In this document: piece by piece, positions 1 to 64,000 of the stretch
Position numbering within the stretch: position 1 is the first letter of the stretch
How the letters are laid out: each line of letters begins with the position of its first letter
Source: Pelagicoccus sp. SDUM812003
GTDB lineage: Bacteria; Verrucomicrobiota; Verrucomicrobiia; Opitutales; Opitutaceae
Direction: 5' to 3'
NCBI RefSeq assembly: GCF_031127815.1
Contig: NZ_JARXHY010000001.1
Location: forward strand, 62,001 to 126,000
DNA length: 64,000 nt
Translations under genes and position numbers: made by a program
The notes under the pieces: generated by a model
What the model was told of the DNA's origin: nothing
The model's input: the letters and a program-made list of their open reading frames with translations, nothing else
Database searches by the model: none

Positions 1-1
1 C

Positions 2-826
2 ACCGGGCTGGAAATCGGAGCGACCTTGGTCGAGAGTCCGATCACGAAGCTGGTTACTGTGACCGGCAGCATTCGGGCGGGGCAGGCGATTTGCGCCTCC
101 GCGGCGGAGAACGTGACCGCCCTCTCGCTAGAGCTCGGTGGCAAGGCTCCTTTTATTGTATTGGAAGATGCTGACATCGACGAGGCGGTCGAGGCGGCGG
201 TGGTGGCCCGCTACGCGAATTGCGGCCAGGTGTGCATTTGCAACGAGATGGTCTTGGTGCACGAAGCGGTGGCGGATGAGTTTACCGAGAAGGTGATCGC
301 CCGGGCTTCGCAGATCAAGGTGGGCGACCCGATGAAAAACATCGGCATGGGGGCCAGCACCAGCCCCGGCGGGTTGAAGCGGATCGAGGACATCGTCAAC
401 GAGACGGTGAAGCAAGGCGCCAAGGTCGCGCTCGGCGGCAAGCGTCCCGAGGGCCCGGAATTCGAGAAGGGGAACTGGTACCTGCCCACTATCCTGACCG
501 ATGTGACCAAGGACATGGCGGCGGTGCAGGAAGAGATCTTCGGACCGGTGATGCCGATTGTACGGATTTCCGGATACGAAGAAGCTCTTGAGATCGCCAA
601 TGCGCGAAACGATGGCTTGTCGGCCTACCTTTGGACGAAGAACTACTCGACCTTCATGGACGCGATCCAGCGCATGGAGACGGGAACGATCTTCATCAAC
701 AAGGGCATTTGCGGCTACATCCAGGGCTACCACTCCGGTCACAAGCGCAGTGGCTTGGGGGGCGAGGATGGCATCTACGGCTTGGAAGGCTATCTGCAGA
801 AGCGGACGATCTATCTCAAGTACTAG
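2..826 (+). CDS. Aldehyde dehydrogenase, lactaldehyde (AldA)-type, 5' end outside window
   Basis: NAD(P)-dependent aldehyde dehydrogenase; the frame is open from the first bases, so only the C-terminal part (about 275 residues) is present. The conserved ELGGK segment carries the general-base Glu, and the catalytic Cys lies in [20 protein letters not shown] and a C-terminal [13 protein letters not shown] follow, the last resembling the end of E. coli AldA (lactaldehyde/glycolaldehyde dehydrogenase). The role could be lactaldehyde oxidation after a deoxyhexose aldolase, or oxidation of 3,6-anhydro-L-galactose, which is also done by ALDH-family enzymes in agar degraders; the sequence does not decide. 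A cupin gene follows 21 bp downstream on the same strand. Confidence 0.85.
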
Positions 827-847
827 TCCGGGAAGGGGAGTTGCGAA

Positions 848-1216
848 ATGAGCAGACACTATCTCATGAGTCAAACGGAGTGCGGGAGTGTTCTCTCCGA
901 AAATGAGGGGCCCTCTTTTAGCCTCTTGGATTTTCCTGGTTGGAAGGGCTTGTCTCTAGAGGATGTTGGGCTGCTTTTTTTCCTGTTCGATATCGAAGCA
1001 GGAGCCGCCGAATTTCCGTTGCACGCATCGGAGGACGAGTGGTTGGCTTATGTGATCGAAGGGGGTGGAGAGCTGTATTCCGGTTTCGGCGATACGAAAA
1101 AGACGGGATCTGTTCGTTTCGCGGAAGGGGATTTCATCACCTTCCACTCGAATACATCGCATGCCTGGAAGAACGGGCAGCAGCGGACGCGGATCCTCTT
1201 TGCCAGGAAGGCTTAG
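848..1216 (+). CDS. Small single-domain cupin protein
   Basis: A 122-residue protein forming one cupin barrel and little else. The first cupin motif region is around FPLHASEDEWLAYVIEGGGE and the second around FAEGDFITFHSNTSHAWKNG, which contains possible metal-ligand histidines. No signal peptide is seen. A GGGGAG-like ribosome site lies just before the ATG, supporting this start. It sits between the aldehyde dehydrogenase and the GH2 gene on the same strand, so it probably belongs to that operon. Cupins in sugar operons are often isomerases, sugar-acid lyases or sensors; the actual reaction cannot be read from the sequence. Confidence 0.75.
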   Translation: MSRHYLMSQTECGSVLSENEGPSFSLLDFPGWKGLSLEDVGLLFFLFDIEAGAAEFPLHASEDEWLAYVIEGGGELYSGFGDTKKTGSVRFAEGDFITFHSNTSHAWKNGQQRTRILFARKA

Positions 1217-1256
1217 CCTATAGACCAGAGGAAATGTATTTAAATAGTGGATAGCG

Positions 1257-3662
1257 ATGCAAGGTCGCTTCCCACCTCGAGAACTATTGAAAACCTACTT
1301 TGTCATGGAAATTGATCTCAGCGGAAATCACTGGAAGATGGAAAAGATTCGCCCCGGAGCTGGGGTGAAGGAGGAATGGCACAAACTGCCTTCCGAATAC
1401 CAAGGGACTTACTTCAATTGGAATCAGGCCTCGGTGCCGGGCGACGTCTACACGGACCTTCAGCGGGCGGGTGAGATTGACGACATCCTGATGGGCCGAA
1501 ACATGGGCAAGGCGAAGTGGGCCCATGAATACGAGTATTGGTACATGTCCAAGTTCAACGCTCCGGAAGAAATGCGGGGCAAGCAGATCGAGCTGGTTTT
1601 TGAAGGCGTCGACTACAGTTGCGAGGTTTGGCTTAATGGTATCTACCTCGGCAAGCACGAGGGCATGTACGAGGATTTTCACTTCGACATAACCCGCCTG
1701 ACCCGTTTCGAGCAATGGTACGAAGGCTGCAATATCATTATGATCAAGCTCGATCCTCCGCCGCGCAACTATCGACGTGTGGCGGGTAAGAAGTTCTGCT
1801 TCTCCGGCGACTACATGCCAGGGTTAGTGCCCTTTGGCATATGGCGTCCAGTCAAGGTGCGTGCGACTGGAATTACGCGTATTCGAAATTTCAGGATTGA
1901 GTCAGATCTGTTGAGCCAGCAGGGGGCAAATGTAAGGGTAGAAATCGAAATTGAGAACTTGGGCTGTCAGCCGATCGAAGTAGATCTGGTTACCCAGATC
2001 CGAGGAGAGAACTTTGAATCTCGCGCGTACCCTTGGGAGGGCGTCGTAACGCTGCGTCCAGGTAGAAACAAAGTTTGTATAGAAGTTCTAATGGAAGATG
2101 TGAAGCTTTGGTGGCCTTGGGATATGGGTGAACAGCATCTTTATGAACTCTCTGCAGTCCTTGTTCATGAGGGCAATCGACTGGACTCCAAACGTGAAGT
2201 GTTTGGTGTGAGGGAGGTTAAGTTGGAAATGAATCCGGGTTTCTTACGGGCGGAAGTTGAGAATCCGTGGACTTTCGTGATCAATGGTAGACCGTACTTC
2301 CTTCGTGGAGCATGTTGGGGTGGTCCTCCGTCCTATTTCTATGGTCGCAACTCCGATAGAAAGTACGAAGACCGTTTGAAGATGGTGAAGGAAGCGAACA
2401 TCAACAATCTACGAATCTTCGGCTGGCACCCTCCGGAAGTACCGAAATTTTACGAACTCTGCGATCGCTTGGGTATCACGGTATGGACGAATTTCGGTTT
2501 TGCGACGCAGGCCTTTGAGGCGACGCCGGAATTTCTGTATGGAGTGCTAAACGAGTGCAAGGCCACGGTCATACAACGCCGCAACCACCCGTCGAACATC
2601 ATTTGGATGGGAGGGGAGGAAGTGTTTTTCTCCGATGCCCATGTCGACAGCGACAACAAGCTGATCATGGAGGAGATCGGTAAGGCGGTAGCGGAGGTGA
2701 CCAATGTCCCTTATGCCTTGGCATCGCCGATGAGTGGCGAGTACGGGCAGAAGCTTGGTTTCGCTCCGAAGGAGTCCTCTCACGCCAATGAGCACTACTA
2801 CGCTGCCGGTCACCTTCTGATGGAGGACTATTACGGCACCATGGACTATTGCGTGATTCCTGAGTTGACAGCGGCCTCGGCGCCGGCGGTGGAGAGTCTG
2901 AAGAAGTTCATCCCCGAAAAGGAGCTCTGGCCGATGGGGCCGAGCTGGGGCTACCATTGGGCGGACCTTACCATTTTGAAGTTGCTCAATGTGGAAGTCT
3001 TTGGCGAGACGCGGGACGGTTCCTTGGAGGAATTCGTAGAGTCGACGCAACTCGCTCATGGGATCATCGCCCAGTATGCATTGGAGCATTTCCGTCGCCG
3101 CAAGCCGCGGGTCAGCGCGGTGGCGCTTTGTCACTTCATGACTTATTTGCCGGACATCAAGTGGGGCATAATCGACTACTATGGCAAGAAGAAGACTGCC
3201 TTCGAGTATGTCACGCGGGCCTACCAGCCGCTGTTGCCCAGTCTCGAATACCGCAAGCGCCGCTTCAATTCAGGTTCTCCGCTGGAGGCCAGCGTTTGGA
3301 TCGTCAACGACTATCATCGCTCCTTCGAGAATCTGATCTTAAGTTGGAAGGTGTTGAGCCCAGCGGGCAAGACTTTGGGCGAAGGTAGCCGGGTGGTTCA
3401 TATAGACGCTGAGAGCTCGAAGGCGTATTTGGATCTGGATACGATCATCGAAGGAAGCGACTACGAGCTCTTTAAGGTCGAGATGTCGATTGCGGACGCG
3501 AAGGGCAAGATCCTGTCCAGCAACTTCCACACGCTGATGGTCGGAGACCAGGAGGCTGCGATCGAGCGCAGTCTCAAGCTCTACGATCAAATGCGCGACG
3601 ACCAGCAAGCCTTTGGCAAGAGCTACTATCGCTACCACGAAGAGCTTTGGGATATCGATTGA
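1257..3662 (+). CDS. Glycoside hydrolase family 2 protein (beta-mannosidase/beta-galactosidase-like)
   Basis: An 801-residue retaining exo-glycosidase with the GH2 layout: an N-terminal jelly-roll sugar-binding domain (about 20-200), an immunoglobulin-like domain (about 210-330) and a TIM barrel (about 345-640), then a beta-rich tail. The likely acid/base is E455 in [15 protein letters not shown] and the likely nucleophile is E536 in [11 protein letters not shown]. The Asn that normally precedes the acid/base is a Glu (E454), which is unusual. No signal peptide is visible, so it probably acts on imported oligosaccharides in the cytoplasm. An alternative start is the ATG at 1305, whose product begins [10 protein letters not shown], a typical GH2 opening. 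A strong terminator follows the stop. Confidence 0.85.
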
Positions 3663-3724
3663 CTGGCCTGAATTGCGTTTTGTAAGAGTGGCGACGAATA
3701 TGGCGTGAAATATTCTGTTTTGCG

Positions 3725-3756
3725 AAAAGCCAACCGGTTGCGCCGGTTGGCTTTTT
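3725..3756 (+). terminator. Rho-independent terminator after GH2 gene
   Basis: A 13-bp perfect stem (3725-3737 pairing with 3743-3755), loop TTGCG, followed by a T run. It closes the aldehyde dehydrogenase-cupin-GH2 unit and separates it from the GH50 gene. Confidence 0.9.
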
Positions 3757-3826
3757 AAGCACGTTCCGATTGAGGAGACTGATGCATTACAATGGTCCCG
3801 GATGGAAGGGCCGTGGCGAAATAGTG

Positions 3827-3854
3827 TTGACTAAAAATTGTCGATTGTATGCAA
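3827..3854 (+). promoter_or_regulatory. Promoter/operator of GH50 gene: TTGACT box plus TTGTATGCAA palindrome
   Basis: TTGACT at 3827-3832 is followed after 12 bp by TTGTATGCAA at 3845-3854, about 75 bp before the GH50 start codon. The same palindrome recurs upstream of many units in this window at a similar distance from a TTGAC-type box. The placement over the spacer and -10 area would suit a repressor. Confidence 0.65.
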
Positions 3855-3927
3855 AAAAGAAAGCCCTTCGGTTGGGCTCTCCTGATCTGCTCGTTTCAAA
3901 GAGCTTCCCCAAAGAACTCCACAACCT

Positions 3928-6132
3928 ATGATAAAAGATACCCCCTTTCTAGTGTTATCCCTCGCCTTGGGCTTGTCGTTGCAAGGACCTAATCTCGGCA
4001 CTGAAGTCTGTGCCCAAACGGATGTACCTGACAGCCTGACGCTCTTTGATTTCGACGAAGGCTTTGATCTTGGGTCTGTCGAAAGCAACGACGCCAATGC
4101 CAGTCTGATTGGCGAGGGTGACCGGCAGCTTCTGGTGGAAACGGGGATTCGCTCTGGCGCGCCTGGAGTAACGCTCAAGCGCTCCTCGGGAAGCTGGGAT
4201 CTCGATCCCTATTATCATGTGAAGATGGACATCAGGAATGTTGGCGAGCATCCGGCGAAGATCATCTTCAAGGTGGGCGATCCGGAGGACGACATGGAAG
4301 GTTGGCAGATGGAGATTCGGTTCGATTTGAAGCCGGGCGAAACCAAGACGGTGGCCGACGATATTTCCACCTCGCCATGGCGCTTTGCCGAACCGCTTGA
4401 GTTGGTGGCGATGCGGGCCGCGCCCGGTTCGGCGAAGACCGATTTGAGCGCTATCGATCAGGTTCGGATTTCCATCGTGTATCCAGATGCTAGGCACAAG
4501 CTTGTGATCGACAACATTCGGGCAACGAATCCGGTGCGTTGGGTTGGTTCCGAGGGTTTTCTTCCGTTTGTCGATCGCTTTGGGCAATACAAGCATGCCG
4601 ATTGGCCAGGAAAAGTCTATTCCAGTGACGACCTTCGTCAATTGGCCCGAGAGGAAGATCGCCGCTTGGCGAGCCATCCCGGGCCATCGCATTTTTGTGG
4701 CTTTGGTGGCTGGAAGGAGGGACCTCAGCTGGAAGCGACCGGGTTCTTCAGGACAGAGAAGCTCGACGGCGCTTGGTGGCTTGTTGATCCTGACGGACAC
4801 CTTTTTTGGTCGCATGGCGTTTGTTGCGTAGATCCATGGGCCTCGTCCACGGGAGTGACAGACCGCGAGGGCTATTTCGAATGGATTCCAGAGAAGGATT
4901 CTCGTTTCGGGCAGTTCTTTGGCAAGGCTCACGGAGCCGCTCATGGATTCTACAAAGGGAGAGGCGAAAGGGATACGTACAGCTTCCATGCTTCGAACTT
5001 GTTTCGAAAGTTTGGCGAAAACTGGCGCGAGGGCTTCAGGCGCGTGGCGCATGCCCGTCTGCGTAGCTGGGGAATGAATACGGCAGGCGTCGCTTCGGAT
5101 CGCGAATTCTGCCAGGACGGCGTCACTCCGTACACGGAAACGGTTTGGGTGAGGGGAACGCGTAAGATAGAGGCCTCGCAGGGATATTGGGGTCCGTTTC
5201 ACGATGTGTTCGATCCCAGCTTCCGTCGGCAGGTTCGTGCTGCGCTGGCTGGTCGGGAGCGGGCAGCGAACGATTCCTGGTGTCTTGGCTTCTTCGTAGA
5301 AAACGAACTTTCGTGGGGCGCTGAAGGATCGCTGGCCGAGGCGGCGCTTGCGAGCCCGGCCGATCAACCCGCCAAGCTGGAATTCGTCTCCGACCTCAGA
5401 GCCAAGTACGCCGACATTCAGTCGCTCAATGCCGTTTGGTCTACTGAATATGCTTCTTGGCAGGCGTTGCTTCAGAGCACCGTACGGCCGGATCGGACCA
5501 AGGCGTGGGATGACTTGTCTGCATTCTATGCGAGGATCGTAGAGACCTATTTCTCGACGGTCCGCGAGGAAATGAAAGCGGTTGCTCCCAACATCATGTA
5601 TTTGGGATGTCGATTGGCTTGGGCGAACAGCGAGACGGTGATCCGGACGGCGGCCAAGTACCAGGATGTGATGAGCATGAACCGGTATGATTACAATGTT
5701 ACGAACGTCGGTTTTCCCCATGGTGTGGACAAACCCATCTTGATCGGGGAATTCCACTTTGGATCGCTGGATCGTGGTTCGCTCCATCCAGGCGTGACTG
5801 TAGCGAATAGCCAGGCAGAGCGAGCGAAGTTCTACAAGGTCTATGTCGAAAGCGCATTGCTCAATCCTTACATCGTCGGTACGCACTGGTTTCAATACGG
5901 TGACCAGAATCCAACTGGGCGTGGCGACGGGGAGAACTATAACGTCGGGCTCGTCGATGTTGCTGACAATCCTTTTCCCGAATTGACGGAAAGCGTGACC
6001 GATGTGGGCGCTCGCATGTACGGTTTGCGTTTTTCGGCCGCACAAGAGAATCGGTTGGTCCAGCCCGAGGTATCGCTGGAGGTGAACGCGATGCAGGTGG
6101 ACGAAGACATGCACAAGCGATCCAATCTGTAG
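3928..6132 (+). CDS. Glycoside hydrolase family 50-like beta-agarase, secreted
   Basis: A 734-residue protein with a signal peptide (cleavage likely after EVCAQ, about residue 30), an N-terminal beta-sandwich carbohydrate-binding-like domain (about 35-200) and a GH50-type TIM barrel. The GH50-like landmarks are WWLVDPDGHLFWSHG near residue 290, FFVENELSWG with probable acid/base E460, and LIGEFHFGSLDRG with probable nucleophile E608. Family members release neoagarobiose or neoagarotetraose from agarose. A paralogue lies at 42624-44909 on the other strand. It appears to be a single-gene unit with its own operator. The GH50 assignment rests on motif memory and on the context of GH117 and GH16 genes. 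Confidence 0.85.
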   Translation: MIKDTPFLVLSLALGLSLQGPNLGTEVCAQTDVPDSLTLFDFDEGFDLGSVESNDANASLIGEGDRQLLVETGIRSGAPGVTLKRSSGSWDLDPYYHVKMDIRNVGEHPAKIIFKVGDPEDDMEGWQMEIRFDLKPGETKTVADDISTSPWRFAEPLELVAMRAAPGSAKTDLSAIDQVRISIVYPDARHKLVIDNIRATNPVRWVGSEGFLPFVDRFGQYKHADWPGKVYSSDDLRQLAREEDRRLASHPGPSHFCGFGGWKEGPQLEATGFFRTEKLDGAWWLVDPDGHLFWSHGVCCVDPWASSTGVTDREGYFEWIPEKDSRFGQFFGKAHGAAHGFYKGRGERDTYSFHASNLFRKFGENWREGFRRVAHARLRSWGMNTAGVASDREFCQDGVTPYTETVWVRGTRKIEASQGYWGPFHDVFDPSFRRQVRAALAGRERAANDSWCLGFFVENELSWGAEGSLAEAALASPADQPAKLEFVSDLRAKYADIQSLNAVWSTEYASWQALLQSTVRPDRTKAWDDLSAFYARIVETYFSTVREEMKAVAPNIMYLGCRLAWANSETVIRTAAKYQDVMSMNRYDYNVTNVGFPHGVDKPILIGEFHFGSLDRGSLHPGVTVANSQAERAKFYKVYVESALLNPYIVGTHWFQYGDQNPTGRGDGENYNVGLVDVADNPFPELTESVTDVGARMYGLRFSAAQENRLVQPEVSLEVNAMQVDEDMHKRSNL

Positions 6133-6208
6133 TCTCGAGCCTCTTCGGCTGGTTCGCCGCTGCAGAGATGGGACCGAACCGCTCTGCAGGCGAACTTGGC
6201 AGTGTGCA

Positions 6209-7450
6209 GTCATCTCTGAAGTCTGCACAAAACGCTGATTTATAAGAAGTTATGATTGGCATATTGCGGTTGATCTGACAAGATCCTTGGCGAATCAGTC
6301 AAAAACCTTGTCGATATGATGAAAAGCGCACCGGAAACGACGCCTCCCAAGCAAGCTTCCTGACGCCCGACCTTTCGAGCATGCTCGACCAGCGGCAGCC
6401 GCTCTGCAGGCTCGCTCGGGCGATAGACTGGAAAGGATTCGAGGAAACCTTCGGTTGCTTCTAAGAGGAGGGCAATCCGGGCAAGCCGATACGGCTGATG
6501 GCGGGACTGCTGATACTCAAGCAGCTGCACGACCTCAGCGACGAGTCCGTCGTCGAGCAGTGGATACAGAATCCCTACCCTACTTTCAGCACTTTACCGG
6601 CGAGATCCACTTCCGCTGGGAGCTTCAGGTAGACCCCCAGCAGCCTGAGCCACTTCCGCAAGCGAATCGGAGCGCAAGGATGCGAATGCGTCCTGAAGAA
6701 GTCGATACGCCTGCATGGCGCGAAGGCGATTGAGGCGACTGTCATCCCGGACACCACTGTCCAGGAGGAGAACCTCACCTATGCCACCGATTACAAGCTC
6801 GCCCGCAAGATTGGCGAGAAGTGCGTGAAGATAGCCGATCGCAACGGAGTGAAGCTTCGCCGCTCCTACCGTCGGACGATCTCCAATCTGATGAAGGCCG
6901 TGCACAACTGTTCCAACCCAAAGCGGGTGAAGAACGCCCGCAAGGCCGAGCGAAAGCTAAAGACCATCTCCGGGAGACTGGTTCGCGAGCTCCAGCGCAA
7001 GCTGCTGGCAGAGCCTCTCAAGGGGCATGCCGAGGAGCTCTCCCTTTTCCAGAGGGTCCTCTCCTAGAAAAGGAAGGACAAGAACAAGGTCTACAGTCTT
7101 CACGAACCCGAGGTGAGCTGCCTTTCCAAAGACACGGATACTGAATCCTGACAAGCCCGCCGCCTCGTACACCGCCTACGAAAAGACCAAGAAGCGAAAA
7201 CTCTTCCGCAAGCGGGCTGGGATCGAGCCAATGATCGGGCATTTCAAAAGCGACCACCGGCTGGGCCGCAACTACCTCAAGGGCCTATCCGGCGACGAGA
7301 TCAACCTGCTGATGGCCGCCGCGGCCTTCAACCTCAAGAAATGGATGAACGATTTTTCTTTCTTGCTTCGCTTGCTCAGGTTCTTCAGCTCGAAACGAGA
7401 AAATCCTAGGATCGCCTGCGGCCGCTTAGAACGACTTTTTCAGAGACGAC
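6209..7450. mobile_element. Decayed IS5-family-like insertion sequence
   Basis: About 1.24 kb bounded by an imperfect 12-bp inverted repeat: GTCATCTCTGAA at 6209-6220 and TTCAGAGACGAC at 7439-7450 (11 of 12 paired). No clear target duplication was found. The right end stops 3 bp short of the stop codon of the leftward peptidase-like gene. The transposase inside is broken, so the element is presumed immobile. Confidence 0.7.
6340..7380 (+). pseudogene. IS5-type DDE transposase, frameshifted and internally deleted
   Basis: Pieces of one transposase can be read in different frames. They include RAIDWKGFEETFG, then an in-frame stop, KPIRLMAGLLILKQLHDLSD, a shift before YFQHFTGEIHFRWELQ, then IPDTTVQEENLTYATDYK with the first catalytic Asp, YSLHEPEVSCLSKDTDT after another stop, and the C-terminal RAGIEPMIGHFKSDHRLGRN. 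Between the last two pieces about 100 residues usually present in this type of transposase are missing. Several shifts, two stops and the deletion make this a clear pseudogene. The fragment at 6825-7067 is the longest undamaged run. Confidence 0.85.
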
Positions 7451-7453
7451 TAG

Positions 7454-9361
7454 CTAGTCCAAGTGCTTCTTCAGGAAGGCGCCTAGGCGTTTCTGATAGC
7501 TGGCGAAAGCAGCATTGTTGGTAATGTGGCTTTCCCACCAGGCGCCTTCGAAAGGCTTATTTACCTCCAATCCGGCATCGGCTGCGATTTGGGCGAAACG
7601 TTGGGTGTCTTCTTTGATGAATGGCTGAGACCAAGTGCCATAGCTGAGGAAGAGAGGGGTGGACATTTTGGATACGTTGTGGAACGGCGCGAGCTTCTTG
7701 ATCTGATCTTCGGATAGTTCGGTCTTGGGGTAGGCGGATAGTCGGAAGCCTGCGGTATGGATAGGCTCTGTTTCTCCATCGATGAGATGGCCCATGGTGG
7801 CGTACATCGCATCGTTGCTTGCGGCGCAGGCGAATCTGCCTGGGTAGGCTGCGGTCGCGTAGGTGGCAATCCAACCGCCTTCGCCGTAACCGATTATCCC
7901 GATCTTCCGGGGATCGATGCCTTTGTTTTGGGCAAGCCAGTCTATGCTGTCTACGATATCGTGGATAGGCTTCAGCGGCCCCTCTGGGGATGTCCAGTCA
8001 ATTTCGAGATCCCCTTTGGATTCGCTGGATCCGCTAAAGTTGAGGCGCATCGTGGCATATCCGAGAGAGGCGTAGTACTGATCGTCGCTATGCCACTGCA
8101 AGTGGTCGAGGCTGCTAAATGGCTGGTTGCGGACGACAATCACGAGGGGGATGTTCTTTTTGGATTTGCGAGGTAGGGTGAGGAAACCCTGTAGTTTGAC
8201 GCCGTCTCGGTTTTCGAATTCGAAGGATTCTTGGGGGGCCGTTTGTTTCGGAGAAACGTCGCCACCGAGGTCGAAGAGGTGGTCCATTTTGGCATTCTTG
8301 AAGTCGAAGGCGAAAATCTGGTGCGGGCGGTCAGGGTAGATTCGCTCTACCACGACGCGGCTGCGAGCCTCGTCCCAATCGAGGATTCGATTATTCGAAT
8401 TCGGGCAAGCCGTGTCTATGTTCCGCTGCAGATTTTGCAAGATGGGATCGAGCCATTTGCTGCTCAGAGTGGCGTCGTTTATATGGACACCGACGAGTTG
8501 CCCGCCTTTTCGGGAAAACACGGGTCGGACTATCTTGTGCATTGGTTTGGCCTCGTCTGCGATCAGTGCTGAGAGCAGTTTGTCTTTCTCGATATCGAAG
8601 TAGTAGATACCGGCCGCTTGCGTTTCGAAACCCTGGGCAACGAGAACGCGGCTGGGGTCCGCATCGAACCCGTACACGGTGCTCCAAGGACTCAGACGGA
8701 TGGGTGACCATTGACCGGTATCGGAATCGTGGGCTAGCCATTCGGGCGTTTGCTTTTCTCGAAGCGGCTTCACGAGTCGCAAGCGGTGTCCGCGATCGGT
8801 GAGGGCCTCGATGCCTGTTCCCTCGCATTCAAAGAGGGCCTCCGATTGCTTGGGGTTTTCGATAGAGAGCCTTAGGATGGCGCAGTTGCCGGTTTTTCCC
8901 GATGGGGGCAGTTTTGCGACTATGAATTCCGGGGAACCGGGGATGGCATCTATCAGCCGATAAACGCCTTGGGCGTCGAGCACTTTCATCGGCTCGATGC
9001 CGCTCAGGCTCGAAGCCTTGGCGAAGACGAGAGCCTTGTTGCCATCGTCCCAACTCGAAATGCCGACAATGTGTTCGTCGTCAATCCAAGCGAAGTTCTC
9101 GAGGCTTCGCTCGCCCCATTCGCCTTTGGTCACATCATGTGGAAAGGCGTATGCCGTTTTTTGCCTAACCAGGTCGCGTACGTAGAGGCGAACGTATCCC
9201 TTGTCGCTTTGGTAGGTGGCAGCGATATGGCTGCCGTCGGGCGATACCTTGATATTGCGGTAGCGGCCGAGGTCGAGAATTGCGTCGGGCTTTTGCGCTC
9301 CAAGCGAAGGCAAAAAGGCAAGTAGGAGGCAGAGATAGAGGATGGGGGCTTTTGAGGTCAT
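7454..9361 (-). CDS. Prolyl-oligopeptidase (S9)-like protein lacking the catalytic serine
   Basis: A 635-residue exported protein: signal peptide (APILYLCLLLAFLPSLGAQ), a beta-propeller-like N-terminal region to about residue 370, and a C-terminal alpha/beta-hydrolase domain. The nucleophile elbow, normally GxSxGG, reads GYGEGG with Gly at residue 493 in place of Ser. The loop that usually carries the catalytic Asp (HGxxD) reads SYGTWSQP. A His remains near the end (WWESHITN). This suggests a catalytically dead or repurposed member rather than a peptidase. It is the second gene of a leftward operon 31 bp behind the dehydratase. Homologues are often found in polysaccharide loci; esterase or scaffold roles are speculation. 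Confidence 0.8.
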   Translation of the reverse strand: MTSKAPILYLCLLLAFLPSLGAQKPDAILDLGRYRNIKVSPDGSHIAATYQSDKGYVRLYVRDLVRQKTAYAFPHDVTKGEWGERSLENFAWIDDEHIVGISSWDDGNKALVFAKASSLSGIEPMKVLDAQGVYRLIDAIPGSPEFIVAKLPPSGKTGNCAILRLSIENPKQSEALFECEGTGIEALTDRGHRLRLVKPLREKQTPEWLAHDSDTGQWSPIRLSPWSTVYGFDADPSRVLVAQGFETQAAGIYYFDIEKDKLLSALIADEAKPMHKIVRPVFSRKGGQLVGVHINDATLSSKWLDPILQNLQRNIDTACPNSNNRILDWDEARSRVVVERIYPDRPHQIFAFDFKNAKMDHLFDLGGDVSPKQTAPQESFEFENRDGVKLQGFLTLPRKSKKNIPLVIVVRNQPFSSLDHLQWHSDDQYYASLGYATMRLNFSGSSESKGDLEIDWTSPEGPLKPIHDIVDSIDWLAQNKGIDPRKIGIIGYGEGGWIATYATAAYPGRFACAASNDAMYATMGHLIDGETEPIHTAGFRLSAYPKTELSEDQIKKLAPFHNVSKMSTPLFLSYGTWSQPFIKEDTQRFAQIAADAGLEVNKPFEGAWWESHITNNAAFASYQKRLGAFLKKHLD

Positions 9362-9392
9362 GAATGGATTTGCTGCAAGTAGAGGGAGGTGG

Positions 9393-10556
9393 CTACCAGT
9401 TGGTGACGGAGCCGTCAGCGCGTTTGAAATGGGGGACTTCGATGGGGGTGAAGGTCTGGTTGGCTAGCGCGTCCTCGTCGACTTCAATGCCGAGCCCAGG
9501 CGTGTCGCTGATCGGGTAGCGGTTCTGTTCTCGACGAGGCTGCAGCGGAAAGATCTTGGGGTCACAGAGGCCGAGGTCCTGAATGGGAGTGTTCACTTCC
9601 TCCAACCAGGAGACGTTGGAGCAGGCGGCGGCAAGATGAATGGTCGCAGCGGCGCAGATCGGCCCCAGGGGATTGTGTGGCATCAGATCGATATAGTGGG
9701 CTTCGGCCAAGGCGGCTACTTTCATGCTCTCGGTCAAGCCGCCGACATTACAGACGTCGACTCGGGCGAATTGGGTCAGGCCGTTTTCTAGAAAAGGCAG
9801 AAACTGCCATTTGCTGGCGAATTCCTCGCCGATGGCGAAGGGGACATCGACCAATTGCCGCAGCGTGGCATAGGCCTTGGGATCCTCGCAGCGGATGGGT
9901 TCCTCGAGGAAATCCAGAGTGCCGATCGGCATGCGATGCAGGAAGGATACAGTTTCGGGCGTCGTAAGGCGATGGTGGTAGTCGAAGCCCAAGGTGGGCT
10001 CTTGTCCGACGTGTTGGCGCAGAGCTACGATGGATTTTGCGACGGCTGCGATGTTTTTTCGAGGGTCAAATGTTGTTTTAGCGTCTCCCATGGTCTGTTC
10101 GTTGACGTAGGTCAGTCGGAGACAGGTGAATCCCGCAGACAGCAAGGATTCCGCTCGTTCGATCAGTTGTAGGGTGTTGCCAAATGGGAGAGAAGCGAAG
10201 CATTCCACCCAGTCTCGCTGCCTGCCTCCCAGCAATTCGTAAACAGGAATGCCTAGGGCCTTGGCTTTAAGGTCGTAAAGGGCGATGTCGATGGCTGATT
10301 GGGCGGCAGCGAGCACTCGCCCACCTTCGAAGTATTGGCTTCGGTAGAGCTCCTGCCATATGGATCCGATGCTCCTTGGGTCTTTGCCAATGAGCCAGGG
10401 ACGAAAATGATCGATAGCCCCGGAAACCGCCATTTCGCGAGAGGTAAGGCCGGAAGCTCCCCAGCCGTAATAACCGGTGTCGCTTTCGATCTTGAGCAGG
10501 AGCTGGCTGCTGGCGCCGATACGGGAGGGAAAGGCTTTGATAGCCGAGATTTTCAT
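9393..10556 (-). CDS. Mandelate racemase/muconate lactonizing enzyme family; DgoD-type (galactonate) dehydratase
   Basis: A 387-residue enolase-superfamily enzyme expected to dehydrate a sugar acid to a 2-keto-3-deoxy acid in the cytoplasm. Metal ligands D192, E218 and E244 and the acid/base histidines H194 (FDYHHR) and H294 (MPHNPLGP) are all present. Their spacing equals that of E. coli galactonate dehydratase (D183, H185, E209, E235, H285), each shifted by nine. The C-terminus TPGLGIEVDED also matches that family. It diverges from the GH117 gene, whose products are galactose and 3,6-anhydrogalactose, so galactonate is a natural substrate; an anhydrogalactonate cycloisomerase role is an alternative that the His-His active site makes less likely. 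Confidence 0.8.
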   Translation of the reverse strand: MKISAIKAFPSRIGASSQLLLKIESDTGYYGWGASGLTSREMAVSGAIDHFRPWLIGKDPRSIGSIWQELYRSQYFEGGRVLAAAQSAIDIALYDLKAKALGIPVYELLGGRQRDWVECFASLPFGNTLQLIERAESLLSAGFTCLRLTYVNEQTMGDAKTTFDPRKNIAAVAKSIVALRQHVGQEPTLGFDYHHRLTTPETVSFLHRMPIGTLDFLEEPIRCEDPKAYATLRQLVDVPFAIGEEFASKWQFLPFLENGLTQFARVDVCNVGGLTESMKVAALAEAHYIDLMPHNPLGPICAAATIHLAAACSNVSWLEEVNTPIQDLGLCDPKIFPLQPRREQNRYPISDTPGLGIEVDEDALANQTFTPIEVPHFKRADGSVTNW

Positions 10557-10617
10557 GGAGGGCGGGCAGGGCGTTTTCGGGGTGGTCAGAGCTTTTTCTG
10601 ACTTTAGAACTTGTATT

Positions 10618-10627
10618 TTGTGTACAA
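10618..10627. promoter_or_regulatory. Operator-like palindrome TTGTGTACAA between dehydratase and GH117 genes
   Basis: A perfect 10-bp palindrome matching the recurrent TTGYRTRCAA motif of this window. It lies in the 356-bp divergent intergenic region, 62 bp before the dehydratase start and 286 bp before the GH117 start. No good TTGAC box is seen at the usual distance. The rest of the region holds nothing else recognisable. Confidence 0.5.
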
Positions 10628-10912
10628 TCCTAATTCAACTAAAGGCTTTGACGAGTACAAAATCTGTGTCGTTGCGAAAACGTTGGATCGTATCGAGACG
10701 CCTTTTGCCGTCTTGCCCCGCTTGAATTTAGACCCGTATCGATTAGGATGAACCCCCTCGTATCCAGAAACGTAGATTTCGTTGCCGTGCGCGGCATCTG
10801 TATCGGAAGGGTGGACTGGTTAAGGGAAGCGAATCTGTGTGGGGCAGAGGCTTTGTATTCGTTTCGTCCCTTCACGCTTTGAATCGAGCAATTTTTCTAA
10901 AGGAGATCTGTC

Positions 10913-11980
10913 ATGAGCAAAAAACTAAGCGCTGCGAGCCTGCGGGCCAAGAACTACGACAAGGGACCTGAATGGTACTGTGAAATTGTCAGCAAGCCAA
11001 TTACGGGAGATCTTGCGGAAGCGCGGGATGGGATGGTGCGGCGCGATCCGAGCGCAGTGATTGAAGTGGACGGCATCTACCATGTCTGGTACAGTAAGGG
11101 CGAGGGCGAGAGCTTCGGTTTCGGGTCGGGGGATCCTGACAAGAAGACCTTTCCGTGGGATCACTGCGAGGTCTGGCATGCGACCAGCAAGGACGGTTGG
11201 CATTGGGAAGAACAGGGCGTGGCGGTGCGGCGCGGGCCAACGGGAGCTTACGATGATCGAAGCGTATTCACTCCAGAAATACTGGCTCACGATGGAAAGT
11301 ACTATCTTGTCTATCAGGTAGTAACTTCGCCGTACACGAGACGTTCTTATGAAAATGTCTCAATGGCGATCGCAGATTCCCCTTATGGACCTTGGGCAAA
11401 AGTCGATGGACCAATCCTAAAGGCCGAAGCGGATGGCGTGTGGGATGGTGAAGCAGATAATCGATTTCTCGTGAAGTCAAAGGGCAGCTTTGATAGTCAT
11501 AAAGTCCACGATCCTTGTTTGATGTTTTTTCGGGGGAAGTTCTACCTCTACTATAAAGGTGAACCCATGGGGGAGGAGATGTTCATGGGAGGTCGAGAGA
11601 CCAAGTGGGGAGTCGCGATTGCAGATAAGATTGAAGGTCCGTATGTAAAGAGTGAGTACAACCCTATCTCTAACTCTGGCCACGAAATCTGCGTTTGGCA
11701 CTATAATGGCGGTATTGCAGGGATGCTGACGACGGATGGGCCAGAAAGGAACACTCTTCAGTGGTCTCGAGACGGCGTCAATTTCGAGATCATGGCATAC
11801 ATAAAAGGAGCCCCAGAGGCCAATGGACTTTTCAGGACATCTGACCATGACAAAGGTCCGTTGGAGGGGCTAAGGTGGGGGTTGTGTCACGTCGTTGATG
11901 GTCAAAAAGGGTATTTGGAGCGCTTCGAAGTCGATGAAAGTCTGAAGTCGTTTTTCCTGTCCCGGGAGACATACGAGTAG
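10913..11980 (+). CDS. GH117 alpha-1,3-(3,6-anhydro)-L-galactosidase (neoagarobiose hydrolase)
   Basis: A 355-residue five-bladed propeller enzyme that splits neoagarobiose and short neoagarooligosaccharides into D-galactose and 3,6-anhydro-L-galactose, the last step of agarose breakdown. The family's key residues are in place: D45 in [11 protein letters not shown]200 in SHKVHDPCL and H257 in [24 protein letters not shown] and [13 protein letters not shown] are further hallmark blocks. No signal peptide, so cytoplasmic or dimeric as known homologues. AAGGAGAT precedes the ATG at good distance, fixing the start. Base composition drops from about 58% to about 47% GC near position 11270, inside the gene. 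A hairpin terminator follows. Confidence 0.92.
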
Positions 11981-12004
11981 GAGAAGTTGCTTCGAGCTAG
12001 TGGG

Positions 12005-12033
12005 AGTCAATCGCGTCAGTCGATTGACTTTCT
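12005..12033 (+). terminator. Hairpin terminator after GH117 gene
   Basis: Nine-bp perfect stem (12005-12013 with 12021-12029), 7-nt loop, then TTCT. It is 25 bp past the GH117 stop. Confidence 0.65.
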
Positions 12034-12094
12034 GTTCTCGCCGGTTCTCAAAGCAAAACGGAGGTGTTTTCATTGCGACGAAGGGTGAAGTGAG

Positions 12095-12142
12095 TTTTGC
12101 ATGCAAAAAGATGTTGACCTAGGTAAAGTATATTGTATGCAA
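12095..12142 (+). promoter_or_regulatory. Tandem operators flanking a TTGACC box upstream of TonB receptor 1
   Basis: A 14-bp perfect palindrome TTTTGCATGCAAAA (12095-12108) lies just upstream of TTGACC (12114-12119). A second copy TTGTATGCAA (12133-12142) lies 13 bp downstream of that box. The two palindrome centres are 36 bp apart. The receptor start codon is about 300 bp further on, so the transcript would have a long leader (12143-12445) in which nothing else was recognised. Confidence 0.65.
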
Positions 12143-12445
12143 TCAATCGTCACGAAACCTCAACTGCTCTCGAGCTAATTTCCCCAAGCGAGAGTCGAGG
12201 CCTTTGATTTACGCCAAGGTCCTGTTCTCAATTTCGCCTCGGAGGAATTCGATAGCCCCAAAGAAACTAAATTTGAACCAATACCCCGACGCCCGCCCGC
12301 CACGCATTAGCCGAGGTGCATGACAAACGTCACTAGGTCTTTTGAGTATCTCAATAGTTCGCTCGGGGTTTCTCTCGATGCCAAAGCAGATTGGCAGAGG
12401 TAAGTTATTCGAGATCAAACACAAGTAATCAAGCTACCTAATACT

Positions 12446-15430
12446 ATGAATGTAAACGCTCCAAACTATAATTCGAGCTTTCGAGATGGGACTAACCGTC
12501 GCTTTAGCTCTAGAGGAATCGCCGGTCTTGCTGTGGCTCTGTTGGCAAGCATTCCACTACAAGTGGCCTTAGGGCAGGACGAAGAGGAGGAGGAGGTCTT
12601 CACACTTTCTCCCTTCGAAGTGACAGCAGACGATGTACGCGGATATGAAGCTCAAAACACGCTTTCGGGCACTCGAATGAAAACATCCATGAAGGATGTT
12701 GGTGTGACTATGACAACGTTGACGGAGCAATTCATGGATGACTTGGCAGTTAGCGATACTAACGAAATGATTGCTTTCACTCCAGGATCTGAGAAGGAGA
12801 CTACGCAAGATGCTAGTCAAGGAGCGTCCACAGTTTATTGGGGCGACAATCCGCGAATTCGAGGAGTGCGGGTCGAAAATATCGTACGAAACCAGTTCCG
12901 AACGAACATAACTGCAGATGCTTACAACTCAGGCCGTTTCGAGTTTTCGCGGGGCGGAAACTCAATTCTTTTCGGGATAGGTAACCCAGCCGGCTTGGTA
13001 AATCGCTATACTAACGATGCCATTTTTGCGAATACCAATCTTTATCGCTTTCAGATTGATGACAATGAAGGGACCCGGCATGAACTTAACGTTAATCGTG
13101 AGATAATAGATGGCAAGTTGGCTGCACGTGTGGCTGTGTTATATGAAGAAGGCGAAAACTGGATCAAGCCTCTCTTCAACGACCAGAGTCGTTACTACGG
13201 CACTTTCACATTTACCCCCACTGAGAAACTTACGATCAAGTTTCGTGCTGAATCTTTTGATTGGGAGCGGTCTATTGCTTCCTACGGAATACATCAGGAT
13301 GCTGTGACTCCATTTCTCGATGCAGCAAAGGCTGCGGGGGAAACTCCTGAGGAGCATGCCATCGATCGCAGCCACTGGATTTGGATTGCTCCAGGCTCAG
13401 TTGGACCTGAGTTTCAGGATTGGGGCTACGGAGGTGTCAATACACTTGTTTTTGTGAACGATGGAGCCGGCTTTGATTTCGAGCCTCGTAACTGGATGAA
13501 TAAGGTCATAGGTGCGCCAAAGCAGGTAGCTGGAGATAGGAATGCTTCGCTGCCAACTGATTTCTTGCCACGTGACTTCAATATTTTTGGAAACTCAAAT
13601 TTCCAAGATTTTCAAGGGCACAATTTTCAGGGCGTTGTTCAGTACAAGGTGAATGACTATATCGATTTGGAGTTGGCTGCTAATGATGAGACAGTGAATT
13701 ACGACTTTATGATTAATTGGTCAGCGAATATGTTGCGAATCGATACGAGCGCAACGCTAGCCGACGGATCGCCCAACCCAAATGTTGGAAAGTATTTTGT
13801 TACTAACGATACGCAATGGCGTTATGATCAGGAACGCAATCTAGATAACTTGAGATTAACTGGAGCTTTTCGCTATGACTTCGCAGAGGCCTCAGACAAT
13901 CTACACTGGCTTGGTAGTCATAACCTGGCCCTACTGGGTGAACGGGCTAATTCCGAACAGCTATGGGATAGTTACTGGCTAGCGAATGTCACACCTGAGT
14001 CTACGCCGCTCCCGGCAATAAACGAACCTTGGCCGAGTGCTCCAAGAAATGGATGGAACGGTCAAAATTTAATAAAGGTGATCAACTACGTTGATCTTGA
14101 AACTCAAACCATATTCGGCCCTACGGATCCGCGCACGTTTCAGGAGTACGCGAACCAATATGATGGCATAAACGCTCAGTGGGTACCTTCTTTTAATTCT
14201 ATTAATGGAAGCACATCTGAAGAGAGGATAGACTCTTTTCTGGCCGTTCTACAGTCACGTTTTTGGGATGATCGCATCGTTACGACGTTCGGTTGGCGCG
14301 AAGACACTATTAATGCACGGATCGGGCAGATTGGCCAGGATCCCGATAAGCCGGATGGTTGGGCAGTGCTTGCAAAAGACGTGCCGAGAGATATCGAAAG
14401 ACCCGAATTGGATCCTGATACTTTCTCTAGAGGAGTTAACTTTCACGTGTTGCGAGAACGTGATTGGCTTAGCTATCTCACGCTGTACGCGAATCAGTCT
14501 ACAACGTTCAATGCGGACTCGACGGGAGTGTTGCCGAACAAAGACCGTGTCCCGAACACGACCGGAGATACCGTCGACTACGGGGTGAAATTCGGTCTTT
14601 TCGACAACAAGATTAATGGCGTGTTCACGGTGTTTGACGTGGCTCTTGAAAACGAAGCAGTTGTCAATCTTCCTTGGCAAGATTTGAGTATGATTGCTGA
14701 AGCACAGGGCCTCTCTGAGTTGTCGGGCTTGGATCCTTCGACCACTCGCGATATTCGTGATCTTGTTTCCGAGGGATGGGAGTTTCAGGTGAGTGCCAAC
14801 CTCACTCAGAATTGGAGAGCTATGCTAAGCTTCGACCATTTTGAGACCGAGTATTCTAATGTGGCACCGGTTACTCGCATGATTTTTGATCAGTATACTG
14901 ATGAGCTTCTGTCAAATCCGGATATTATTGTAAATCCAGGTGCTAATGAAGAATTGACGGCACAGCAGGTATACGATCGGTTTTACTTCTCGTATTTATC
15001 CGAGAAGGCACAGGAGGGGTCTCGGACCATGAACGAACGACGTTATAAAGGCGTTTTCGTTACTAGCTACGACATATACGAAGGAGCATTCAAGGGACTT
15101 GGATTCGGTACAGATGTGATTTGGCAGGACAAGCCATCTACTGGCTTTGGACTCCGCCAATTGGAAAATGGGACTTGGGTGCCTGATTCGGAGCATCCGT
15201 TCTTCGGTGAAGACCTACTCCGAGTAGGAGCACATATTCGTTATAGCAAACCAATATTTAACGACAAGATCGATTGGAAAATTCAGTTGAACGTGAGAAA
15301 CATCAACAATGTTGATCCGTATGTCGTTCGACATGGAGCAGTCACTAGTGCACCGACGACGCCCATCGCTTGGTACACTAATCGAGGCGAGCCTACTCAA
15401 TATATTCTAACGAATACTTTTGAATGGTAG
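12446..15430 (+). CDS. TonB-dependent outer-membrane receptor 1 (Opitutae type)
   Basis: A 994-residue outer-membrane importer, probably for algal oligosaccharides. It has a signal peptide (GLAVALLASIPLQVALGQ), an acidic stretch followed by the VFTLSPFEVTADD box typical of Opitutae receptors, a plug domain (about 65-200, with LSGTRMKTSMKDVG and FRTNITADAYNSGRFEFSRG), and a C-terminal 22-strand-type barrel ending in aromatic Trp (TNTFEW), as expected for barrel assembly. There is no SusD-like lipoprotein next to it. A similar receptor is encoded at 45100-48009. The substrate cannot be told from sequence; the two operator palindromes upstream tie it to the agarase genes. Confidence 0.92.
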   Translation: MNVNAPNYNSSFRDGTNRRFSSRGIAGLAVALLASIPLQVALGQDEEEEEVFTLSPFEVTADDVRGYEAQNTLSGTRMKTSMKDVGVTMTTLTEQFMDDLAVSDTNEMIAFTPGSEKETTQDASQGASTVYWGDNPRIRGVRVENIVRNQFRTNITADAYNSGRFEFSRGGNSILFGIGNPAGLVNRYTNDAIFANTNLYRFQIDDNEGTRHELNVNREIIDGKLAARVAVLYEEGENWIKPLFNDQSRYYGTFTFTPTEKLTIKFRAESFDWERSIASYGIHQDAVTPFLDAAKAAGETPEEHAIDRSHWIWIAPGSVGPEFQDWGYGGVNTLVFVNDGAGFDFEPRNWMNKVIGAPKQVAGDRNASLPTDFLPRDFNIFGNSNFQDFQGHNFQGVVQYKVNDYIDLELAANDETVNYDFMINWSANMLRIDTSATLADGSPNPNVGKYFVTNDTQWRYDQERNLDNLRLTGAFRYDFAEASDNLHWLGSHNLALLGERANSEQLWDSYWLANVTPESTPLPAINEPWPSAPRNGWNGQNLIKVINYVDLETQTIFGPTDPRTFQEYANQYDGINAQWVPSFNSINGSTSEERIDSFLAVLQSRFWDDRIVTTFGWREDTINARIGQIGQDPDKPDGWAVLAKDVPRDIERPELDPDTFSRGVNFHVLRERDWLSYLTLYANQSTTFNADSTGVLPNKDRVPNTTGDTVDYGVKFGLFDNKINGVFTVFDVALENEAVVNLPWQDLSMIAEAQGLSELSGLDPSTTRDIRDLVSEGWEFQVSANLTQNWRAMLSFDHFETEYSNVAPVTRMIFDQYTDELLSNPDIIVNPGANEELTAQQVYDRFYFSYLSEKAQEGSRTMNERRYKGVFVTSYDIYEGAFKGLGFGTDVIWQDKPSTGFGLRQLENGTWVPDSEHPFFGEDLLRVGAHIRYSKPIFNDKIDWKIQLNVRNINNVDPYVVRHGAVTSAPTTPIAWYTNRGEPTQYILTNTFEW

Positions 15431-15466
15431 TGTTTTAGGGTTTAATAAAATTGATTTGGTTTTTAG

Positions 15467-15497
15467 AACGCCCGACTTAGGTCGGGCGTTTTTCTTT
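15467..15497 (+). terminator. Rho-independent terminator after TonB receptor 1
   Basis: Ten-bp perfect GC-rich stem (15467-15476 with 15481-15490), TTAG loop, T-rich tail TTTCTTT. It lies 37 bp after the receptor stop. Confidence 0.9.
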
Positions 15498-16873
15498 AGT
15501 CCCAATGCGTCTTCTTCGAATTGGATGAATGACTGAAGTTTCCGTGCCGATTTTGTATTCGCATTTTATGAGAGTATTAGTGTATTTGACGGGCTTCGTG
15601 CAGGATTTCAGCGGATGAGCACTTCCATTCAGTGGCGGACAGGGATGATTGATCGGCGTCGAGTCGCAGTCTCTTTTGACGCTTCAGCATCAACGGGGAG
15701 CTCGCGATAGATACTGAGGTACTGTTATTCTGTAGGGAGCGTCACTTCGCGGATCCATCGGCTGTTTCTGTACGCGGCAGCCGAAACGCTTGTCTGAAGG
15801 GGGGGCACTGCTGGATCTTGAAGGCAACGGAAACGGGTCGCTTTGCAAATACTGAATGATTGTTTGGACGTAGTGTTTTTTGCTAGCAGTGTGCTTTTTA
15901 CACGGAATAGGCAGGCGTGGACAAGAGTCACCTATTTCGAAACTGGACGTTTTATGGGTTCGAATGCGGAGCATTTTCGAGTTCTTTTGCAGTTTCCGGA
16001 GAGCACATCTTGACCGGAGGCGGATATGCACCTCGACCAAAATAGCAGGCCTATGCACGGCCGCATTGCCGCGGTGGCAGATGTGGTCTTTGATTAATTT
16101 CAATTGTGGAAGGATAGATGCTGCAAAACGTTTTTGTCCAGACGAGGCAAATGTCAGTGGTGGGGATCAGCACGGATGGAGAAGCTCGCCAGTTTTAAGC
16201 GGTTGAAATCAGTGCTTTAGATTCTGTGGCGATAGATTTGTCGCGGAATAGTGTTCGTCACTGCGAAAAGCAGTTCGTTTAGCGACATGGGGTGCCCATT
16301 TGGGGGACTATCGTGCTAGTAGCCGAAATAGGCGTAGAAGCAACTATTCGAGCCGGTTGGTTGGAATAGAGAGTCGAGTGAAGAAGTGGGGCTTTGGGAT
16401 GTGACAGCTGAGCTCCTTCGAGAGGGAGTCCAATTCGTTTTGAAGTTACGACGTAGTTGCGGTGGCAAGCAACTGGTCGAAGTCGCTGGCTTCTGTTGTA
16501 GCCTATCACGCCCTTTGCTTCCCTGGGCTACGGCGTTCTGGGTTTGCCTTGTTGTCATGTCCAAACTCTGGATACGAAATGTGACGTTAGGTAGTCCCGC
16601 CACACTTGTATCGGCGTTTGCTGTTACAGGTCGGGAGCGGAATTTTGGCTAGCTTAAACCTGTTGTAGATTCGAAGAGCAAAGAATTTGGATGTCAAGTT
16701 GGGCTAGCTTGGAATCCGTGGAGAGTAGGAGAAGGGAAGCAAAGCGCGCGTGGGTGCGTCATGGAACAATGGATGTGTATTCTCCTATGCGGACAGTGTT
16801 GACCGACCTTGATTCAGCGATCTCGGTGCCGGCTTGGTAAAACTGTAGAGCCTCCTGCTCTCGAGGGATATTG
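15498..16873. other. Long intergenic stretch with no recognisable gene
   Basis: About 1.4 kb between the receptor terminator and the convergent MFS gene. Only short open frames exist on both strands, none with a recognisable domain, good ribosome site or sensible codon pattern. It may hold decayed genes or mobile-element remnants, but I could not identify any. Confidence 0.6.
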
Positions 16874-18454
16874 CTAGGCCTTGTTGCTTAGTCGTTCGAT
16901 TTCCGCTTCTATTTCTTCGATGCTTTTCCCTTTGGTTTCAGGGGTGAGCTTGGCTAGAGCGATCATACCGAGGAGGCAGAAGGTGCCGTAGATGATGAAG
17001 GTGACGGTCGAGCCGAACCATTCGATTTCAAGAGGAAAAAGCTGTTGTACTACGATGCCGCCAAAGATAGTGGTGACCCAGGCGCAACCGGTGATGGCCA
17101 AGGCACGCACTTTAGTTGGAAATAGCTCGGAGAAAAGGATCCACAGTACGGGACCCGCGGAGAAGTTGAAAGCGCAGACGAATAGAACGATTCCAGCGAG
17201 AACGAGTACTGCGTTCATGGATACGCCATGTAGCATCACGGCGCTTTCCACTTGGTTGTAGACATCGGCTCCTACAGAATCTCTTATCGCTGATTTGAAG
17301 GTCATTTCGTTGTCGAAGACTTGGCCGATCAATTGGGAGAGCCCTGAGGGGTCGATTGATTGAGGGATCGCTTGTACGACCTCTGGCGTGACTGAATAGG
17401 TGGCGGATCCGAATCCGTAGGCGACCAGTAGCCATCCGGAGGCGCAGGCGGCCAGACCGCCAATAAGTATGATTCGTCGACCTATCTTGTCGATGACTAG
17501 AATCGCGAGGAGAGTGAAGAACATGCCCACCAGATTAATGATGAACTGGTCGAGGAGTTTGGTTTCGCCGCGACCGGCGTATTCAAAAATCTGTGGCATG
17601 AAAGATTGTAGCGGATTCATGCCGGTCCAAGGTTGTACCCAGGCTAGGATGAGGCCAACGGCTAGGGCGACCCATAGCTTCCGACTAAAGAGGAGTTTAG
17701 CTTGTTGGGCGTAGTTCAGGCTATGGTGGATGTCCTTGAGATTTCGCAAGATTTCGTCGAGCTGTTCCTGCACCTTATGGGCGGGTGTTATCTTGGCCAA
17801 AACGCTTCTTGCTTGTTCGGTCTTGTCGTTGAGGACGAGCCAGCGTGGGCTTTCTGGTATGGTCAGCAAGAGGAGGAACCAGATTATTGCGGGTAGAGTT
17901 TCGATACCGAGCATCCAACGCCAAGCAGTTTGGTCGTTCAGAAAGATTGCCGAAGCCCAGTCTACATTTGAATTTCCAATATCAGCGATGAGGTAATTCA
18001 ATCCCGACCCCGCAAAAATGCCTACTGCGATATTGAGCTGATTGGATCCGACTAGTTTTCCACGTATCTCGGGTGGAGCGATTTCACCGATGTACATAGA
18101 TGCTAGAGATAACGACGTGAATGCGAGGCCTCCGATAAGGCGGAAAAGAAATAGGGACCAAAACCCCCACGAGAGGGAGGAACCTATTGCAGAGATCGTG
18201 TAGAGTGCTGCGATGACCAGAAGGGTCTTCTTACGGCCGATGCGATCGCAAACCCATCCAGCGAAGGCGAGAGCTGCCAGCGCTCCCCAGCCCGGACCTG
18301 ACGCAATAAGACCTTTTTGAGCGGCATTGAGGCCAAATTGAATTTCGGTGTAATCGAAGGTGCCCGCGATGAGAACTAGGTCGAGGCCGAATACGAGTCC
18401 GCCGATTGCGACGATGAGCGAGAATGCGAAGGCCTTCTTGTTTGGGTGTGACAT
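16874..18454 (-). CDS. MFS sugar transporter, sugar-porter family
   Basis: A 526-residue inner-membrane permease of the major facilitator superfamily, sugar-porter type, with 12 predicted membrane segments. Signatures are DRIGRKK in the loop between helices 2 and 3, PESPRWL after helix 6, DKIGRR in the matching second-half loop and PETKGKSIEEIE after the last helix. An enlarged loop of about 60 residues (VTPEVVQAIPQSIDPSG onwards) interrupts the second half. It would carry a monosaccharide released by the glycosidases. It is transcribed alone from a promoter with the TTGCATACAA operator about 100 bp upstream. Confidence 0.9.
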   Translation of the reverse strand: MSHPNKKAFAFSLIVAIGGLVFGLDLVLIAGTFDYTEIQFGLNAAQKGLIASGPGWGALAALAFAGWVCDRIGRKKTLLVIAALYTISAIGSSLSWGFWSLFLFRLIGGLAFTSLSLASMYIGEIAPPEIRGKLVGSNQLNIAVGIFAGSGLNYLIADIGNSNVDWASAIFLNDQTAWRWMLGIETLPAIIWFLLLLTIPESPRWLVLNDKTEQARSVLAKITPAHKVQEQLDEILRNLKDIHHSLNYAQQAKLLFSRKLWVALAVGLILAWVQPWTGMNPLQSFMPQIFEYAGRGETKLLDQFIINLVGMFFTLLAILVIDKIGRRIILIGGLAACASGWLLVAYGFGSATYSVTPEVVQAIPQSIDPSGLSQLIGQVFDNEMTFKSAIRDSVGADVYNQVESAVMLHGVSMNAVLVLAGIVLFVCAFNFSAGPVLWILFSELFPTKVRALAITGCAWVTTIFGGIVVQQLFPLEIEWFGSTVTFIIYGTFCLLGMIALAKLTPETKGKSIEEIEAEIERLSNKA

Positions 18455-18550
18455 TTTGATTTATGGATTGACCGGGTAGATCAGCAATTGGGGTTTGATC
18501 AGAAGGACAATCCCCTTTGGGTCATGACGCTTCCTAGTTTGTAATGCATG

Positions 18551-18575
18551 TTGTATGCAAAAAAACGACAGTCAA
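18551..18575 (-). promoter_or_regulatory. Promoter/operator of MFS transporter gene
   Basis: On the minus strand TTGACT (18575-18570) is followed after 9 bp by TTGCATACAA (18560-18551). This repeats the arrangement seen before the GH50 and TonB receptor genes. The MFS start codon is 97 bp downstream. Confidence 0.65.
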
Positions 18576-18709
18576 CAGCCAACCCCCGCTTGTTTCCCCA
18601 GGATTATGCAGGGCTTTCAGATGAAGCTCAGGGTCGTCGACGAAGTCGCGGGGCCTGATGTCAGCAACGGGAGAAGGGTGCGTTATCAAGAAGGGGGGCT
18701 CTCCAATTA

Positions 18710-21700
18710 TCACGCAGCGGAAAACGCAGTTGTTTTCCTTTCAAATGGTATTTTGAGTGTGGCTTTGGCTCCCTTGTTTACACCATGGCTAGTGAGCGAA
18801 AGTCGTCCGCCGAGACGTTTAGCTGAATTGGCAGCTGAGTGGAGCCCGAAACCATGTCCATTCGTCTTTGTTGTGAATCCGTGTTGGAAAACGTTGTTTT
18901 GGATTTTGGCTTCTATACCGATCCCGTTATCGTGGATGCCTAGGCAGATATACATAGAGTCCTTGCTGGGACTTGCAGTAGCCGCTATGGAGCCTAGCTC
19001 GACTTTTCTTTCTTTTATTGCGTCTAGCGAGTTGCTGACAAGGTTTACGATTATATCAAGGAGTTGGCTCCTATCCGATGTCACTGTGATGTCCTCCGAA
19101 ATTGTGTTGCAGAATTCAATTTTGCTCGCGAATGGATCGTTGCAGACTATGGAAACTGCGGTCTCAAAAAGGTCGTAGAGATTCACCTCTTCGATCACTC
19201 CAGTATTCTTCGCATGGTTTTGTTGTTCAGAAACGATCCGCTTGATATGCTGGAGGTCTGACTCTATCGATTTCGTTTCACATGAAAGCTCAGCAATTTC
19301 TTCGTCGATGGCTTTCGAGAGGCTTGTTAAATACTCGGGTATTTTGCAGCCGCGTGGATCCGTCGCTAAATAATTCGCTATGTCTCGCTGATTCTCTTCC
19401 AATAGTGCCGCAATGCGCCGTAGTTTAAGGGACTTTGAGGCTTCCAAGGTCCTGGCTATCACATGGACGCTCGTATTGACGCTATTGAGAGTGTTGCCGA
19501 CGCTATGGAGGACGTTGATGGCGACTTCCGCTTTGCCGGCTGTCCGAGCGGTATCGACTAAGTGATTTTGAGCTTTCTTCAGTTGTTCGAGGGCCTCGGT
19601 GAGCGAGCTTGTTGTAGATTCAAGTGCGATCGTTTTTTCTTTTAGTTCTTCGTTTCTTTCGGTGAGCAGAGAGGCATGCTGTTCTAGTTCGTTGGTTCGC
19701 TCTTGCACTAGGCGTTCTAGCTTTCTTGCTTTCCGGGTCTGTTGACGTGTCGCCAATCGGACGATTAGCAAAATAAGTCCCAGAAGGCAGGCAGCGTAGA
19801 ATAGAAGCGCGATAGGTTTCGACCACCAAGGAGCTTCTAGTTGAAACGGGAACTCGTAGATCTCGCTGTATTGCCCGGTTGCGGTCTGAGCTCGTACCTT
19901 CAGCGAATATATTCCAGGAGAAAGATTTGTTATTTCTCTAAATGGTGCGTCTGAGAAATCGGACCAATCCGGGTCCAAGCCTTCGAGCATTGTTTGGTAC
20001 TGATGGCGTCCTACTGCGTCGAAGTGTTGAAAGGATATTTCGAACCGAAGCGAGTTCTGGGACGGACCTAAGACAAGTGAGTTTTCGCTGTTGGTAGTCG
20101 TTGGCAGCAGTTCGCCGTCTTTTAACGACTGCAGACGCTTAATTCGGGGCTTTTCACTTACGCCTGAGGTTGGCCCGTAGGGGTCAGTCGCTCTGATCAG
20201 TCCAAATGTACCGCCAATCCATGCGATCCCTTCTTGATCGATTGTCATGCACTTAGCTCTCCCGTTTACAGCGTTTCCTACTGTTGCGATGTCACCTCGG
20301 ACTCTTATGCTTGGTCTCAGTAGTGTTTGGCCGCTCCTAGGATTTACCGAAACGTAAGCTAGCTCGTCATTGTAGCCGAATATCTGTTCGAATCCCATGG
20401 GCTCTTGGCCAGGGAAGTAGATCATCTGTGGATCTATTTCCCATTTTTTGCTACCAGTATTCCACACGGAGCAGGGGGTTGTGTTAAGGTAAACTCGATC
20501 GTTAATGAGGGCGACGTGGCTCCATGCTCCATTGAGAGTGGCCGGCATTGAAAACAGTTCGATCTCGCCTTCGCCCCCGGGCGATAAAATCAGTCTAGCG
20601 ATTTGATTGCCGCCTGTGCTTCCCCAAATGTAGCCGTCTGAGCTTTCGGCCATTGAGAAGATTTCATTTCCCGCAGCCGAAATTACGTTTTGCTCCCGCC
20701 AATGGCCGTGCTCTCTCTTCATGACGACTATTCCCCTGTAATTGCCAGCGAGCATTAGGTGTGGAAAAGCCGAGGGCTGCCAGAAATTCGTGCCTCCTTC
20801 TTGGGATATCTCGTATATCATGCCGTCTGAACGAAGGGCCTTGAGGTAATTCCCTGCGATAAAGAGATGGTCTTCATGTGCTTTCAGATCAGAGATCCGA
20901 CGGGTTTGGTCTATTTCCGAAAATGGGGCGGAGGATTTGGACGGGCTTGATGCGATAAGTCCTGCCTCAGTTCCTAAATAGACTCGTCCGTTGAAGATCT
21001 CGATCGCATTTACGGTCTCCGTAACTCCCTGTCGCTCGTCGTAGATCAATGTTCGGAAATCTGTAGATATTCGAGTGAGATGATCTTTGCTTGCTGCCCA
21101 GAGTCCACCTTGCCTGTCGAGGCCCACCCGGTTAACATTTCGATCGTCTAGACCCTGGTTTTGGGATAATTCGAGCACTAGATTTCCCAGTTTGTCGTAA
21201 GCCAATATTCCTTTACTGGACGTCCCGAAGGCGAGCTCCCCAGCTCTTACTTCAACGAGATCCTGGACGCTAGTTGATTGGGCTAAAAGGGACTCGTTAC
21301 CTCTCCAGGCTTGCGATATCATTCCGTCGAATGAGACAACTTGATTGTTTTGTGTGAGTATCCAAAAGCCACCCTCTGCCCTTGGCGTTATAGCGTGTGG
21401 CCAGCTGTAACCTACTGGCTTGAGAACTTCTTGCATTTCTGAGAGAGTATTGGTTCCCGCATCCCACCTGTTGATGCCCGCATCAGTACCTCCAACTGTA
21501 AATAAAGTCTCTCCGATTACGAAAAGTTCTCCCGCCCAGTTAGACAATTTTATCGATTTATGTGTGCCGTCACCTAGATCGACGGCAAGAGTGTCAGCCC
21601 AAAGGGCGAATCGTTGCTGATTCAGTTGTGCGACCGATTGGACCGATTGCAAAACTTCTGCGAATGGTAAGACTTGGACGTCGTATGTGCCCAGCCGATT

Positions 21701-22039
21701 ATTCTCAACTCTTACCGCTCCTTCTGACGTGGCGAGAATCGACGCTTCGTTAGAGATGTTTACAATTCGCTCTGGCCAGTTGACGCCCGAGAGTCTGCTC
21801 CAGCGAGTACCATCGAAGATGTGTAATCCGCTCTCGCTCAGAATGGCGAGGTCGCCGTTTGGCATTTGGTCTATAGAGTGTACTCTGCCGCGAATGCCGG
21901 ACTCGAATGGGTAGACGGTCTCGAGTTTGGGAATCCCCTCTGATGCCATATGCTTGAGTTCGGTTGAGGCTCTCGCGACATAAACGATGAGCAAGTTTGC
22001 AAAAACCGCGATGATTAAAGATTTTGGGTGGAGATTCAC
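18710..22039 (-). CDS. Two-component sensor histidine kinase with periplasmic propeller (no receiver domain)
   Basis: An 1109-residue membrane sensor. After a signal anchor come two-component-regulator propeller repeats (about 35-650), a Y_Y_Y domain (about 675-740, GLDPDWSDFSDAPFREITNL), one membrane segment (about 745-765), a coiled coil (LERLVQERTNELEQ), an H-box with H845 in NVLHSVGNTLNSVN, and an HATPase domain with NLVSNSLDAI, DNGIGIE and GHGFGLHSA. The H-box is not the usual HExxxP type. Unlike the hybrid sensors of Bacteroidetes it carries no receiver or DNA-binding domain, and no partner response regulator is encoded in the window. It probably senses polysaccharide fragments in the periplasm. 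Confidence 0.87.
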   Translation of the reverse strand: MNLHPKSLIIAVFANLLIVYVARASTELKHMASEGIPKLETVYPFESGIRGRVHSIDQMPNGDLAILSESGLHIFDGTRWSRLSGVNWPERIVNISNEASILATSEGAVRVENNRLGTYDVQVLPFAEVLQSVQSVAQLNQQRFALWADTLAVDLGDGTHKSIKLSNWAGELFVIGETLFTVGGTDAGINRWDAGTNTLSEMQEVLKPVGYSWPHAITPRAEGGFWILTQNNQVVSFDGMISQAWRGNESLLAQSTSVQDLVEVRAGELAFGTSSKGILAYDKLGNLVLELSQNQGLDDRNVNRVGLDRQGGLWAASKDHLTRISTDFRTLIYDERQGVTETVNAIEIFNGRVYLGTEAGLIASSPSKSSAPFSEIDQTRRISDLKAHEDHLFIAGNYLKALRSDGMIYEISQEGGTNFWQPSAFPHLMLAGNYRGIVVMKREHGHWREQNVISAAGNEIFSMAESSDGYIWGSTGGNQIARLILSPGGEGEIELFSMPATLNGAWSHVALINDRVYLNTTPCSVWNTGSKKWEIDPQMIYFPGQEPMGFEQIFGYNDELAYVSVNPRSGQTLLRPSIRVRGDIATVGNAVNGRAKCMTIDQEGIAWIGGTFGLIRATDPYGPTSGVSEKPRIKRLQSLKDGELLPTTTNSENSLVLGPSQNSLRFEISFQHFDAVGRHQYQTMLEGLDPDWSDFSDAPFREITNLSPGIYSLKVRAQTATGQYSEIYEFPFQLEAPWWSKPIALLFYAACLLGLILLIVRLATRQQTRKARKLERLVQERTNELEQHASLLTERNEELKEKTIALESTTSSLTEALEQLKKAQNHLVDTARTAGKAEVAINVLHSVGNTLNSVNTSVHVIARTLEASKSLKLRRIAALLEENQRDIANYLATDPRGCKIPEYLTSLSKAIDEEIAELSCETKSIESDLQHIKRIVSEQQNHAKNTGVIEEVNLYDLFETAVSIVCNDPFASKIEFCNTISEDITVTSDRSQLLDIIVNLVSNSLDAIKERKVELGSIAATASPSKDSMYICLGIHDNGIGIEAKIQNNVFQHGFTTKTNGHGFGLHSAANSAKRLGGRLSLTSHGVNKGAKATLKIPFERKTTAFSAA

Positions 22040-22220
22040 GAATCAAACTTACGAGATATTGTGCGCAATCTTGAATTTGAGCCAGCCTATTGCGAACTGC
22101 TCATCTTCTTTCGTCCATATTTTACTAGCCGATTGTGTGCGTTAACTATCTGCTTGTTGAGAAGACTAGTCATCGCTGTGGCTTTGAATTCTCAGATGAC
22201 TTGCCAAGGCATTTGTGCAG

Positions 22221-23195
22221 CTATCGATAGGCTCGCGGAGATTTGCCCATCACCTTCTTAAATAGTCGGGAGAAATAGAAGGGATCGGAAAAGCCGAGTG
22301 CTTCTCCGACTTCGGCAACGGAGAGTTGGGTCGTGGTGAGCAGTTCGCAGGCCCGTTGTATTTTCAGCCGATTGAAGTAGTCGATGGGCGTGCTCTGAAA
22401 GCGCTTTAGAAAGAGGGCTCCGAAATGGTTGGGGCTGAGGTGGGCGAGTTTGGCGAGTTCGGAGAGGCTGAACTTCTCGCTGACGTTGCGATGCATGAAC
22501 TCGATGGTTTTGTCCAGATTCTCGTCGACGCTGCGCGATCGCGGCTCGGCGGCCCGCATGCGCAGGTGGATAAGCGAGAGGAGGTGGCTGAGGGCTCCGG
22601 AGGTGGCGAGCAGGTTGGCGTAGGTGTGCACGTGGCTCATTTGCTTAAACACCTGCTCGATCGCGATGGTGATTTCCTGCCGGTGGGAGAGGTGGAAGAC
22701 GGGCGTGCCGGCTGGCTTCGCGAGCAGCTTGGTGTAGGCGGCTGTCTGCCGGCCTTGGAAATGGACCCAGTAGGGTGCCCAGGGGGCGTCGGGGTTGGAG
22801 CCGTATTTGTGGGGCAGCGAGCTGGGGATCAGAAGGGCGTCGCGTTCGGCCACGGTGTAGCTTTGCTCTTCGATTTCGATCCAGCCTTGTCCGTTGGTGG
22901 AGTAGAGGAGGATGGTATCGTCGCTGCCGTTGGGGCGGTGGATGTAGTGGGTGCCGACGGCTTGGTGGTGGCCGACTTGCGTGCAGAGGAGGTCTTCGGT
23001 GATGGGGGTGTTCAGGTAGGCGGCGGTAAGTTCCTTAGACAGGTCGGCGAGACGCATGCCCGGCGCCTGGCCGCGTTGCACCTTGTAGGCGACCTTGGGG
23101 GCGACGTCTTCAAGGTAGCGGTACTGTCGGCGGTTGCTGCGCATGAGGAGCTCGACCTCCTCCTCGCAGCGGATCTGCGCTTTCGACTTCTGCAT
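22221..23195 (-). CDS. AraC-family transcriptional regulator
   Basis: A 324-residue regulator with an N-terminal cupin-like sugar-binding domain (about 65-190; YSTNGQGWIEIEEQSYTV, PSSLPHKYGSN) and two C-terminal helix-turn-helix motifs (about 225-324; SLSELAKLAHLSPNHFGALF and SVAEVGEALGFSDPFYFSRL, ending FKKVMGKSPRAYR). It diverges from the symporter-oxidoreductase-GH117-GH16 operon, so it probably activates that operon when a sugar binds. A pair of 12-bp direct repeats spaced 21 bp apart lies directly upstream of its start codon and is the best candidate binding site. Confidence 0.9.
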   Translation of the reverse strand: MQKSKAQIRCEEEVELLMRSNRRQYRYLEDVAPKVAYKVQRGQAPGMRLADLSKELTAAYLNTPITEDLLCTQVGHHQAVGTHYIHRPNGSDDTILLYSTNGQGWIEIEEQSYTVAERDALLIPSSLPHKYGSNPDAPWAPYWVHFQGRQTAAYTKLLAKPAGTPVFHLSHRQEITIAIEQVFKQMSHVHTYANLLATSGALSHLLSLIHLRMRAAEPRSRSVDENLDKTIEFMHRNVSEKFSLSELAKLAHLSPNHFGALFLKRFQSTPIDYFNRLKIQRACELLTTTQLSVAEVGEALGFSDPFYFSRLFKKVMGKSPRAYR

Positions 23196-23201
23196 TTCGG
23201 G

Positions 23202-23234
23202 GTATTGTCCATGTCGCGACTTGTATTGTCCATG
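23202..23234 (+). promoter_or_regulatory. Tandem 12-bp direct repeats, probable AraC-protein binding site
   Basis: GTATTGTCCATG occurs at 23202-23213 and again at 23223-23234, exactly 21 bp apart, i.e. two helical turns, the classic spacing of AraC half-sites. The second copy lies about 21 bp before a TTATTC sequence that could be the -10 of the rightward operon, so the protein could sit over the -35. The site also covers the 5' side of the regulator's own start, allowing autoregulation. Confidence 0.7.
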
Positions 23235-23403
23235 GCGTTTTTTTTCTGGGCCTGTTATTCTCCTGCTGAACCCCGAATTGCCCTATGTGTAGATTGTCCC
23301 TCCCGATGCTGAGTTTGATTCTTTCAAGGCGTTGCCTGCGAATCGCGGCTACCCGATAGGTGAGACGAGCACGGAATTCCACTGGAAATGATGTATTCGA
23401 GAA

Positions 23404-25080
23404 ATGACGACAATTGACTATATTGTAATCATCGTATTTTCGCTCGGGGTGTTCGTGGCGGGCATGTCGTTTTCCCGTTCGGGGAAGAACCTGAAGACCT
23501 TTTTCGCGGGTGGGGGAGAGGTGCCTTGGTGGATCAGCGGACTTTCGCTGTTCATGAGCTTCTTTTCGGCGGGCACGTTCGTAGCCTGGGGTTCGCTTGC
23601 CTACATGCACGGGGCGGTGTCGATCTCGGTGCAGTGGACGATGTGCCTGGCTGGCTTTATCATTGCCGGATTTGTTGCGGCGCGGTGGCGTCGCACAGGG
23701 GTGTTGACGGGCGCCGAGTTCATAGGCGCCCGTCTTGGGGAAGGGGTCAAGAAGGCCTATTCGTATCTGTTTCTGGCGATCTCGGTCTTCACGAGCGGGG
23801 CCTTTCTGTATCCGGTGGCTAAGATCGTGGAGGGAGCGACGGGCTTTCCCTTCGAGTACGTGGTGGTGGGAATCGCGACGGCGATCATCATCTACACGGC
23901 GGTGGGCGGCCTTTGGGCGGTGATCGTGACCGATGTATTGCAATTTGTGATACTGAGCGCGGCGGTGTTGATCATCGTGCCTCTGGCCTTTGACAAGATC
24001 GGGGGGGTGGGCGAGTTCTTCGAGGCGGCTCCGGAAGGCTTTTTCGGACTGACCACTGAGGAGTATTCGCCGCTGTTCATGCTCGGGTTCGGCCTCTACA
24101 ACCTTTGTTTCATCGCGGGCAATTGGGCTTACGTGCAGCGCTACACGAGTGTGCGCACGCCCAAGGATTCGCGGAAGGTGGCACTGCTGTTCGGCTGCCT
24201 GTATTCGTTCAGCCCGGTGATCTGGATGATGCCTCCGATGCTGTACCGCATCTACAACCCGTCGCTGGATATCGCGAACGGGGAGGCGAACCATGCCTAC
24301 ATGCTGATGGCCGGCGAGGTGCTGCCCCAAGGCATGGTGGGACTGATCGTAGGGGCTATGATGTTTGCGACCGCCAGTTCGGTGAATACCACGCTGAACA
24401 TCGTGTCTGGAGTCTTCACCAATGATTTGTACCGGACCATGAAACCGGAAGCGCCGACCAAGGAGCTGATCTTCGTGGCGCGGGTGACCACAGTTTTCTT
24501 CGGGATCGTCGGGATGTTGGTGGCTTTGTCGGTGGACGCGATGGGCGGCATTCTGGACGTGATCTGGACGGTAGGCGGCATCACGGGCGGGGCGATGTAC
24601 ATCCCGCCGTTGTGGGCGCTCTTTTCCAAGCGACACACGGGAAAGACGGTGTTGGCGGTGAGCGTAGCCTGCCTTCTGGTCAACTGCCTGTTCAAGTTTA
24701 ACGGGTACGTGACCCTTACGCAGGCTCAGGTGCAGATTCTTGGCTCGGGCTTGCCTCTGGTACTGATGGCGGTGTTGGAGTTGGCCCTGGCGCGAAAGGG
24801 CGACTCGAGCGTATCCTTTTCTGAATACGAACGGAAGCGTCTTGAGCGGATGAAGGACCTCGATGCGGCCCAGCTTCAGGAAGACCGGGCGGAAGCGAAT
24901 CTGGAGAACCGGCACGGGGTACGGGTCATCGCATTGGGCATTCTGGCGACTGGCGTCCTGATTGCGGCGCTCGGCGTGGCGGGCGAGACGGGGCGAAGCT
25001 TGGTGACGGGCGTGGGGCTGGTTCTGGTGGTCCTAGGTGGTTGGACCGTAAGCGCGACGCGCAAGGCGCCGAAGGGCTGA
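23404..25080 (+). CDS. Sodium/solute symporter (SSS family)
   Basis: A 558-residue inner-membrane symporter with about 13 membrane segments, of the family that includes sodium/glucose and sodium/proline carriers. Typical segments are WWISGLSLFMSFFSAGTFVAW, FGLYNLCFIAGNWAYVQRYT and GAMMFATASSVNTTLNIVSG with the conserved small/hydroxyl residues near the sodium site. A charged tail (SEYERKRLERMKDL) precedes two extra C-terminal hydrophobic stretches. It is the first gene of a four-gene operon (gaps of 23, 11 and 25 bp) with an oxidoreductase, a GH117-like protein and a GH16 enzyme, so it likely imports a galactose- or anhydrogalactose-containing product. Confidence 0.92.
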   Translation: MTTIDYIVIIVFSLGVFVAGMSFSRSGKNLKTFFAGGGEVPWWISGLSLFMSFFSAGTFVAWGSLAYMHGAVSISVQWTMCLAGFIIAGFVAARWRRTGVLTGAEFIGARLGEGVKKAYSYLFLAISVFTSGAFLYPVAKIVEGATGFPFEYVVVGIATAIIIYTAVGGLWAVIVTDVLQFVILSAAVLIIVPLAFDKIGGVGEFFEAAPEGFFGLTTEEYSPLFMLGFGLYNLCFIAGNWAYVQRYTSVRTPKDSRKVALLFGCLYSFSPVIWMMPPMLYRIYNPSLDIANGEANHAYMLMAGEVLPQGMVGLIVGAMMFATASSVNTTLNIVSGVFTNDLYRTMKPEAPTKELIFVARVTTVFFGIVGMLVALSVDAMGGILDVIWTVGGITGGAMYIPPLWALFSKRHTGKTVLAVSVACLLVNCLFKFNGYVTLTQAQVQILGSGLPLVLMAVLELALARKGDSSVSFSEYERKRLERMKDLDAAQLQEDRAEANLENRHGVRVIALGILATGVLIAALGVAGETGRSLVTGVGLVLVVLGGWTVSATRKAPKG

Positions 25081-25103
25081 GGCGAGGATGAAATTTTGTT
25101 GAT

Positions 25104-27389
25104 ATGATCAAAGAAGGTTTTTCGGAAGAAAAGAGGCAGCTTCGCGAGGTCGAGTTGACTGCGGAACTCGTCGTAGTGGGGGGCGGCCTGGCGGGCGTTT
25201 GCGCGGCCATCGCCGCTGCTCGACGCGGGGTGGATACGGTGTTGGTCCAGGATCGTCCGGTGCTGGGGGGCAATGCTTCCAGCGAGGTGCGTTTGTGGGC
25301 CTTGGGAGCGACCTCGCATATGGGCAACAACAATCGCTGGTCGCGCGAGGGCGGGATTATCGACGAGATCCAGGTGGAAAACCTATACCGCAACCGGGAC
25401 GGGAATCCGCTCATTTTCGATACGATTCTCTTGGAGAAGGTACGGGAGGAGAAGCGAATCCGGCTGCTCTTGAACACGGCGGTCTTCGATGTGGAGAAGA
25501 AGGACGCGAAGACGATCGAATCCGCCCGAGCCTTCTGCAGTCAGAATTCAACGCTTTACCGGCTGAAGGCGCCGTATTTCTGCGATGCGTCGGGCGACGG
25601 GGTGGTGGGATTCGCAGCGGGCGCCGCGTTTCGCATCGGAGCGGAAAAGGAAAGCGAATTTGGAGAGAAGTTCACGCCGAGCGAGGAGTACGGGGAGCTG
25701 CTGGGGCATACGATTTATTTCTATACGAAGGATGTCGGCAAACCGGTGGACTACGTTGCTCCCTCCTTTGCTATGAAGGACATTGCCCGTATTCCCAAGT
25801 ACAAGTCGATCACGGTGAAGGACCAGGGATGTAAGCTTTGGTGGGTCGAGTTTGGGGGTAGCCTGGATACGATTCACGATTGCGAGGACATCAAGTGGGA
25901 GCTTTGGAAGATCGTGTATGGAATCTGGGACTACATCAAGAATTCCGGCCTGTTTCCCGAAGCTCGCGACCTCACCTTGGAGTGGGTGGGAACGGTACCC
26001 GGAAAGCGTGAAAGCCGTCGTTTCGAAGGCGACCACATGTTGATCCAACAAGACATCGTGGAGGGGCGTTCGTTCGAGGATGGGGTGGCGGTCGGAGGGT
26101 GGTCGATCGATCTGCATCCGCAAGACGCGGTGTACCGCGATCTTCCAGGCTGCAACCAGTGGCATGCTAAGGGCGTCTATTCGATTCCTTACCGCTGTTA
26201 TTACAGCCGGAATCTGGACAATCTCTTTTTGGCGGGACGCATTATCAGCGCTTCCCATGTGGCTTTTGGCTCGAGCCGGGTGATGTTGACCTGCGCTCAC
26301 GGTGGACAGGCGGTTGGCGCTGCGGTTGCCCATTGCCTTGAGGAGGGACTCGCCCCGAAACATCTCTTGGAGACTAAGCGCATGCGGGCCTTGCAAAACG
26401 ACTTGAATCGAGAGGGGCAGGGAATCGTGGATACGCCACTTGAAGGTGACGGCGACCTGGTGCAGGCGGCGTCTATTCGCTTCTCCAGCGTAGAGCCGTT
26501 TGCCGAACTCCCTGCTTCCGCGGACCAGTGGGTCGATCTGAAGGTGGCAGCCGGGCAGTGGGTGCCGATGAGTAAGGGGACGGCTTGCCGGGTCTCGGCA
26601 ATCGTCGATAGCGAATGTCAAGGCTCCCTGCGGGTCCTTTTCCGGACGCCGAATCGTCTTGGGCGCTTTACGCCGGAGCGCACCGTCGCGGAGTCGCGTT
26701 TCACTATTGAGAAAGGGGAACAGCGAGTCGAGGCCGAGTGTCCGGGAACGCTGGAAGAGGATCAGTATGTTTTGGTTTCCTTCCATGGCGAAGAGGGGAT
26801 ACGCGTCAAAGCCAGCGAATCGCTGGTGACGGGCACTGTATCCGTTTTCAATGACGGAAACAAAGCAGTCTCTAGCAAGGGCGCCCAGACACCGCCTGAA
26901 GGCATCGGGGTGGATGCCTTCGAGTTCTGGTGTCCTCGCCGCCGTCCGGCGGGCCAGAACCTGGCGCTTCGCTTCGATCCGCCTCTCGCTCCCTTTGACG
27001 AAGCTCAGCTGAAAAGCGGCAGTTTTAGGCCTTTAGCGACGAGTAATGCCTGGGTAGCGAGCCGTGATGACGAGGATCCCACGCTTAGCATCGATTTCGG
27101 GAAAAAGGTCTCCGTGGGGTCGATCTATCTGTATTTCGATCCTGACTACGACCATGCGATGGAGAGCGTACAAATGGGGCATGTGGATCGGGTATCGCCT
27201 TTCATGGTTCGCGACTACGAGGTCTGCGATGCGGAGGGCAGGTTTCTGTATGGGAAGAAAGGGAACTATCAGACGATCAATCGGATTCGCTTTGAGCAAA
27301 GGGTCGAGGTGAGCGGGTTGAGAATTAAGTTTTCACCGACCTCCGATCGGGCAGCGACAGCTCTGTTTGGCGTACGGGTTTACGAATAG
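25104..27389 (+). CDS. FAD-dependent oxidoreductase (FAD_oxidored type) with C-terminal beta domains
   Basis: A 761-residue protein. The N-terminal Rossmann dinucleotide site is VVVGGGLAGVCAAIAAARRG (about residues 16-36), followed by VLGGNASSEVR and the second FAD contact FLAGRIISASHVAFGS (about 375-390). The last 280 residues form beta-sandwich regions; the final one (TLSIDFGKKVSVGSIYLYFD) looks like a discoidin/F5-8 type module. No signal peptide is seen. The reaction is unknown; its place between a symporter and a GH117-like gene suggests oxidation of a sugar unit or its glycoside, as proposed for similar proteins in glycan loci, but this is inference. Confidence 0.8.
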   Translation: MIKEGFSEEKRQLREVELTAELVVVGGGLAGVCAAIAAARRGVDTVLVQDRPVLGGNASSEVRLWALGATSHMGNNNRWSREGGIIDEIQVENLYRNRDGNPLIFDTILLEKVREEKRIRLLLNTAVFDVEKKDAKTIESARAFCSQNSTLYRLKAPYFCDASGDGVVGFAAGAAFRIGAEKESEFGEKFTPSEEYGELLGHTIYFYTKDVGKPVDYVAPSFAMKDIARIPKYKSITVKDQGCKLWWVEFGGSLDTIHDCEDIKWELWKIVYGIWDYIKNSGLFPEARDLTLEWVGTVPGKRESRRFEGDHMLIQQDIVEGRSFEDGVAVGGWSIDLHPQDAVYRDLPGCNQWHAKGVYSIPYRCYYSRNLDNLFLAGRIISASHVAFGSSRVMLTCAHGGQAVGAAVAHCLEEGLAPKHLLETKRMRALQNDLNREGQGIVDTPLEGDGDLVQAASIRFSSVEPFAELPASADQWVDLKVAAGQWVPMSKGTACRVSAIVDSECQGSLRVLFRTPNRLGRFTPERTVAESRFTIEKGEQRVEAECPGTLEEDQYVLVSFHGEEGIRVKASESLVTGTVSVFNDGNKAVSSKGAQTPPEGIGVDAFEFWCPRRRPAGQNLALRFDPPLAPFDEAQLKSGSFRPLATSNAWVASRDDEDPTLSIDFGKKVSVGSIYLYFDPDYDHAMESVQMGHVDRVSPFMVRDYEVCDAEGRFLYGKKGNYQTINRIRFEQRVEVSGLRIKFSPTSDRAATALFGVRVYE

Positions 27390-27400
27390 AGGAAGAGAAG

Positions 27401-28609
27401 ATGAATCAAGAAAGAGGATACAACGAACTGGCGCAGCTCTCTGCGTTTCCATGGGACATTCCACAGACACGGCCCGAGAGGCCGCTAAGCGCGGCGTTCG
27501 ATCGCTTGTACGCGAACTATCTGACGCCCCGTCCGGAGGACAACCCTTTGTTTACCAGCTTCAAGTACACGCGGCTTGAGGGATTCGACTATCGGGATGG
27601 CGATGGCTCCATAACTCGCCGCGATCCTTCGAAGATCATCTACGAGAACGGGAAGTACTATGTTTGGTACACCAAGCGTGATACGATCTGTCCTCCGCGT
27701 GGAGCGGTTCAATGCACCGATGAAATTCCGTCGACGGACTGGGACCTTGCGGAGATTTGGTACGCGACTAGCGAGGATGGGTTTACCTGGAAGGAGCAAG
27801 GAGTGGCAGTCACTCGTTCTGCTAAACCGCAGGCCGGTTGGCGTTCGGTAGCGACGCCCGACATTCTCAAGTGGAAGGGAAAATACTACTTGTACTATCA
27901 AGCCTTTCTGGAGGCCAGCGGCACGAAGGGGGATCATTGCCCGGTGGCGGTGTCGTATTCAGATTCGCCTGACGGTCCTTGGAGTGCGGTGGAGGGAATC
28001 ACCGTTGAGAACGGGGAGCCGGGAACCTGGGACCAATTTTCCATTCACGGCCCATCGCCGATTGTCTATCGTGGCAAGATCTACCTGTATTACAAGGCGG
28101 CCTTTGGCGATCGTCCGGACTATCTCGTCGGCCTAGGCTTGGCAACGGCGGACGATCCGCTTGGTCCTTTCGAGAAGCACCCGTTGAATCCGGTGATGAA
28201 CTCGGGGCATGAAACCACGTTTTTCCCCTTCGGGGAGGGGGTTGCCGCTTTGGCCATCCGCAATGGAAATGAGGCGAATACGATTCAGTATTCAAATGAT
28301 GGAGTCAATTTCGAGGTGGCTGCGGTGTCTACCCTGTTTCCTACGGCCGCGAAGGCTTACGATCCCGATGCGTTCACCGATTCCGGGGATGGCCGCGGCA
28401 TCGAATGGGGGCTGTGTCATTTCACGAATGCCGGATCGCCGGGCAATAAATACGGTTTTCTCGCCCGTTTCGATTGCTCGCTCCGGCGTGACCGCCGCGA
28501 TCCCTTGATGAAGAACACGCAAGTCAACATCCACCCGGATGTGTATTTCAAGCTAGGGTTGACGGTGGAGCAGCGATTGAAACGAGGATTGTTGGAGAAA
28601 AATTACTGA
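27401..28609 (+). CDS. GH117-like glycosidase, divergent second copy
   Basis: A 402-residue five-bladed propeller protein related to the GH117 enzyme at 10913-11980. D75 in TRRDPSKIIYENGKYYVWYT and H270 in NPVMNSGHETTF match two key residues. The block that reads HKVHDPC in the other copy reads FSIHGPSP here, so the third key Asp is Gly217. Extra N-terminal residues (about 45) and a C-terminal helix are present. GH117 is known to have clades without activity on neoagarobiose, so this copy may use another linkage, for instance a carrageenan- or porphyran-type unit. GAGGAAG precedes the ATG. It is cytoplasmic by prediction. Confidence 0.83.
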   Translation: MNQERGYNELAQLSAFPWDIPQTRPERPLSAAFDRLYANYLTPRPEDNPLFTSFKYTRLEGFDYRDGDGSITRRDPSKIIYENGKYYVWYTKRDTICPPRGAVQCTDEIPSTDWDLAEIWYATSEDGFTWKEQGVAVTRSAKPQAGWRSVATPDILKWKGKYYLYYQAFLEASGTKGDHCPVAVSYSDSPDGPWSAVEGITVENGEPGTWDQFSIHGPSPIVYRGKIYLYYKAAFGDRPDYLVGLGLATADDPLGPFEKHPLNPVMNSGHETTFFPFGEGVAALAIRNGNEANTIQYSNDGVNFEVAAVSTLFPTAAKAYDPDAFTDSGDGRGIEWGLCHFTNAGSPGNKYGFLARFDCSLRRDRRDPLMKNTQVNIHPDVYFKLGLTVEQRLKRGLLEKNY

Positions 28610-28634
28610 GAAAAAAATACAAAGAGGCGCAAAT

Positions 28635-29939
28635 ATGGAAAAAAATGGGAAAAGGTGGAACGTCGAACTCTTAGCTATTGCTTTGGGGGCATGGGGCGTC
28701 GGAGCATGGGGGGGGCAGGTTCCTGCATCATCAGAGAATAGTCGATTGGGACAGCCAATCGACATGTCCCGTTTCGAACTGGCTTGGGAGGACGAATTCG
28801 ATTATCCGGACGAAGAGCTGGACGAGAGATGGATCTCTCAGAACGGTCCGACAGAGAACGAATGGGTGCTTTGCAGTCGATGGCGAGACAACGCGGTGGT
28901 GAAGGATGGCGTATTGCATTTGGAGGCTCGCAAGGAAAGTCGAGGAGGCCAAGACTGGACGGCGGCGAGTATCTGGACCAAGGACCAATTTGGATACGGC
29001 TACTACGAATGCCGCTACAAGTACGCTGGCGCCTACGGGACCAACAATTCATTTTGGCTTTGGCCGAAGCAAGGCGTACCCGAGGGCGAAAAGGCGTGCG
29101 AAATCGATATCAACGAGGGGCACTATCCGCACATCATCAATACGAACGTGCACAATTGGACCGATACGATAGAACTGGAGAACGGCAAGAAGATCCACGA
29201 AGACAACCAGTTGCATCACACTTTGCTGGGAGAGCCGGTGCATTCGATCGAGCTCGACCATCCGGTTAAAGCGAAGGCAGTTCGCTTGCGGTCTTCAAAT
29301 CCTGCCTCGATTCATATTCGAGACTTACGGATTCTAGGACCGGCAAATGCGTATCCGGAAGTTGGAACGGTTGGGAACGAAGCGAATCTTGCGGTGGAGG
29401 TAGGGGCTAAACTAACGACTAGTGGAAGTTTTTCGGGAACGTATTTCGCCCCGATCGATGGAAAAGTTTCTTACGCGGTGGATGGCGATCCGACGACCGC
29501 TTGGGTTTCAAACAAGCATCAGGAAAAGTGGATACAGGTGGATTTTGGCAAGCCTCGAAAAGTGGGAGCGGTACAGTTCCTTAACGGGTGGGTGCAGGAG
29601 GATGGAGCGACCAGAAACCTCATGAGCGATTACGTGCTCGAGTATCAGACATCGGGTGGCAAGTGGAAGAAGCTCGTTCGCTATGACGCCTCCGTTTTGG
29701 GCGATTATGCAGAAGAGTTTCACACCTATGGTCTGCACTGGACGGAAGAACGCATGGATTTCTATTTGGATGGTAAGCTCTTCCACAGCCAGGAGAACAA
29801 GGTCTGCTTCAGCGAGACGACGATTTTGCTGAGCTTGGCGCTTTTGAAGGCTGATATCGCAGGCCCTATTACCGACGCAATCGATGGAAAAAGCATGAAG
29901 GTTGACTTTGTGAGATATTATCAAGAGCGAGGCGAGTGA
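28635..29939 (+). CDS. GH16 endo-galactanase (agarase/porphyranase/carrageenase-like) with inserted discoidin-like domain
   Basis: A 434-residue secreted enzyme. After a signal peptide (LLAIALGAWGVGAWGG) the GH16 jelly roll begins (FELAWEDEFDYPDEELDERW). The catalytic motif is CEIDINEGHY with nucleophile E156, D158 and acid/base E161 in the beta-bulge form ExDxxE. The fold is then interrupted at about residues 200-355 by a module with two discoidin/F5-8-like blocks (KAKAVRLRSSNPASIHIRD; AVDGDPTTAWVSN, EKWIQVDFGKPRKVGAVQF). It resumes at FHTYGLHWTEERMDFYLDGK. The enzyme should cut inside a red-algal galactan chain; exact substrate is open. Last gene of the symporter operon; no clear terminator follows. 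Confidence 0.87.
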   Translation: MEKNGKRWNVELLAIALGAWGVGAWGGQVPASSENSRLGQPIDMSRFELAWEDEFDYPDEELDERWISQNGPTENEWVLCSRWRDNAVVKDGVLHLEARKESRGGQDWTAASIWTKDQFGYGYYECRYKYAGAYGTNNSFWLWPKQGVPEGEKACEIDINEGHYPHIINTNVHNWTDTIELENGKKIHEDNQLHHTLLGEPVHSIELDHPVKAKAVRLRSSNPASIHIRDLRILGPANAYPEVGTVGNEANLAVEVGAKLTTSGSFSGTYFAPIDGKVSYAVDGDPTTAWVSNKHQEKWIQVDFGKPRKVGAVQFLNGWVQEDGATRNLMSDYVLEYQTSGGKWKKLVRYDASVLGDYAEEFHTYGLHWTEERMDFYLDGKLFHSQENKVCFSETTILLSLALLKADIAGPITDAIDGKSMKVDFVRYYQERGE

Positions 29940-30221
29940 GTGTCGGACGAGTGATAGTGTCTTTTCAGGTCGGAATAAGGGTCATGTTGAGTTTTGGACG
30001 ATAAAGACTAGATAGCAGAATTGCTCACTGATTGGAGTTGCGACTTTTCGGTGTTTGCGAGGGGAGCATGATTGCGAAGGTAATTTTCGAGCCCATCGCA
30101 TGAAGCATATAGGGCTAGCCTATCTGGCGAATTCTTTCATGTGCTGCGCACTGTTGACCCAATAGTGACAGTTTGAAATAGTACTAAATAGAAAATTGAA
30201 TATAGAGGATGAAGTCCCTAA

Positions 30222-31131
30222 GAGACTGTACAATAAGTCCTAGTTTGCGAGTCTTCTAGCCATGAGTCTGATCATCGCCAAGTGTATCATAGCCTCCGAG
30301 GAGCAAGCCTTGGACACCCGATCGATGACCAGCCGTCCTTGCTGCGAGAGCTAGTCGAAGGTCCGTTCGACCACCCATCGGCGCGGCAGCAGCATGAAGC
30401 CCTCGGCCTTGTCGCTTCGCCGGTCTATCTCCAGCTCGAACTTGTGATGTCTCGGGATCTCTGACACCCATGCGACGAGCTTCCCCCGCGTATCCCGCGT
30501 CGGCCCAGACCTTGCGCAGCTAGCACAAGCCGGTCTCGAGCTTGCCTAGGACCAGTCGAGCCCCGTCCCGGTCATGGACCGACGCCGAGTGGAACAACGA
30601 GGCGAGCACGAGTCCAAGCGTGTCCACGAGAAGATGCGCTTGATTCCCTTAACCTTCTTCCCTGCATCATATCCGCGAAGGCCGGGGAGACCAACAGCTC
30701 GCACGCTTTGCGAGTCGATGATCGCGGCCGTGGGAGCTTTTTTTTACCGGCAGCGGTAGCGGACAAAGCCTCCAAGCTCGTCGTGGAGCTTCTGCCAGAC
30801 CCCCCGGGTTCCTCTATTTCGAGAAGTAGTGGTAGCAGATGCGGCCAGGGCGGCAAATACTTGGGCATCATCCTCCAGGCGATGCCGCTTCGCACCAGAT
30901 AGGACATCGCGTCGAGCACGCGACTTTTCTCGTAGCGTGACGGTCGGCCGAGCTTGCTCGGGCTAGGTATCAGGGGCTCGATCACGCTCAACTCCTCGCT
31001 GGTCAGGTCGCTGGGATAAGGCTCTTTTTCCATCGACTCCCCATCTTGCGAAGCTTTCGGGGAAAAGCGCTAACAAAGTGCAACAACCGTCGAAAAAAAA
31101 ACACCCATTTTTCAACTTATTGGACAGTCTC
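30222..31131 (-). mobile_element. Decayed IS5-family (IS427-like) insertion sequence with TAA target duplication
   Basis: A 910-bp element with 16-bp terminal inverted repeats, GAGACTGTACAATAAG (30222-30237) and CTTATTGGACAGTCTC (31116-31131), 15 of 16 paired. TAA is duplicated at 30219-30221 and 31132-31134. Ends, size and 3-bp TNA duplication fit the IS427 group. Its transposase is frameshifted. Confidence 0.85.
30256..31033 (-). pseudogene. IS427-type transposase, frameshifted
   Basis: The N-terminal part is clear from 31033 leftwards (YPSDLTSEELSVIEPLIPSP, GRPSRYEKSRVLDAMSYLV, SGIAWRMMPKYLPPW). After this the reading shifts frame and continues in pieces, including a stretch near 30700 around the first Asp region and C-terminal remnants near 30260-30470 that encode the usual R-R-W-V-V-E-R-T region only with frame changes. 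No full DDE transposase can be read, so the gene is dead. Confidence 0.8.
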
Positions 31132-31134
31132 TAA

Positions 31135-31679
31135 GTTGCAAACGATTCCCCAGCCGGACAGCTCTGACGCTGAAGAATGTGCAGAAACATTCGGGAAAGC
31201 GGGTGCTGGAAGAATTCGTCGTAGTGTCTAGCTACGGTCCTATCGTACTCACTCATCTATCCTTTATCGATCAGATGTTGCCGACGCAAGGCGGTTTGCC
31301 CCGAGTCAATGCCGGCCTCATAGAGGCCAGAAGAGAGAAATTGGTGTATCTCCAAAGAAGCTAGCTTACAGGGTAACGCTGACCGCTTGTTGATAATCCA
31401 ATTACCTCGGGGGACACTGTAAGATTGTTCACGCTGTCAAAACTGAGAAACAGGAAAATTCCGGACCTAGAAATGAGGTAAAATGTATGCAAAACTCAAA
31501 ACATAATGTACAGGCGTAGGTTTGCTGGTCGATGAAATGCTGACTATCAAATCACTGAGTAACTCGGTTTCACTTGCTCGGGACCTCCCTCATAAATAAA
31601 CTAGGAAGGGCATTGTGGCGATGAAAAGTCTTTGCTCGGTCTCCTCTGTCATAAAATTTTACCTTCGGTTTTTTATCCC
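31135..31679. other. Intergenic region before chemotaxis receptor, with one operator-like site
   Basis: About 545 bp without a recognisable gene. ATGTATGCAA at 31483-31492 matches the locus palindrome at nine of ten positions and lies about 190 bp before the chemoreceptor start. No TTGAC-type box is seen at the usual distance, so the site is only a candidate. Confidence 0.4.
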
Positions 31680-33638
31680 ATGAAGATCAACCAGAAACTA
31701 TTTACAATATGCGTGCTTCAGATTGTTGCGATTGTTGCTTTTGCGAGCTTTATTGGAATCAAGAACTGGAGAGATGCTCGTCGGATGAAGGATGTGGTGC
31801 TCTTGACGGATCTCTCTCGAGAACTAGCAAATGTAGCATCTACTTTCTGTAACGCTAACTACTTTCAGAACGTTTTTAGCGAGTCGTTTGATCAACCACC
31901 AACCGATCGTGCGGGGTGGCAGGAACCATATCGAATCCATGCAGGAAAGGCATTGGAGGGAATCAAGCAGTTAAGAGTGTTCATCTCCGAAAATAGATCA
32001 TCGTTCTCGAAAGATGTACTAGGAGTTGTCGAGGGTTTTAAGACTGTTCTTTCTGAGTCAGAAAATGCCTTAGAGTCGGTTTATCAATGGAATGCTCACA
32101 ACCCTGTGAGGTTGAATAATTCTACTGCTTTGTTTAGCTCGATCGAAAAGAAACTTTTTAATACCTACTCTGATTTTATTCGTTATGCAAATGATGTTGA
32201 TATTAATCGATCATTGCAGAGTATTAGAGGCGCTCTTTATTTGCAAAGTTCATTTTGGCGGATTCGAGAAGGAGTCACGTTGGTCTTTAGGAATCATCTG
32301 CTCGAATCCTCGCTTATTGGCGAGGTAGTGGGAAATCTACGGTCTCACAAAGATTTGATGGCTAATGTTTCCGGGGTCTTAGGCCTTGAGGCTAAGCGAC
32401 TTTTTGAGGAGCTGGAAGAGGGGGCCTACTATTCAACTCTTCTAAACAATGCTCTGTTTTTAGAAGGGTTGATTGTGAATTCAGGTGGCAACTTGTCGAA
32501 TGAGAGCCTTGTTCTTATAGACGAAAGATCAAAAATGGTCTCGGAGGAAGTAAATGAAGCCTATTATTTTGTATGTGACGAAACTGGTCTTTTACTAAAT
32601 AAATTATCAGAGTCGGCTTATATGGTTGCACAGAATAAAAGAAATGGTGTCGTTTTGCACCGCAATTTAGTTCTTGGTTCAGCATTCTTCTGTATACTTT
32701 CCTTGGTCGTCTTAAACAGTCGGTTTTCTCATTCAATCATTAATACTTTGCGGAAAGCGACATCAGAACTTGAGGTGAGTGTGAAACAGGGGTTAGCGGC
32801 TGCTAGTCAGATTTCGCAGTCGAGCGAGAGTCTGGCAAAAAGCGCAAGCGAAGATGCGGCTTCAATTGAGGAAATCAGCGCGGGATTGAACGAAATTGAC
32901 AATATAACTGAGAGAAATTCAAGGCTAATAGAAGAAGCAAGGAGTCAATCTATCGAAGCAGGCAGAGTGGCTGACGAAGGAAATGAAGCTATGCGAGAAA
33001 TGAGTCGGGCTATGGACGCCATCAAGACCTCCAGTGAAGAAATAACAGGCATTATTCATACTATCGAGGAGATTGCTTTTCAGACCAATATCCTCGCATT
33101 GAATGCGGCGGTTGAGGCTGCGCGAGCTGGGGAATCTGGAGCAGGATTTGCAATCGTTGCCGATGAAGTTAGGAATCTAGCAAAGCGGAGCGCTGCTGCG
33201 GCAAGCGAGACTGCTCAGCGAATAAACGCCTCTCTGGACAGTGCGGAGTCTGGCGTGCTGATAAGCAAAAAGGTTGCCACTAGTCTACATGATATTCTCG
33301 GTAAGGCGAAACTTCTCGAAAACAGTTTGGAGAAGATCAAGGTGTCCTTTGGCGAGCAGTCTTGTGGTGTGAGACAAATCGTGCAGTCAGTCGGTGAAAT
33401 CAACGAGACGAGCCAGCGAATCGCAGCGAGTGCGGAAGAAAATGCGGCTTCTTCAGGTGAAATGCGTGGGATTACTCGGATTGTTCAGCGCAATGCGGAT
33501 ATCATTGATGCAATAACAGCTAGAGGACTTTTTAGGAGGCTATCCATGCCCGAAGTTGATTATGGCTTGGTTGCGAATAAGATGAGAACGAAAGTGGTTG
33601 ATCGCTTCGAGAGACACGATCGGATTGGGATGAACTAG
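31680..33638 (+). CDS. Methyl-accepting chemotaxis protein
   Basis: A 652-residue membrane chemoreceptor. Membrane segment 1 is at about 8-24 ([19 protein letters not shown]), a helical periplasmic sensing domain of about 300 residues follows, then membrane segment 2 ([18 protein letters not shown], about 338-355) and the cytoplasmic signalling hairpin. Its conserved tip is [20 protein letters not shown], followed by [17 protein letters not shown]. The linker after segment 2 is too short to show a clear HAMP domain. I chose the ATG at 31680 because the product then starts with a good signal anchor. No other chemotaxis gene is nearby; its place among agar genes suggests sensing of an algal compound. 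Confidence 0.92.
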
Positions 33639-34172
33639 CCCTTACTTGAAACTCGCAACATCATCCGACATTTGCGATACACCTCGCAGAGAGCCGATCA
33701 AGGACCGCTGGAAACGAGACAGTGGCGACCTAAGCGCAAGGCGTGTAGGACGATTCCATGCCGGGTCCCGTGATCAATTGCGATCCGAATTCCAGCTCCG
33801 AAAGTCACAGCATCTTGGCTTTCGGAGTTAGTGTACTATTCCAATGCCTATTCCTAGTACAAGGGGCAACAGCGGCTTTCCCCGTATTGGGCGGACGGCA
33901 AATCGTTCTAGTCTTGTATAACCTAAGATAGTTAAAACCGCCGCTCGAAGCGGGACTACCAGCGGCGTTCAGCGAGCCGCGGGGCAGCCTTTATAGCTGC
34001 GCCTCGATTGTCTAATACTACGACATACAAAGTAGCGTCTTCAAGGTTGCCGATTCCCAAGAATACTCGTGATGGCAGAGGAACACCGTTCTCGGCAGAG
34101 AGACCAGTGATGTGTATGTAGGAGTATACAACAGACAAGATGCCCTTGGAAACTCGCGAAGATGTGGAATGC
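33639..34172. other. Intergenic region between chemoreceptor and GH35 gene
   Basis: About 530 bp without a recognisable gene. The only clear structure is a 9-bp stem (CTCCGAAAG at 33796-33804, CTTTCGGAG at 33819-33827) with no T run, possibly ending the chemoreceptor transcript. Confidence 0.5.
33796..33827 (+). terminator. Hairpin downstream of chemoreceptor gene (possible terminator)
   Basis: Perfect 9-bp stem with a 14-nt loop, 157 bp after the stop codon. A T tract is lacking, so a termination role is uncertain. Confidence 0.35.
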
Positions 34173-35789
34173 CTACCAGTATCTGTAAAGTCTGCAGATA
34201 CTGATTCCGGTCGCTTGCTTGTTGGCCAGAAGAGCCCCGTCGGGGGATTCGAAATCCAAGAATCGCCAGTGAACGCCTCGCCCCGCTTCGTCGCCGTTTA
34301 GTCGTCGTCCGGGCGTCCACTCCCCATCTTTGAATCTGCCTTCTTCGATTGATTCGATTCCGGCTCGAATCTTCGTCTCTCCCGATAGGGAAAAGGCTAC
34401 CTGGAAACCAAATCCTGCTCCGATGAAGGTGTCATTGTCTATTTGTAGAATCAGTCCTCCCGCTTGTTTGGCATCTTGGCCGAAGGCTTCGTCGAGCATG
34501 ATCCGCAGTTCGTATCCGCCTAGTTCGCGTCGTACATTTGGAGTTTCCTGATTGAGTATGAATCCAACGGACTTGCCGAACCCCTGGAGTCCAAGTATGG
34601 TGGGTGCAAGTTGCTTCAGAAGATGAAAGCTTTTTTGGATACGATTACTTTCTCCAGGCTCAATAGAATCGATGGCAAACGGTGAAACTCCCACACAGTC
34701 GTGCTCTCCAATCGGGTAGAATAGTTGGGTGGCGGCTAGGTCGTTCCAATGCATTTCCGGGATGAAGAGAGGGTTTTCTCTACGAGCGTACCTTCGGCAC
34801 CACTCGGTGAATTGCGGCTGGTAGATGTCTGGTGCGAGCAAGTCCAGGGTGGGGGCAGCAATTTGCCAAACATCCATGGTGTGAGGTAGTGGCCCGCCGC
34901 TAGGCCACTCGCCCGGCCTTTGACCTCCGCTGGCCACGCCGCCTGGTCCCGAATCGAGGCTGCTTAACCATGCGTTGGCGAAAAGGGGCAAGGGATACTC
35001 TGCTCGTCCGGCAGCTGCGACGTGTTCGATATAGGAAGCGTATTGCCAGGCCATGAAGAGCTCGTCGGTTGCCGTTCCTTCGCCGAACACGGTTGACCAA
35101 TTGCCCTCGGTCTTGCTTCCGTTCTCTCGCCAGAGGCGAGAGAGATCGCCGTTTTTGTCGGCCGTGCCATCAAGTAGATACTGTATCAGCTTTGGAGGGA
35201 CATCAGATGAATATGCGTCCATGGCTGTGGAACTTCGGTCACGAGAGTCGCCAAGGATGCCTACCTCGTTCTCCACTTGCGCCATGATCACGGTGTTTTT
35301 TTCGCCGTCGCATTCGCGAAGGTGTTGCATCAAGCCTGCAAAGGCCTTGGCATCCGCTTCGCGAGCATTGATGGAAAAAGTGGATACGATTTCAAGCGGG
35401 ATGTCTCCGGTAGTCTTTGCCCGTGCGAATCGATCGCTGTCCCGTTTGACCCAAGTCGGTACGTAGTTGGACAAACCGTTTTTCCAGGTTCCAAACCAAA
35501 GCAGGATCAGTTTGAGGTCGTGAGCCCGTGCCGAGGAAATCAAGGAGTCGACTAAGCTAAAGTCGAAGTGTCCTTCTTCGGGTTCGAGCAATTCCCAACT
35601 AACGGCTGCTAGAACGGTATTTAGGTTCAACTGCCGCAGTTTGGGCCAGAGTGGGGCTAGGAATTCGGCACTCGAGGTGCTTGAATTGTGTAGTTCGCCT
35701 CCTAGGACGAGATAAGGCTGACCCTTGACGATAAGTTGGGTGGCGGTGCCCTGTTTTCTCAGATGGGGAAAATTGGAAGGTGATTGCAT
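34173..35789 (-). CDS. GH35-like glycosidase with DUF5597 C-terminal domain
   Basis: A 538-residue protein with a GH-A TIM barrel (about 15-370) and a C-terminal DUF5597-type beta domain (about 385-535). LNTVLAAVSWELLEPEEGHFDF is the GH35/GH42-like early barrel block. Likely acid/base is E175 in QVENEVG and likely nucleophile E345 in LFIPEMHWND. No signal peptide is seen, implying cytoplasmic trimming of galactosyl oligosaccharides; beta-galactosidase activity is expected from the family but unproven. It starts 36 bp after the haloperoxidase gene on the same strand, so the two form an operon. A 9-bp inverted repeat (34177-34185 / 34195-34203) lies over its last codons. Confidence 0.85.
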   Translation of the reverse strand: MQSPSNFPHLRKQGTATQLIVKGQPYLVLGGELHNSSTSSAEFLAPLWPKLRQLNLNTVLAAVSWELLEPEEGHFDFSLVDSLISSARAHDLKLILLWFGTWKNGLSNYVPTWVKRDSDRFARAKTTGDIPLEIVSTFSINAREADAKAFAGLMQHLRECDGEKNTVIMAQVENEVGILGDSRDRSSTAMDAYSSDVPPKLIQYLLDGTADKNGDLSRLWRENGSKTEGNWSTVFGEGTATDELFMAWQYASYIEHVAAAGRAEYPLPLFANAWLSSLDSGPGGVASGGQRPGEWPSGGPLPHTMDVWQIAAPTLDLLAPDIYQPQFTEWCRRYARRENPLFIPEMHWNDLAATQLFYPIGEHDCVGVSPFAIDSIEPGESNRIQKSFHLLKQLAPTILGLQGFGKSVGFILNQETPNVRRELGGYELRIMLDEAFGQDAKQAGGLILQIDNDTFIGAGFGFQVAFSLSGETKIRAGIESIEEGRFKDGEWTPGRRLNGDEAGRGVHWRFLDFESPDGALLANKQATGISICRLYRYW

Positions 35790-35825
35790 CGTAAGTAGTG
35801 GCGATTGAAGCGTGTCCGTGAGACT

Positions 35826-38800
35826 TTACTTGATCAGCTCTAAGCTTAGGGTGCTATGCTCCGGAGGTGATGCTTCGTTGTGGTATACCAATCTGTAGAC
35901 TCCGGGGCTGAGGGTGACATTCAAGGCTGCTGCTCCGTTGCCTAGCTCATTTCCAGCCAGATCGCGTCTGTTCATCAGCGTGGATGCGATTGAGCCGCGA
36001 GAGTGTTCGGTCCATATCTGGTTGGAATCGACAGGCTTCCAGTTGAAGTTGCTCCAGTCCCAATAGTAGAGTCGTAAATCTGCCATGTGATTACCGCTAG
36101 AATTGATGAGCAGTACGGCTGGGCCTGTCCCTTCAATGTTGAAGTCGATGATCCGCAAACCCTCAGTTGCATTGACTTTTAGCACCTCGACTCGGCTAAG
36201 CGTATCCGTCGAGAACTGGAGACGAGCGGCGTTGTCGTCGTACGAGAAGTATATGCTTTGGGGGGCTAGGTTCCGTGTATCTGAAGGGTCGTCGGTGAAG
36301 CGAACTTCCAACGGCGTTTGGTCCATATACCGAACCAGCAAGTTTTGGTTGGCGTCAGGTGGGCTCGAGACAATCAGGTTGTCGAGTCTGGTAGTGTCGT
36401 TGTAGCCAGCGAGATCGAATACTTTTAGAACCGAATCGACGCCGACGCGAGCTCCCACTTTGCGCCCCATGAAATCGTCCGCGGCTATATGCACTCCACA
36501 ATAGATCCGAGCCACGCCAGTTAGATCGGCCGCGTCGTAGTAGGTAGCCACTTGAATGGATAAGTCCTCGCTCGGGCCGTATTCAACTTGCAAGTACTTG
36601 CCTTTCTCGAACTTAAATTCCTTAAGGCCTCCGGGAAAGAAAGGAGATCCGGTGAGTAGGGTCATCACTTCGGCGCCGGCTCGGGAAAAGGTGGAATGGC
36701 CGGAAATGTAACCTGCGAAGTTTGGCGTGGGGAAGGTGCGCAGGTGGTAGGGCCCCCAATCCGCCGCTCTTACCCATCCGACCCCAGAGGCGCTTTCGCG
36801 TGGATTGTTTGGGACACCTCGCCAAGAGAAAAGGGCCAGTTCTCCGACATAGCTGTTGAGGTGAGCATGTCGTTGTCCAATTGCTGAGCTTTCGGAGGTG
36901 ATTAGCTCGATTAGGCCATTGACCAGTGGCAGCCCCAGGGGGTGGTAGCTTTCAGCGTTTGGATTGCTGCTCTGGCCGAGCGAAGCAAGGTAGCGAACGA
37001 GTGAGATGGGGCGGATGGAGTCGTATTTCGATTTGATGGTCCAAGCGGCGATGGCGGCATCGTGGAGGGCTCCGTTGAGCGCGAGGTAAGCGTGAATGTC
37101 CCACTCCAATGGGGAGAGTTCCTGACCGACTCCACCAAGTCTTCTGACGAAGCGAGGATCGTCGGTCGTCTGGTTGTGGAGCATGTTCCAAACGCCCGGA
37201 GGGCCCTCTATACCGGGGCCATCGGACCAGAACTCGGCGGTTAGGCGGTAGTAGTCCCCTTGGTTAACGGGATTGGGTTCGTAAGGTTGGCCGGTGACAG
37301 GGTTGAGAGCGTGACCTAGGCCGTCTTGGGTAAGGTAGGGATTGTTTTGTCCGGGCGCTCCTGGTGAGACATCGATGATGATCTTCTGACCTGGATCGAG
37401 GATAGAGGAGGCTCTGATGACCTCGACGATTTCAGCGACGAGCTGGTCGTGGCTTTCCTCACCAAAACGTGGTTGCGGACCGGGATCGATCAGGATCGTT
37501 GATTCGGTTGGTTTTTCGAGTGCGAATGGATTTACCCAGTTCCAGCCGGGGGCGAGGAAGGTTTGCACTTCGGGTCCAAGGTCTATGCCGTTCTTGGTGA
37601 TCGATTGGGGAAGGTTCAGTGGTTGCCAGCGGTTGGGGTCGTTGAGGCTTACGCCGGATGTACCATAAACAAGGGGTTCGTTGATTGGAGTGTATCCGGT
37701 GGTGTCGGCGTAGCCGTTGGCTTCGTTGGAACCGTCTTCTAAGGAGACGGTCAAGATGGTTTGTCCGATACGATTGCCCACGGACGCGGGACTGTATCCA
37801 TCGATGGATGCGTATTTCGGATCGTAGCCCTGCTGACTCATGAAATCTTCCAAGGCCAACAATATGGCTTCGTGATTGAAGGCCTTGCGATAGCGCTCTC
37901 TAGCTACAGTGTAGACCGCGTGAGAAAGAGCCTCCGCTTGAGCAGCCTCGCGATTTCCTTGCCAGTGGCTCGAATTGAGGTCTTCACGGTGGAAGACAGG
38001 GGATGCGTTTGTCCAACCTTCAGGTTGGTACGCCCAATAGGCATCCCACATGGCAGCGGAGCAATGGTAGAACGTACGTGCTACGATGGGGGGATCCGGA
38101 AAGTTGATACGTGCACTATCGAGGATTAATTCATTCCATTGGCGTGCAATGTTGCGATCGGAGAAATCGGACCGTACACCCACGACGAACTCAGCGCTCT
38201 TGGTGGAGCCCGCATTGTTTGTCGCGATCGAGTAGTAAGTGCCCGCATCGCGCGGTTGCATGTTTTCGATAGTGATCGATCTACCTTCGACACCGGAAAG
38301 TAGTTGCCCATTGCGGTACCAGGTGACTCGTGGACGGATCTCGCCGTCGAAGGAGACGGATAGGTTTAAAACATCTCCTCGATTGATTACCAGATTTTCC
38401 GGTTGTTGTGTGAATGCCGGCAAGGTATCCCCAGCGAGCAATGACTCATCCTCAATTATTGTCAGTAGTTGATCAGCTGATACTCTTGATAATTCTTGTA
38501 CAACTCCGCTGGGCCAACGAATTGATAGACTGTGTAGAGGCGCGTCGACGGCGGGAAATCCGAAATGGAGATACGGGCTGAGTTGAGCGAGATAAGCATT
38601 AGTGGGATTGAACTCTCGTACGTAGGAAGGTCCATTCTCAGTGGGCTGAAGGGTTACAAAAGCACCAATTCCGTCAGTATTCGATATTCGGCCCTCAAGT
38701 CCGATTTTCAGCCAACTATTCGGTGCGGGAGACTCGTTTTGAAGAAGGGTGGGGCGGCTGTGCTCATTGACATAAAAAATATCGAGAGCTCCATCATTGT

Positions 38801-40070
38801 TGAAATCAAAGGTTACAAGGCCAGAGCCAATAGATCGCTGGTTTGCGTTCTCGGTATGGGATACATCGGTGAAAACTAGGTCGCTGTCATTACGAAACAA
38901 ATACATCGAGCCTTCGTGGCTTACATGAATTTCGTCAATGTCTTGCTGATTTACCAAAACGATATCGAGGTCGCCATCGTGGTCGTAGTCGAAGAAGTTG
39001 GTGCCCCAGCCCCAACCCGATCGGTTGACTCCTGCTTGTATCGATTCGTTCTTGAACAGCCGATTGCCTTGATTGATGTAGAGGGGGTTGTCGTCTGTCG
39101 TTAGGATGTCCTGCAAGCCGTCAGTATTGGCAAAGGCGATTGTTGTGACGAACCAGTCTAAGTCGCCGTCGTTATCGACGTCGCCGATGGCCGTTCCCAT
39201 TCCGTGATGCTCGAGACCGACCCCTGAAGAATTCGTAGCATTGGTGAAGGTACCATCGGCGTTATTCCAATGTAGGGCACTGGTGCTGTAGTCAGAGGTG
39301 GTCGCGATGTCTGGCCAGCCATCTTGGTCGAGGTCGGTGATGGAAGGAGCGAAGATCGCGATGCCCGCGCCAGGGAAGAGGTAGTCAGATGATTCTGTTA
39401 TGTTGGTGAAGTGGCCTGGGTTTGTTTCACCTTTGTTCAGGAAGAGGGCATGGTGCTCGGTTTCTGAGCCTTCGCTGTGGTTGACACCCCAGCTGCCGAT
39501 GATGACGTCGAGGTAACCATCGCGATTGATATCGCCTACGGTCACAGCGGTAGCTTGGTGGTTCAAGGTCGTGGTAGTATGGTCCAGCCCTTGATTTTCA
39601 GCAACTTCGCGAAAGCTACCGTCGCCATTGTTCAGATACAAGAAATGACGACTGTGGTAGGCTGAGCCCACGATCATGTCTGAGTCTCCGTCATTGTCTA
39701 TATCTGCCCAGGCGGCAACATTTCCCGCATTGGCAGTATCGAGTCCCAGCGGGTTGACGACCTTTGTGAAAGCCCCTCCGTTGTTTTGGTAGAGGATGTC
39801 GTCCAACTGATAACGTACAATGTAGATGTCTAGCCATCCGTTGCGGTCGAAATCCATGACGATTGGGGTCCCTCCCCGAACAACGAAATCGTTTTCATTT
39901 CCAGCGATCCGCTGGTAGTCGTCGATGCCGACAGCGTCGGTTACATCAGAAAACACAGCACATAGCTTTGGGCTGCTAATCGATAGGATGGATAGCAGAG
40001 CGGCTACAAGTCTGCAGACGCAATTGTGATACAGGGACGTTTGGGGCATTGTACTGACCACTAGTGACAT
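35826..40070 (-). CDS. Vanadium-dependent haloperoxidase fused to FG-GAP, ASPIC/UnbV and Ig-like domains
   Basis: An exported protein of about 1,414 residues. Order: hydrophobic leader (LVAALLSILSISSPKLCA); seven FG-GAP/VCBS repeats (for example DFDRNGWLDIY, DIDNDGDSDM, DVDNDGDLDW) up to about 430; an ASPIC/UnbV domain (about 450-535); an Ig-like domain (VTWYRNGQLL, about 550-640); a PAP2-type vanadium haloperoxidase (about 650-1215); and a beta-rich tail. Vanadate ligands are visible as KSKYDSIRP, the ISGHSTFSRAG block and ARIYCGVHIAADD. Such enzymes oxidise halides with peroxide, or act as phosphatases. A GTG at 40076 and an ATG at 40049 are alternative starts. The gene heads the operon with GH35 and diverges from the PhoD-like gene. 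Confidence 0.88.
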   Translation of the reverse strand: MSLVVSTMPQTSLYHNCVCRLVAALLSILSISSPKLCAVFSDVTDAVGIDDYQRIAGNENDFVVRGGTPIVMDFDRNGWLDIYIVRYQLDDILYQNNGGAFTKVVNPLGLDTANAGNVAAWADIDNDGDSDMIVGSAYHSRHFLYLNNGDGSFREVAENQGLDHTTTTLNHQATAVTVGDINRDGYLDVIIGSWGVNHSEGSETEHHALFLNKGETNPGHFTNITESSDYLFPGAGIAIFAPSITDLDQDGWPDIATTSDYSTSALHWNNADGTFTNATNSSGVGLEHHGMGTAIGDVDNDGDLDWFVTTIAFANTDGLQDILTTDDNPLYINQGNRLFKNESIQAGVNRSGWGWGTNFFDYDHDGDLDIVLVNQQDIDEIHVSHEGSMYLFRNDSDLVFTDVSHTENANQRSIGSGLVTFDFNNDGALDIFYVNEHSRPTLLQNESPAPNSWLKIGLEGRISNTDGIGAFVTLQPTENGPSYVREFNPTNAYLAQLSPYLHFGFPAVDAPLHSLSIRWPSGVVQELSRVSADQLLTIIEDESLLAGDTLPAFTQQPENLVINRGDVLNLSVSFDGEIRPRVTWYRNGQLLSGVEGRSITIENMQPRDAGTYYSIATNNAGSTKSAEFVVGVRSDFSDRNIARQWNELILDSARINFPDPPIVARTFYHCSAAMWDAYWAYQPEGWTNASPVFHREDLNSSHWQGNREAAQAEALSHAVYTVARERYRKAFNHEAILLALEDFMSQQGYDPKYASIDGYSPASVGNRIGQTILTVSLEDGSNEANGYADTTGYTPINEPLVYGTSGVSLNDPNRWQPLNLPQSITKNGIDLGPEVQTFLAPGWNWVNPFALEKPTESTILIDPGPQPRFGEESHDQLVAEIVEVIRASSILDPGQKIIIDVSPGAPGQNNPYLTQDGLGHALNPVTGQPYEPNPVNQGDYYRLTAEFWSDGPGIEGPPGVWNMLHNQTTDDPRFVRRLGGVGQELSPLEWDIHAYLALNGALHDAAIAAWTIKSKYDSIRPISLVRYLASLGQSSNPNAESYHPLGLPLVNGLIELITSESSAIGQRHAHLNSYVGELALFSWRGVPNNPRESASGVGWVRAADWGPYHLRTFPTPNFAGYISGHSTFSRAGAEVMTLLTGSPFFPGGLKEFKFEKGKYLQVEYGPSEDLSIQVATYYDAADLTGVARIYCGVHIAADDFMGRKVGARVGVDSVLKVFDLAGYNDTTRLDNLIVSSPPDANQNLLVRYMDQTPLEVRFTDDPSDTRNLAPQSIYFSYDDNAARLQFSTDTLSRVEVLKVNATEGLRIIDFNIEGTGPAVLLINSSGNHMADLRLYYWDWSNFNWKPVDSNQIWTEHSRGSIASTLMNRRDLAGNELGNGAAALNVTLSPGVYRLVYHNEASPPEHSTLSLELIK

Positions 40071-40106
40071 GGCCACAGGATAATGCTCGCAAAGGTAGGG
40101 TTGGTG

Positions 40107-40134
40107 TTGCTCTTGTCGATAGAATTGCGTGCAA
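40107..40134 (+). promoter_or_regulatory. Operator TTGCGTGCAA in divergent region of haloperoxidase and PhoD-like genes
   Basis: TTGCGTGCAA at 40125-40134, directly followed by a half copy ATATGCAAAA. TTGCTC at 40107-40112 lies 12 bp upstream, the same gap as before the first GH50 gene. The site could control both divergent units. Confidence 0.55.
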
Positions 40135-40219
40135 TATGCAAAAAAAAGATTGTAGTCTCCCCCCCAAGCATCTGATGTATTTAATCTATTGAAGCTAACC
40201 CCCTCTTTCTACATCAATC

Positions 40220-42577
40220 ATGAAGCCAGTTTCCCGTCGAAATGTCCTTAAGTTGCTGGGAGGCAGCGTATTATTTGCAAGTAATGGTTGCGTCTCGGAG
40301 CGGAGCAATGGATCTAGCATTACACGCAGCTCGGTGATTGACCCGAACGATGCTTGGTCTAAAAGCCATGACCGAGTTTGGATTGGTGGAGACTTTTGGG
40401 CGAATCCAATGGAAGACTGGCGAATCGCCAACGGAGGAGCTGAATGCATCAGTTTCGGAGGAAACAGAAGTGTTCACTCACTTACGCGCTCGTTGGCGAA
40501 GCCAAATGGCGATTTTCTCATGTCTGTGACGGTTTCGCGACTGGGGGAATGGGGTAATGACGGTGGAGGAGGGTTTAGAATCGGAGTCCGAAGCGAGATC
40601 GATGAATACCGTAGTAATTGCTTCGTTCAAAGCGGATTAGATGCAGGCATTAAAGGTCGCCAGCTTGTCTTAGGGAACGAGAGTTTGACCGTGAGTGAAG
40701 GGTCTATGGCTGCCGACGTACGGCTTACTTTGTCGGGTACGATAGCAGACGGGAAAGCCAATTTGAATTTGGAGGTTCGCTCTACTTCGAGTGATTCTGT
40801 TCTCGGTGTGATAAGAACCACCGTATCTGATGCGCTTGTCTTTGGTAACGTGGCGATTGTAAGTAATTTTTCGATACCTTCAATCCCTTACGATCAGGAA
40901 CAGACTCAACTGAGTAGCGCTCGCTACCGATTCGAGAATTGGACGATGGAAGGCGATGCGTTCTCGGTCGCTGCCGAGCATGCGTTCGGTCCGATCCTTT
41001 GGTCGATGTATACGCTTAGCGATTCGCGTTCGGAAGACGGCTTTGTGCTAAAATTGAGTGCATTCACTGGCCCTCTGGGAGCCCACGATAACAAGAGGGT
41101 CGAGCTGCAGTGCGATCACGGATCCGGATGGGAGTCCCTAGGCTTCGCGAATCTCGATTCCGACGCTTGGGTAGCCACTTTTCGAATACCGAATTGGAGC
41201 GAGAAGAAGGCCGTTCCTTATCGATTGGTTTACCGGGAGAAACATCGAGACCAGAGCGAGACCCCAGCATATTGGGAAGGTGTTGTGAGAGCTAATCCAA
41301 CGGGGCCGTTGCGAATGGCAGGGCTGACTTGTCAGAACGACTACGCCTTCCCGTACGAACCTGTCGTAAAGAATGTGAAGAAATTGGATCCGGATCTTGT
41401 TTTCTTTTCTGGTGACCAGATCTACGAGAACCATGGCGGATTTGGGTACATTCGTGAACCTGCGGAGGGGTCCATTTTAAACTACCTCAGAAAATTCTAC
41501 CAATTTGGATGGGCATTCAGAGAAGTGATGAAGGATGCTCCGACGGTTTGTCTTCCAGATGATCATGACGTGCTGCAGGGTAATCTCTGGGGAGAGGGCG
41601 GGGCTAAAATGGAGAATCCTGATAAGGATCCCGGGGCGTCCATTTTGGGAGGTTATGTTGAGCCTGTAAGGGTAGTAAATGCCGTCCATAGAACGAATGT
41701 GGCACACCACCCTGATCCGTACGATCCGACGCCGGCGGAAAGGGGGATTAGTGTTTATTTTGGAGACATGGTGTATGGTGGAGTTGGCTTTGCCATATTG
41801 GCGGATCGCCAGTGGAAGAGTGGTCCCGAACGCATCGGAGTAATCGTTGGGCATACAGGGCGGGATGAGGATCCGTTGTTTGTTAATCCGGATTTCAATC
41901 CTGAGGGACTTGAACTTTTGGGAGAGCGCCAGGAGCGTTTCTTGAAGGTGTGGGCCGACGACTGGAGAGGTCACAAGCTTAAGGCTGTGTTGAGTCAAAC
42001 GGTGTTCGCAGGATTGTCTACGCATCAACCCCGCCCGGATCGCTACTTGAAATACGATTTCGATGGAAGCGGCTGGCCGCCTCGCGCTCGGAATCGAGCT
42101 ATCGGGATCATGCGGACTTCGATGGCATTGCACATTTGTGGTGACACTCACCTCGGCACGTTTTCCCAGTACGGAGTCGAAGCTCAGAGAGATAGCAATT
42201 GGGCGTTTTGCACGCCTGCGATTGCGGCCGGCTGGTCCCGTTGGTGGAACCCCGATGACGTGCCGCTTCCATTCGAGAATCGACCGAGTCATGACTTGCC
42301 GAATACAGGAGAGTACCAAGACAGCTTTGGCAACAAGGTGTACGTCTATGCGGTTGGAAACCCGCAGGTCGGCACTTCGTCAGATCGCTATAAGAAAGCG
42401 CATCAAAAGGGCAGCGGTTTTGGTTTTATTACCTTCGATACCGTGGCCAAGACCTACACTGTCGAGGCTTATCGTTTCTTGGTCGATGCCACGGACGGCA
42501 ACCCCGCCAACCAGTTCCCTGGCTGGCCAGCGACTATACAGCAGCTCGAGAATCGAGGCGAAAACCGCCTTTCCTAG
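40220..42577 (+). CDS. PhoD-like metallophosphoesterase, exported
   Basis: A 785-residue protein. The N-terminus SRRNVLKLLGGSVLFASNGC reads as a twin-arginine-like signal ending in a lipobox Cys, so a Tat-exported lipoprotein is likely. Residues about 45-260 form a laminin-G-like beta sandwich; from about 370 comes a PhoD-like phosphatase domain with metal-binding blocks DLVFFSGDQIYE, CLPDDHDVLQG and HICGDTHLG. The family has alkaline phosphatase/phosphodiesterase activity. Its substrate here is unknown. It diverges from the haloperoxidase operon across a shared operator and converges on the second GH50 gene 46 bp away. Confidence 0.85.
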   Translation: MKPVSRRNVLKLLGGSVLFASNGCVSERSNGSSITRSSVIDPNDAWSKSHDRVWIGGDFWANPMEDWRIANGGAECISFGGNRSVHSLTRSLAKPNGDFLMSVTVSRLGEWGNDGGGGFRIGVRSEIDEYRSNCFVQSGLDAGIKGRQLVLGNESLTVSEGSMAADVRLTLSGTIADGKANLNLEVRSTSSDSVLGVIRTTVSDALVFGNVAIVSNFSIPSIPYDQEQTQLSSARYRFENWTMEGDAFSVAAEHAFGPILWSMYTLSDSRSEDGFVLKLSAFTGPLGAHDNKRVELQCDHGSGWESLGFANLDSDAWVATFRIPNWSEKKAVPYRLVYREKHRDQSETPAYWEGVVRANPTGPLRMAGLTCQNDYAFPYEPVVKNVKKLDPDLVFFSGDQIYENHGGFGYIREPAEGSILNYLRKFYQFGWAFREVMKDAPTVCLPDDHDVLQGNLWGEGGAKMENPDKDPGASILGGYVEPVRVVNAVHRTNVAHHPDPYDPTPAERGISVYFGDMVYGGVGFAILADRQWKSGPERIGVIVGHTGRDEDPLFVNPDFNPEGLELLGERQERFLKVWADDWRGHKLKAVLSQTVFAGLSTHQPRPDRYLKYDFDGSGWPPRARNRAIGIMRTSMALHICGDTHLGTFSQYGVEAQRDSNWAFCTPAIAAGWSRWWNPDDVPLPFENRPSHDLPNTGEYQDSFGNKVYVYAVGNPQVGTSSDRYKKAHQKGSGFGFITFDTVAKTYTVEAYRFLVDATDGNPANQFPGWPATIQQLENRGENRLS

Positions 42578-42623
42578 GGGTGATGTTCCTGGTATTCGAA
42601 AGGCAAGCGTAGGCTAGCTTTAC

Positions 42624-44909
42624 TTAATCCCCGTATTTGTTCTGGTACAGGTTGCGGTTGAGCTTTTTGGCTGCATCCACCATTTCGGGATAGGGTACGT
42701 CGGCGATGGTGACAAAGCCAACATTGTAGTTCTCGCCGTCGTGGGCCCGGCCGGTGAGCGGGGAGTCGATGTACTGGAACCAATGGGCTCCGACGAAGTA
42801 AGGGTTCTCCAATACGCTTTCCATGTACTCGGTGTACATTTCCGCCCGGTCCTTCTGGTCGGCGGCCTCGATAATGCCTGAATCAAAAACGCCGGAATCG
42901 CGGGCTCCGAAGTGGTATTCGCCGATGATGCAGGGAAGGTCCATATCTTTGAGGTGCTCCCACTTCTTCTTGCCCAGTCCCTCGCGGTAGTGATTGAAGC
43001 TCATGACGTCGACGTACTTCTTGGCTCCGGCCCGGACTTCCTTGCTCATGCCCCAGCTGGCGAAGCGAGCGCCCATGTAAAGGTGATTAGGCAGAACGTC
43101 CTCGAGGGCGTCGTGCACAATGCGGAAGTAGGTGCTAGCCAGATCCTCCTTGAGGATGGAGAAGTCGGCGATCATCTCTTCCGAGTGTTCCGTATCGCGG
43201 AGGTCGGCATTTTGCTCGAACGCTTTCCAAGAGGCGAAGTCGGTGGCCCACATTTGGTTGAGCGCTCCGATTTGTGGATACTTCTTCTTGAGTATTTTGA
43301 CAAAAGCCTGCTTGGCCGGGCTATCGGCTAGGGGTTGACGCAGGGCGTCGAGAACTATGCCATAGGTGTCTTCGAGGCCCCAGCTCATTTCGTTGTCGAC
43401 GAAGACGCCGATGCACCAGGGGCTATTGAGCACTTCGTCGGCTATTACCATGGTGGTGTACTTGGCTCGGCGTTCGAATTCAGGGTCGTAGGGATCGGGG
43501 ATCGGTCCCCAGTAGTCTGCTCCTGAATACAGGCGCTTGAAGTCGCCGATGATCCAGCCGTTGGCGAAGTAGGGAAAACGCTTGGCGTGGTAGAACTCGG
43601 GCGCGACCCAGTTGCCGAAGGAGGTGAAGCCCCAATCGATCATGCGGTCGAGCGTGATGTCGCGCCACTTCTGCAGGTAGGAGCCCGGGAAGGTTTCGCC
43701 GTAGCGGCGTTCCAAGTTGGCTTGATAGAAGCTGAAGGTCTCGCCGTGGGGAACTGGCCCCTTGTGCGTGGATCGGCGGTAGCTGTAGTGGTTGGCTAGC
43801 TCGCTGTCGTATTCCGGCAGTTCGACGAACATCTTGTGTCGCGTTTTGTCGATGATGTAGCGGGTTTGGCGTACCTTGTCGGAGACGCTGACGATGCCGA
43901 CCGAGTCTTCTGGCGTGACGTCTTCAGGATCGCGGTAGCGAACGGAGTCGTCGCGGAAGTCGACGCCGGTGAAGGTGGATGTATTCGCCATACGGATATT
44001 GGCGATGCCGGAGGAGAAGAAGATGTAGCCGTCGGGATCGATCAGAGCCCATTGTCCTTTGTATTTGTGGGTACGGAAGTGGCCCGTCGCTTCGAACTTG
44101 GGGCCGTCTTTCCAGCCGCCCCAAGAGCTGCGGTCCTGCATGGGCTTTGATACGGCGAGCGCTCGCATCTCGGCGTCGGCTAGTTCCTTGAGGTGGCCTT
44201 CGTTGGTGACGTTGTACTTGATATCACGCTTAGCGTTTTGTCCGAATTCATCTACGATATCGACTAGGAAATCGGGATCGGTTTTGGGACTGGAAACGAA
44301 ACGCAGGTTATCGATCACGACCGACTTATCGTGAATGATACTTTGAGTGCCGATTTTGAGCGACTTCACCTTTGAAAAGTCGACTGCGTATTTGTGTCCT
44401 CTCACGATCATGCGCGTCGCGTCGAGCGCGAAGGGATCGGGATCGTCGCGCAGGCCGTAGTCTTCGCCGAGGTGTTCGCTTTTCAGTTCGAAGTAGTAGC
44501 TACCCGAACTGCGAGCGGGGATTCCTACCGCTCGGCGGATATTATGCCCCTCGGCGTTTGTGACAGTGATGGCGAGGAATACTGAACGATCGCTGGGATT
44601 GTATGCGTCGTAGCGCAGATGGAAATCGCCGAGGCTGGTGGTGTCCCAGGGCTGGGCGGGAGTGATTTCGAAGCCGGCGAAATCGGTATCCACCTCGAAG
44701 TCGACCTGAAGGGCCTTTTTTCCGTCGCTCACGCCTTTGCCCGAGACGAGCTTGATCGTGGCATTTTCGGCCTTTGGATCAAGGCCGGCATCCGTCTTTT
44801 CGAAGGAGGTGATGGGGATTTCCCCAGCGGAGTTGGCAGCGCCAGCAGCGAGAAACGTGAGGACGCTAGCCCATTTCGATGGCGATACAGTAATTTTTCT
44901 TTTCTTCAT
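42624..44909 (-). CDS. Glycoside hydrolase family 50 beta-agarase-like, secreted (second copy)
   Basis: A 761-residue paralogue of the 3928-6132 product: signal peptide (ASVLTFLAAGAANSAG), N-terminal CBM-like beta sandwich (about 30-195), then the GH50 barrel. VDEFGQNAKRDIKYNV opens the catalytic part, WALIDPDGYIFFSSGIAN follows, FVDNEMSWG carries probable acid/base E507 and IIGEYHFGARDSG probable nucleophile E664. WFQYIDSPLTGRAHDGENYN near the end is also shared with the paralogue. It probably makes neoagarooligosaccharides outside the cytoplasm. It lies 190 bp downstream of TonB receptor 2 on the same strand, so secretion and uptake are likely co-expressed. Confidence 0.9.
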   Translation of the reverse strand: MKKRKITVSPSKWASVLTFLAAGAANSAGEIPITSFEKTDAGLDPKAENATIKLVSGKGVSDGKKALQVDFEVDTDFAGFEITPAQPWDTTSLGDFHLRYDAYNPSDRSVFLAITVTNAEGHNIRRAVGIPARSSGSYYFELKSEHLGEDYGLRDDPDPFALDATRMIVRGHKYAVDFSKVKSLKIGTQSIIHDKSVVIDNLRFVSSPKTDPDFLVDIVDEFGQNAKRDIKYNVTNEGHLKELADAEMRALAVSKPMQDRSSWGGWKDGPKFEATGHFRTHKYKGQWALIDPDGYIFFSSGIANIRMANTSTFTGVDFRDDSVRYRDPEDVTPEDSVGIVSVSDKVRQTRYIIDKTRHKMFVELPEYDSELANHYSYRRSTHKGPVPHGETFSFYQANLERRYGETFPGSYLQKWRDITLDRMIDWGFTSFGNWVAPEFYHAKRFPYFANGWIIGDFKRLYSGADYWGPIPDPYDPEFERRAKYTTMVIADEVLNSPWCIGVFVDNEMSWGLEDTYGIVLDALRQPLADSPAKQAFVKILKKKYPQIGALNQMWATDFASWKAFEQNADLRDTEHSEEMIADFSILKEDLASTYFRIVHDALEDVLPNHLYMGARFASWGMSKEVRAGAKKYVDVMSFNHYREGLGKKKWEHLKDMDLPCIIGEYHFGARDSGVFDSGIIEAADQKDRAEMYTEYMESVLENPYFVGAHWFQYIDSPLTGRAHDGENYNVGFVTIADVPYPEMVDAAKKLNRNLYQNKYGD

Positions 44910-45049
44910 AAAACTGTCCGAACGGCATTTTATCCTGTGTTTTGGTGTCCCATGCAGTTTGGCTATTTCTTTTGCTTCGCTAGACCGTTGGGGAGGGAAT
45001 GCGAAAGGGTGCCTTTGCGCCGCGGTTCAGGCAGATTGGGAAGACGGTA

Positions 45050-45081
45050 ACAGAGCGGCCCACTGAATGAGGTCGCTCTGT
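45050..45081 (-). terminator. Inverted repeat between TonB receptor 2 and GH50 gene (weak terminator or processing hairpin)
   Basis: ACAGAGCG (45050-45057) pairs with CGCTCTGT (45074-45081), 16-nt loop, no T run. It lies 19 bp past the receptor stop and may dampen read-through into the GH50 gene. Confidence 0.35.
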
Positions 45082-45099
45082 CGCTGTTTTAGAGGGATG

Positions 45100-48009
45100 T
45101 TACCAACGGAAGGTGTTGGTGAGCACCAAGGTCTGCGGGTTGCCTCTGCTGTAGGTCTGCACGATGGGAGTCGTGGGTGCGGAGGCAGCTACAGTGTGTC
45201 GGGTGACGAATGGGTCCTCGTCGCCGATATTGTTGATGTTTAGCTGAACTTTCCAATCTACACTGTCCTTCAGGATCTTGCGCTCGTAGGAGGCGTGTAG
45301 ACCAACGTTAAAGGAGTCCTCTCCGAAGAAGGGGTTGTCTGCATCGACCACAAGTCCAAGTTCTGGGTCTTCGCGGAACGCAAAGCCGGTGGCTGGCTTG
45401 TCGCGCCAGATCGCGTTGCCACCGAAACTAATGCCTTTCATCGCTCCGTCTGAAAAGGAGTAGCTGGTCAAGAGAGTGGACTTGTACTGGCGTTCGTTGT
45501 TCTTGTAACCGCCGACTTGAGCGAGTTGAAGTGCGAGATCGGTCAGCATTTGGTCGTAGAGTTCGCCGACGGTGATCTCCTCTTCGCGATCGGGTACGAT
45601 GACAGCTGCGTTGGACTGGAAGGTGGGGCCGTACTCATCGATCAGGTCGAGAGTTACGGGCACGACATTCGAATCGAACGTTTTGTAGTGATCGACTCCG
45701 AACATGATCCGCCAATTGCGGGTGATGTTTCCTGTCAGTTGGAATTCCCAGCCCTCGGATTTGAGGTCTTGGGTATCCGAAACCTGAGCGATGTCGTGGT
45801 ATTCGTTGATGCCAACTGCACCGAACAGGTCGTCCAGGGCGAACCAGACAGGACGCCAAGAGACGGATGCGGTCGAGTTTTTTACGTCCATGTCGAAGAT
45901 GGTAAATACTCCGCTGATTTTTCCATCCATAAGGCCGAATCGGAAACCAAAGTCTTCCGTCTCGCCTGTCTTTGCGGGTAGGGTGCTATTGTCTGGCCTG
46001 AGGTTGAAGTTGGAGGCAGCGAATGAGTCCGCTCGATTGAAGAAGAGTGAGAAGTGATCGATGGGGCCCGCGTTCTCGATAGCGTGAAATACGATGCCTT
46101 GATTCGCTGTGTTGGGCTTTGCCCCGGAATTCAAGGTATCGATCGCGTAACCAATTTCCCGAGCAGTAAATCGGACTTCTTCTCCCCCTGTGTCAGGCGC
46201 AGGGGAGGTACTGTATTGATAGATTTCGTCTTGGCGCCAACCAAGGGTAGGCACAATACGATCGTCCCAGAAGCGACCTTGCCAGACGAAGAGGGCAGAG
46301 TCGATTTCGGTTCTGTTGTTGGTGATGCCGCTGCCATTGATTCCGTTTTGCCAGCTGTAGTTGTTTCCTGGTACTGAGTTGAGCATGCTCTGAAAATCGC
46401 GACTCCAGGTCGGCCCCGAGAGCTCCTTATTCTCCAAGTCGACGTAAGTGATGACGCGTCCAAGGGTGGCGCTTTCGTCGGCCGCTGCCGTTCCTTCTGG
46501 GATGAGGCGCAGTACGTCCCAGTAGAACTCGTCGGTGTTCTGTTCGAGCATTGCCACAAAGTCATGTTTGCCGAGCCAGGCGAACCGGTCGTTCTCAGCG
46601 AAATCGTGCCGGACCGATCCGGACAGGCGCGCCCCTCGCAGGTAGCGATCCTGTTTCAGGCGGAAGCTTGGAGTCGCTAAGGCGAAATAATCGCCGAAGT
46701 GTGGATTCTCTGTGATCCCGTCGTCGAGGGTTGTGTTGGCGTCGACGAAGAGGTTGCTGTTGCCGGCTGCGATGAAGTCATAGAGCATGAACTCGTCGTT
46801 GTAGGCGAACTCGAGGTTTACTTTTTCGCTGGCCCGGTACTGGACAACGCCTTGGTAATTGCGTCCGGAGAAGTATTGCGACCCAGCAGTTCCGAAGAAG
46901 TTGAAGTCTAGTGGGGCGAATTCCAAAGGCAGTGACGCGGCCGAGCCGTTGATCAGCCGTGTAATGTCACCTTGGGCGAAATTTCGCAGGTTGATCATGC
47001 GTCCTGAACCATCATTGACAAAGGCGACTTGGTTGACGCTCGTCATCCGGGCAGTTCCCGATGGGTAGGACTCGGCGGGGATGTCTTCGCTTGCTGAAAT
47101 ATCGACTCCCGGGCGTCCGGCTGCGATCCAAGCTGAGACACGATCGCTGCCCACGGAGGGGTCCACGGCGGCTCGGTCCCAAGTCATGTGTTCGGTTCGG
47201 AACTTGACGGATAGCTTGTCGTTCGGCGTGTAGTTAATTGCCGAGTATATGCGGCGTTGGTCTTGGAAGCCCGGTTCTATCCAGTGGTCTTGCTCGTCGC
47301 TGAGCAGATCGATTCGAGCAGAGAGAACATCTTCAATGAGTACGCGGTTCAGTCCGATGCTGGCACGTAGCGAACCGTGCTCGTCGATGCGGATTTCGGC
47401 CTCGTTGGAATTGGAAAAAGTGGCGTCCTTAGTGGTTCGGTTTACCAATCCGGCCGGTTCTCGTGTTACTCCGAAAAGCACAGCGTTGGGGCCGCGGGAA
47501 ATTTCGAAACGTGAAGCGTTGTAGGTGTCGGAGGGGATATTGGAACGAAACTGGTTGCGTACAATGTTCTCGACTTGGACACCGCGGAAGATCGTGTTGT
47601 CGCCCCAGAATTGAGAGCGGGCGTTGCCTCCTCCGAATTGGGTGTCGCTTCGTTCGGCTCCTGGTGTGTAGATGAGCATGTCATTGACGCTCGATGCTGC
47701 GGTGTCATCCCAGAACTGCTCGGTTAGGATCGACATGGTGGTCGCTAGGTCCTTGACCGCAGTGTTGAGTCGAGTGCCGGAGAGCGTGTTTTCCGCGACG
47801 TATCCGGAATCGTTGGACGAGTTGACTTCGAAGGGAGAGAGCTCGAATATTTCCTCTTTTTTGTTTTCGCTTTCTTGTCCGTGTCCGGCCATAGCGAGGT
47901 TCGACATCAGGATTGCGAGAGCGAAGCGGTAGGTTGTCGATCCGCGTTTGCGAGCATTGTTCTCGCGAGGAGTTGCAGCGCAAGCGCTGGCTTTGGGTTG
48001 CTTGTTCAT
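45100..48009 (-). CDS. TonB-dependent outer-membrane receptor 2 (Opitutae type)
   Basis: A 969-residue outer-membrane importer related to receptor 1. It has a signal peptide (RFALAILMSNLAMAGHG), the IFELSPFEVNSSND box, a plug domain (LSGTRLNTAVKDLATTMSIL; FRSNIPSDTYNASRFEISRG) and a barrel ending TNTFRW with the terminal aromatic residue. LTGNITRNWRIMFGVDHYKT and similar strands align with receptor 1 near its C-terminus. The GH50 gene downstream makes agar oligosaccharides its likely cargo. Expression probably starts at the TTGACT/TTGTATGCAA promoter about 210 bp upstream. No SusD-type partner is encoded. Confidence 0.92.
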   Translation of the reverse strand: MNKQPKASACAATPRENNARKRGSTTYRFALAILMSNLAMAGHGQESENKKEEIFELSPFEVNSSNDSGYVAENTLSGTRLNTAVKDLATTMSILTEQFWDDTAASSVNDMLIYTPGAERSDTQFGGGNARSQFWGDNTIFRGVQVENIVRNQFRSNIPSDTYNASRFEISRGPNAVLFGVTREPAGLVNRTTKDATFSNSNEAEIRIDEHGSLRASIGLNRVLIEDVLSARIDLLSDEQDHWIEPGFQDQRRIYSAINYTPNDKLSVKFRTEHMTWDRAAVDPSVGSDRVSAWIAAGRPGVDISASEDIPAESYPSGTARMTSVNQVAFVNDGSGRMINLRNFAQGDITRLINGSAASLPLEFAPLDFNFFGTAGSQYFSGRNYQGVVQYRASEKVNLEFAYNDEFMLYDFIAAGNSNLFVDANTTLDDGITENPHFGDYFALATPSFRLKQDRYLRGARLSGSVRHDFAENDRFAWLGKHDFVAMLEQNTDEFYWDVLRLIPEGTAAADESATLGRVITYVDLENKELSGPTWSRDFQSMLNSVPGNNYSWQNGINGSGITNNRTEIDSALFVWQGRFWDDRIVPTLGWRQDEIYQYSTSPAPDTGGEEVRFTAREIGYAIDTLNSGAKPNTANQGIVFHAIENAGPIDHFSLFFNRADSFAASNFNLRPDNSTLPAKTGETEDFGFRFGLMDGKISGVFTIFDMDVKNSTASVSWRPVWFALDDLFGAVGINEYHDIAQVSDTQDLKSEGWEFQLTGNITRNWRIMFGVDHYKTFDSNVVPVTLDLIDEYGPTFQSNAAVIVPDREEEITVGELYDQMLTDLALQLAQVGGYKNNERQYKSTLLTSYSFSDGAMKGISFGGNAIWRDKPATGFAFREDPELGLVVDADNPFFGEDSFNVGLHASYERKILKDSVDWKVQLNINNIGDEDPFVTRHTVAASAPTTPIVQTYSRGNPQTLVLTNTFRW

Positions 48010-48220
48010 CGTTGGGGTGTTTCGGGTTTTACCATTGTCCTTCTGGGCGAAGGAAAAAAACGGTTCTCTGTCGCTTAGGACAAGCCAAGGGGTCTCTGGT
48101 CGGGCGACAAGCGATCAATAAACCGATCAGCGTCTAGCCGACGTGGGTGAGAAGCGATCAAGTCACTCGAGAGGGCTGAACGTGAGTCGGTGGTTTGAGC
48201 GGTTTACAGTACTAAGTGTA

Positions 48221-48246
48221 TTGCATACAAAATGCAATAAAGTCAA
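48221..48246 (-). promoter_or_regulatory. Promoter/operator of TonB receptor 2
   Basis: On the minus strand TTGACT (48246-48241), a 10-bp gap, then TTGTATGCAA (48230-48221). The start codon follows about 210 bp later, again leaving a long leader as for receptor 1. Confidence 0.65.
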
Positions 48247-48322
48247 GCCGAACTTTAATTATACCCATAAGATTAGCTTTTCGCTTTCGAACTAGTGCTG
48301 GATCGATTGCAATGCGGCTTTT

Positions 48323-49102
48323 CTAGCTTGGCCAGTTACCACCATCCACGTTGAGGCATTGCTGTGTGATATAATCAGCATCAGAGGAAGCGAGAAATAC
48401 GGCGGCCGCTGCGACATCCTCTGGTTGTTCGACTCGCCCCAGGGGGATTGTGGAAATGGCTTTGCGGATTGGTTCTCCTTCTGCAACTCCGGATAGTAGG
48501 GCGAATTGCTTGTCGAGAGCCTCCCACAGGGGGGTGTCCACCACCCCTGGAGCGATGGCGTTCACATTGATCTTGTGGGGTGCTAGGGCTAGGGCGATGG
48601 ACTGGGTCATGCTGATGACGGCAGCCTTTGTAGCGCAGTAAGCCATGACCAGTGATTCTCCGCGTCTTCCGGCTTGGGAAGCGAGATTGATTATTTTGCC
48701 GCAGCGTTTAGCTTCGATCAAATATTGGGCTACCTCCTGACAGCAGATCATGACGCTCTGGCAGTTCACCCTAAAGAGTCGATCAAAGTCCGCTTCTGTA
48801 GTCTCGAGGAAAGGAATGATTTTTCCAGTTCCTGCGTTGTTTACCAAAATATCGATACGACCGAAGGCGGCCAATCCTTGTTCGACTGCTTCCCGAACGG
48901 CTTGTCGGTTGGTGACGTCAGCCTCGACCGCGATCGCCTTGCCTTGTCGAGAAACAATATCCTGAGCGACGGTATTCGCGCCATCGATATCGATGTCGAC
49001 AATGACAACACCTGCACCTTCGGCCGCGAATCTTTGGCAAATGGCTCGGCCGATACCGACTGCGCCTCCAGTAACGATAGCTGTTTTTCCTTGGAGTCTC
49101 AT
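48323..49102 (-). CDS. SDR-family polyol dehydrogenase (sorbitol/galactitol dehydrogenase-like)
   Basis: A 259-residue short-chain dehydrogenase: NAD-binding TGGAVGIG (about 11-18), NNAG, and the catalytic Tyr-Lys pair in AYCATKAAV. The C-terminal third (PLWEALDKQF, IPLGRVEQPEDV, DADYITQQCLNVDGGNW) resembles SmoS-type sorbitol and galactitol 2-dehydrogenases more than FabG. It would interconvert a polyol and a ketose, or a similar sugar alcohol, with NAD. The ATG at 49102 is preferred over upstream in-frame starts because the protein then begins MRLQGKTAIVTGG. It stands alone, about 310 bp after a TTGCATGCAA site. Confidence 0.85.
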   Translation of the reverse strand: MRLQGKTAIVTGGAVGIGRAICQRFAAEGAGVVIVDIDIDGANTVAQDIVSRQGKAIAVEADVTNRQAVREAVEQGLAAFGRIDILVNNAGTGKIIPFLETTEADFDRLFRVNCQSVMICCQEVAQYLIEAKRCGKIINLASQAGRRGESLVMAYCATKAAVISMTQSIALALAPHKINVNAIAPGVVDTPLWEALDKQFALLSGVAEGEPIRKAISTIPLGRVEQPEDVAAAAVFLASSDADYITQQCLNVDGGNWPS

Positions 49103-49419
49103 TGTAAAGTTGGTCGTTGTTTTCGTTGGGAATGGCGATTCCTGGATATGGATAAGGCACCTGACTCTATCGATTTTCACGTTGGGCGTTCGAGTCTTGC
49201 CAGCAGGTGATATTGCAGATTTCGGCTGGCCAACACTCTATGAATCAGGGGATGGGACCGTTTTTCCATTCATCACAAAGTTCAGTTCTAGGGAATCCGA
49301 GTAATAATGGGGAGTTTTCCTTCGTTTTAGGCGTTTCCTTTCTCCGGAGGAAATCGGGGGGTCGTGAAATCGGACGTATGATGGTTAGCAATGATTTTAT
49401 GCGCTAGGCAATTCTGAAA

Positions 49420-49429
49420 TTGCATGCAA
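49420..49429. promoter_or_regulatory. Operator-like palindrome TTGCATGCAA upstream of SDR gene
   Basis: Exact match to the locus palindrome in the 570-bp region before the leftward SDR gene. A minus-strand TTGTCC (49436-49431) lies almost directly next to it, not at the usual distance. Confidence 0.5.
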
Positions 49430-49518
49430 AGGACAATATTTAGGTCTCCCTGCTCATCCGTTCCTTTCCTAGGAATGAATGAATGTTGTGGTGCAAAGAG
49501 TGATTTGGAATTGGAAAA

Positions 49519-49576
49519 AGCAACAAAGTACTGCTTTAGCGTCGTAGGTGCGTTGAGCGTTTGGGGGCGATGAAGT
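49519..49576 (+). repeat. 58-bp intergenic repeat, copy 1
   Basis: Aligns without gaps to 55636-55693 with 46 of 58 identical bases. It contains an inner GTGC-GTTGA-GCGT hairpin where the other copy has GCGC-GTAGA-GCGC, so pairing is kept with G-U changes. It lies downstream of the leftward DUF5060 gene and upstream of the SDR gene, with no rightward gene behind it. Confidence 0.65.
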
Positions 49577-49672
49577 GGTCACGCCGTATATCTAGGCAAG
49601 AACCCATTTCAGGGCAGCCTATGCAACGCTCGGGCAGGTGGGGAAACGACGTGAGGAGCCGCTGGGACGGAT

Positions 49673-51496
49673 TCAATCTCTGCGAACGAGAATCACCCAG
49701 TCTTGATTTGCCGTTTTGGGAGCCTCGCCAAGGTCGTGCAGTCCAAGGCCGGATACGGATAAGACGCTACCTTCTTGCAGTCCGCCACCTTGCAAAGGGT
49801 CATACCAGCGGATGCTGAAGCGTTGGGCGTCCGATCCGAGTTCGAGTTCGGTCGTGATTGAGTCGGGCGAATAGATGGCGTAGATCTCGCCCGGTTTGGC
49901 GAAGCAGTAGTCGTCTGTCCTTGGGGTAAGTTCATCATGCGACGCCATTTCGGAAAAGGGTAGGTATTCGTGAAAGAATACGGTGGCGAAGCGTGTTAGG
50001 TCCCAAATTCGGTCGCGGCTGCGCCAATCTTCGAGGCTGAGGTCATTATGGGCGTAATGAGCCCCGAAGTACCACTCGATCCCCGCTGCTCCGCCCATGA
50101 GGCTACCCCAGAGGGCGTAACGGCGAATTGTATCGTGGTCGGGGTCGTCTGTATCGGGTAATACTCCGCGGTGCCACTTGCCTTGTTCGTCGAAGGTAAT
50201 CAGCCAGGGGTGGTCTGACGAGTCGGCGAGGTTTTTCCATTTGATGATCTCGGAATGGGCCTGTTCGCGACGATCGATTTGGAAGGACATGCCGTCGTAG
50301 GATCGGTGGCCGAGCAGGGGCGTCAGGAGCTCGTACTTTTCGTGGGCGGTGGAGTGGGTGTGGAGGACGATAGGGTGTTGGTAGGGATCGGCGCGGTCGA
50401 TGAAGTCGGCCATGGCCTTTTGCTGGTCGGCGCTTTGGCCGCGCGGCGACCAGTGCACGGGACCGTTTTCCTCGCCGAGGTTCCAGACCAGGGCGAGGTG
50501 GTGTCCGAAGCGGGCGATCAGCTCGCTGTAGTAGAGCTTGCGCAGAGGGCCGGTCTCGCCGTCGTCGAGCAGGAGTTCGTTTTCCGTCTCCTGCGTGACT
50601 ACGTGCAAAAGGATGCCTTTCTCCTGCAGGTGGCGAAATGCGATTTCCCATTGGTCGAGCTTGCTGCAGTCGAAGCGGTCCCGGGTGTGGTGGTCTAGGT
50701 AGGGCCAGACGTCCTTGCCGTCGCCATCGATGTTCATGGTGAGGAAATAGATCGAGTTGACCCCCTTGCTCGCAAGGTAGTTGATGCCGCCGATCAGTCC
50801 CTTGCCTTTGCCGTCGCGCCAAGTGGGATCCCCCTCTTGCCAGTCCTGTAGGTGAGGGGCGAATACGTGCAGTTTTTCGTCGGCGGACGCTTCGCCATCG
50901 CGGGCTTCCGCCACGTAGCGGTAGGTGCCGTCGAAATCCTGGTAGCCCAGCAGGTTCTCGGGACTGCCGGCGCCGCCTTTGATCCAGTATCGATCGGAGG
51001 CGGCGAAATAGAAGTATCCGTTTCGCGCTGACAAACGTCCCAGCGAACGGAAGTCTCTACCTTCGACGTCGCGAGGAAGCACTTGGAAACTACCCTCCGC
51101 GTGGGACAGAGGGACTTGTTTGCCCGCTTGACGGGAGGGGTCGATGGCGATCATGGGACTGAGGCACAGGCTGGCCTTGTAGCGCCACTCGCCGGGCTGG
51201 TCCGGAGTGAAGCGGACTTTCCACTGATTGCCCGAAACTGCCCCGGTTTCCGCCGCGTTGCCATCGGCGGCGTAGAAGCCTCGAATGATGTAGCGAGACT
51301 GGGCGTGGACGAATTCGACCTGCAGACGGTAGTCGGTAAAAGGATTGAGTTCCGCTGTTTCGGAGCTTTGCGGACCGGTGAATGACAGTTCCAAAGTGTG
51401 CCAGCGCTTGACGGTTTCGGCGCGAGCCGAGGTGACAATCGCGAGATGAGCGAGGATGACGGCGATGGCGATTCGGATAATTGTGGGGCGCTTCAT
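49673..51496 (-). CDS. DUF5060 domain-containing glycoside-hydrolase-like protein
   Basis: A 607-residue exported protein: signal peptide (IIRIAIAVILAHLAIVTSARA), N-terminal DUF5060 beta domain (about 28-130), a TIM-barrel-like centre (about 150-470) and a C-terminal 'putative collagen-binding' type beta domain (SDAQRFSIRWYDPLQGG). Two acidic positions, in VWNLGEENG and in LITFDEQGKW, sit where a retaining clan-A glycosidase would have its acid/base and nucleophile. Substrate unknown. I chose the ATG at 51496 for its signal peptide; an upstream in-frame start lacks one. It diverges from the GH105 fusion gene across a shared operator-like site. Confidence 0.78.
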   Translation of the reverse strand: MKRPTIIRIAIAVILAHLAIVTSARAETVKRWHTLELSFTGPQSSETAELNPFTDYRLQVEFVHAQSRYIIRGFYAADGNAAETGAVSGNQWKVRFTPDQPGEWRYKASLCLSPMIAIDPSRQAGKQVPLSHAEGSFQVLPRDVEGRDFRSLGRLSARNGYFYFAASDRYWIKGGAGSPENLLGYQDFDGTYRYVAEARDGEASADEKLHVFAPHLQDWQEGDPTWRDGKGKGLIGGINYLASKGVNSIYFLTMNIDGDGKDVWPYLDHHTRDRFDCSKLDQWEIAFRHLQEKGILLHVVTQETENELLLDDGETGPLRKLYYSELIARFGHHLALVWNLGEENGPVHWSPRGQSADQQKAMADFIDRADPYQHPIVLHTHSTAHEKYELLTPLLGHRSYDGMSFQIDRREQAHSEIIKWKNLADSSDHPWLITFDEQGKWHRGVLPDTDDPDHDTIRRYALWGSLMGGAAGIEWYFGAHYAHNDLSLEDWRSRDRIWDLTRFATVFFHEYLPFSEMASHDELTPRTDDYCFAKPGEIYAIYSPDSITTELELGSDAQRFSIRWYDPLQGGGLQEGSVLSVSGLGLHDLGEAPKTANQDWVILVRRD

Positions 51497-51596
51497 TCGA
51501 TGGGCGGGGTGAACGTTTAGGTAAATGAGGGAATGGGTGCTGAGAGCAAGACGTAGGCGAGGCGTGGAACTCGTGCTAAAGAGCGGCATTTAAATA

Positions 51597-51606
51597 TTGA
51601 ATGCAA
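51597..51606. promoter_or_regulatory. Operator-like palindrome TTGAATGCAA between DUF5060 and GH105 genes
   Basis: Nine of ten match to the locus palindrome in a divergent region; 101 bp before the DUF5060 start and 120 bp before the GH105 start. Its presence argues that coding of the GH105 protein starts downstream, not at the in-frame TTG that overlaps it. Confidence 0.45.
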
Positions 51607-51725
51607 TAGACAAAGTGCATTTCTTGGTCGCTCGTTGGCGTCGCCGTCGATGCCGGTTGATTAAGCGCCCACTCCAACGAGACCCTTACCCCTATAAAGA
51701 TCAAGGTCCTGACGGACTCCAAGCC

Positions 51726-54116
51726 ATGCAGCACGCCTTTCTGCTTCTTTTTGTTTTGGCCCTAGCGCCAAGTCGTCTCATTTCCGCTCCCTTCTCTCAG
51801 TTGGACGCCTACGCCTACCGAACGGAAAGCATCGAAACGGTCATGAAGAAGGTTGCCCGTCACCAGCTGGAGTTGTATGGCGGGGCGGTGCCGACCAAGG
51901 ATTGGTTGGTCGGCACGTTCTTCTCGTCATTTGTAGCCGCGTACCAGGAAACGGGCGACGAGTGGTATATCGACCAAGCAAGGGAGTGGGGAGAATGTTC
52001 GCAGTGGGATATTCGCAATCCGGTGGATGCGGATGATGTTTGCCCAGGGCAGACATATCTGGATCTGTATTTCGTTCTAGGGGGAGAGGAGAAGATCGAG
52101 AGCCTGAATTCCAAACTATCCTCGTATTTGGGGGTGAAGCAGCTCGAACCAGGCGCGTTCAGAGAGTGGATACAGGAGCCGATAGACTTCGTGGGCCGCG
52201 AGCTGTGGCATTGGTGCGATGCTCTCTACATGGCGCCTCCGGTGTACGCCCGCATGGGAAAAGCGACTGGCGACGAACGTTATTTCCAGGATCTGCATCG
52301 GCTTTACTGGGACGCGGTCGACTTTCTCTACGATCCCGAGGAGCAGCTCTTCTTTCGGGATGCGGCCTATTTCGATCAATCGACGCCCAATGGGAAAAAG
52401 GTCTTTTGGGGGCGGGGCAACGGGTGGGTCTTGGGAGGCCTGGCTCGGATGCTGGAGTTTATCCCGATCGACGATCCCGAACGCGAGCGGTACTTGCGAC
52501 TCTTCGTTGATCTGGCCTTTGGCGTGGCGAAGCATCAGCAGCCTGACGGGTTGTGGCGGTCCAGCTTGAATGATCCGGCATGGCATCCAGAAAAGGAAAC
52601 AAGCGGGTCCGCGTTCTATGTGTACGCCATGACCAAGGGAATTAACGAGGGATGGCTGCCGCGGGCGTATTTCGAGCCGGTCGTTTTGCGGGGCTGGAGC
52701 GGATTGTTGGGCTGTGTATCTCCGGAGGGGCGCTTGGGCTACGTGCAATTGGTCGCTGGATCTCCTTATGCGACGCGGGCGCAAGACAATCGTGACTACG
52801 CGGCAGGCGCGTTCATCTTGGCTGGGGTGGAAATGCTCAAGCTGCAACCGTCGCGCGCGATGGCGGCTCTTACGGCACAGCGGTTCCAGCCACGACTGGT
52901 TGCGGAAGACGGCGCTTGGACGTGGTTCAACGATGAACGGGTCATCTTTCATGAAGATGCCTTTTATGCCTCCTACAGGAAGAGCGACGGCAGGACCGCG
53001 GTGACCTCCTATGGCTTGGAGTCCAAGCCGAGCTGCTATGCCCGCTATGAGTACGAGCTCGGCTCTTGGACGGAGAAGGATAATTACAACAACGCGTCTT
53101 TGCTAGCGCTTGGCCCGGATCGTATCCTTGCGGGGTACACCAAGCATGGTACCTCCAGCTCCTTTAACACGAGGCTACTGTCATTGCAGCGGTGGAAAGA
53201 GGCAACTTTGTCTGGGGAGGCCAAGGCTCTCGATATCGAGGCTCGTCACGAATCGACCTACCAAAATCTAATGCGACTCGAAGGCGAAGGCGGGAGGATC
53301 TACAACTTCATTCAGGGAGAAAGCCTCAATCCCTACTTCGCGTGTTCCGATGACAATGGGCAAACCTGGTCTGAGCCGGTGATGCTGCTCAAAGCCGACG
53401 AGGACAGCGGTCAACGTCCTTACGTCAGGTATGCTTCGAATGGCGCCGGTCGTATCGACTTCTTTTATACGGACGGTCATCTGCGACGCAGTCCGAGGAA
53501 CAGTATCTATCACCTCTACTACGAAGAAGGGCGCTTTTGCACGTCGACAGGCGTTGTTCTACGAACGTTGGAGACGATTCGCGACAAGCCGATTGATTTA
53601 GAGGAAGGAACGCTGGTTTTCGATTGCGGCACTCCCCATGGGCGTGGATGGGTATGGGATCTCGAATACGATTCCGCTGGGCAACCCTGGGGCGCGTTCA
53701 TCAGCGTGCCGAGCGGGCAGGTCGGAACAGGGTTGCGCTATTGCGACGCGCGTTTTGCGTTGGAAAAGGGATGGCAGGTCGAGGAGATCGCCTATGCGGG
53801 AAGCAATCTGTATCCGGCGGAAGAACATTGCACAGGAGGCATAACCCTCGATCCTCAGAACGAGAACCAGGTGGTGATTTCGACGAACGTTTCGCCGGAC
53901 TCCGGCAAGGCGCTGCCCCAGGGAATCTATCAGTTGTTTAAGGGGACGCGTGACTCCGAGGGATGGAAGTGGGAGCAGTTGACCCATGATCCGCGTTGCG
54001 ACCAATTGAGACCGGTGATCGTTCGCGGTTATCCGGAAGCCCTTTTTTGGTTAGCTGGAGACTATCGATCCTATCGCGACTTCGACTGCTCGATACAAGC
54101 GACGATTGGATACTGA
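51726..54116 (+). CDS. GH105 unsaturated uronyl hydrolase fused to BNR-type propeller
   Basis: A 796-residue exported protein. The ATG at 51726 gives a clean signal peptide (FLLLFVLALAPSRLIS). Residues about 25-375 form the GH105 alpha/alpha barrel; D165 in LWHWCDALYMAPPV is the probable catalytic Asp and WGRGNGWVLGGL is a family block. Residues about 385-796 form a BNR_4-type seven-bladed propeller as found in PL24/PL25 ulvan lyases. In this propeller the position of the first lyase His reads DNYNNAS and the Arg block reads YNFIQGE, so lyase activity looks lost. GH105 enzymes remove unsaturated uronic acids left by lyases. The next gene encodes an intact-looking propeller. Confidence 0.83.
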   Translation: MQHAFLLLFVLALAPSRLISAPFSQLDAYAYRTESIETVMKKVARHQLELYGGAVPTKDWLVGTFFSSFVAAYQETGDEWYIDQAREWGECSQWDIRNPVDADDVCPGQTYLDLYFVLGGEEKIESLNSKLSSYLGVKQLEPGAFREWIQEPIDFVGRELWHWCDALYMAPPVYARMGKATGDERYFQDLHRLYWDAVDFLYDPEEQLFFRDAAYFDQSTPNGKKVFWGRGNGWVLGGLARMLEFIPIDDPERERYLRLFVDLAFGVAKHQQPDGLWRSSLNDPAWHPEKETSGSAFYVYAMTKGINEGWLPRAYFEPVVLRGWSGLLGCVSPEGRLGYVQLVAGSPYATRAQDNRDYAAGAFILAGVEMLKLQPSRAMAALTAQRFQPRLVAEDGAWTWFNDERVIFHEDAFYASYRKSDGRTAVTSYGLESKPSCYARYEYELGSWTEKDNYNNASLLALGPDRILAGYTKHGTSSSFNTRLLSLQRWKEATLSGEAKALDIEARHESTYQNLMRLEGEGGRIYNFIQGESLNPYFACSDDNGQTWSEPVMLLKADEDSGQRPYVRYASNGAGRIDFFYTDGHLRRSPRNSIYHLYYEEGRFCTSTGVVLRTLETIRDKPIDLEEGTLVFDCGTPHGRGWVWDLEYDSAGQPWGAFISVPSGQVGTGLRYCDARFALEKGWQVEEIAYAGSNLYPAEEHCTGGITLDPQNENQVVISTNVSPDSGKALPQGIYQLFKGTRDSEGWKWEQLTHDPRCDQLRPVIVRGYPEALFWLAGDYRSYRDFDCSIQATIGY

Positions 54117-54184
54117 CAGGAGTGAACAGTAGCTTCTCGGTGCGTTGTAAGTAATTGAGGATACGCTAGTCGGAGGATTTCGTT

Positions 54185-55537
54185 ATGAAGAAAAAGATAT
54201 GGTTTAGGTTTGGTTTCTGGCGGTCGGTGGCGCTCTTGCTGTCGACTTCGTCTGTGTGGGGAGGCATTCCGGAGAATGCGAAGCCGGGGGAATCCTTTGC
54301 GCTTATGGCCAAAGACACAGGGTGGTGCTGGTTTCAGGATCCCCGAGCGATCATTCTCCAAGGCAAGCTTGTGATCGGGGGCGTAGATGGACAGACTGGC
54401 GACGTGACGCTCGGAGTCTTCGATTTGGCGACAGAGACAGCGCTTGGCTCCGCGCTGCTGCACCCTGCGCTGCAGCGGGACGACCACAACGCGCCAGCCT
54501 TGTATGGCCGCCCTGACGGGCGACTTTTGGCTATGTGGTCGATGCACGGCAACGAGAAGAAGCACTATTATCGGGTTTCCGAGGCAGACGACTTTCTTCG
54601 CTGGGGAGCCTTGCGGGAGTACAACCACGACTATGCAGACAAGCGGGGCGTCACGTACACCAATCTCTACTACTTGGAAGACCAAGGCGCTTTGTATAAT
54701 ATTTTTCGAGACGGCGAGCACTTCAATCCTTGCTACATACGATCGACCGATCATGGCGAGACTTGGGGTGAGTTGACCCATTTCATCACGCATGATTTGG
54801 GGAGTCGCCAGCGCCCTTATGCCCGCTACGTGCAAAAGGACGCGAGTACCGTCGCTATTTCGTTTACCGACGCACATCCGCGACAATACGGAAATCACAT
54901 CTACTATGCCGCTTATCGCGATGGAGCGTTTTTCCGGGCTGACGGGTCGGAAATCAAGCGTCTCTCCCAGGGGCCCCTGCGCACCGGAGAGGCGGAGCGT
55001 GTGTATGAGGGCAGTGGTCAGCGGCGCGAAGGCGGTCATGGCGAGAGCGCTCCCAACAGCGCCTGGACCGGCGCCATGGCGGTTGATAGAGACGGGAATC
55101 CACATATCGGATACTCGCTCTATCTCACGAATGAGGATCATCGCTATCGGTTGGCTAGCTGGGACGGGGCAAAATGGGTTGACCGGGAAATCGCCTTTGC
55201 CGGCAACTGCTTGTGGGATGTGGAAACAAGCTACACAGGCTTGCTGGCCTTCGATCCTGGGGATCCCCGCCGCGTCTATATTTCAACGGATGTGGATCCG
55301 GCGACTGGCGAGAGTTCTGGAGGCGTGCACGAGATTTACACGGCATGGATCGAGGCTGTTGACGACGTATCCACGATCGAATGGTCGCCGATAACGCGAG
55401 GTTCCGAGCATCGCAACATTCGGCCGATGGTGGTCGCAGGCGATGGATACAAGGCCTTGGTGTGGCAGAACGGTCCGTGGACCGGGTTCGTGAACTACGA
55501 CACGGATGCGGTCGGACTGGTGCTGGAGCGGCCCTGA
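54185..55537 (+). CDS. BNR-propeller protein, ulvan-lyase (PL24/PL25)-like
   Basis: A 450-residue exported propeller protein with signal peptide (SVALLLSTSSVWGG). The lyase-type residues appear present: H101 in QRDDHNAPAL and H121 in MWSMHGNE, 20 apart as in PL25 enzymes, Y158 in VTYTNLYYL and R175 in LYNIFRDGEHFNPCY. Members cleave glucuronate-containing sulfated polymers such as ulvan by beta-elimination. It sits 68 bp after the GH105 fusion, whose catalytic half would process the unsaturated ends produced. Assignment to a polysaccharide-lyase family rests on motif likeness; other BNR proteins of unknown role remain possible. Confidence 0.68.
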   Translation: MKKKIWFRFGFWRSVALLLSTSSVWGGIPENAKPGESFALMAKDTGWCWFQDPRAIILQGKLVIGGVDGQTGDVTLGVFDLATETALGSALLHPALQRDDHNAPALYGRPDGRLLAMWSMHGNEKKHYYRVSEADDFLRWGALREYNHDYADKRGVTYTNLYYLEDQGALYNIFRDGEHFNPCYIRSTDHGETWGELTHFITHDLGSRQRPYARYVQKDASTVAISFTDAHPRQYGNHIYYAAYRDGAFFRADGSEIKRLSQGPLRTGEAERVYEGSGQRREGGHGESAPNSAWTGAMAVDRDGNPHIGYSLYLTNEDHRYRLASWDGAKWVDREIAFAGNCLWDVETSYTGLLAFDPGDPRRVYISTDVDPATGESSGGVHEIYTAWIEAVDDVSTIEWSPITRGSEHRNIRPMVVAGDGYKALVWQNGPWTGFVNYDTDAVGLVLERP

Positions 55538-55590
55538 GTTGGGGGAGCATTTGTAGTAGCTTGGAACGTATCGCACGATTGTTCGTTGTT

Positions 55591-55626
55591 TCTGAATTAT
55601 TGATGTCAAAAATTCAGAGATTTTGG
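55591..55626 (+). terminator. Possible terminator after propeller gene
   Basis: TCTGAATT (55591-55598) pairs with AATTCAGA (55611-55618), followed by GATTTTGGG. AT-rich stem and short T tract, so weak. Confidence 0.4.
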
Positions 55627-55635
55627 GTTAATTAG

Positions 55636-55693
55636 AGCAATAAAGTACTACTTTAAGCTCGCAGGCGCGTAGAGCGCTAGGGGGCGATCGAGT
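55636..55693 (+). repeat. 58-bp intergenic repeat, copy 2, in leader of sugar-catabolic operon
   Basis: Gap-free match to 49519-49576 (46 of 58). It ends 5 bp before the isomerase start codon and supplies the GGGGG that would serve as ribosome site. A TAAAGTACTACTTTA near-palindrome and a GCGC-GTAGA-GCGC hairpin are inside. It may be a cis-acting RNA or a mobile repeat. Confidence 0.65.
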
Positions 55694-55698
55694 AAGCT

Positions 55699-57219
55699 AT
55701 GGCTATGAAAAACATTGGTTTGGCGGCGTTGCCGGAAAAAGGAATTTTGGATAAAGTGGTGGCGGAGTTGGTGGGGCCTTTGTCGAAGCCAAAACCAGCC
55801 CGGATTGCGATCGTAGCCTGCGGGACACGTATTCACTTTCCTTGGGACAAGGCCTGCGCTCGCTATGATCAGGCGCATCGAGTCTTCAGCAAGGCGGTGG
55901 GCGCTTTGCCGATCGAGGTGATACGAGCACCTGAACCTTACGAGGATCCGGAGGCGCTCTGCGACTACCTCGACTCGGAGTTGAAGAGCGGATTGGCGGG
56001 CATCGTGTTTTTTCATGCGGCCTACACAGCGGGGGAAATCGGATCTTGCCTCGGGCGCTGGTTGATCGACCGGCATGTTCCCTTGCTATCCTGGGCCTGG
56101 CCGGAGCAGGGCACGGGCGGGAGCAACGAAGCCAATAGCCTGACCTGCCAAAACTTTCTCTTGCAGATGTGGAAGCAGATGGGCGTGCCTTACGCGTGGA
56201 TACATGAGGAAATCGACGAGGCCGCTAACGAAGTGTTGGCTCAGTTTTCTCGGGCGGCGTATGCTCGGCAAGGATTTCGGTCGGCCAAGCTTTTGCATGC
56301 TGGCGGCTCGCGAGTGACTGGTTTTTACGATGGGGAAGTCGACGAGCTGGAGGTGATGAAGAACCTCGGGTGCCGTTTCGATCGGGTTGATCTCGAAACC
56401 GTATACCAACATGCCAAGGCTCGATTCAAGGACGCAGAGGTATTGCGATTGAAGAAGGCATTGGAGTCGCACCCTGCCTGCTCCAAGGTAGACCTGCCGG
56501 AGGAGCAGATCCTGAAGACCTATCGCCTGGGATTGGGGATTCTGGATCTGGCTCGAAAGCATGGCTATGTCGGGGCCACGGTGAAGAGTTGGCCGGACCT
56601 ATTTGACTGTTACGGTTGCGCGATTGACGGGGCCGTATCCATGATGAATGACTACGGTTTCTGCGTGGCGGAAGAGGGCGAGATGAATGGCCTGCTCTCT
56701 TCCCTGTCGCTTTGGCTGCTGTCCAACGGGTCCGCGATTCCCACGATGATGGATCTCTCCCTATGGAAGCAAAAGGAGGACCGTTTGGGAATTTGGCACT
56801 GCGGGGCTTCGCCGACTCGGTTGATGAAGCCCGGTACCCAGTTTGCTGCGACAAGGCATTCCATACTGGAGAATGGCGACCCTGATACGGCGGTCGGACT
56901 GATGCTGGAGTTCCTTCTGCGCAATGGCCCGATCACGGTAATGCGCTATCTGGCGCCCGACGCGGCCAAGTGGTTTGCCTTCGAAGGAGAGTTTGTCGAT
57001 ACGGAACTCGACTATCGCGGCAGCTATGGGCTGATGAAAGCGACCGGCGAAGCCAGCTTGGGACAGATCATGGGGACGATCTTCGATGCCGGATTGGACC
57101 ACCACTGGAGCGTTGGCTACGGGCACTGGCTGGACGAGCTGCGCATGCTCAATCACTTTTGCGGCTTGTCGGAAATCTCGCTGCGTCAAGGCGTGGCCAA
57201 CCACGGCCTGAGCCGTTAG
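55699..57219 (+). CDS. L-fucose isomerase-like sugar isomerase
   Basis: A 506-residue cytoplasmic protein of the L-fucose/L-arabinose isomerase fold (COG2407-like), expected to convert an aldose to a ketose with a divalent metal. Visible landmarks are [13 protein letters not shown] and [19 protein letters not shown] in the N-terminal half, [19 protein letters not shown], the acidic [16 protein letters not shown] segment likely to bind metal, and [12 protein letters not shown]. Known relatives include fucose isomerases and sulfoquinovose isomerases, so the substrate is open. It heads a seven-gene unit with gaps of 4 bp or overlaps. A second ATG lies at 55705. Confidence 0.8.
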
Positions 57220-57223
57220 AGCG

Positions 57224-58393
57224 ATGACCCAGAATATGCTCAGTTCATTGGCGGAGCGTACCGAAGCATTGGGTACGAAGGTATCGACTGCGACGGTCGT
57301 GATGGGCTTTGACGCCTTTGTGGACGAATCCCTGCGGATCGTGGGGGGACGGACTTCGCCTGAGTCGTACCAGCCCATACCGACGATTGGGGACTTTGGC
57401 GCTTGGGCCTCGGCTGCGGCCGGCCGCAGCGGCTCGCGGGAGTTTGTTTGCGAAGATGTGGTCGCGGGAGGGTGTTCCGTCAATTGTGGCGACGGGATCG
57501 CGAGTATGGGATTCCAGCTGCGATCATTCGCGGGCGTTGGCTCGCCGGCACATGCGGCGTTCGAAGGCTTTGCAAAGAAGTGCGCTGCGGTGGAGTCGCT
57601 CGGCATGGAGCCAGGGCGAGCCTTGGTGACAGAGTTCGACGATGGAAAGCTAATGTTCTGTTCCTTCAGTCACTTTGCGAAGTTCAAGCCGGATTACCTG
57701 CGGGTCCAGATGGCGAATGGTTGTTTCCGGTCGATTTGCAAACAAGCTCAGGGAATCGCACTCACCAGTTGGTCCGTGTATCCTTACATGACGGACTGCT
57801 GGAAGTATTTAATCGAAGAGGAGCTCGCCGGCATATCGCAGCGTCCGCACTTGTTTTTCGATCTGGCTGACCCGGCCAGTCGTTCGCCGCAGGATATTGT
57901 GGCGATGATTGAGATGCTAGGCCGTTTCGAGGAGATCGGGCGCGTGAGCTTGAGCCTAAATGGCAACGAAGCGAACCGACTGGCGAGCGCATTGGGCATT
58001 CCAACCGCTGATGAAAGCGCGTCAGAGCAGGAGCGTCTGTGCGTTGCCTTGCGGGAGCGTGCGAGCATCAGCGAGGCCAGTATTCATCTGGTGAAGGGCG
58101 CGTCTTTGGCGACGACGGATACGGTCGCGACCGTTGAGGGCCCGGTCTGTCGCAAACCGAAGAAGAGCGTGGGTGCGGGCGATCGCTTCAATGCGGGATA
58201 CCTTGCGGGCCTCATTCTCGATCTGAGCCCTGCGGAGCGCTTGGCCCTCGGGGCAGCGTCCTCCGGCTTTTTCGTGCGCCATGCCCGTAGCGCGAGCTGG
58301 GGGGAGTTAACTGCATTTATCAGAAAGTGGGGCGAAGGCGCCCTCGACAAACAAAATCCAAGCACCGAATTGAACCATGAAATCTCTCGATAG
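57224..58393 (+). CDS. PfkB-family carbohydrate kinase
   Basis: A 389-residue ribokinase-fold kinase, longer than most. The N-terminal sugar-side blocks are [11 protein letters not shown] and [18 protein letters not shown]; the C-terminal signature is [16 protein letters not shown] with catalytic base D320 in the anion-hole loop. It should phosphorylate the ketose made by the isomerase (or an intermediate) using ATP. It starts 4 bp after the isomerase stop and overlaps the next gene by 17 bp, so translation is coupled. Confidence 0.88.
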
Positions 58394-59399
58394 AAAACTT
58401 GAAATTCTCAGGCAGAATCCGAAGGCGAACGAATTCATCATCGCCGACGCCAAAGACGCCGACATGGCTTGGGGAGTCGCCTGTCCCGGCACGGTGTATC
58501 CATCGAACGGATCAAGCGGATTCCGCAGCATGACGGATTTCTTGGAGCAAATGCGGGAGATGACCGCCTCTGGCCTGGTTGACATTCTGTTGGCCTCCAA
58601 TTCGGCCATGAGCCGTCTCGCCCACGAAGAAAACCTGTTTGCTGACAGCGAGGTGACCCCCGCGATCCGGGCCAACGATACGACCGATGTTTGGATTAGC
58701 CGAGTGGCGAACTATCGGAGCGAGCCGTCGCGTCCGTTTCGCTCGGCCTACCTGCGGGAAGCCCAGTACGGCAGTCTGACGGCGGAGCGGGCGGGCGAGC
58801 CCAAGGTCAATCTCGGCTTGTACTCGATCACCTTCAACAACGACTTGGAAGCCGACTACAACAGTATGCTCGCGTTTCGAGAGTTCCGGCTCGAGGCGGC
58901 GGAGGCAGGTTTTGACTATTTCCTCGAAGTCTTCGCTCCCAATGTGGCGGATTGCGGGATTGCTCCGGAATTGATTCCCAGCTTCGTGAACGACAGTTTG
59001 GTGCGGGCTTTGGCGGGGGTCTCTCGAGCGCACTGGCCGAAGTTTCTCAAAATTCCCTATTTCGGTCCCCAAGCGATGGAGGAGCTGGCGGCCTACGACG
59101 ATGAGCTGGTGGTCGGCATTCTAGGGGGTGGCCCGGGCACGACTTACGATGCGTTCAAGCAATTGGCCGAGGCCAAGAAATATGGCGCTCGGGTGGCGCT
59201 TTACGGACGCAAGATCAAGGAGGCCGAGCATCCGATTGCTTTTGTCCGCTTTTTGCGGGCGATCGCGGAAGAGAAAATCGGCCCTGAGGAGGCGGTGAAG
59301 GCGTATCACGGCGAGCTGCAGAAGCTTGGCATCCCGCCCAAGCGCGATCTGGCCAAGGACAGCGAGCTTACGGCAGTCGAGCTGAGCTACGCTTCCTAG
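58377..59399 (+). CDS. Class I aldolase-like TIM-barrel protein
   Basis: A 340-residue TIM-barrel protein resembling class I (Schiff-base) aldolases of the DeoC/LacD/FbaB group. [19 protein letters not shown] (candidate Schiff-base K225, or K222) and [17 protein letters not shown] followed by [12 protein letters not shown] form the phosphate-binding end typical of such aldolases. It would split the ketose phosphate of the preceding kinase into dihydroxyacetone phosphate and an aldehyde. It overlaps the kinase gene and is followed after 34 bp by an aldehyde dehydrogenase, which fits. I do not recognise a characterised close homologue. Confidence 0.72.
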
Positions 59400-59433
59400 G
59401 TCAAGAGACATTTTAACCCGAAGACCCCAAAAT

Positions 59434-60924
59434 ATGAATACATTAGAAGCAATGCATCTATCGGAAGCGTCGCAAGCGTTTCTAGATAGCGAACTCGGAT
59501 CCTTTGTGAACAATGAATGGGTCCGACCTGATGCCGAGAGTGTAAGTGTGATCCAAGATCCCTGCACGACCGAAGTCATCGCTCGCGTGGCGAAAGGAAA
59601 TCAGAGTACGCTGAACGAAGCGGTCGAGGCCGCCCACTTGGCATTCAACGACTGGAGCCGCCTGCCTGCGGTGGAGCGAGCGGTTTACCTGCATCGGCTG
59701 GCCGATGCCCTGGAAAGAAACTTCGATACGATCGCCGAGATCGAGTCGCTTGATGTCGGTAAGGCGATCGTGAATACAAAGGGGTTCGATATCCCCTTTG
59801 GCGTGGATTGTATTCGCTATTTCGCCGATTTGGCAACGGCTTTGCCAGCCGATACGCCATTGGCGATCAAGAACATGGAGGCTAAGATTCATCGAGTGCC
59901 CTATGGGGTATGCGGTTTTGTCTTTCCCTGGAATTTCCCCTACAACCTTTTGCTCTGGGGAATCATTCCTGCCCTGGCAGCCGGCAACACGGTGGTGATC
60001 AAGCCGGCGGAACTCACGCCGCTTAGTACGCTTTTCGTGGCCAAGCTCGCCCAGGAAGCCGGATTCCCCAAGGGTGTCATCAACGTGGTGACCGGCAGTG
60101 GCAGCGTGATTGGCAGCGCCTTGTGCAGTCATCCGAAGGTGAAGCGCATGTCGTTCACCGGCTCGAGCGAAGTCGGCAAGCAGATTGGCGAAGCCTGTGG
60201 ACGGGCCTTGATCCCTTGTAAGCTCGAGCTAGGTGGAAAGGGCGCGGCGATCGTTTTCGAGGACGCGGATTTGGATTTGGCGGCGGAGCAGTTGTCTGCG
60301 GCGATTACCTTCAATACGGGGCAGGTGTGCTGCACGGCGACGCGCTGGATCGTGCAGGAGTCGGTGGCGGATACTTTTACGGAAAAGGTCGTGGCCAAGC
60401 TGAAGGCGGTCAAGATCGGCCATGGTTTGGCGGCCGATACTGGGATGGGTCCGATGGCGAGCGAGAAACAGCTCAATACGGTGATCGACTATCTGGAAAC
60501 AGGAAAAGCGCAGGGAGCGAAAGCGATTCTCGATGGAGAACGTCTCCAGCCAAGCGGCTGCGAAAAGGGGTATTTCATGAGCCCGTCATTGCTGAGTGGG
60601 GACAGCTCGAACATCTGTTTCAAGGAAGAGATCTTTGGCCCCAGCGCCTACCTGACCACTTTCAAGGACGAGGAAGAGGCGCTGGCTCAGGTGCACTCGA
60701 TCGATTACGGTTTGGCGAATAGCGTATTTTCCGAGGATTTGGACAAGGCGCGACGGGTCGCGGACCGAATGATTTGCGGAAACAATTGGATCAATGCCCA
60801 CAATGTGTTTGCCTATGGCCTGCCCTACGGTGGGGTGAATCTCAGTGGCCTCGGCGGCGGCGTAAATAGCCCGGAAACCTATTACGACTACTTGAGGCCG
60901 CAAACGGTTGCCCGTCCACTGTGA
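59434..60924 (+). CDS. Aldehyde dehydrogenase, NAD(P)-dependent
   Basis: A 496-residue full-length [18 protein letters not shown] carries the oxyanion Asn, KPAELTP the cofactor-binding Lys, [12 protein letters not shown] the glycine-rich turn, [16 protein letters not shown] the general base Glu, and GQVCCTATR the nucleophile C299. [10 protein letters not shown] and the C-terminal [11 protein letters not shown] also fit. It would oxidise the aldehyde released by the aldolase-like protein to its acid. Its stop overlaps the next start by 4 bp (ATGA). Confidence 0.93.
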
Positions 60925-62009
60925 TGATTGAGCAAATACAGAGCAACCTCGTTTCTGCCCAGGTGGCGTCGCAGGTGGGGCATATCGCGCCAGTGCGGTT
61001 CGATTTGGGAAACGGCTCCTTCGCGGAGCCGTATTCCCTGGCCGGATGGGGCCCAGAGGATTGTCCCGAGCAGGCCCCCGCGGTGCAATGGCTACGAGGC
61101 GAGTTCTTCTGTTTTCCTTTTGGCATGAACGAAAGCTTCGAACACATCCACGGACCTGCGGCTAACGGACCTTGGAGCGTGCAGGAGCGAGATTCGGGGC
61201 GACTTGCGTTGGCCATCGATTTGCCGGAAGGCAAGGGCAGCATCATTAAACGGGTGTCGCTTCGCGATGGCGAGCGGGCGCTGTATCTGGAGCATGAAGT
61301 GCGGGGAGTGGAAGGGCGATACAACTACGCTCATCATCCCGTTATCTTCTTTCCGGAAGGGGAGGCGGCAGAAGTGCGGGTCAATCCCTTCCGGTACGCT
61401 TCTACCTTTCCGGAACGCTTTGGCGATCCGGAACGGGGCGATATCAATCTCCTGTCAGAAGGGGCTCGCTTCGATGACTTGGGGCGGGTTCCACTAAGGA
61501 ATGGGGAATCGCTATCGATTGCCCAGTATCCGACGGACGAGCGTCTAGAGGACATGGTGATGTTTGCCGCTCGAGATGATATTGAGCTGGGGTGGACTGC
61601 TGTATCCTTCGATGGATACGTTTGGCTGTCGCTCGTCAGTCGTCGCGATTTTCCGTCGACCTTGTTCTGGCTTTCAAATGGCGGGTGTCAGGGGACTCCA
61701 TGGAATGGTGTCAATGGTCGTCGACTTGGGGTAGAAGATGCGTGTTCCTATTTCAGCAAGGGGCTCGAAGAGAGCAGGCGTGATTTGCTCGGCGATTTGG
61801 GGGTGGCGACAACGGCGGCGTTTTCCCCTGGGACACCCACTTTCCTGAGGGCGATCCAGCTCGTTCATCCGACCCAGGGGCGAAAGGCAGTCGAAACGGT
61901 GACGCCGGTCGAAGAATCAAATTTCGTGCGGCTTTGTTTCGAAGACGGGAGTTCGGATTTCGTTCCGGTCGACTGGAGGTGGGCGCTAAAGAAAGGTTCC
62001 AAACAATGA
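60921..62009 (+). CDS. Galactose-mutarotase-like protein
   Basis: A 362-residue protein predicted as a beta-supersandwich of the aldose-1-epimerase (mutarotase) or DUF4432-like superfamily. WLRGEFFCFPFGMNESFEHI near the start, YNYAHHPVIFFPEG with paired His, and GVEDACSYFSKGLEES are the conserved-looking blocks. It may interconvert anomers of the pathway's sugar or bind it. It is joined to both neighbours by 4-bp ATGA overlaps. No signal peptide. Confidence 0.6.
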   Translation: MMIEQIQSNLVSAQVASQVGHIAPVRFDLGNGSFAEPYSLAGWGPEDCPEQAPAVQWLRGEFFCFPFGMNESFEHIHGPAANGPWSVQERDSGRLALAIDLPEGKGSIIKRVSLRDGERALYLEHEVRGVEGRYNYAHHPVIFFPEGEAAEVRVNPFRYASTFPERFGDPERGDINLLSEGARFDDLGRVPLRNGESLSIAQYPTDERLEDMVMFAARDDIELGWTAVSFDGYVWLSLVSRRDFPSTLFWLSNGGCQGTPWNGVNGRRLGVEDACSYFSKGLEESRRDLLGDLGVATTAAFSPGTPTFLRAIQLVHPTQGRKAVETVTPVEESNFVRLCFEDGSSDFVPVDWRWALKKGSKQ

Positions 62010-63013
62010 ATACGGAAGTGGGTTCTGAGATAGAGTTAAAGAAACTGTTGTTGGACTTGGGCTGGATTGGAGCGGCCGAAGCGCAGCTGACCCCGCTGAC
62101 CGGGGGCGTTTCGAGCGAGATCTATCTGGTACGCGATGGCGAACGGCAGTTCGTGGTGAAGCGTGCCTTGAAGAAGCTCAAGGTCGCGGCGGACTGGTAC
62201 GCGGATACATCGCGAAACGATTCCGAGCAGGCCTACATGCGCTATGTGAGTCGCTTCCGTCCCGATGCGATGCCGGAGATTATAGCTAGCGACAAGGCAG
62301 CTGGGCTGTTCGCGATGGAGTTTCTCGACGGCTTCGAGAACTGGAAAGCGTCGCTTCTGTCAGGCGTAGCGGATATGGACCTGGCGTATCGGGCGGGGAA
62401 GTTGCTGGGGGAGATCCATGCCCAATCCTGGGGAGACGAAGAAGCTCAGGAGGCCTTCGACACGCTGCCGAACTTCGACCAGCTTCGGGTGGATCCCTAC
62501 CTGAGGGCTACGGCGGAGAAGCACCCGCACTTGAGAGCTGCGATTCTGGAGGAGGCTGATCGCCTGATGCGGAGCCGGAACTGTCTCGTCCATGGCGACT
62601 TCAGCCCGAAAAACATTCTCTTCCGAAGCGAGCGACTGGTGCCGCTGGACTGCGAAGTCGCTTGCTATGCCGACGCGGCCTTCGACCTGAGTTTCTTCCT
62701 TAACCACTTTTTCCTGAAAAGCCTCTACCATGGCCGGGAGGGGAAGCGCTTTGCGAAGCTTGACGACCCGGCTCGCCGTGGCTATCGCGAGGCAAACCCT
62801 GCCCATGCTGATGAAGTGGAAGCCGGTACAGCACGACTGCTGCCAATGCTGATGCTCGCTCGGGTGGATGGGAAGAGTCCGGTCGAATACCTCGATGATG
62901 ACCAACGGGATTTCATCCGGCGATTCGTGAACAGCGAACGGGTGGCAGGAAATCAGAATTTGGATACGATCAAGAATCAGTGGCTGCAACAGCTAGGAGC
63001 CTTAAAGCAATGA
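62006..63013 (+). CDS. APH-like small-molecule kinase (aminoglycoside phosphotransferase family fold)
   Basis: A 335-residue kinase of the APH/choline kinase fold. The nucleotide-side Gly loop is TPLTGGVSSEIYLV, the ATP-contact Lys lies in RQFVVKRALKKL, the catalytic loop is VHGDFSPKNIL (D198, N203) and the metal-binding DFG-like segment is LDCEVACYADAAFDL (D215, E217). The layout resembles methylthioribose kinase and homoserine-type kinases, so a sugar or hydroxy-acid is likelier than an antibiotic. It overlaps the mutarotase-like gene and the enolase-like gene by 4 bp each, placing it directly before enolase in the pathway. Confidence 0.82.
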   Translation: MNTEVGSEIELKKLLLDLGWIGAAEAQLTPLTGGVSSEIYLVRDGERQFVVKRALKKLKVAADWYADTSRNDSEQAYMRYVSRFRPDAMPEIIASDKAAGLFAMEFLDGFENWKASLLSGVADMDLAYRAGKLLGEIHAQSWGDEEAQEAFDTLPNFDQLRVDPYLRATAEKHPHLRAAILEEADRLMRSRNCLVHGDFSPKNILFRSERLVPLDCEVACYADAAFDLSFFLNHFFLKSLYHGREGKRFAKLDDPARRGYREANPAHADEVEAGTARLLPMLMLARVDGKSPVEYLDDDQRDFIRRFVNSERVAGNQNLDTIKNQWLQQLGALKQ

Positions 63014-64000
63014 AGATAAAGAAACTAGACGCTTATCAAATATTCGACTCGAGAGGCATGCCTACCGTGGAGGTCGAACTCACCTTGTCCGATGACACAG
63101 TCGGCCGAGGGCTGGTACCCAGCGGCGCTTCGACCGGGCAATTCGAGGCCTTGGAACTACGGGATGGGGATCGCCGGAAGTTCCGCGGGAAGTCGGTTTA
63201 CAAGGCGATCGAGAGCGTAAAGGGGGAGATCGCTCAGGCCCTGGTTGGGCGTGACGTCTACGATCAGCGTGGTTTGGACCAGGCATTGATCGACCTCGAC
63301 GGCACGGGCAACAAGAGCCGACTGGGAGCGAACGGGATATTGGGCGTTTCCATGGCAGCTGCCTATGCGGCGGCGAATAGTCGAGGCCAGCAGCTCTTCG
63401 AGTATTTGGGGAATGGAGACGGGAACCTATTGCCCTTGCCTGAAATTCAGATCATCGGGGGCGGCGCTCATGCGAACTGGCGTACCGACGTGCAGGACTT
63501 TCTGGTTATCGCCAACGGGGCGCGGGATTACGCAGAGACGCTAGAGATAACCTACAATGTGTATCATGCGGCTGGTGACATTTTCCGCGAGCGGGGCAAG
63601 TACTTTGGAATTGCGGACGAGGGCGGGTATTGGCCCGAGTTCGACAGCAACGAAGCGGTTTTCGAGGTCTTTCTGGAAGCGATAGAACGCGCGGGGTATG
63701 TGCCGGGCCGGCACGCCTCCATATCTTTGGATATCGCGGCCAGCGACTTGTTTGACGAGGAGAGCCAGACCTACCGTTTTCGTTTGGAGAATCGCAGCTA
63801 TTCTCGGGAAGCCTTTGCCGAGCTCATGATCGAGTGGTGCGAGAAGTATCCCATCCTTTCGATCGAGGATCCGGCGGCGGATACGGATTGGGAAAGCTGG
63901 AAGCGCATCTACGAGGCCGTTGGCCACAAAGTTCAGATCATTGGCGACGATCTTTTTACGACCAATCTGAAGCGTATCCAAGAAGGCATTTCGCGCGGCG
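63010..64000 (+). CDS. Enolase-family protein, 3' end outside window
   Basis: At least 330 residues of an enolase paralogue; the frame is open to the window edge. PSGASTGQFEALELRDGD, the metal ligands in SLDIAASD, SIEDPA and GDDLF, H154 and the acid-side E204 in ADEGGYWP are as in true enolase. However, the usual NIINGGEHADNN...QEF block reads QIIGGGAHANWRTDVQDF, so the catalytic Glu equivalent to yeast E168 is Asp (D163). A modified 2-phospho-acid substrate is therefore possible. Its gene overlaps the APH-like kinase gene by 4 bp, unlike a housekeeping eno. The catalytic lysines lie beyond the edge. Confidence 0.85.
   Translation, partial: MKIKKLDAYQIFDSRGMPTVEVELTLSDDTVGRGLVPSGASTGQFEALELRDGDRRKFRGKSVYKAIESVKGEIAQALVGRDVYDQRGLDQALIDLDGTGNKSRLGANGILGVSMAAAYAAANSRGQQLFEYLGNGDGNLLPLPEIQIIGGGAHANWRTDVQDFLVIANGARDYAETLEITYNVYHAAGDIFRERGKYFGIADEGGYWPEFDSNEAVFEVFLEAIERAGYVPGRHASISLDIAASDLFDEESQTYRFRLENRSYSREAFAELMIEWCEKYPILSIEDPAADTDWESWKRIYEAVGHKVQIIGDDLFTTNLKRIQEGISRG

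Follow-up and report, generated by a model that had tools for sequence, protein, structure and literature searches.

The DNA examined here raises the question of which protein reads a 10-bp palindrome, TTGYRTRCAA, that recurs between its genes, and what such a protein would control. The window, i.e., the whole 64-kb stretch that was analysed, corresponds to C1:62001-126000 of a genome of 5.75 Mb in 88 contigs. Our answer is that the palindrome, most commonly in the form TTGYATRCAA, is very probably the operator of a GntR/FCD repressor encoded at C1:154621-155229, which would govern about a dozen local genes for agar and porphyran use and would probably be induced by an acid of the anhydrogalactose pathway; we infer binding, sign and inducer from sequence.

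The first-pass annotation had listed eight exact matches and two near-matches, and the coordinates of all ten are correct. The sites (window positions; no strand is assigned to the palindromes) are as follows:

3827, -35-like box TTGACT, 12 bp upstream of the palindrome at 3845
3845..3854, predicted operator TTGTATGCAA; the GH50-like gene 3928-6132(+) begins 83 bp farther on
10618..10627, predicted operator TTGTGTACAA, between the divergent enolase-superfamily gene 9393-10556(-) and the GH117 gene 10913-11980(+)
12097..12106, predicted operator O1 TTGCATGCAA, upstream of the TonB receptor 12446-15430(+)
12133..12142, predicted operator O2 TTGTATGCAA, upstream of the same receptor, 12446-15430(+)
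18551..18560, predicted operator, upstream of the sugar transporter 16874-18454(-)
31483..31492, near-match ATGTATGCAA, 18.0 bits, upstream of the chemoreceptor (MCP) gene 31632-33638(+)
40125..40134, predicted operator TTGCGTGCAA, between the divergent genes 35826-40076(-) and 40220-42577(+), the latter PhoD-like
48221..48230, predicted operator, 26.3 bits, upstream of the TonB receptor 45100-48009(-)
49420..49429, predicted operator TTGCATGCAA, upstream of the SDR dehydrogenase 48323-49180(-)
51597..51606, near-match TTGAATGCAA, 20.5 bits, at the start of the DUF5060 gene 49673-51589(-)

Fewer than one match had been expected by chance, in agreement with 100 dinucleotide shuffles, which gave a mean of 0.53 and at most 4 strand-hits compared to 15 in the window. 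The eight exact sites do lie between genes, provided that two short open reading frames (ORFs) overlapping longer genes, 3831-4178(-) and 18555-19178(+), are set aside. With a matrix built from these eight sites, they score 16.8 to 26.3 bits, and the scores of both near-matches fall inside this range; the three nontraining places in the window that reach at least 12 bits are 15898, 31483 and 51597, while no place from 51.6 kb to the window end reaches 9 bits. A ninth exact match at 47555, missing from the earlier list, is probably due to chance, since it matches on one strand only, is located inside the TonB-receptor ORF 45100-48009(-) and scores as low as 11.5 bits. The description of the palindrome as standing in front of most transcription units was too strong, as the exact sites occupy seven intergenic regions. 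Apart from the palindrome and a short flank, the sites have little sequence in common.

Genome-wide, TTGYRTRCAA yields 22 forward and 19 reverse hits versus 6 and 10 for the same pattern read backward, which was used as a control. These hits represent 25 distinct places, 17 of which fall within C1:56291-155388, a cluster of 99 kb (1.7% of the genome) that includes the window. For perfect palindromes, TTGYATRCAA, the cluster holds 12 of 16, with a binomial P of 1e-18 before correction for the approximately 58 segments from which it was chosen after the fact. Around the core YATR, the outer triplet TTG occurs 12 times in 100 kb, while the remaining 63 triplets average 0.24. The genome was searched with patterns in place of a matrix scan; over the 164 kb that the matrix covered, 20 places score at least 12 bits versus 2 in the reversed sequence, comprising the 8 training sites, the 3 further window places and 9 outside the window, 8 of the latter within the cluster. 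All eight off-cluster places are inside ORFs, by a simple longest-ORF call that may include doubtful ORFs, whereas 15 of the 17 in the cluster read as intergenic, the exceptions being 47555 and C1:56291; the C1 sites 144310, 154531 and 154565 count as intergenic only if gene starts are set later than the longest ORF. The suspicion that the motif might be equally common in coding sequence is therefore not borne out.

The genes that accompany these sites point to the substrate. In the window they include the following:

9393..10556, minus strand, enolase-superfamily protein resembling sugar-acid dehydratases (257.6 of 311 bits with the galactonate dehydratase model, below cut-off)
10913..11980, plus strand, GH117 3,6-anhydro-alpha-L-galactosidase (3r4y, E 1e-148; 4ak5, 1e-133)
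12446..15430, plus strand, TonB-dependent receptor (Plug match slightly below cut-off)
16874..18454, minus strand, MFS sugar porter
35826-40076, minus strand, FG-GAP repeat protein with a weak haloperoxidase match
42624..44909, minus strand, GH50 beta-agarase (4bq2, E 3.5e-230)
45100..48009, minus strand, TonB-dependent receptor (Plug domain above cut-off)

The GH50 beta-agarase gene is located behind the TonB receptor 45100-48009(-) and is perhaps also served by the site at 48221; the resemblance of the gene 3928-6132(+) to GH50 is only partial. Beyond the window, a site at C1:128078 is followed by an MFS_2 transporter gene, those at C1 134835 and 134930 lie between a divergent GH50-like (Agarase_CBM) gene and a GH2 gene, behind which comes a GH86 agarase/porphyranase-like gene, and that at C1 144310 accompanies a sulfatase gene. 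The cluster also contains a GH3 gene and a gene for a cytochrome P450 close to 6g5o, which we take to be the 6-O-methyl-galactose demethylase of porphyran users, and no site stands directly before either of them here. Judged from GH50, GH117, GH86 and the anhydrogalactose pathway genes described below, with the P450 also present, the predicted substrate is agar and porphyran rather than ulvan, and this replaces the ulvan and uronate connection made in the first-pass annotation.

That annotation had supposed a single GntR- or LacI-type protein linking these genes and had suggested looking for its gene by the same site upstream. The GntR part is well supported. Five GntR winged-helix proteins were found in the genome, two with an aminotransferase domain, two short, and only one of the FCD type, whose gene at C1:154621-155229 (92621-93229 in window-style numbering) lies on the same contig, 28.6 kb past the window end. 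Its product matches the GntR winged helix-turn-helix PF00392 at 65.9 bits (cut-off 27) and the FCD effector domain PF07729 at 67.3 bits (cut-off 24.3), and the gene carries two palindromes 90 and 56 bp upstream, with a third between gntR and the next gene. The LacI part fails, as none of the 13 LacI matches in the genome is on contig C1 or in or near the cluster. It also holds that the window encodes no GntR or LacI regulator, although it does encode an AraC-type regulator, 22221-23195(-), and a sensor kinase, 18710-22039(-). Among NCBIfam models, 17 GntR families were matched (PhnR, NanR, CsiR, LldR, UxuR, ExuR and others are the named regulators compared), all far below cut-off, the best being phnR_burk at 72.3 of 271.5 bits and NanR at 61.3 of 260, so the protein is not one of these named families. 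In its FCD pocket, the Asp...His and EH residues, which presumably have a role in ligand binding, are kept, and Asn occupies the last position, a residue shared with several sister clades, whereas others have His there.

Downstream of gntR follow genes for a zinc dehydrogenase, a KduD-like SDR (331.5 bits, slightly below the cut-off of 338.85), an aldehyde dehydrogenase and a cycloisomerase-like protein. The aldehyde dehydrogenase matches 6j75 at 2.3e-171 (entry title: aldehyde dehydrogenase A), presumably an anhydrogalactose dehydrogenase, and the cycloisomerase-like protein matches 5xd7, a 3,6-anhydro-L-galactonate cycloisomerase, at 3.1e-169. Going by these matches, the genes behind gntR are likely a 3,6-anhydro-L-galactose operon with adjacent dehydrogenase and cycloisomerase genes. 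A two-enzyme route of anhydrogalactose dehydrogenase and cycloisomerase is described for Vibrio sp. EJY3 in the available part of PMC5698469. On the other side of gntR are genes for a KDPG-type aldolase, a PfkB kinase and an IclR-type regulator (C1:153751-154491) and, farther away, GalK and GalT.

Conservation connects the palindrome with this GntR protein. Among 252 genomes of the family, relatives of the regulator with 54-77% identity were found in five (G190, G006, G005, G007 and G147); a scan of named genomes gave two loci, with 75% identity in an Opitutaceae MAG and 30% in an alphaproteobacterial MAG, and a sample of 372 genomes of the order added no member to this six-regulator clade, the matches outside the family being limited to 33-39%. 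All 43 palindromes of the five relatives were examined, taking as a cluster ortholog any protein with at least 45% identity: 21 lie within 5 kb of such an ortholog and 18 lie between 60 bp inside and 450 bp before its aligned start, compared to 0 of 19 in either case for control places of the backward-read pattern (16 in four relatives, 3 in the genome itself and none in G006). The palindrome is thus conserved upstream of orthologous genes in related species, a point on which the first-pass annotation had made its proposal depend. By genome, palindromes near a cluster ortholog number 10 of 27 in G190, 5 of 6 in G147, 3 of 5 in G006, 2 of 3 in G005 and 1 of 2 in G007. For the transporter, TonB-receptor, GH117, GH50, PhoD-like and zinc-dehydrogenase genes, a site precedes the ortholog in at least one relative, as exemplified by sites 225 bp before the aligned start of a receptor 65% identical to 12446-15430 in G190, 18 bp before that of a transporter 71% identical to 16874-18454 in G005 and 226 bp before that of a PhoD-like gene 61% identical to 40220-42577 in G147. 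In the spacer between gntR and the dehydrogenase gene, GCTTTACA and GGATATTGTATGCAAT are kept between this genome and G190 in an otherwise patchy alignment. Upstream of gntR itself, G006 has two sites and G190 one exact and one near site, while G005, G007 and G147 have only degenerate ones (TTCCATACAA, TTTCATACAA).

Many of the G190 sites are probably background, considering that only 10 of 27 are near a cluster ortholog and that the control pattern has 11 places in that genome; ORFs enclose 12 of 26, though three of these solely through a TTG start at the site. Five genomes of the same genus without this GntR (E 1e-25) lack the site cluster, with never more than 3 palindromes per 100 kb versus 12 in the present genome, and carry 7-10 palindromes each against 1-10 for the control. 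The motif count per genome was tried as proof across the 252 family genomes and given up, since some genomes without a match to this GntR, other genera among them, also exceed the control (15 versus 2 in G129, 17 versus 4 in G130 and 17 versus 4 in G195); as such counts do not discriminate, clustering and gene neighbourhood were used instead. As far as sequence comparison goes, the motif is clustered, is conserved before orthologous genes and tracks the GntR/FCD protein.

The mechanism that we propose is that a GntR/FCD dimer would bind the palindrome and, when bound, would block RNA polymerase at the agar and porphyran genes, at the anhydrogalactose operon and at its own gene, until the repressor is released, probably through the binding of a pathway acid, 3,6-anhydro-L-galactonate or 2-keto-3-deoxy-L-galactonate, to its FCD domain. 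The choice of inducer follows from the neighbouring genes and the FCD domain, and we infer repression from the position of -35-like boxes 9-13 bp before the palindrome. Five such boxes (3827, 12114, 18575, 40107 and 48246) had been noticed earlier and are present as placed, 9-13 bp upstream; overall, TTGACN or TTTACA occurs at this distance in 7 of 12 one-directional sites, a set that leaves out divergent and coding sites, compared to 1.7% of 20,000 random 25-mers, TTTACA having been added after looking and TTGACN alone accounting for 4 of 12. The same GntR protein could instead bind the palindrome as an activator or mixed regulator, given that several sites are more than 200 bp from the next start, viz., 10618 (GH117), 12097, 12133 and 48221 (TonB receptors) and 49420 (SDR). 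We consider this unlikely, because at every site with a visible -35-like box the palindrome would come to lie between -35 and -10 and because FCD-type GntR proteins are mostly repressors.

A different reader of the palindrome would be the IclR-type regulator, a distant KdgR relative, whose gene immediately precedes gntR and neighbours those for the KDPG aldolase and PfkB kinase; in G190, both IclR and the sites are kept. The two separate in both directions, however: G006, G005, G007 and G147 have no IclR match at E 1e-10 and all keep the palindrome before orthologous genes, while G188 and G189, with IclR orthologs of 63% and 62%, have neither this GntR (E 1e-25) nor the site cluster. This largely refutes IclR as the reader of the motif, and we rejected it as highly improbable. 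Less credible still is the idea that the motif is no operator at all and stems from base composition or from repetition, as a mobile repeat or uptake-like sequence would. It could draw on another 10-mer, TTGGATACAA, which surfaced via a looser pattern and is strongly over-represented in the genome (74 places) without a known role, but 27 of the 30 places examined are inside ORFs and none is in the window, and TTGGATACAA is outside the regulon of TTGYRTRCAA. The palindromes, on the other hand, are mostly intergenic in the cluster, share little past the short flank and appear again in front of orthologous genes of other genera, which already disfavours a repeat. Repression by the GntR/FCD protein is the reading that we prefer.

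In comparison with known systems, the protein shares with its structural relatives of the FCD type in the GntR superfamily (7u5q, 3fms/3sxy and NanR, 6on4) the same domains, a palindromic TTG-N4-CAA operator and the kept pocket residues, and differs from named FCD regulators in scoring far below their NCBIfam cut-offs and in having Asn at the last pocket position, where others have His. The nearest precedent for its way of working, as far as the title of the paper tells, is a GntR-family protein of Zobellia galactanivorans that represses alginate catabolism (Dudek et al. 2020) and likewise acts on algal polysaccharide genes, but for alginate and in Bacteroidota. In the available parts of the sources, a GntR gene is annotated in the carrageenan/3,6-anhydro-D-galactose cluster of Pseudoalteromonas carrageenovora (PMC6262041), GNTR-like genes occur in carrageenan clusters (PMC5698469) and AlgR of Saccharophagus degradans is a GntR gene beside alginate genes (PMC3124978); unlike here, the substrates of the P. 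carrageenovora and S. degradans genes are D-anhydrogalactose or alginate, and those parts describe neither an operator nor a regulon. CgrA of Z. galactanivorans, according to the available part of PMC5698469, also regulates the catabolism of a red-algal galactan, carrageenan, but is a positive regulator of the AraC family connected with D-anhydrogalactose, and the available part of PMC5613140 places two transcriptional regulators in the agar-induced anhydrogalactose cluster of Zobellia. The repressor proposed for the agar genes of Streptomyces coelicolor, DagR, belongs to the LacI family rather than GntR, and the paper was retracted for a fabricated figure (PMC9178413).

Within the open-licence PMC literature, we found no standing description of an agar or porphyran repressor with its operator, the retracted DagR being the sole proposal, nor this regulator and operator in work on Verrucomicrobiota regulons; a search for the letters TTGYRTRCAA gave, among the 20 of 70 matches listed, none that looked related from its title and the opening of its abstract, and the available parts of PMC6262041, PMC11678492, PMC7953866, PMC5613140, PMC9296495 and PMC10880615 describe no agar regulator. 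We regard the system as a local GntR regulon of a kind already known for other sugars, of interest for its size, its unclaimed substrate and the change of operator between sister clades. In red seaweeds, agar and porphyran constitute major carbon stores, and the enzymes of their breakdown are well studied. A defined operator would allow the regulon to be recognised in sequences of uncultured Verrucomicrobiota, would point to the metabolite that signals the presence of agar and would yield a candidate set of inducible promoters.

The change of operator emerges from a tree of 38 regulators, in which the six of this clade form one branch (support 100/99) apart from 32 others. At one position of the recognition helix, all six have Ser (SRSPIR), compared to Gly in 30 and Asn in 2 of the others. 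The sequence TTGTNNACAA occurs within 200 bp upstream of 24 of the 32 outside regulators, counted by hand, and is lacking in 8, many of the 32 being near-copies and so not independent. A strict rule of residue and operator is opposed by G335, whose regulator has Gly yet carries TTGCATACAA upstream, and by G005, G007 and G147, in which the sites preceding their own regulator gene are all degenerate. We give an even chance to the wider proposition that Verrucomicrobiota possess a dedicated factor and operator for agar and anhydrogalactose catabolism, as the hub of a regulon spanning 100 kb that comprises hydrolases, TonB receptors, transporters, central anhydrogalactose enzymes and perhaps the chemoreceptor, with the porphyran-type P450 in the region, and that it arose in this clade by a change of operator from TTGTYRACAA to TTGYATRCAA, a presumed direction, together with Gly-to-Ser in the recognition helix. 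If true, this would be a natural specificity switch, and the two operator classes of sister regulators open GntR specificity to test. Several of the sister-clade genes adjoin distant homologs of CoA-transferase and enoyl-CoA-hydratase genes.

Two groups of genes on contig C1 of the Pelagicoccus genome were noted alongside the proposed agar regulon, the agar and porphyran genes under the GntR/FCD regulator:
C1:56196-62826 (L019), genes for a CoA-transferase, a second IclR, a solute-binding protein, an enoyl-CoA hydratase and an ALDH
C1:141722-144225 (L020), a P450 close to 6g5o, then a zinc dehydrogenase

The P450 and zinc dehydrogenase likely form a porphyran demethylation pair, and in the relative G006 the P450 ortholog (77%) adjoins the regulator gene. 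Orthologs of some of the L019 genes are located beside anhydrogalactose genes in the relatives G190 and G147, and distant homologs of some of them are found near sister-clade regulators, GntR/FCD proteins outside the six-member clade. In the window, a near-match to the operator TTGYRTRCAA (18.0 bits) was observed upstream of a methyl-accepting chemoreceptor gene (site and gene together span 31483-33638), which would bring chemotaxis under the agar regulon.

Palindromes of the form TTGYATRCAA exceed the control in relatives such as G129, G130, G195-G198, G084 and G085, genomes in which the regulator gave no match at an E value of 1e-25; in these and similar relatives, the palindrome is perhaps used by another regulator. 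G006 also encodes a different GntR protein (32% identical) at C30:90700 (L093 10700), and TTGTATACAA is situated ~134 bp upstream of its aligned start.

The 10-mer TTGGATACAA, not found in the window, occurs 74 times in the Pelagicoccus genome (31 forward and 43 reverse; backward control, 1), scattered over contigs C1 to C33. It could reflect codon bias or some signal that acts across the genome, such as an uptake-like sequence; 27 of the 30 occurrences examined, out of the 74, fell within open frames of at least 150 codons, in all three frames.
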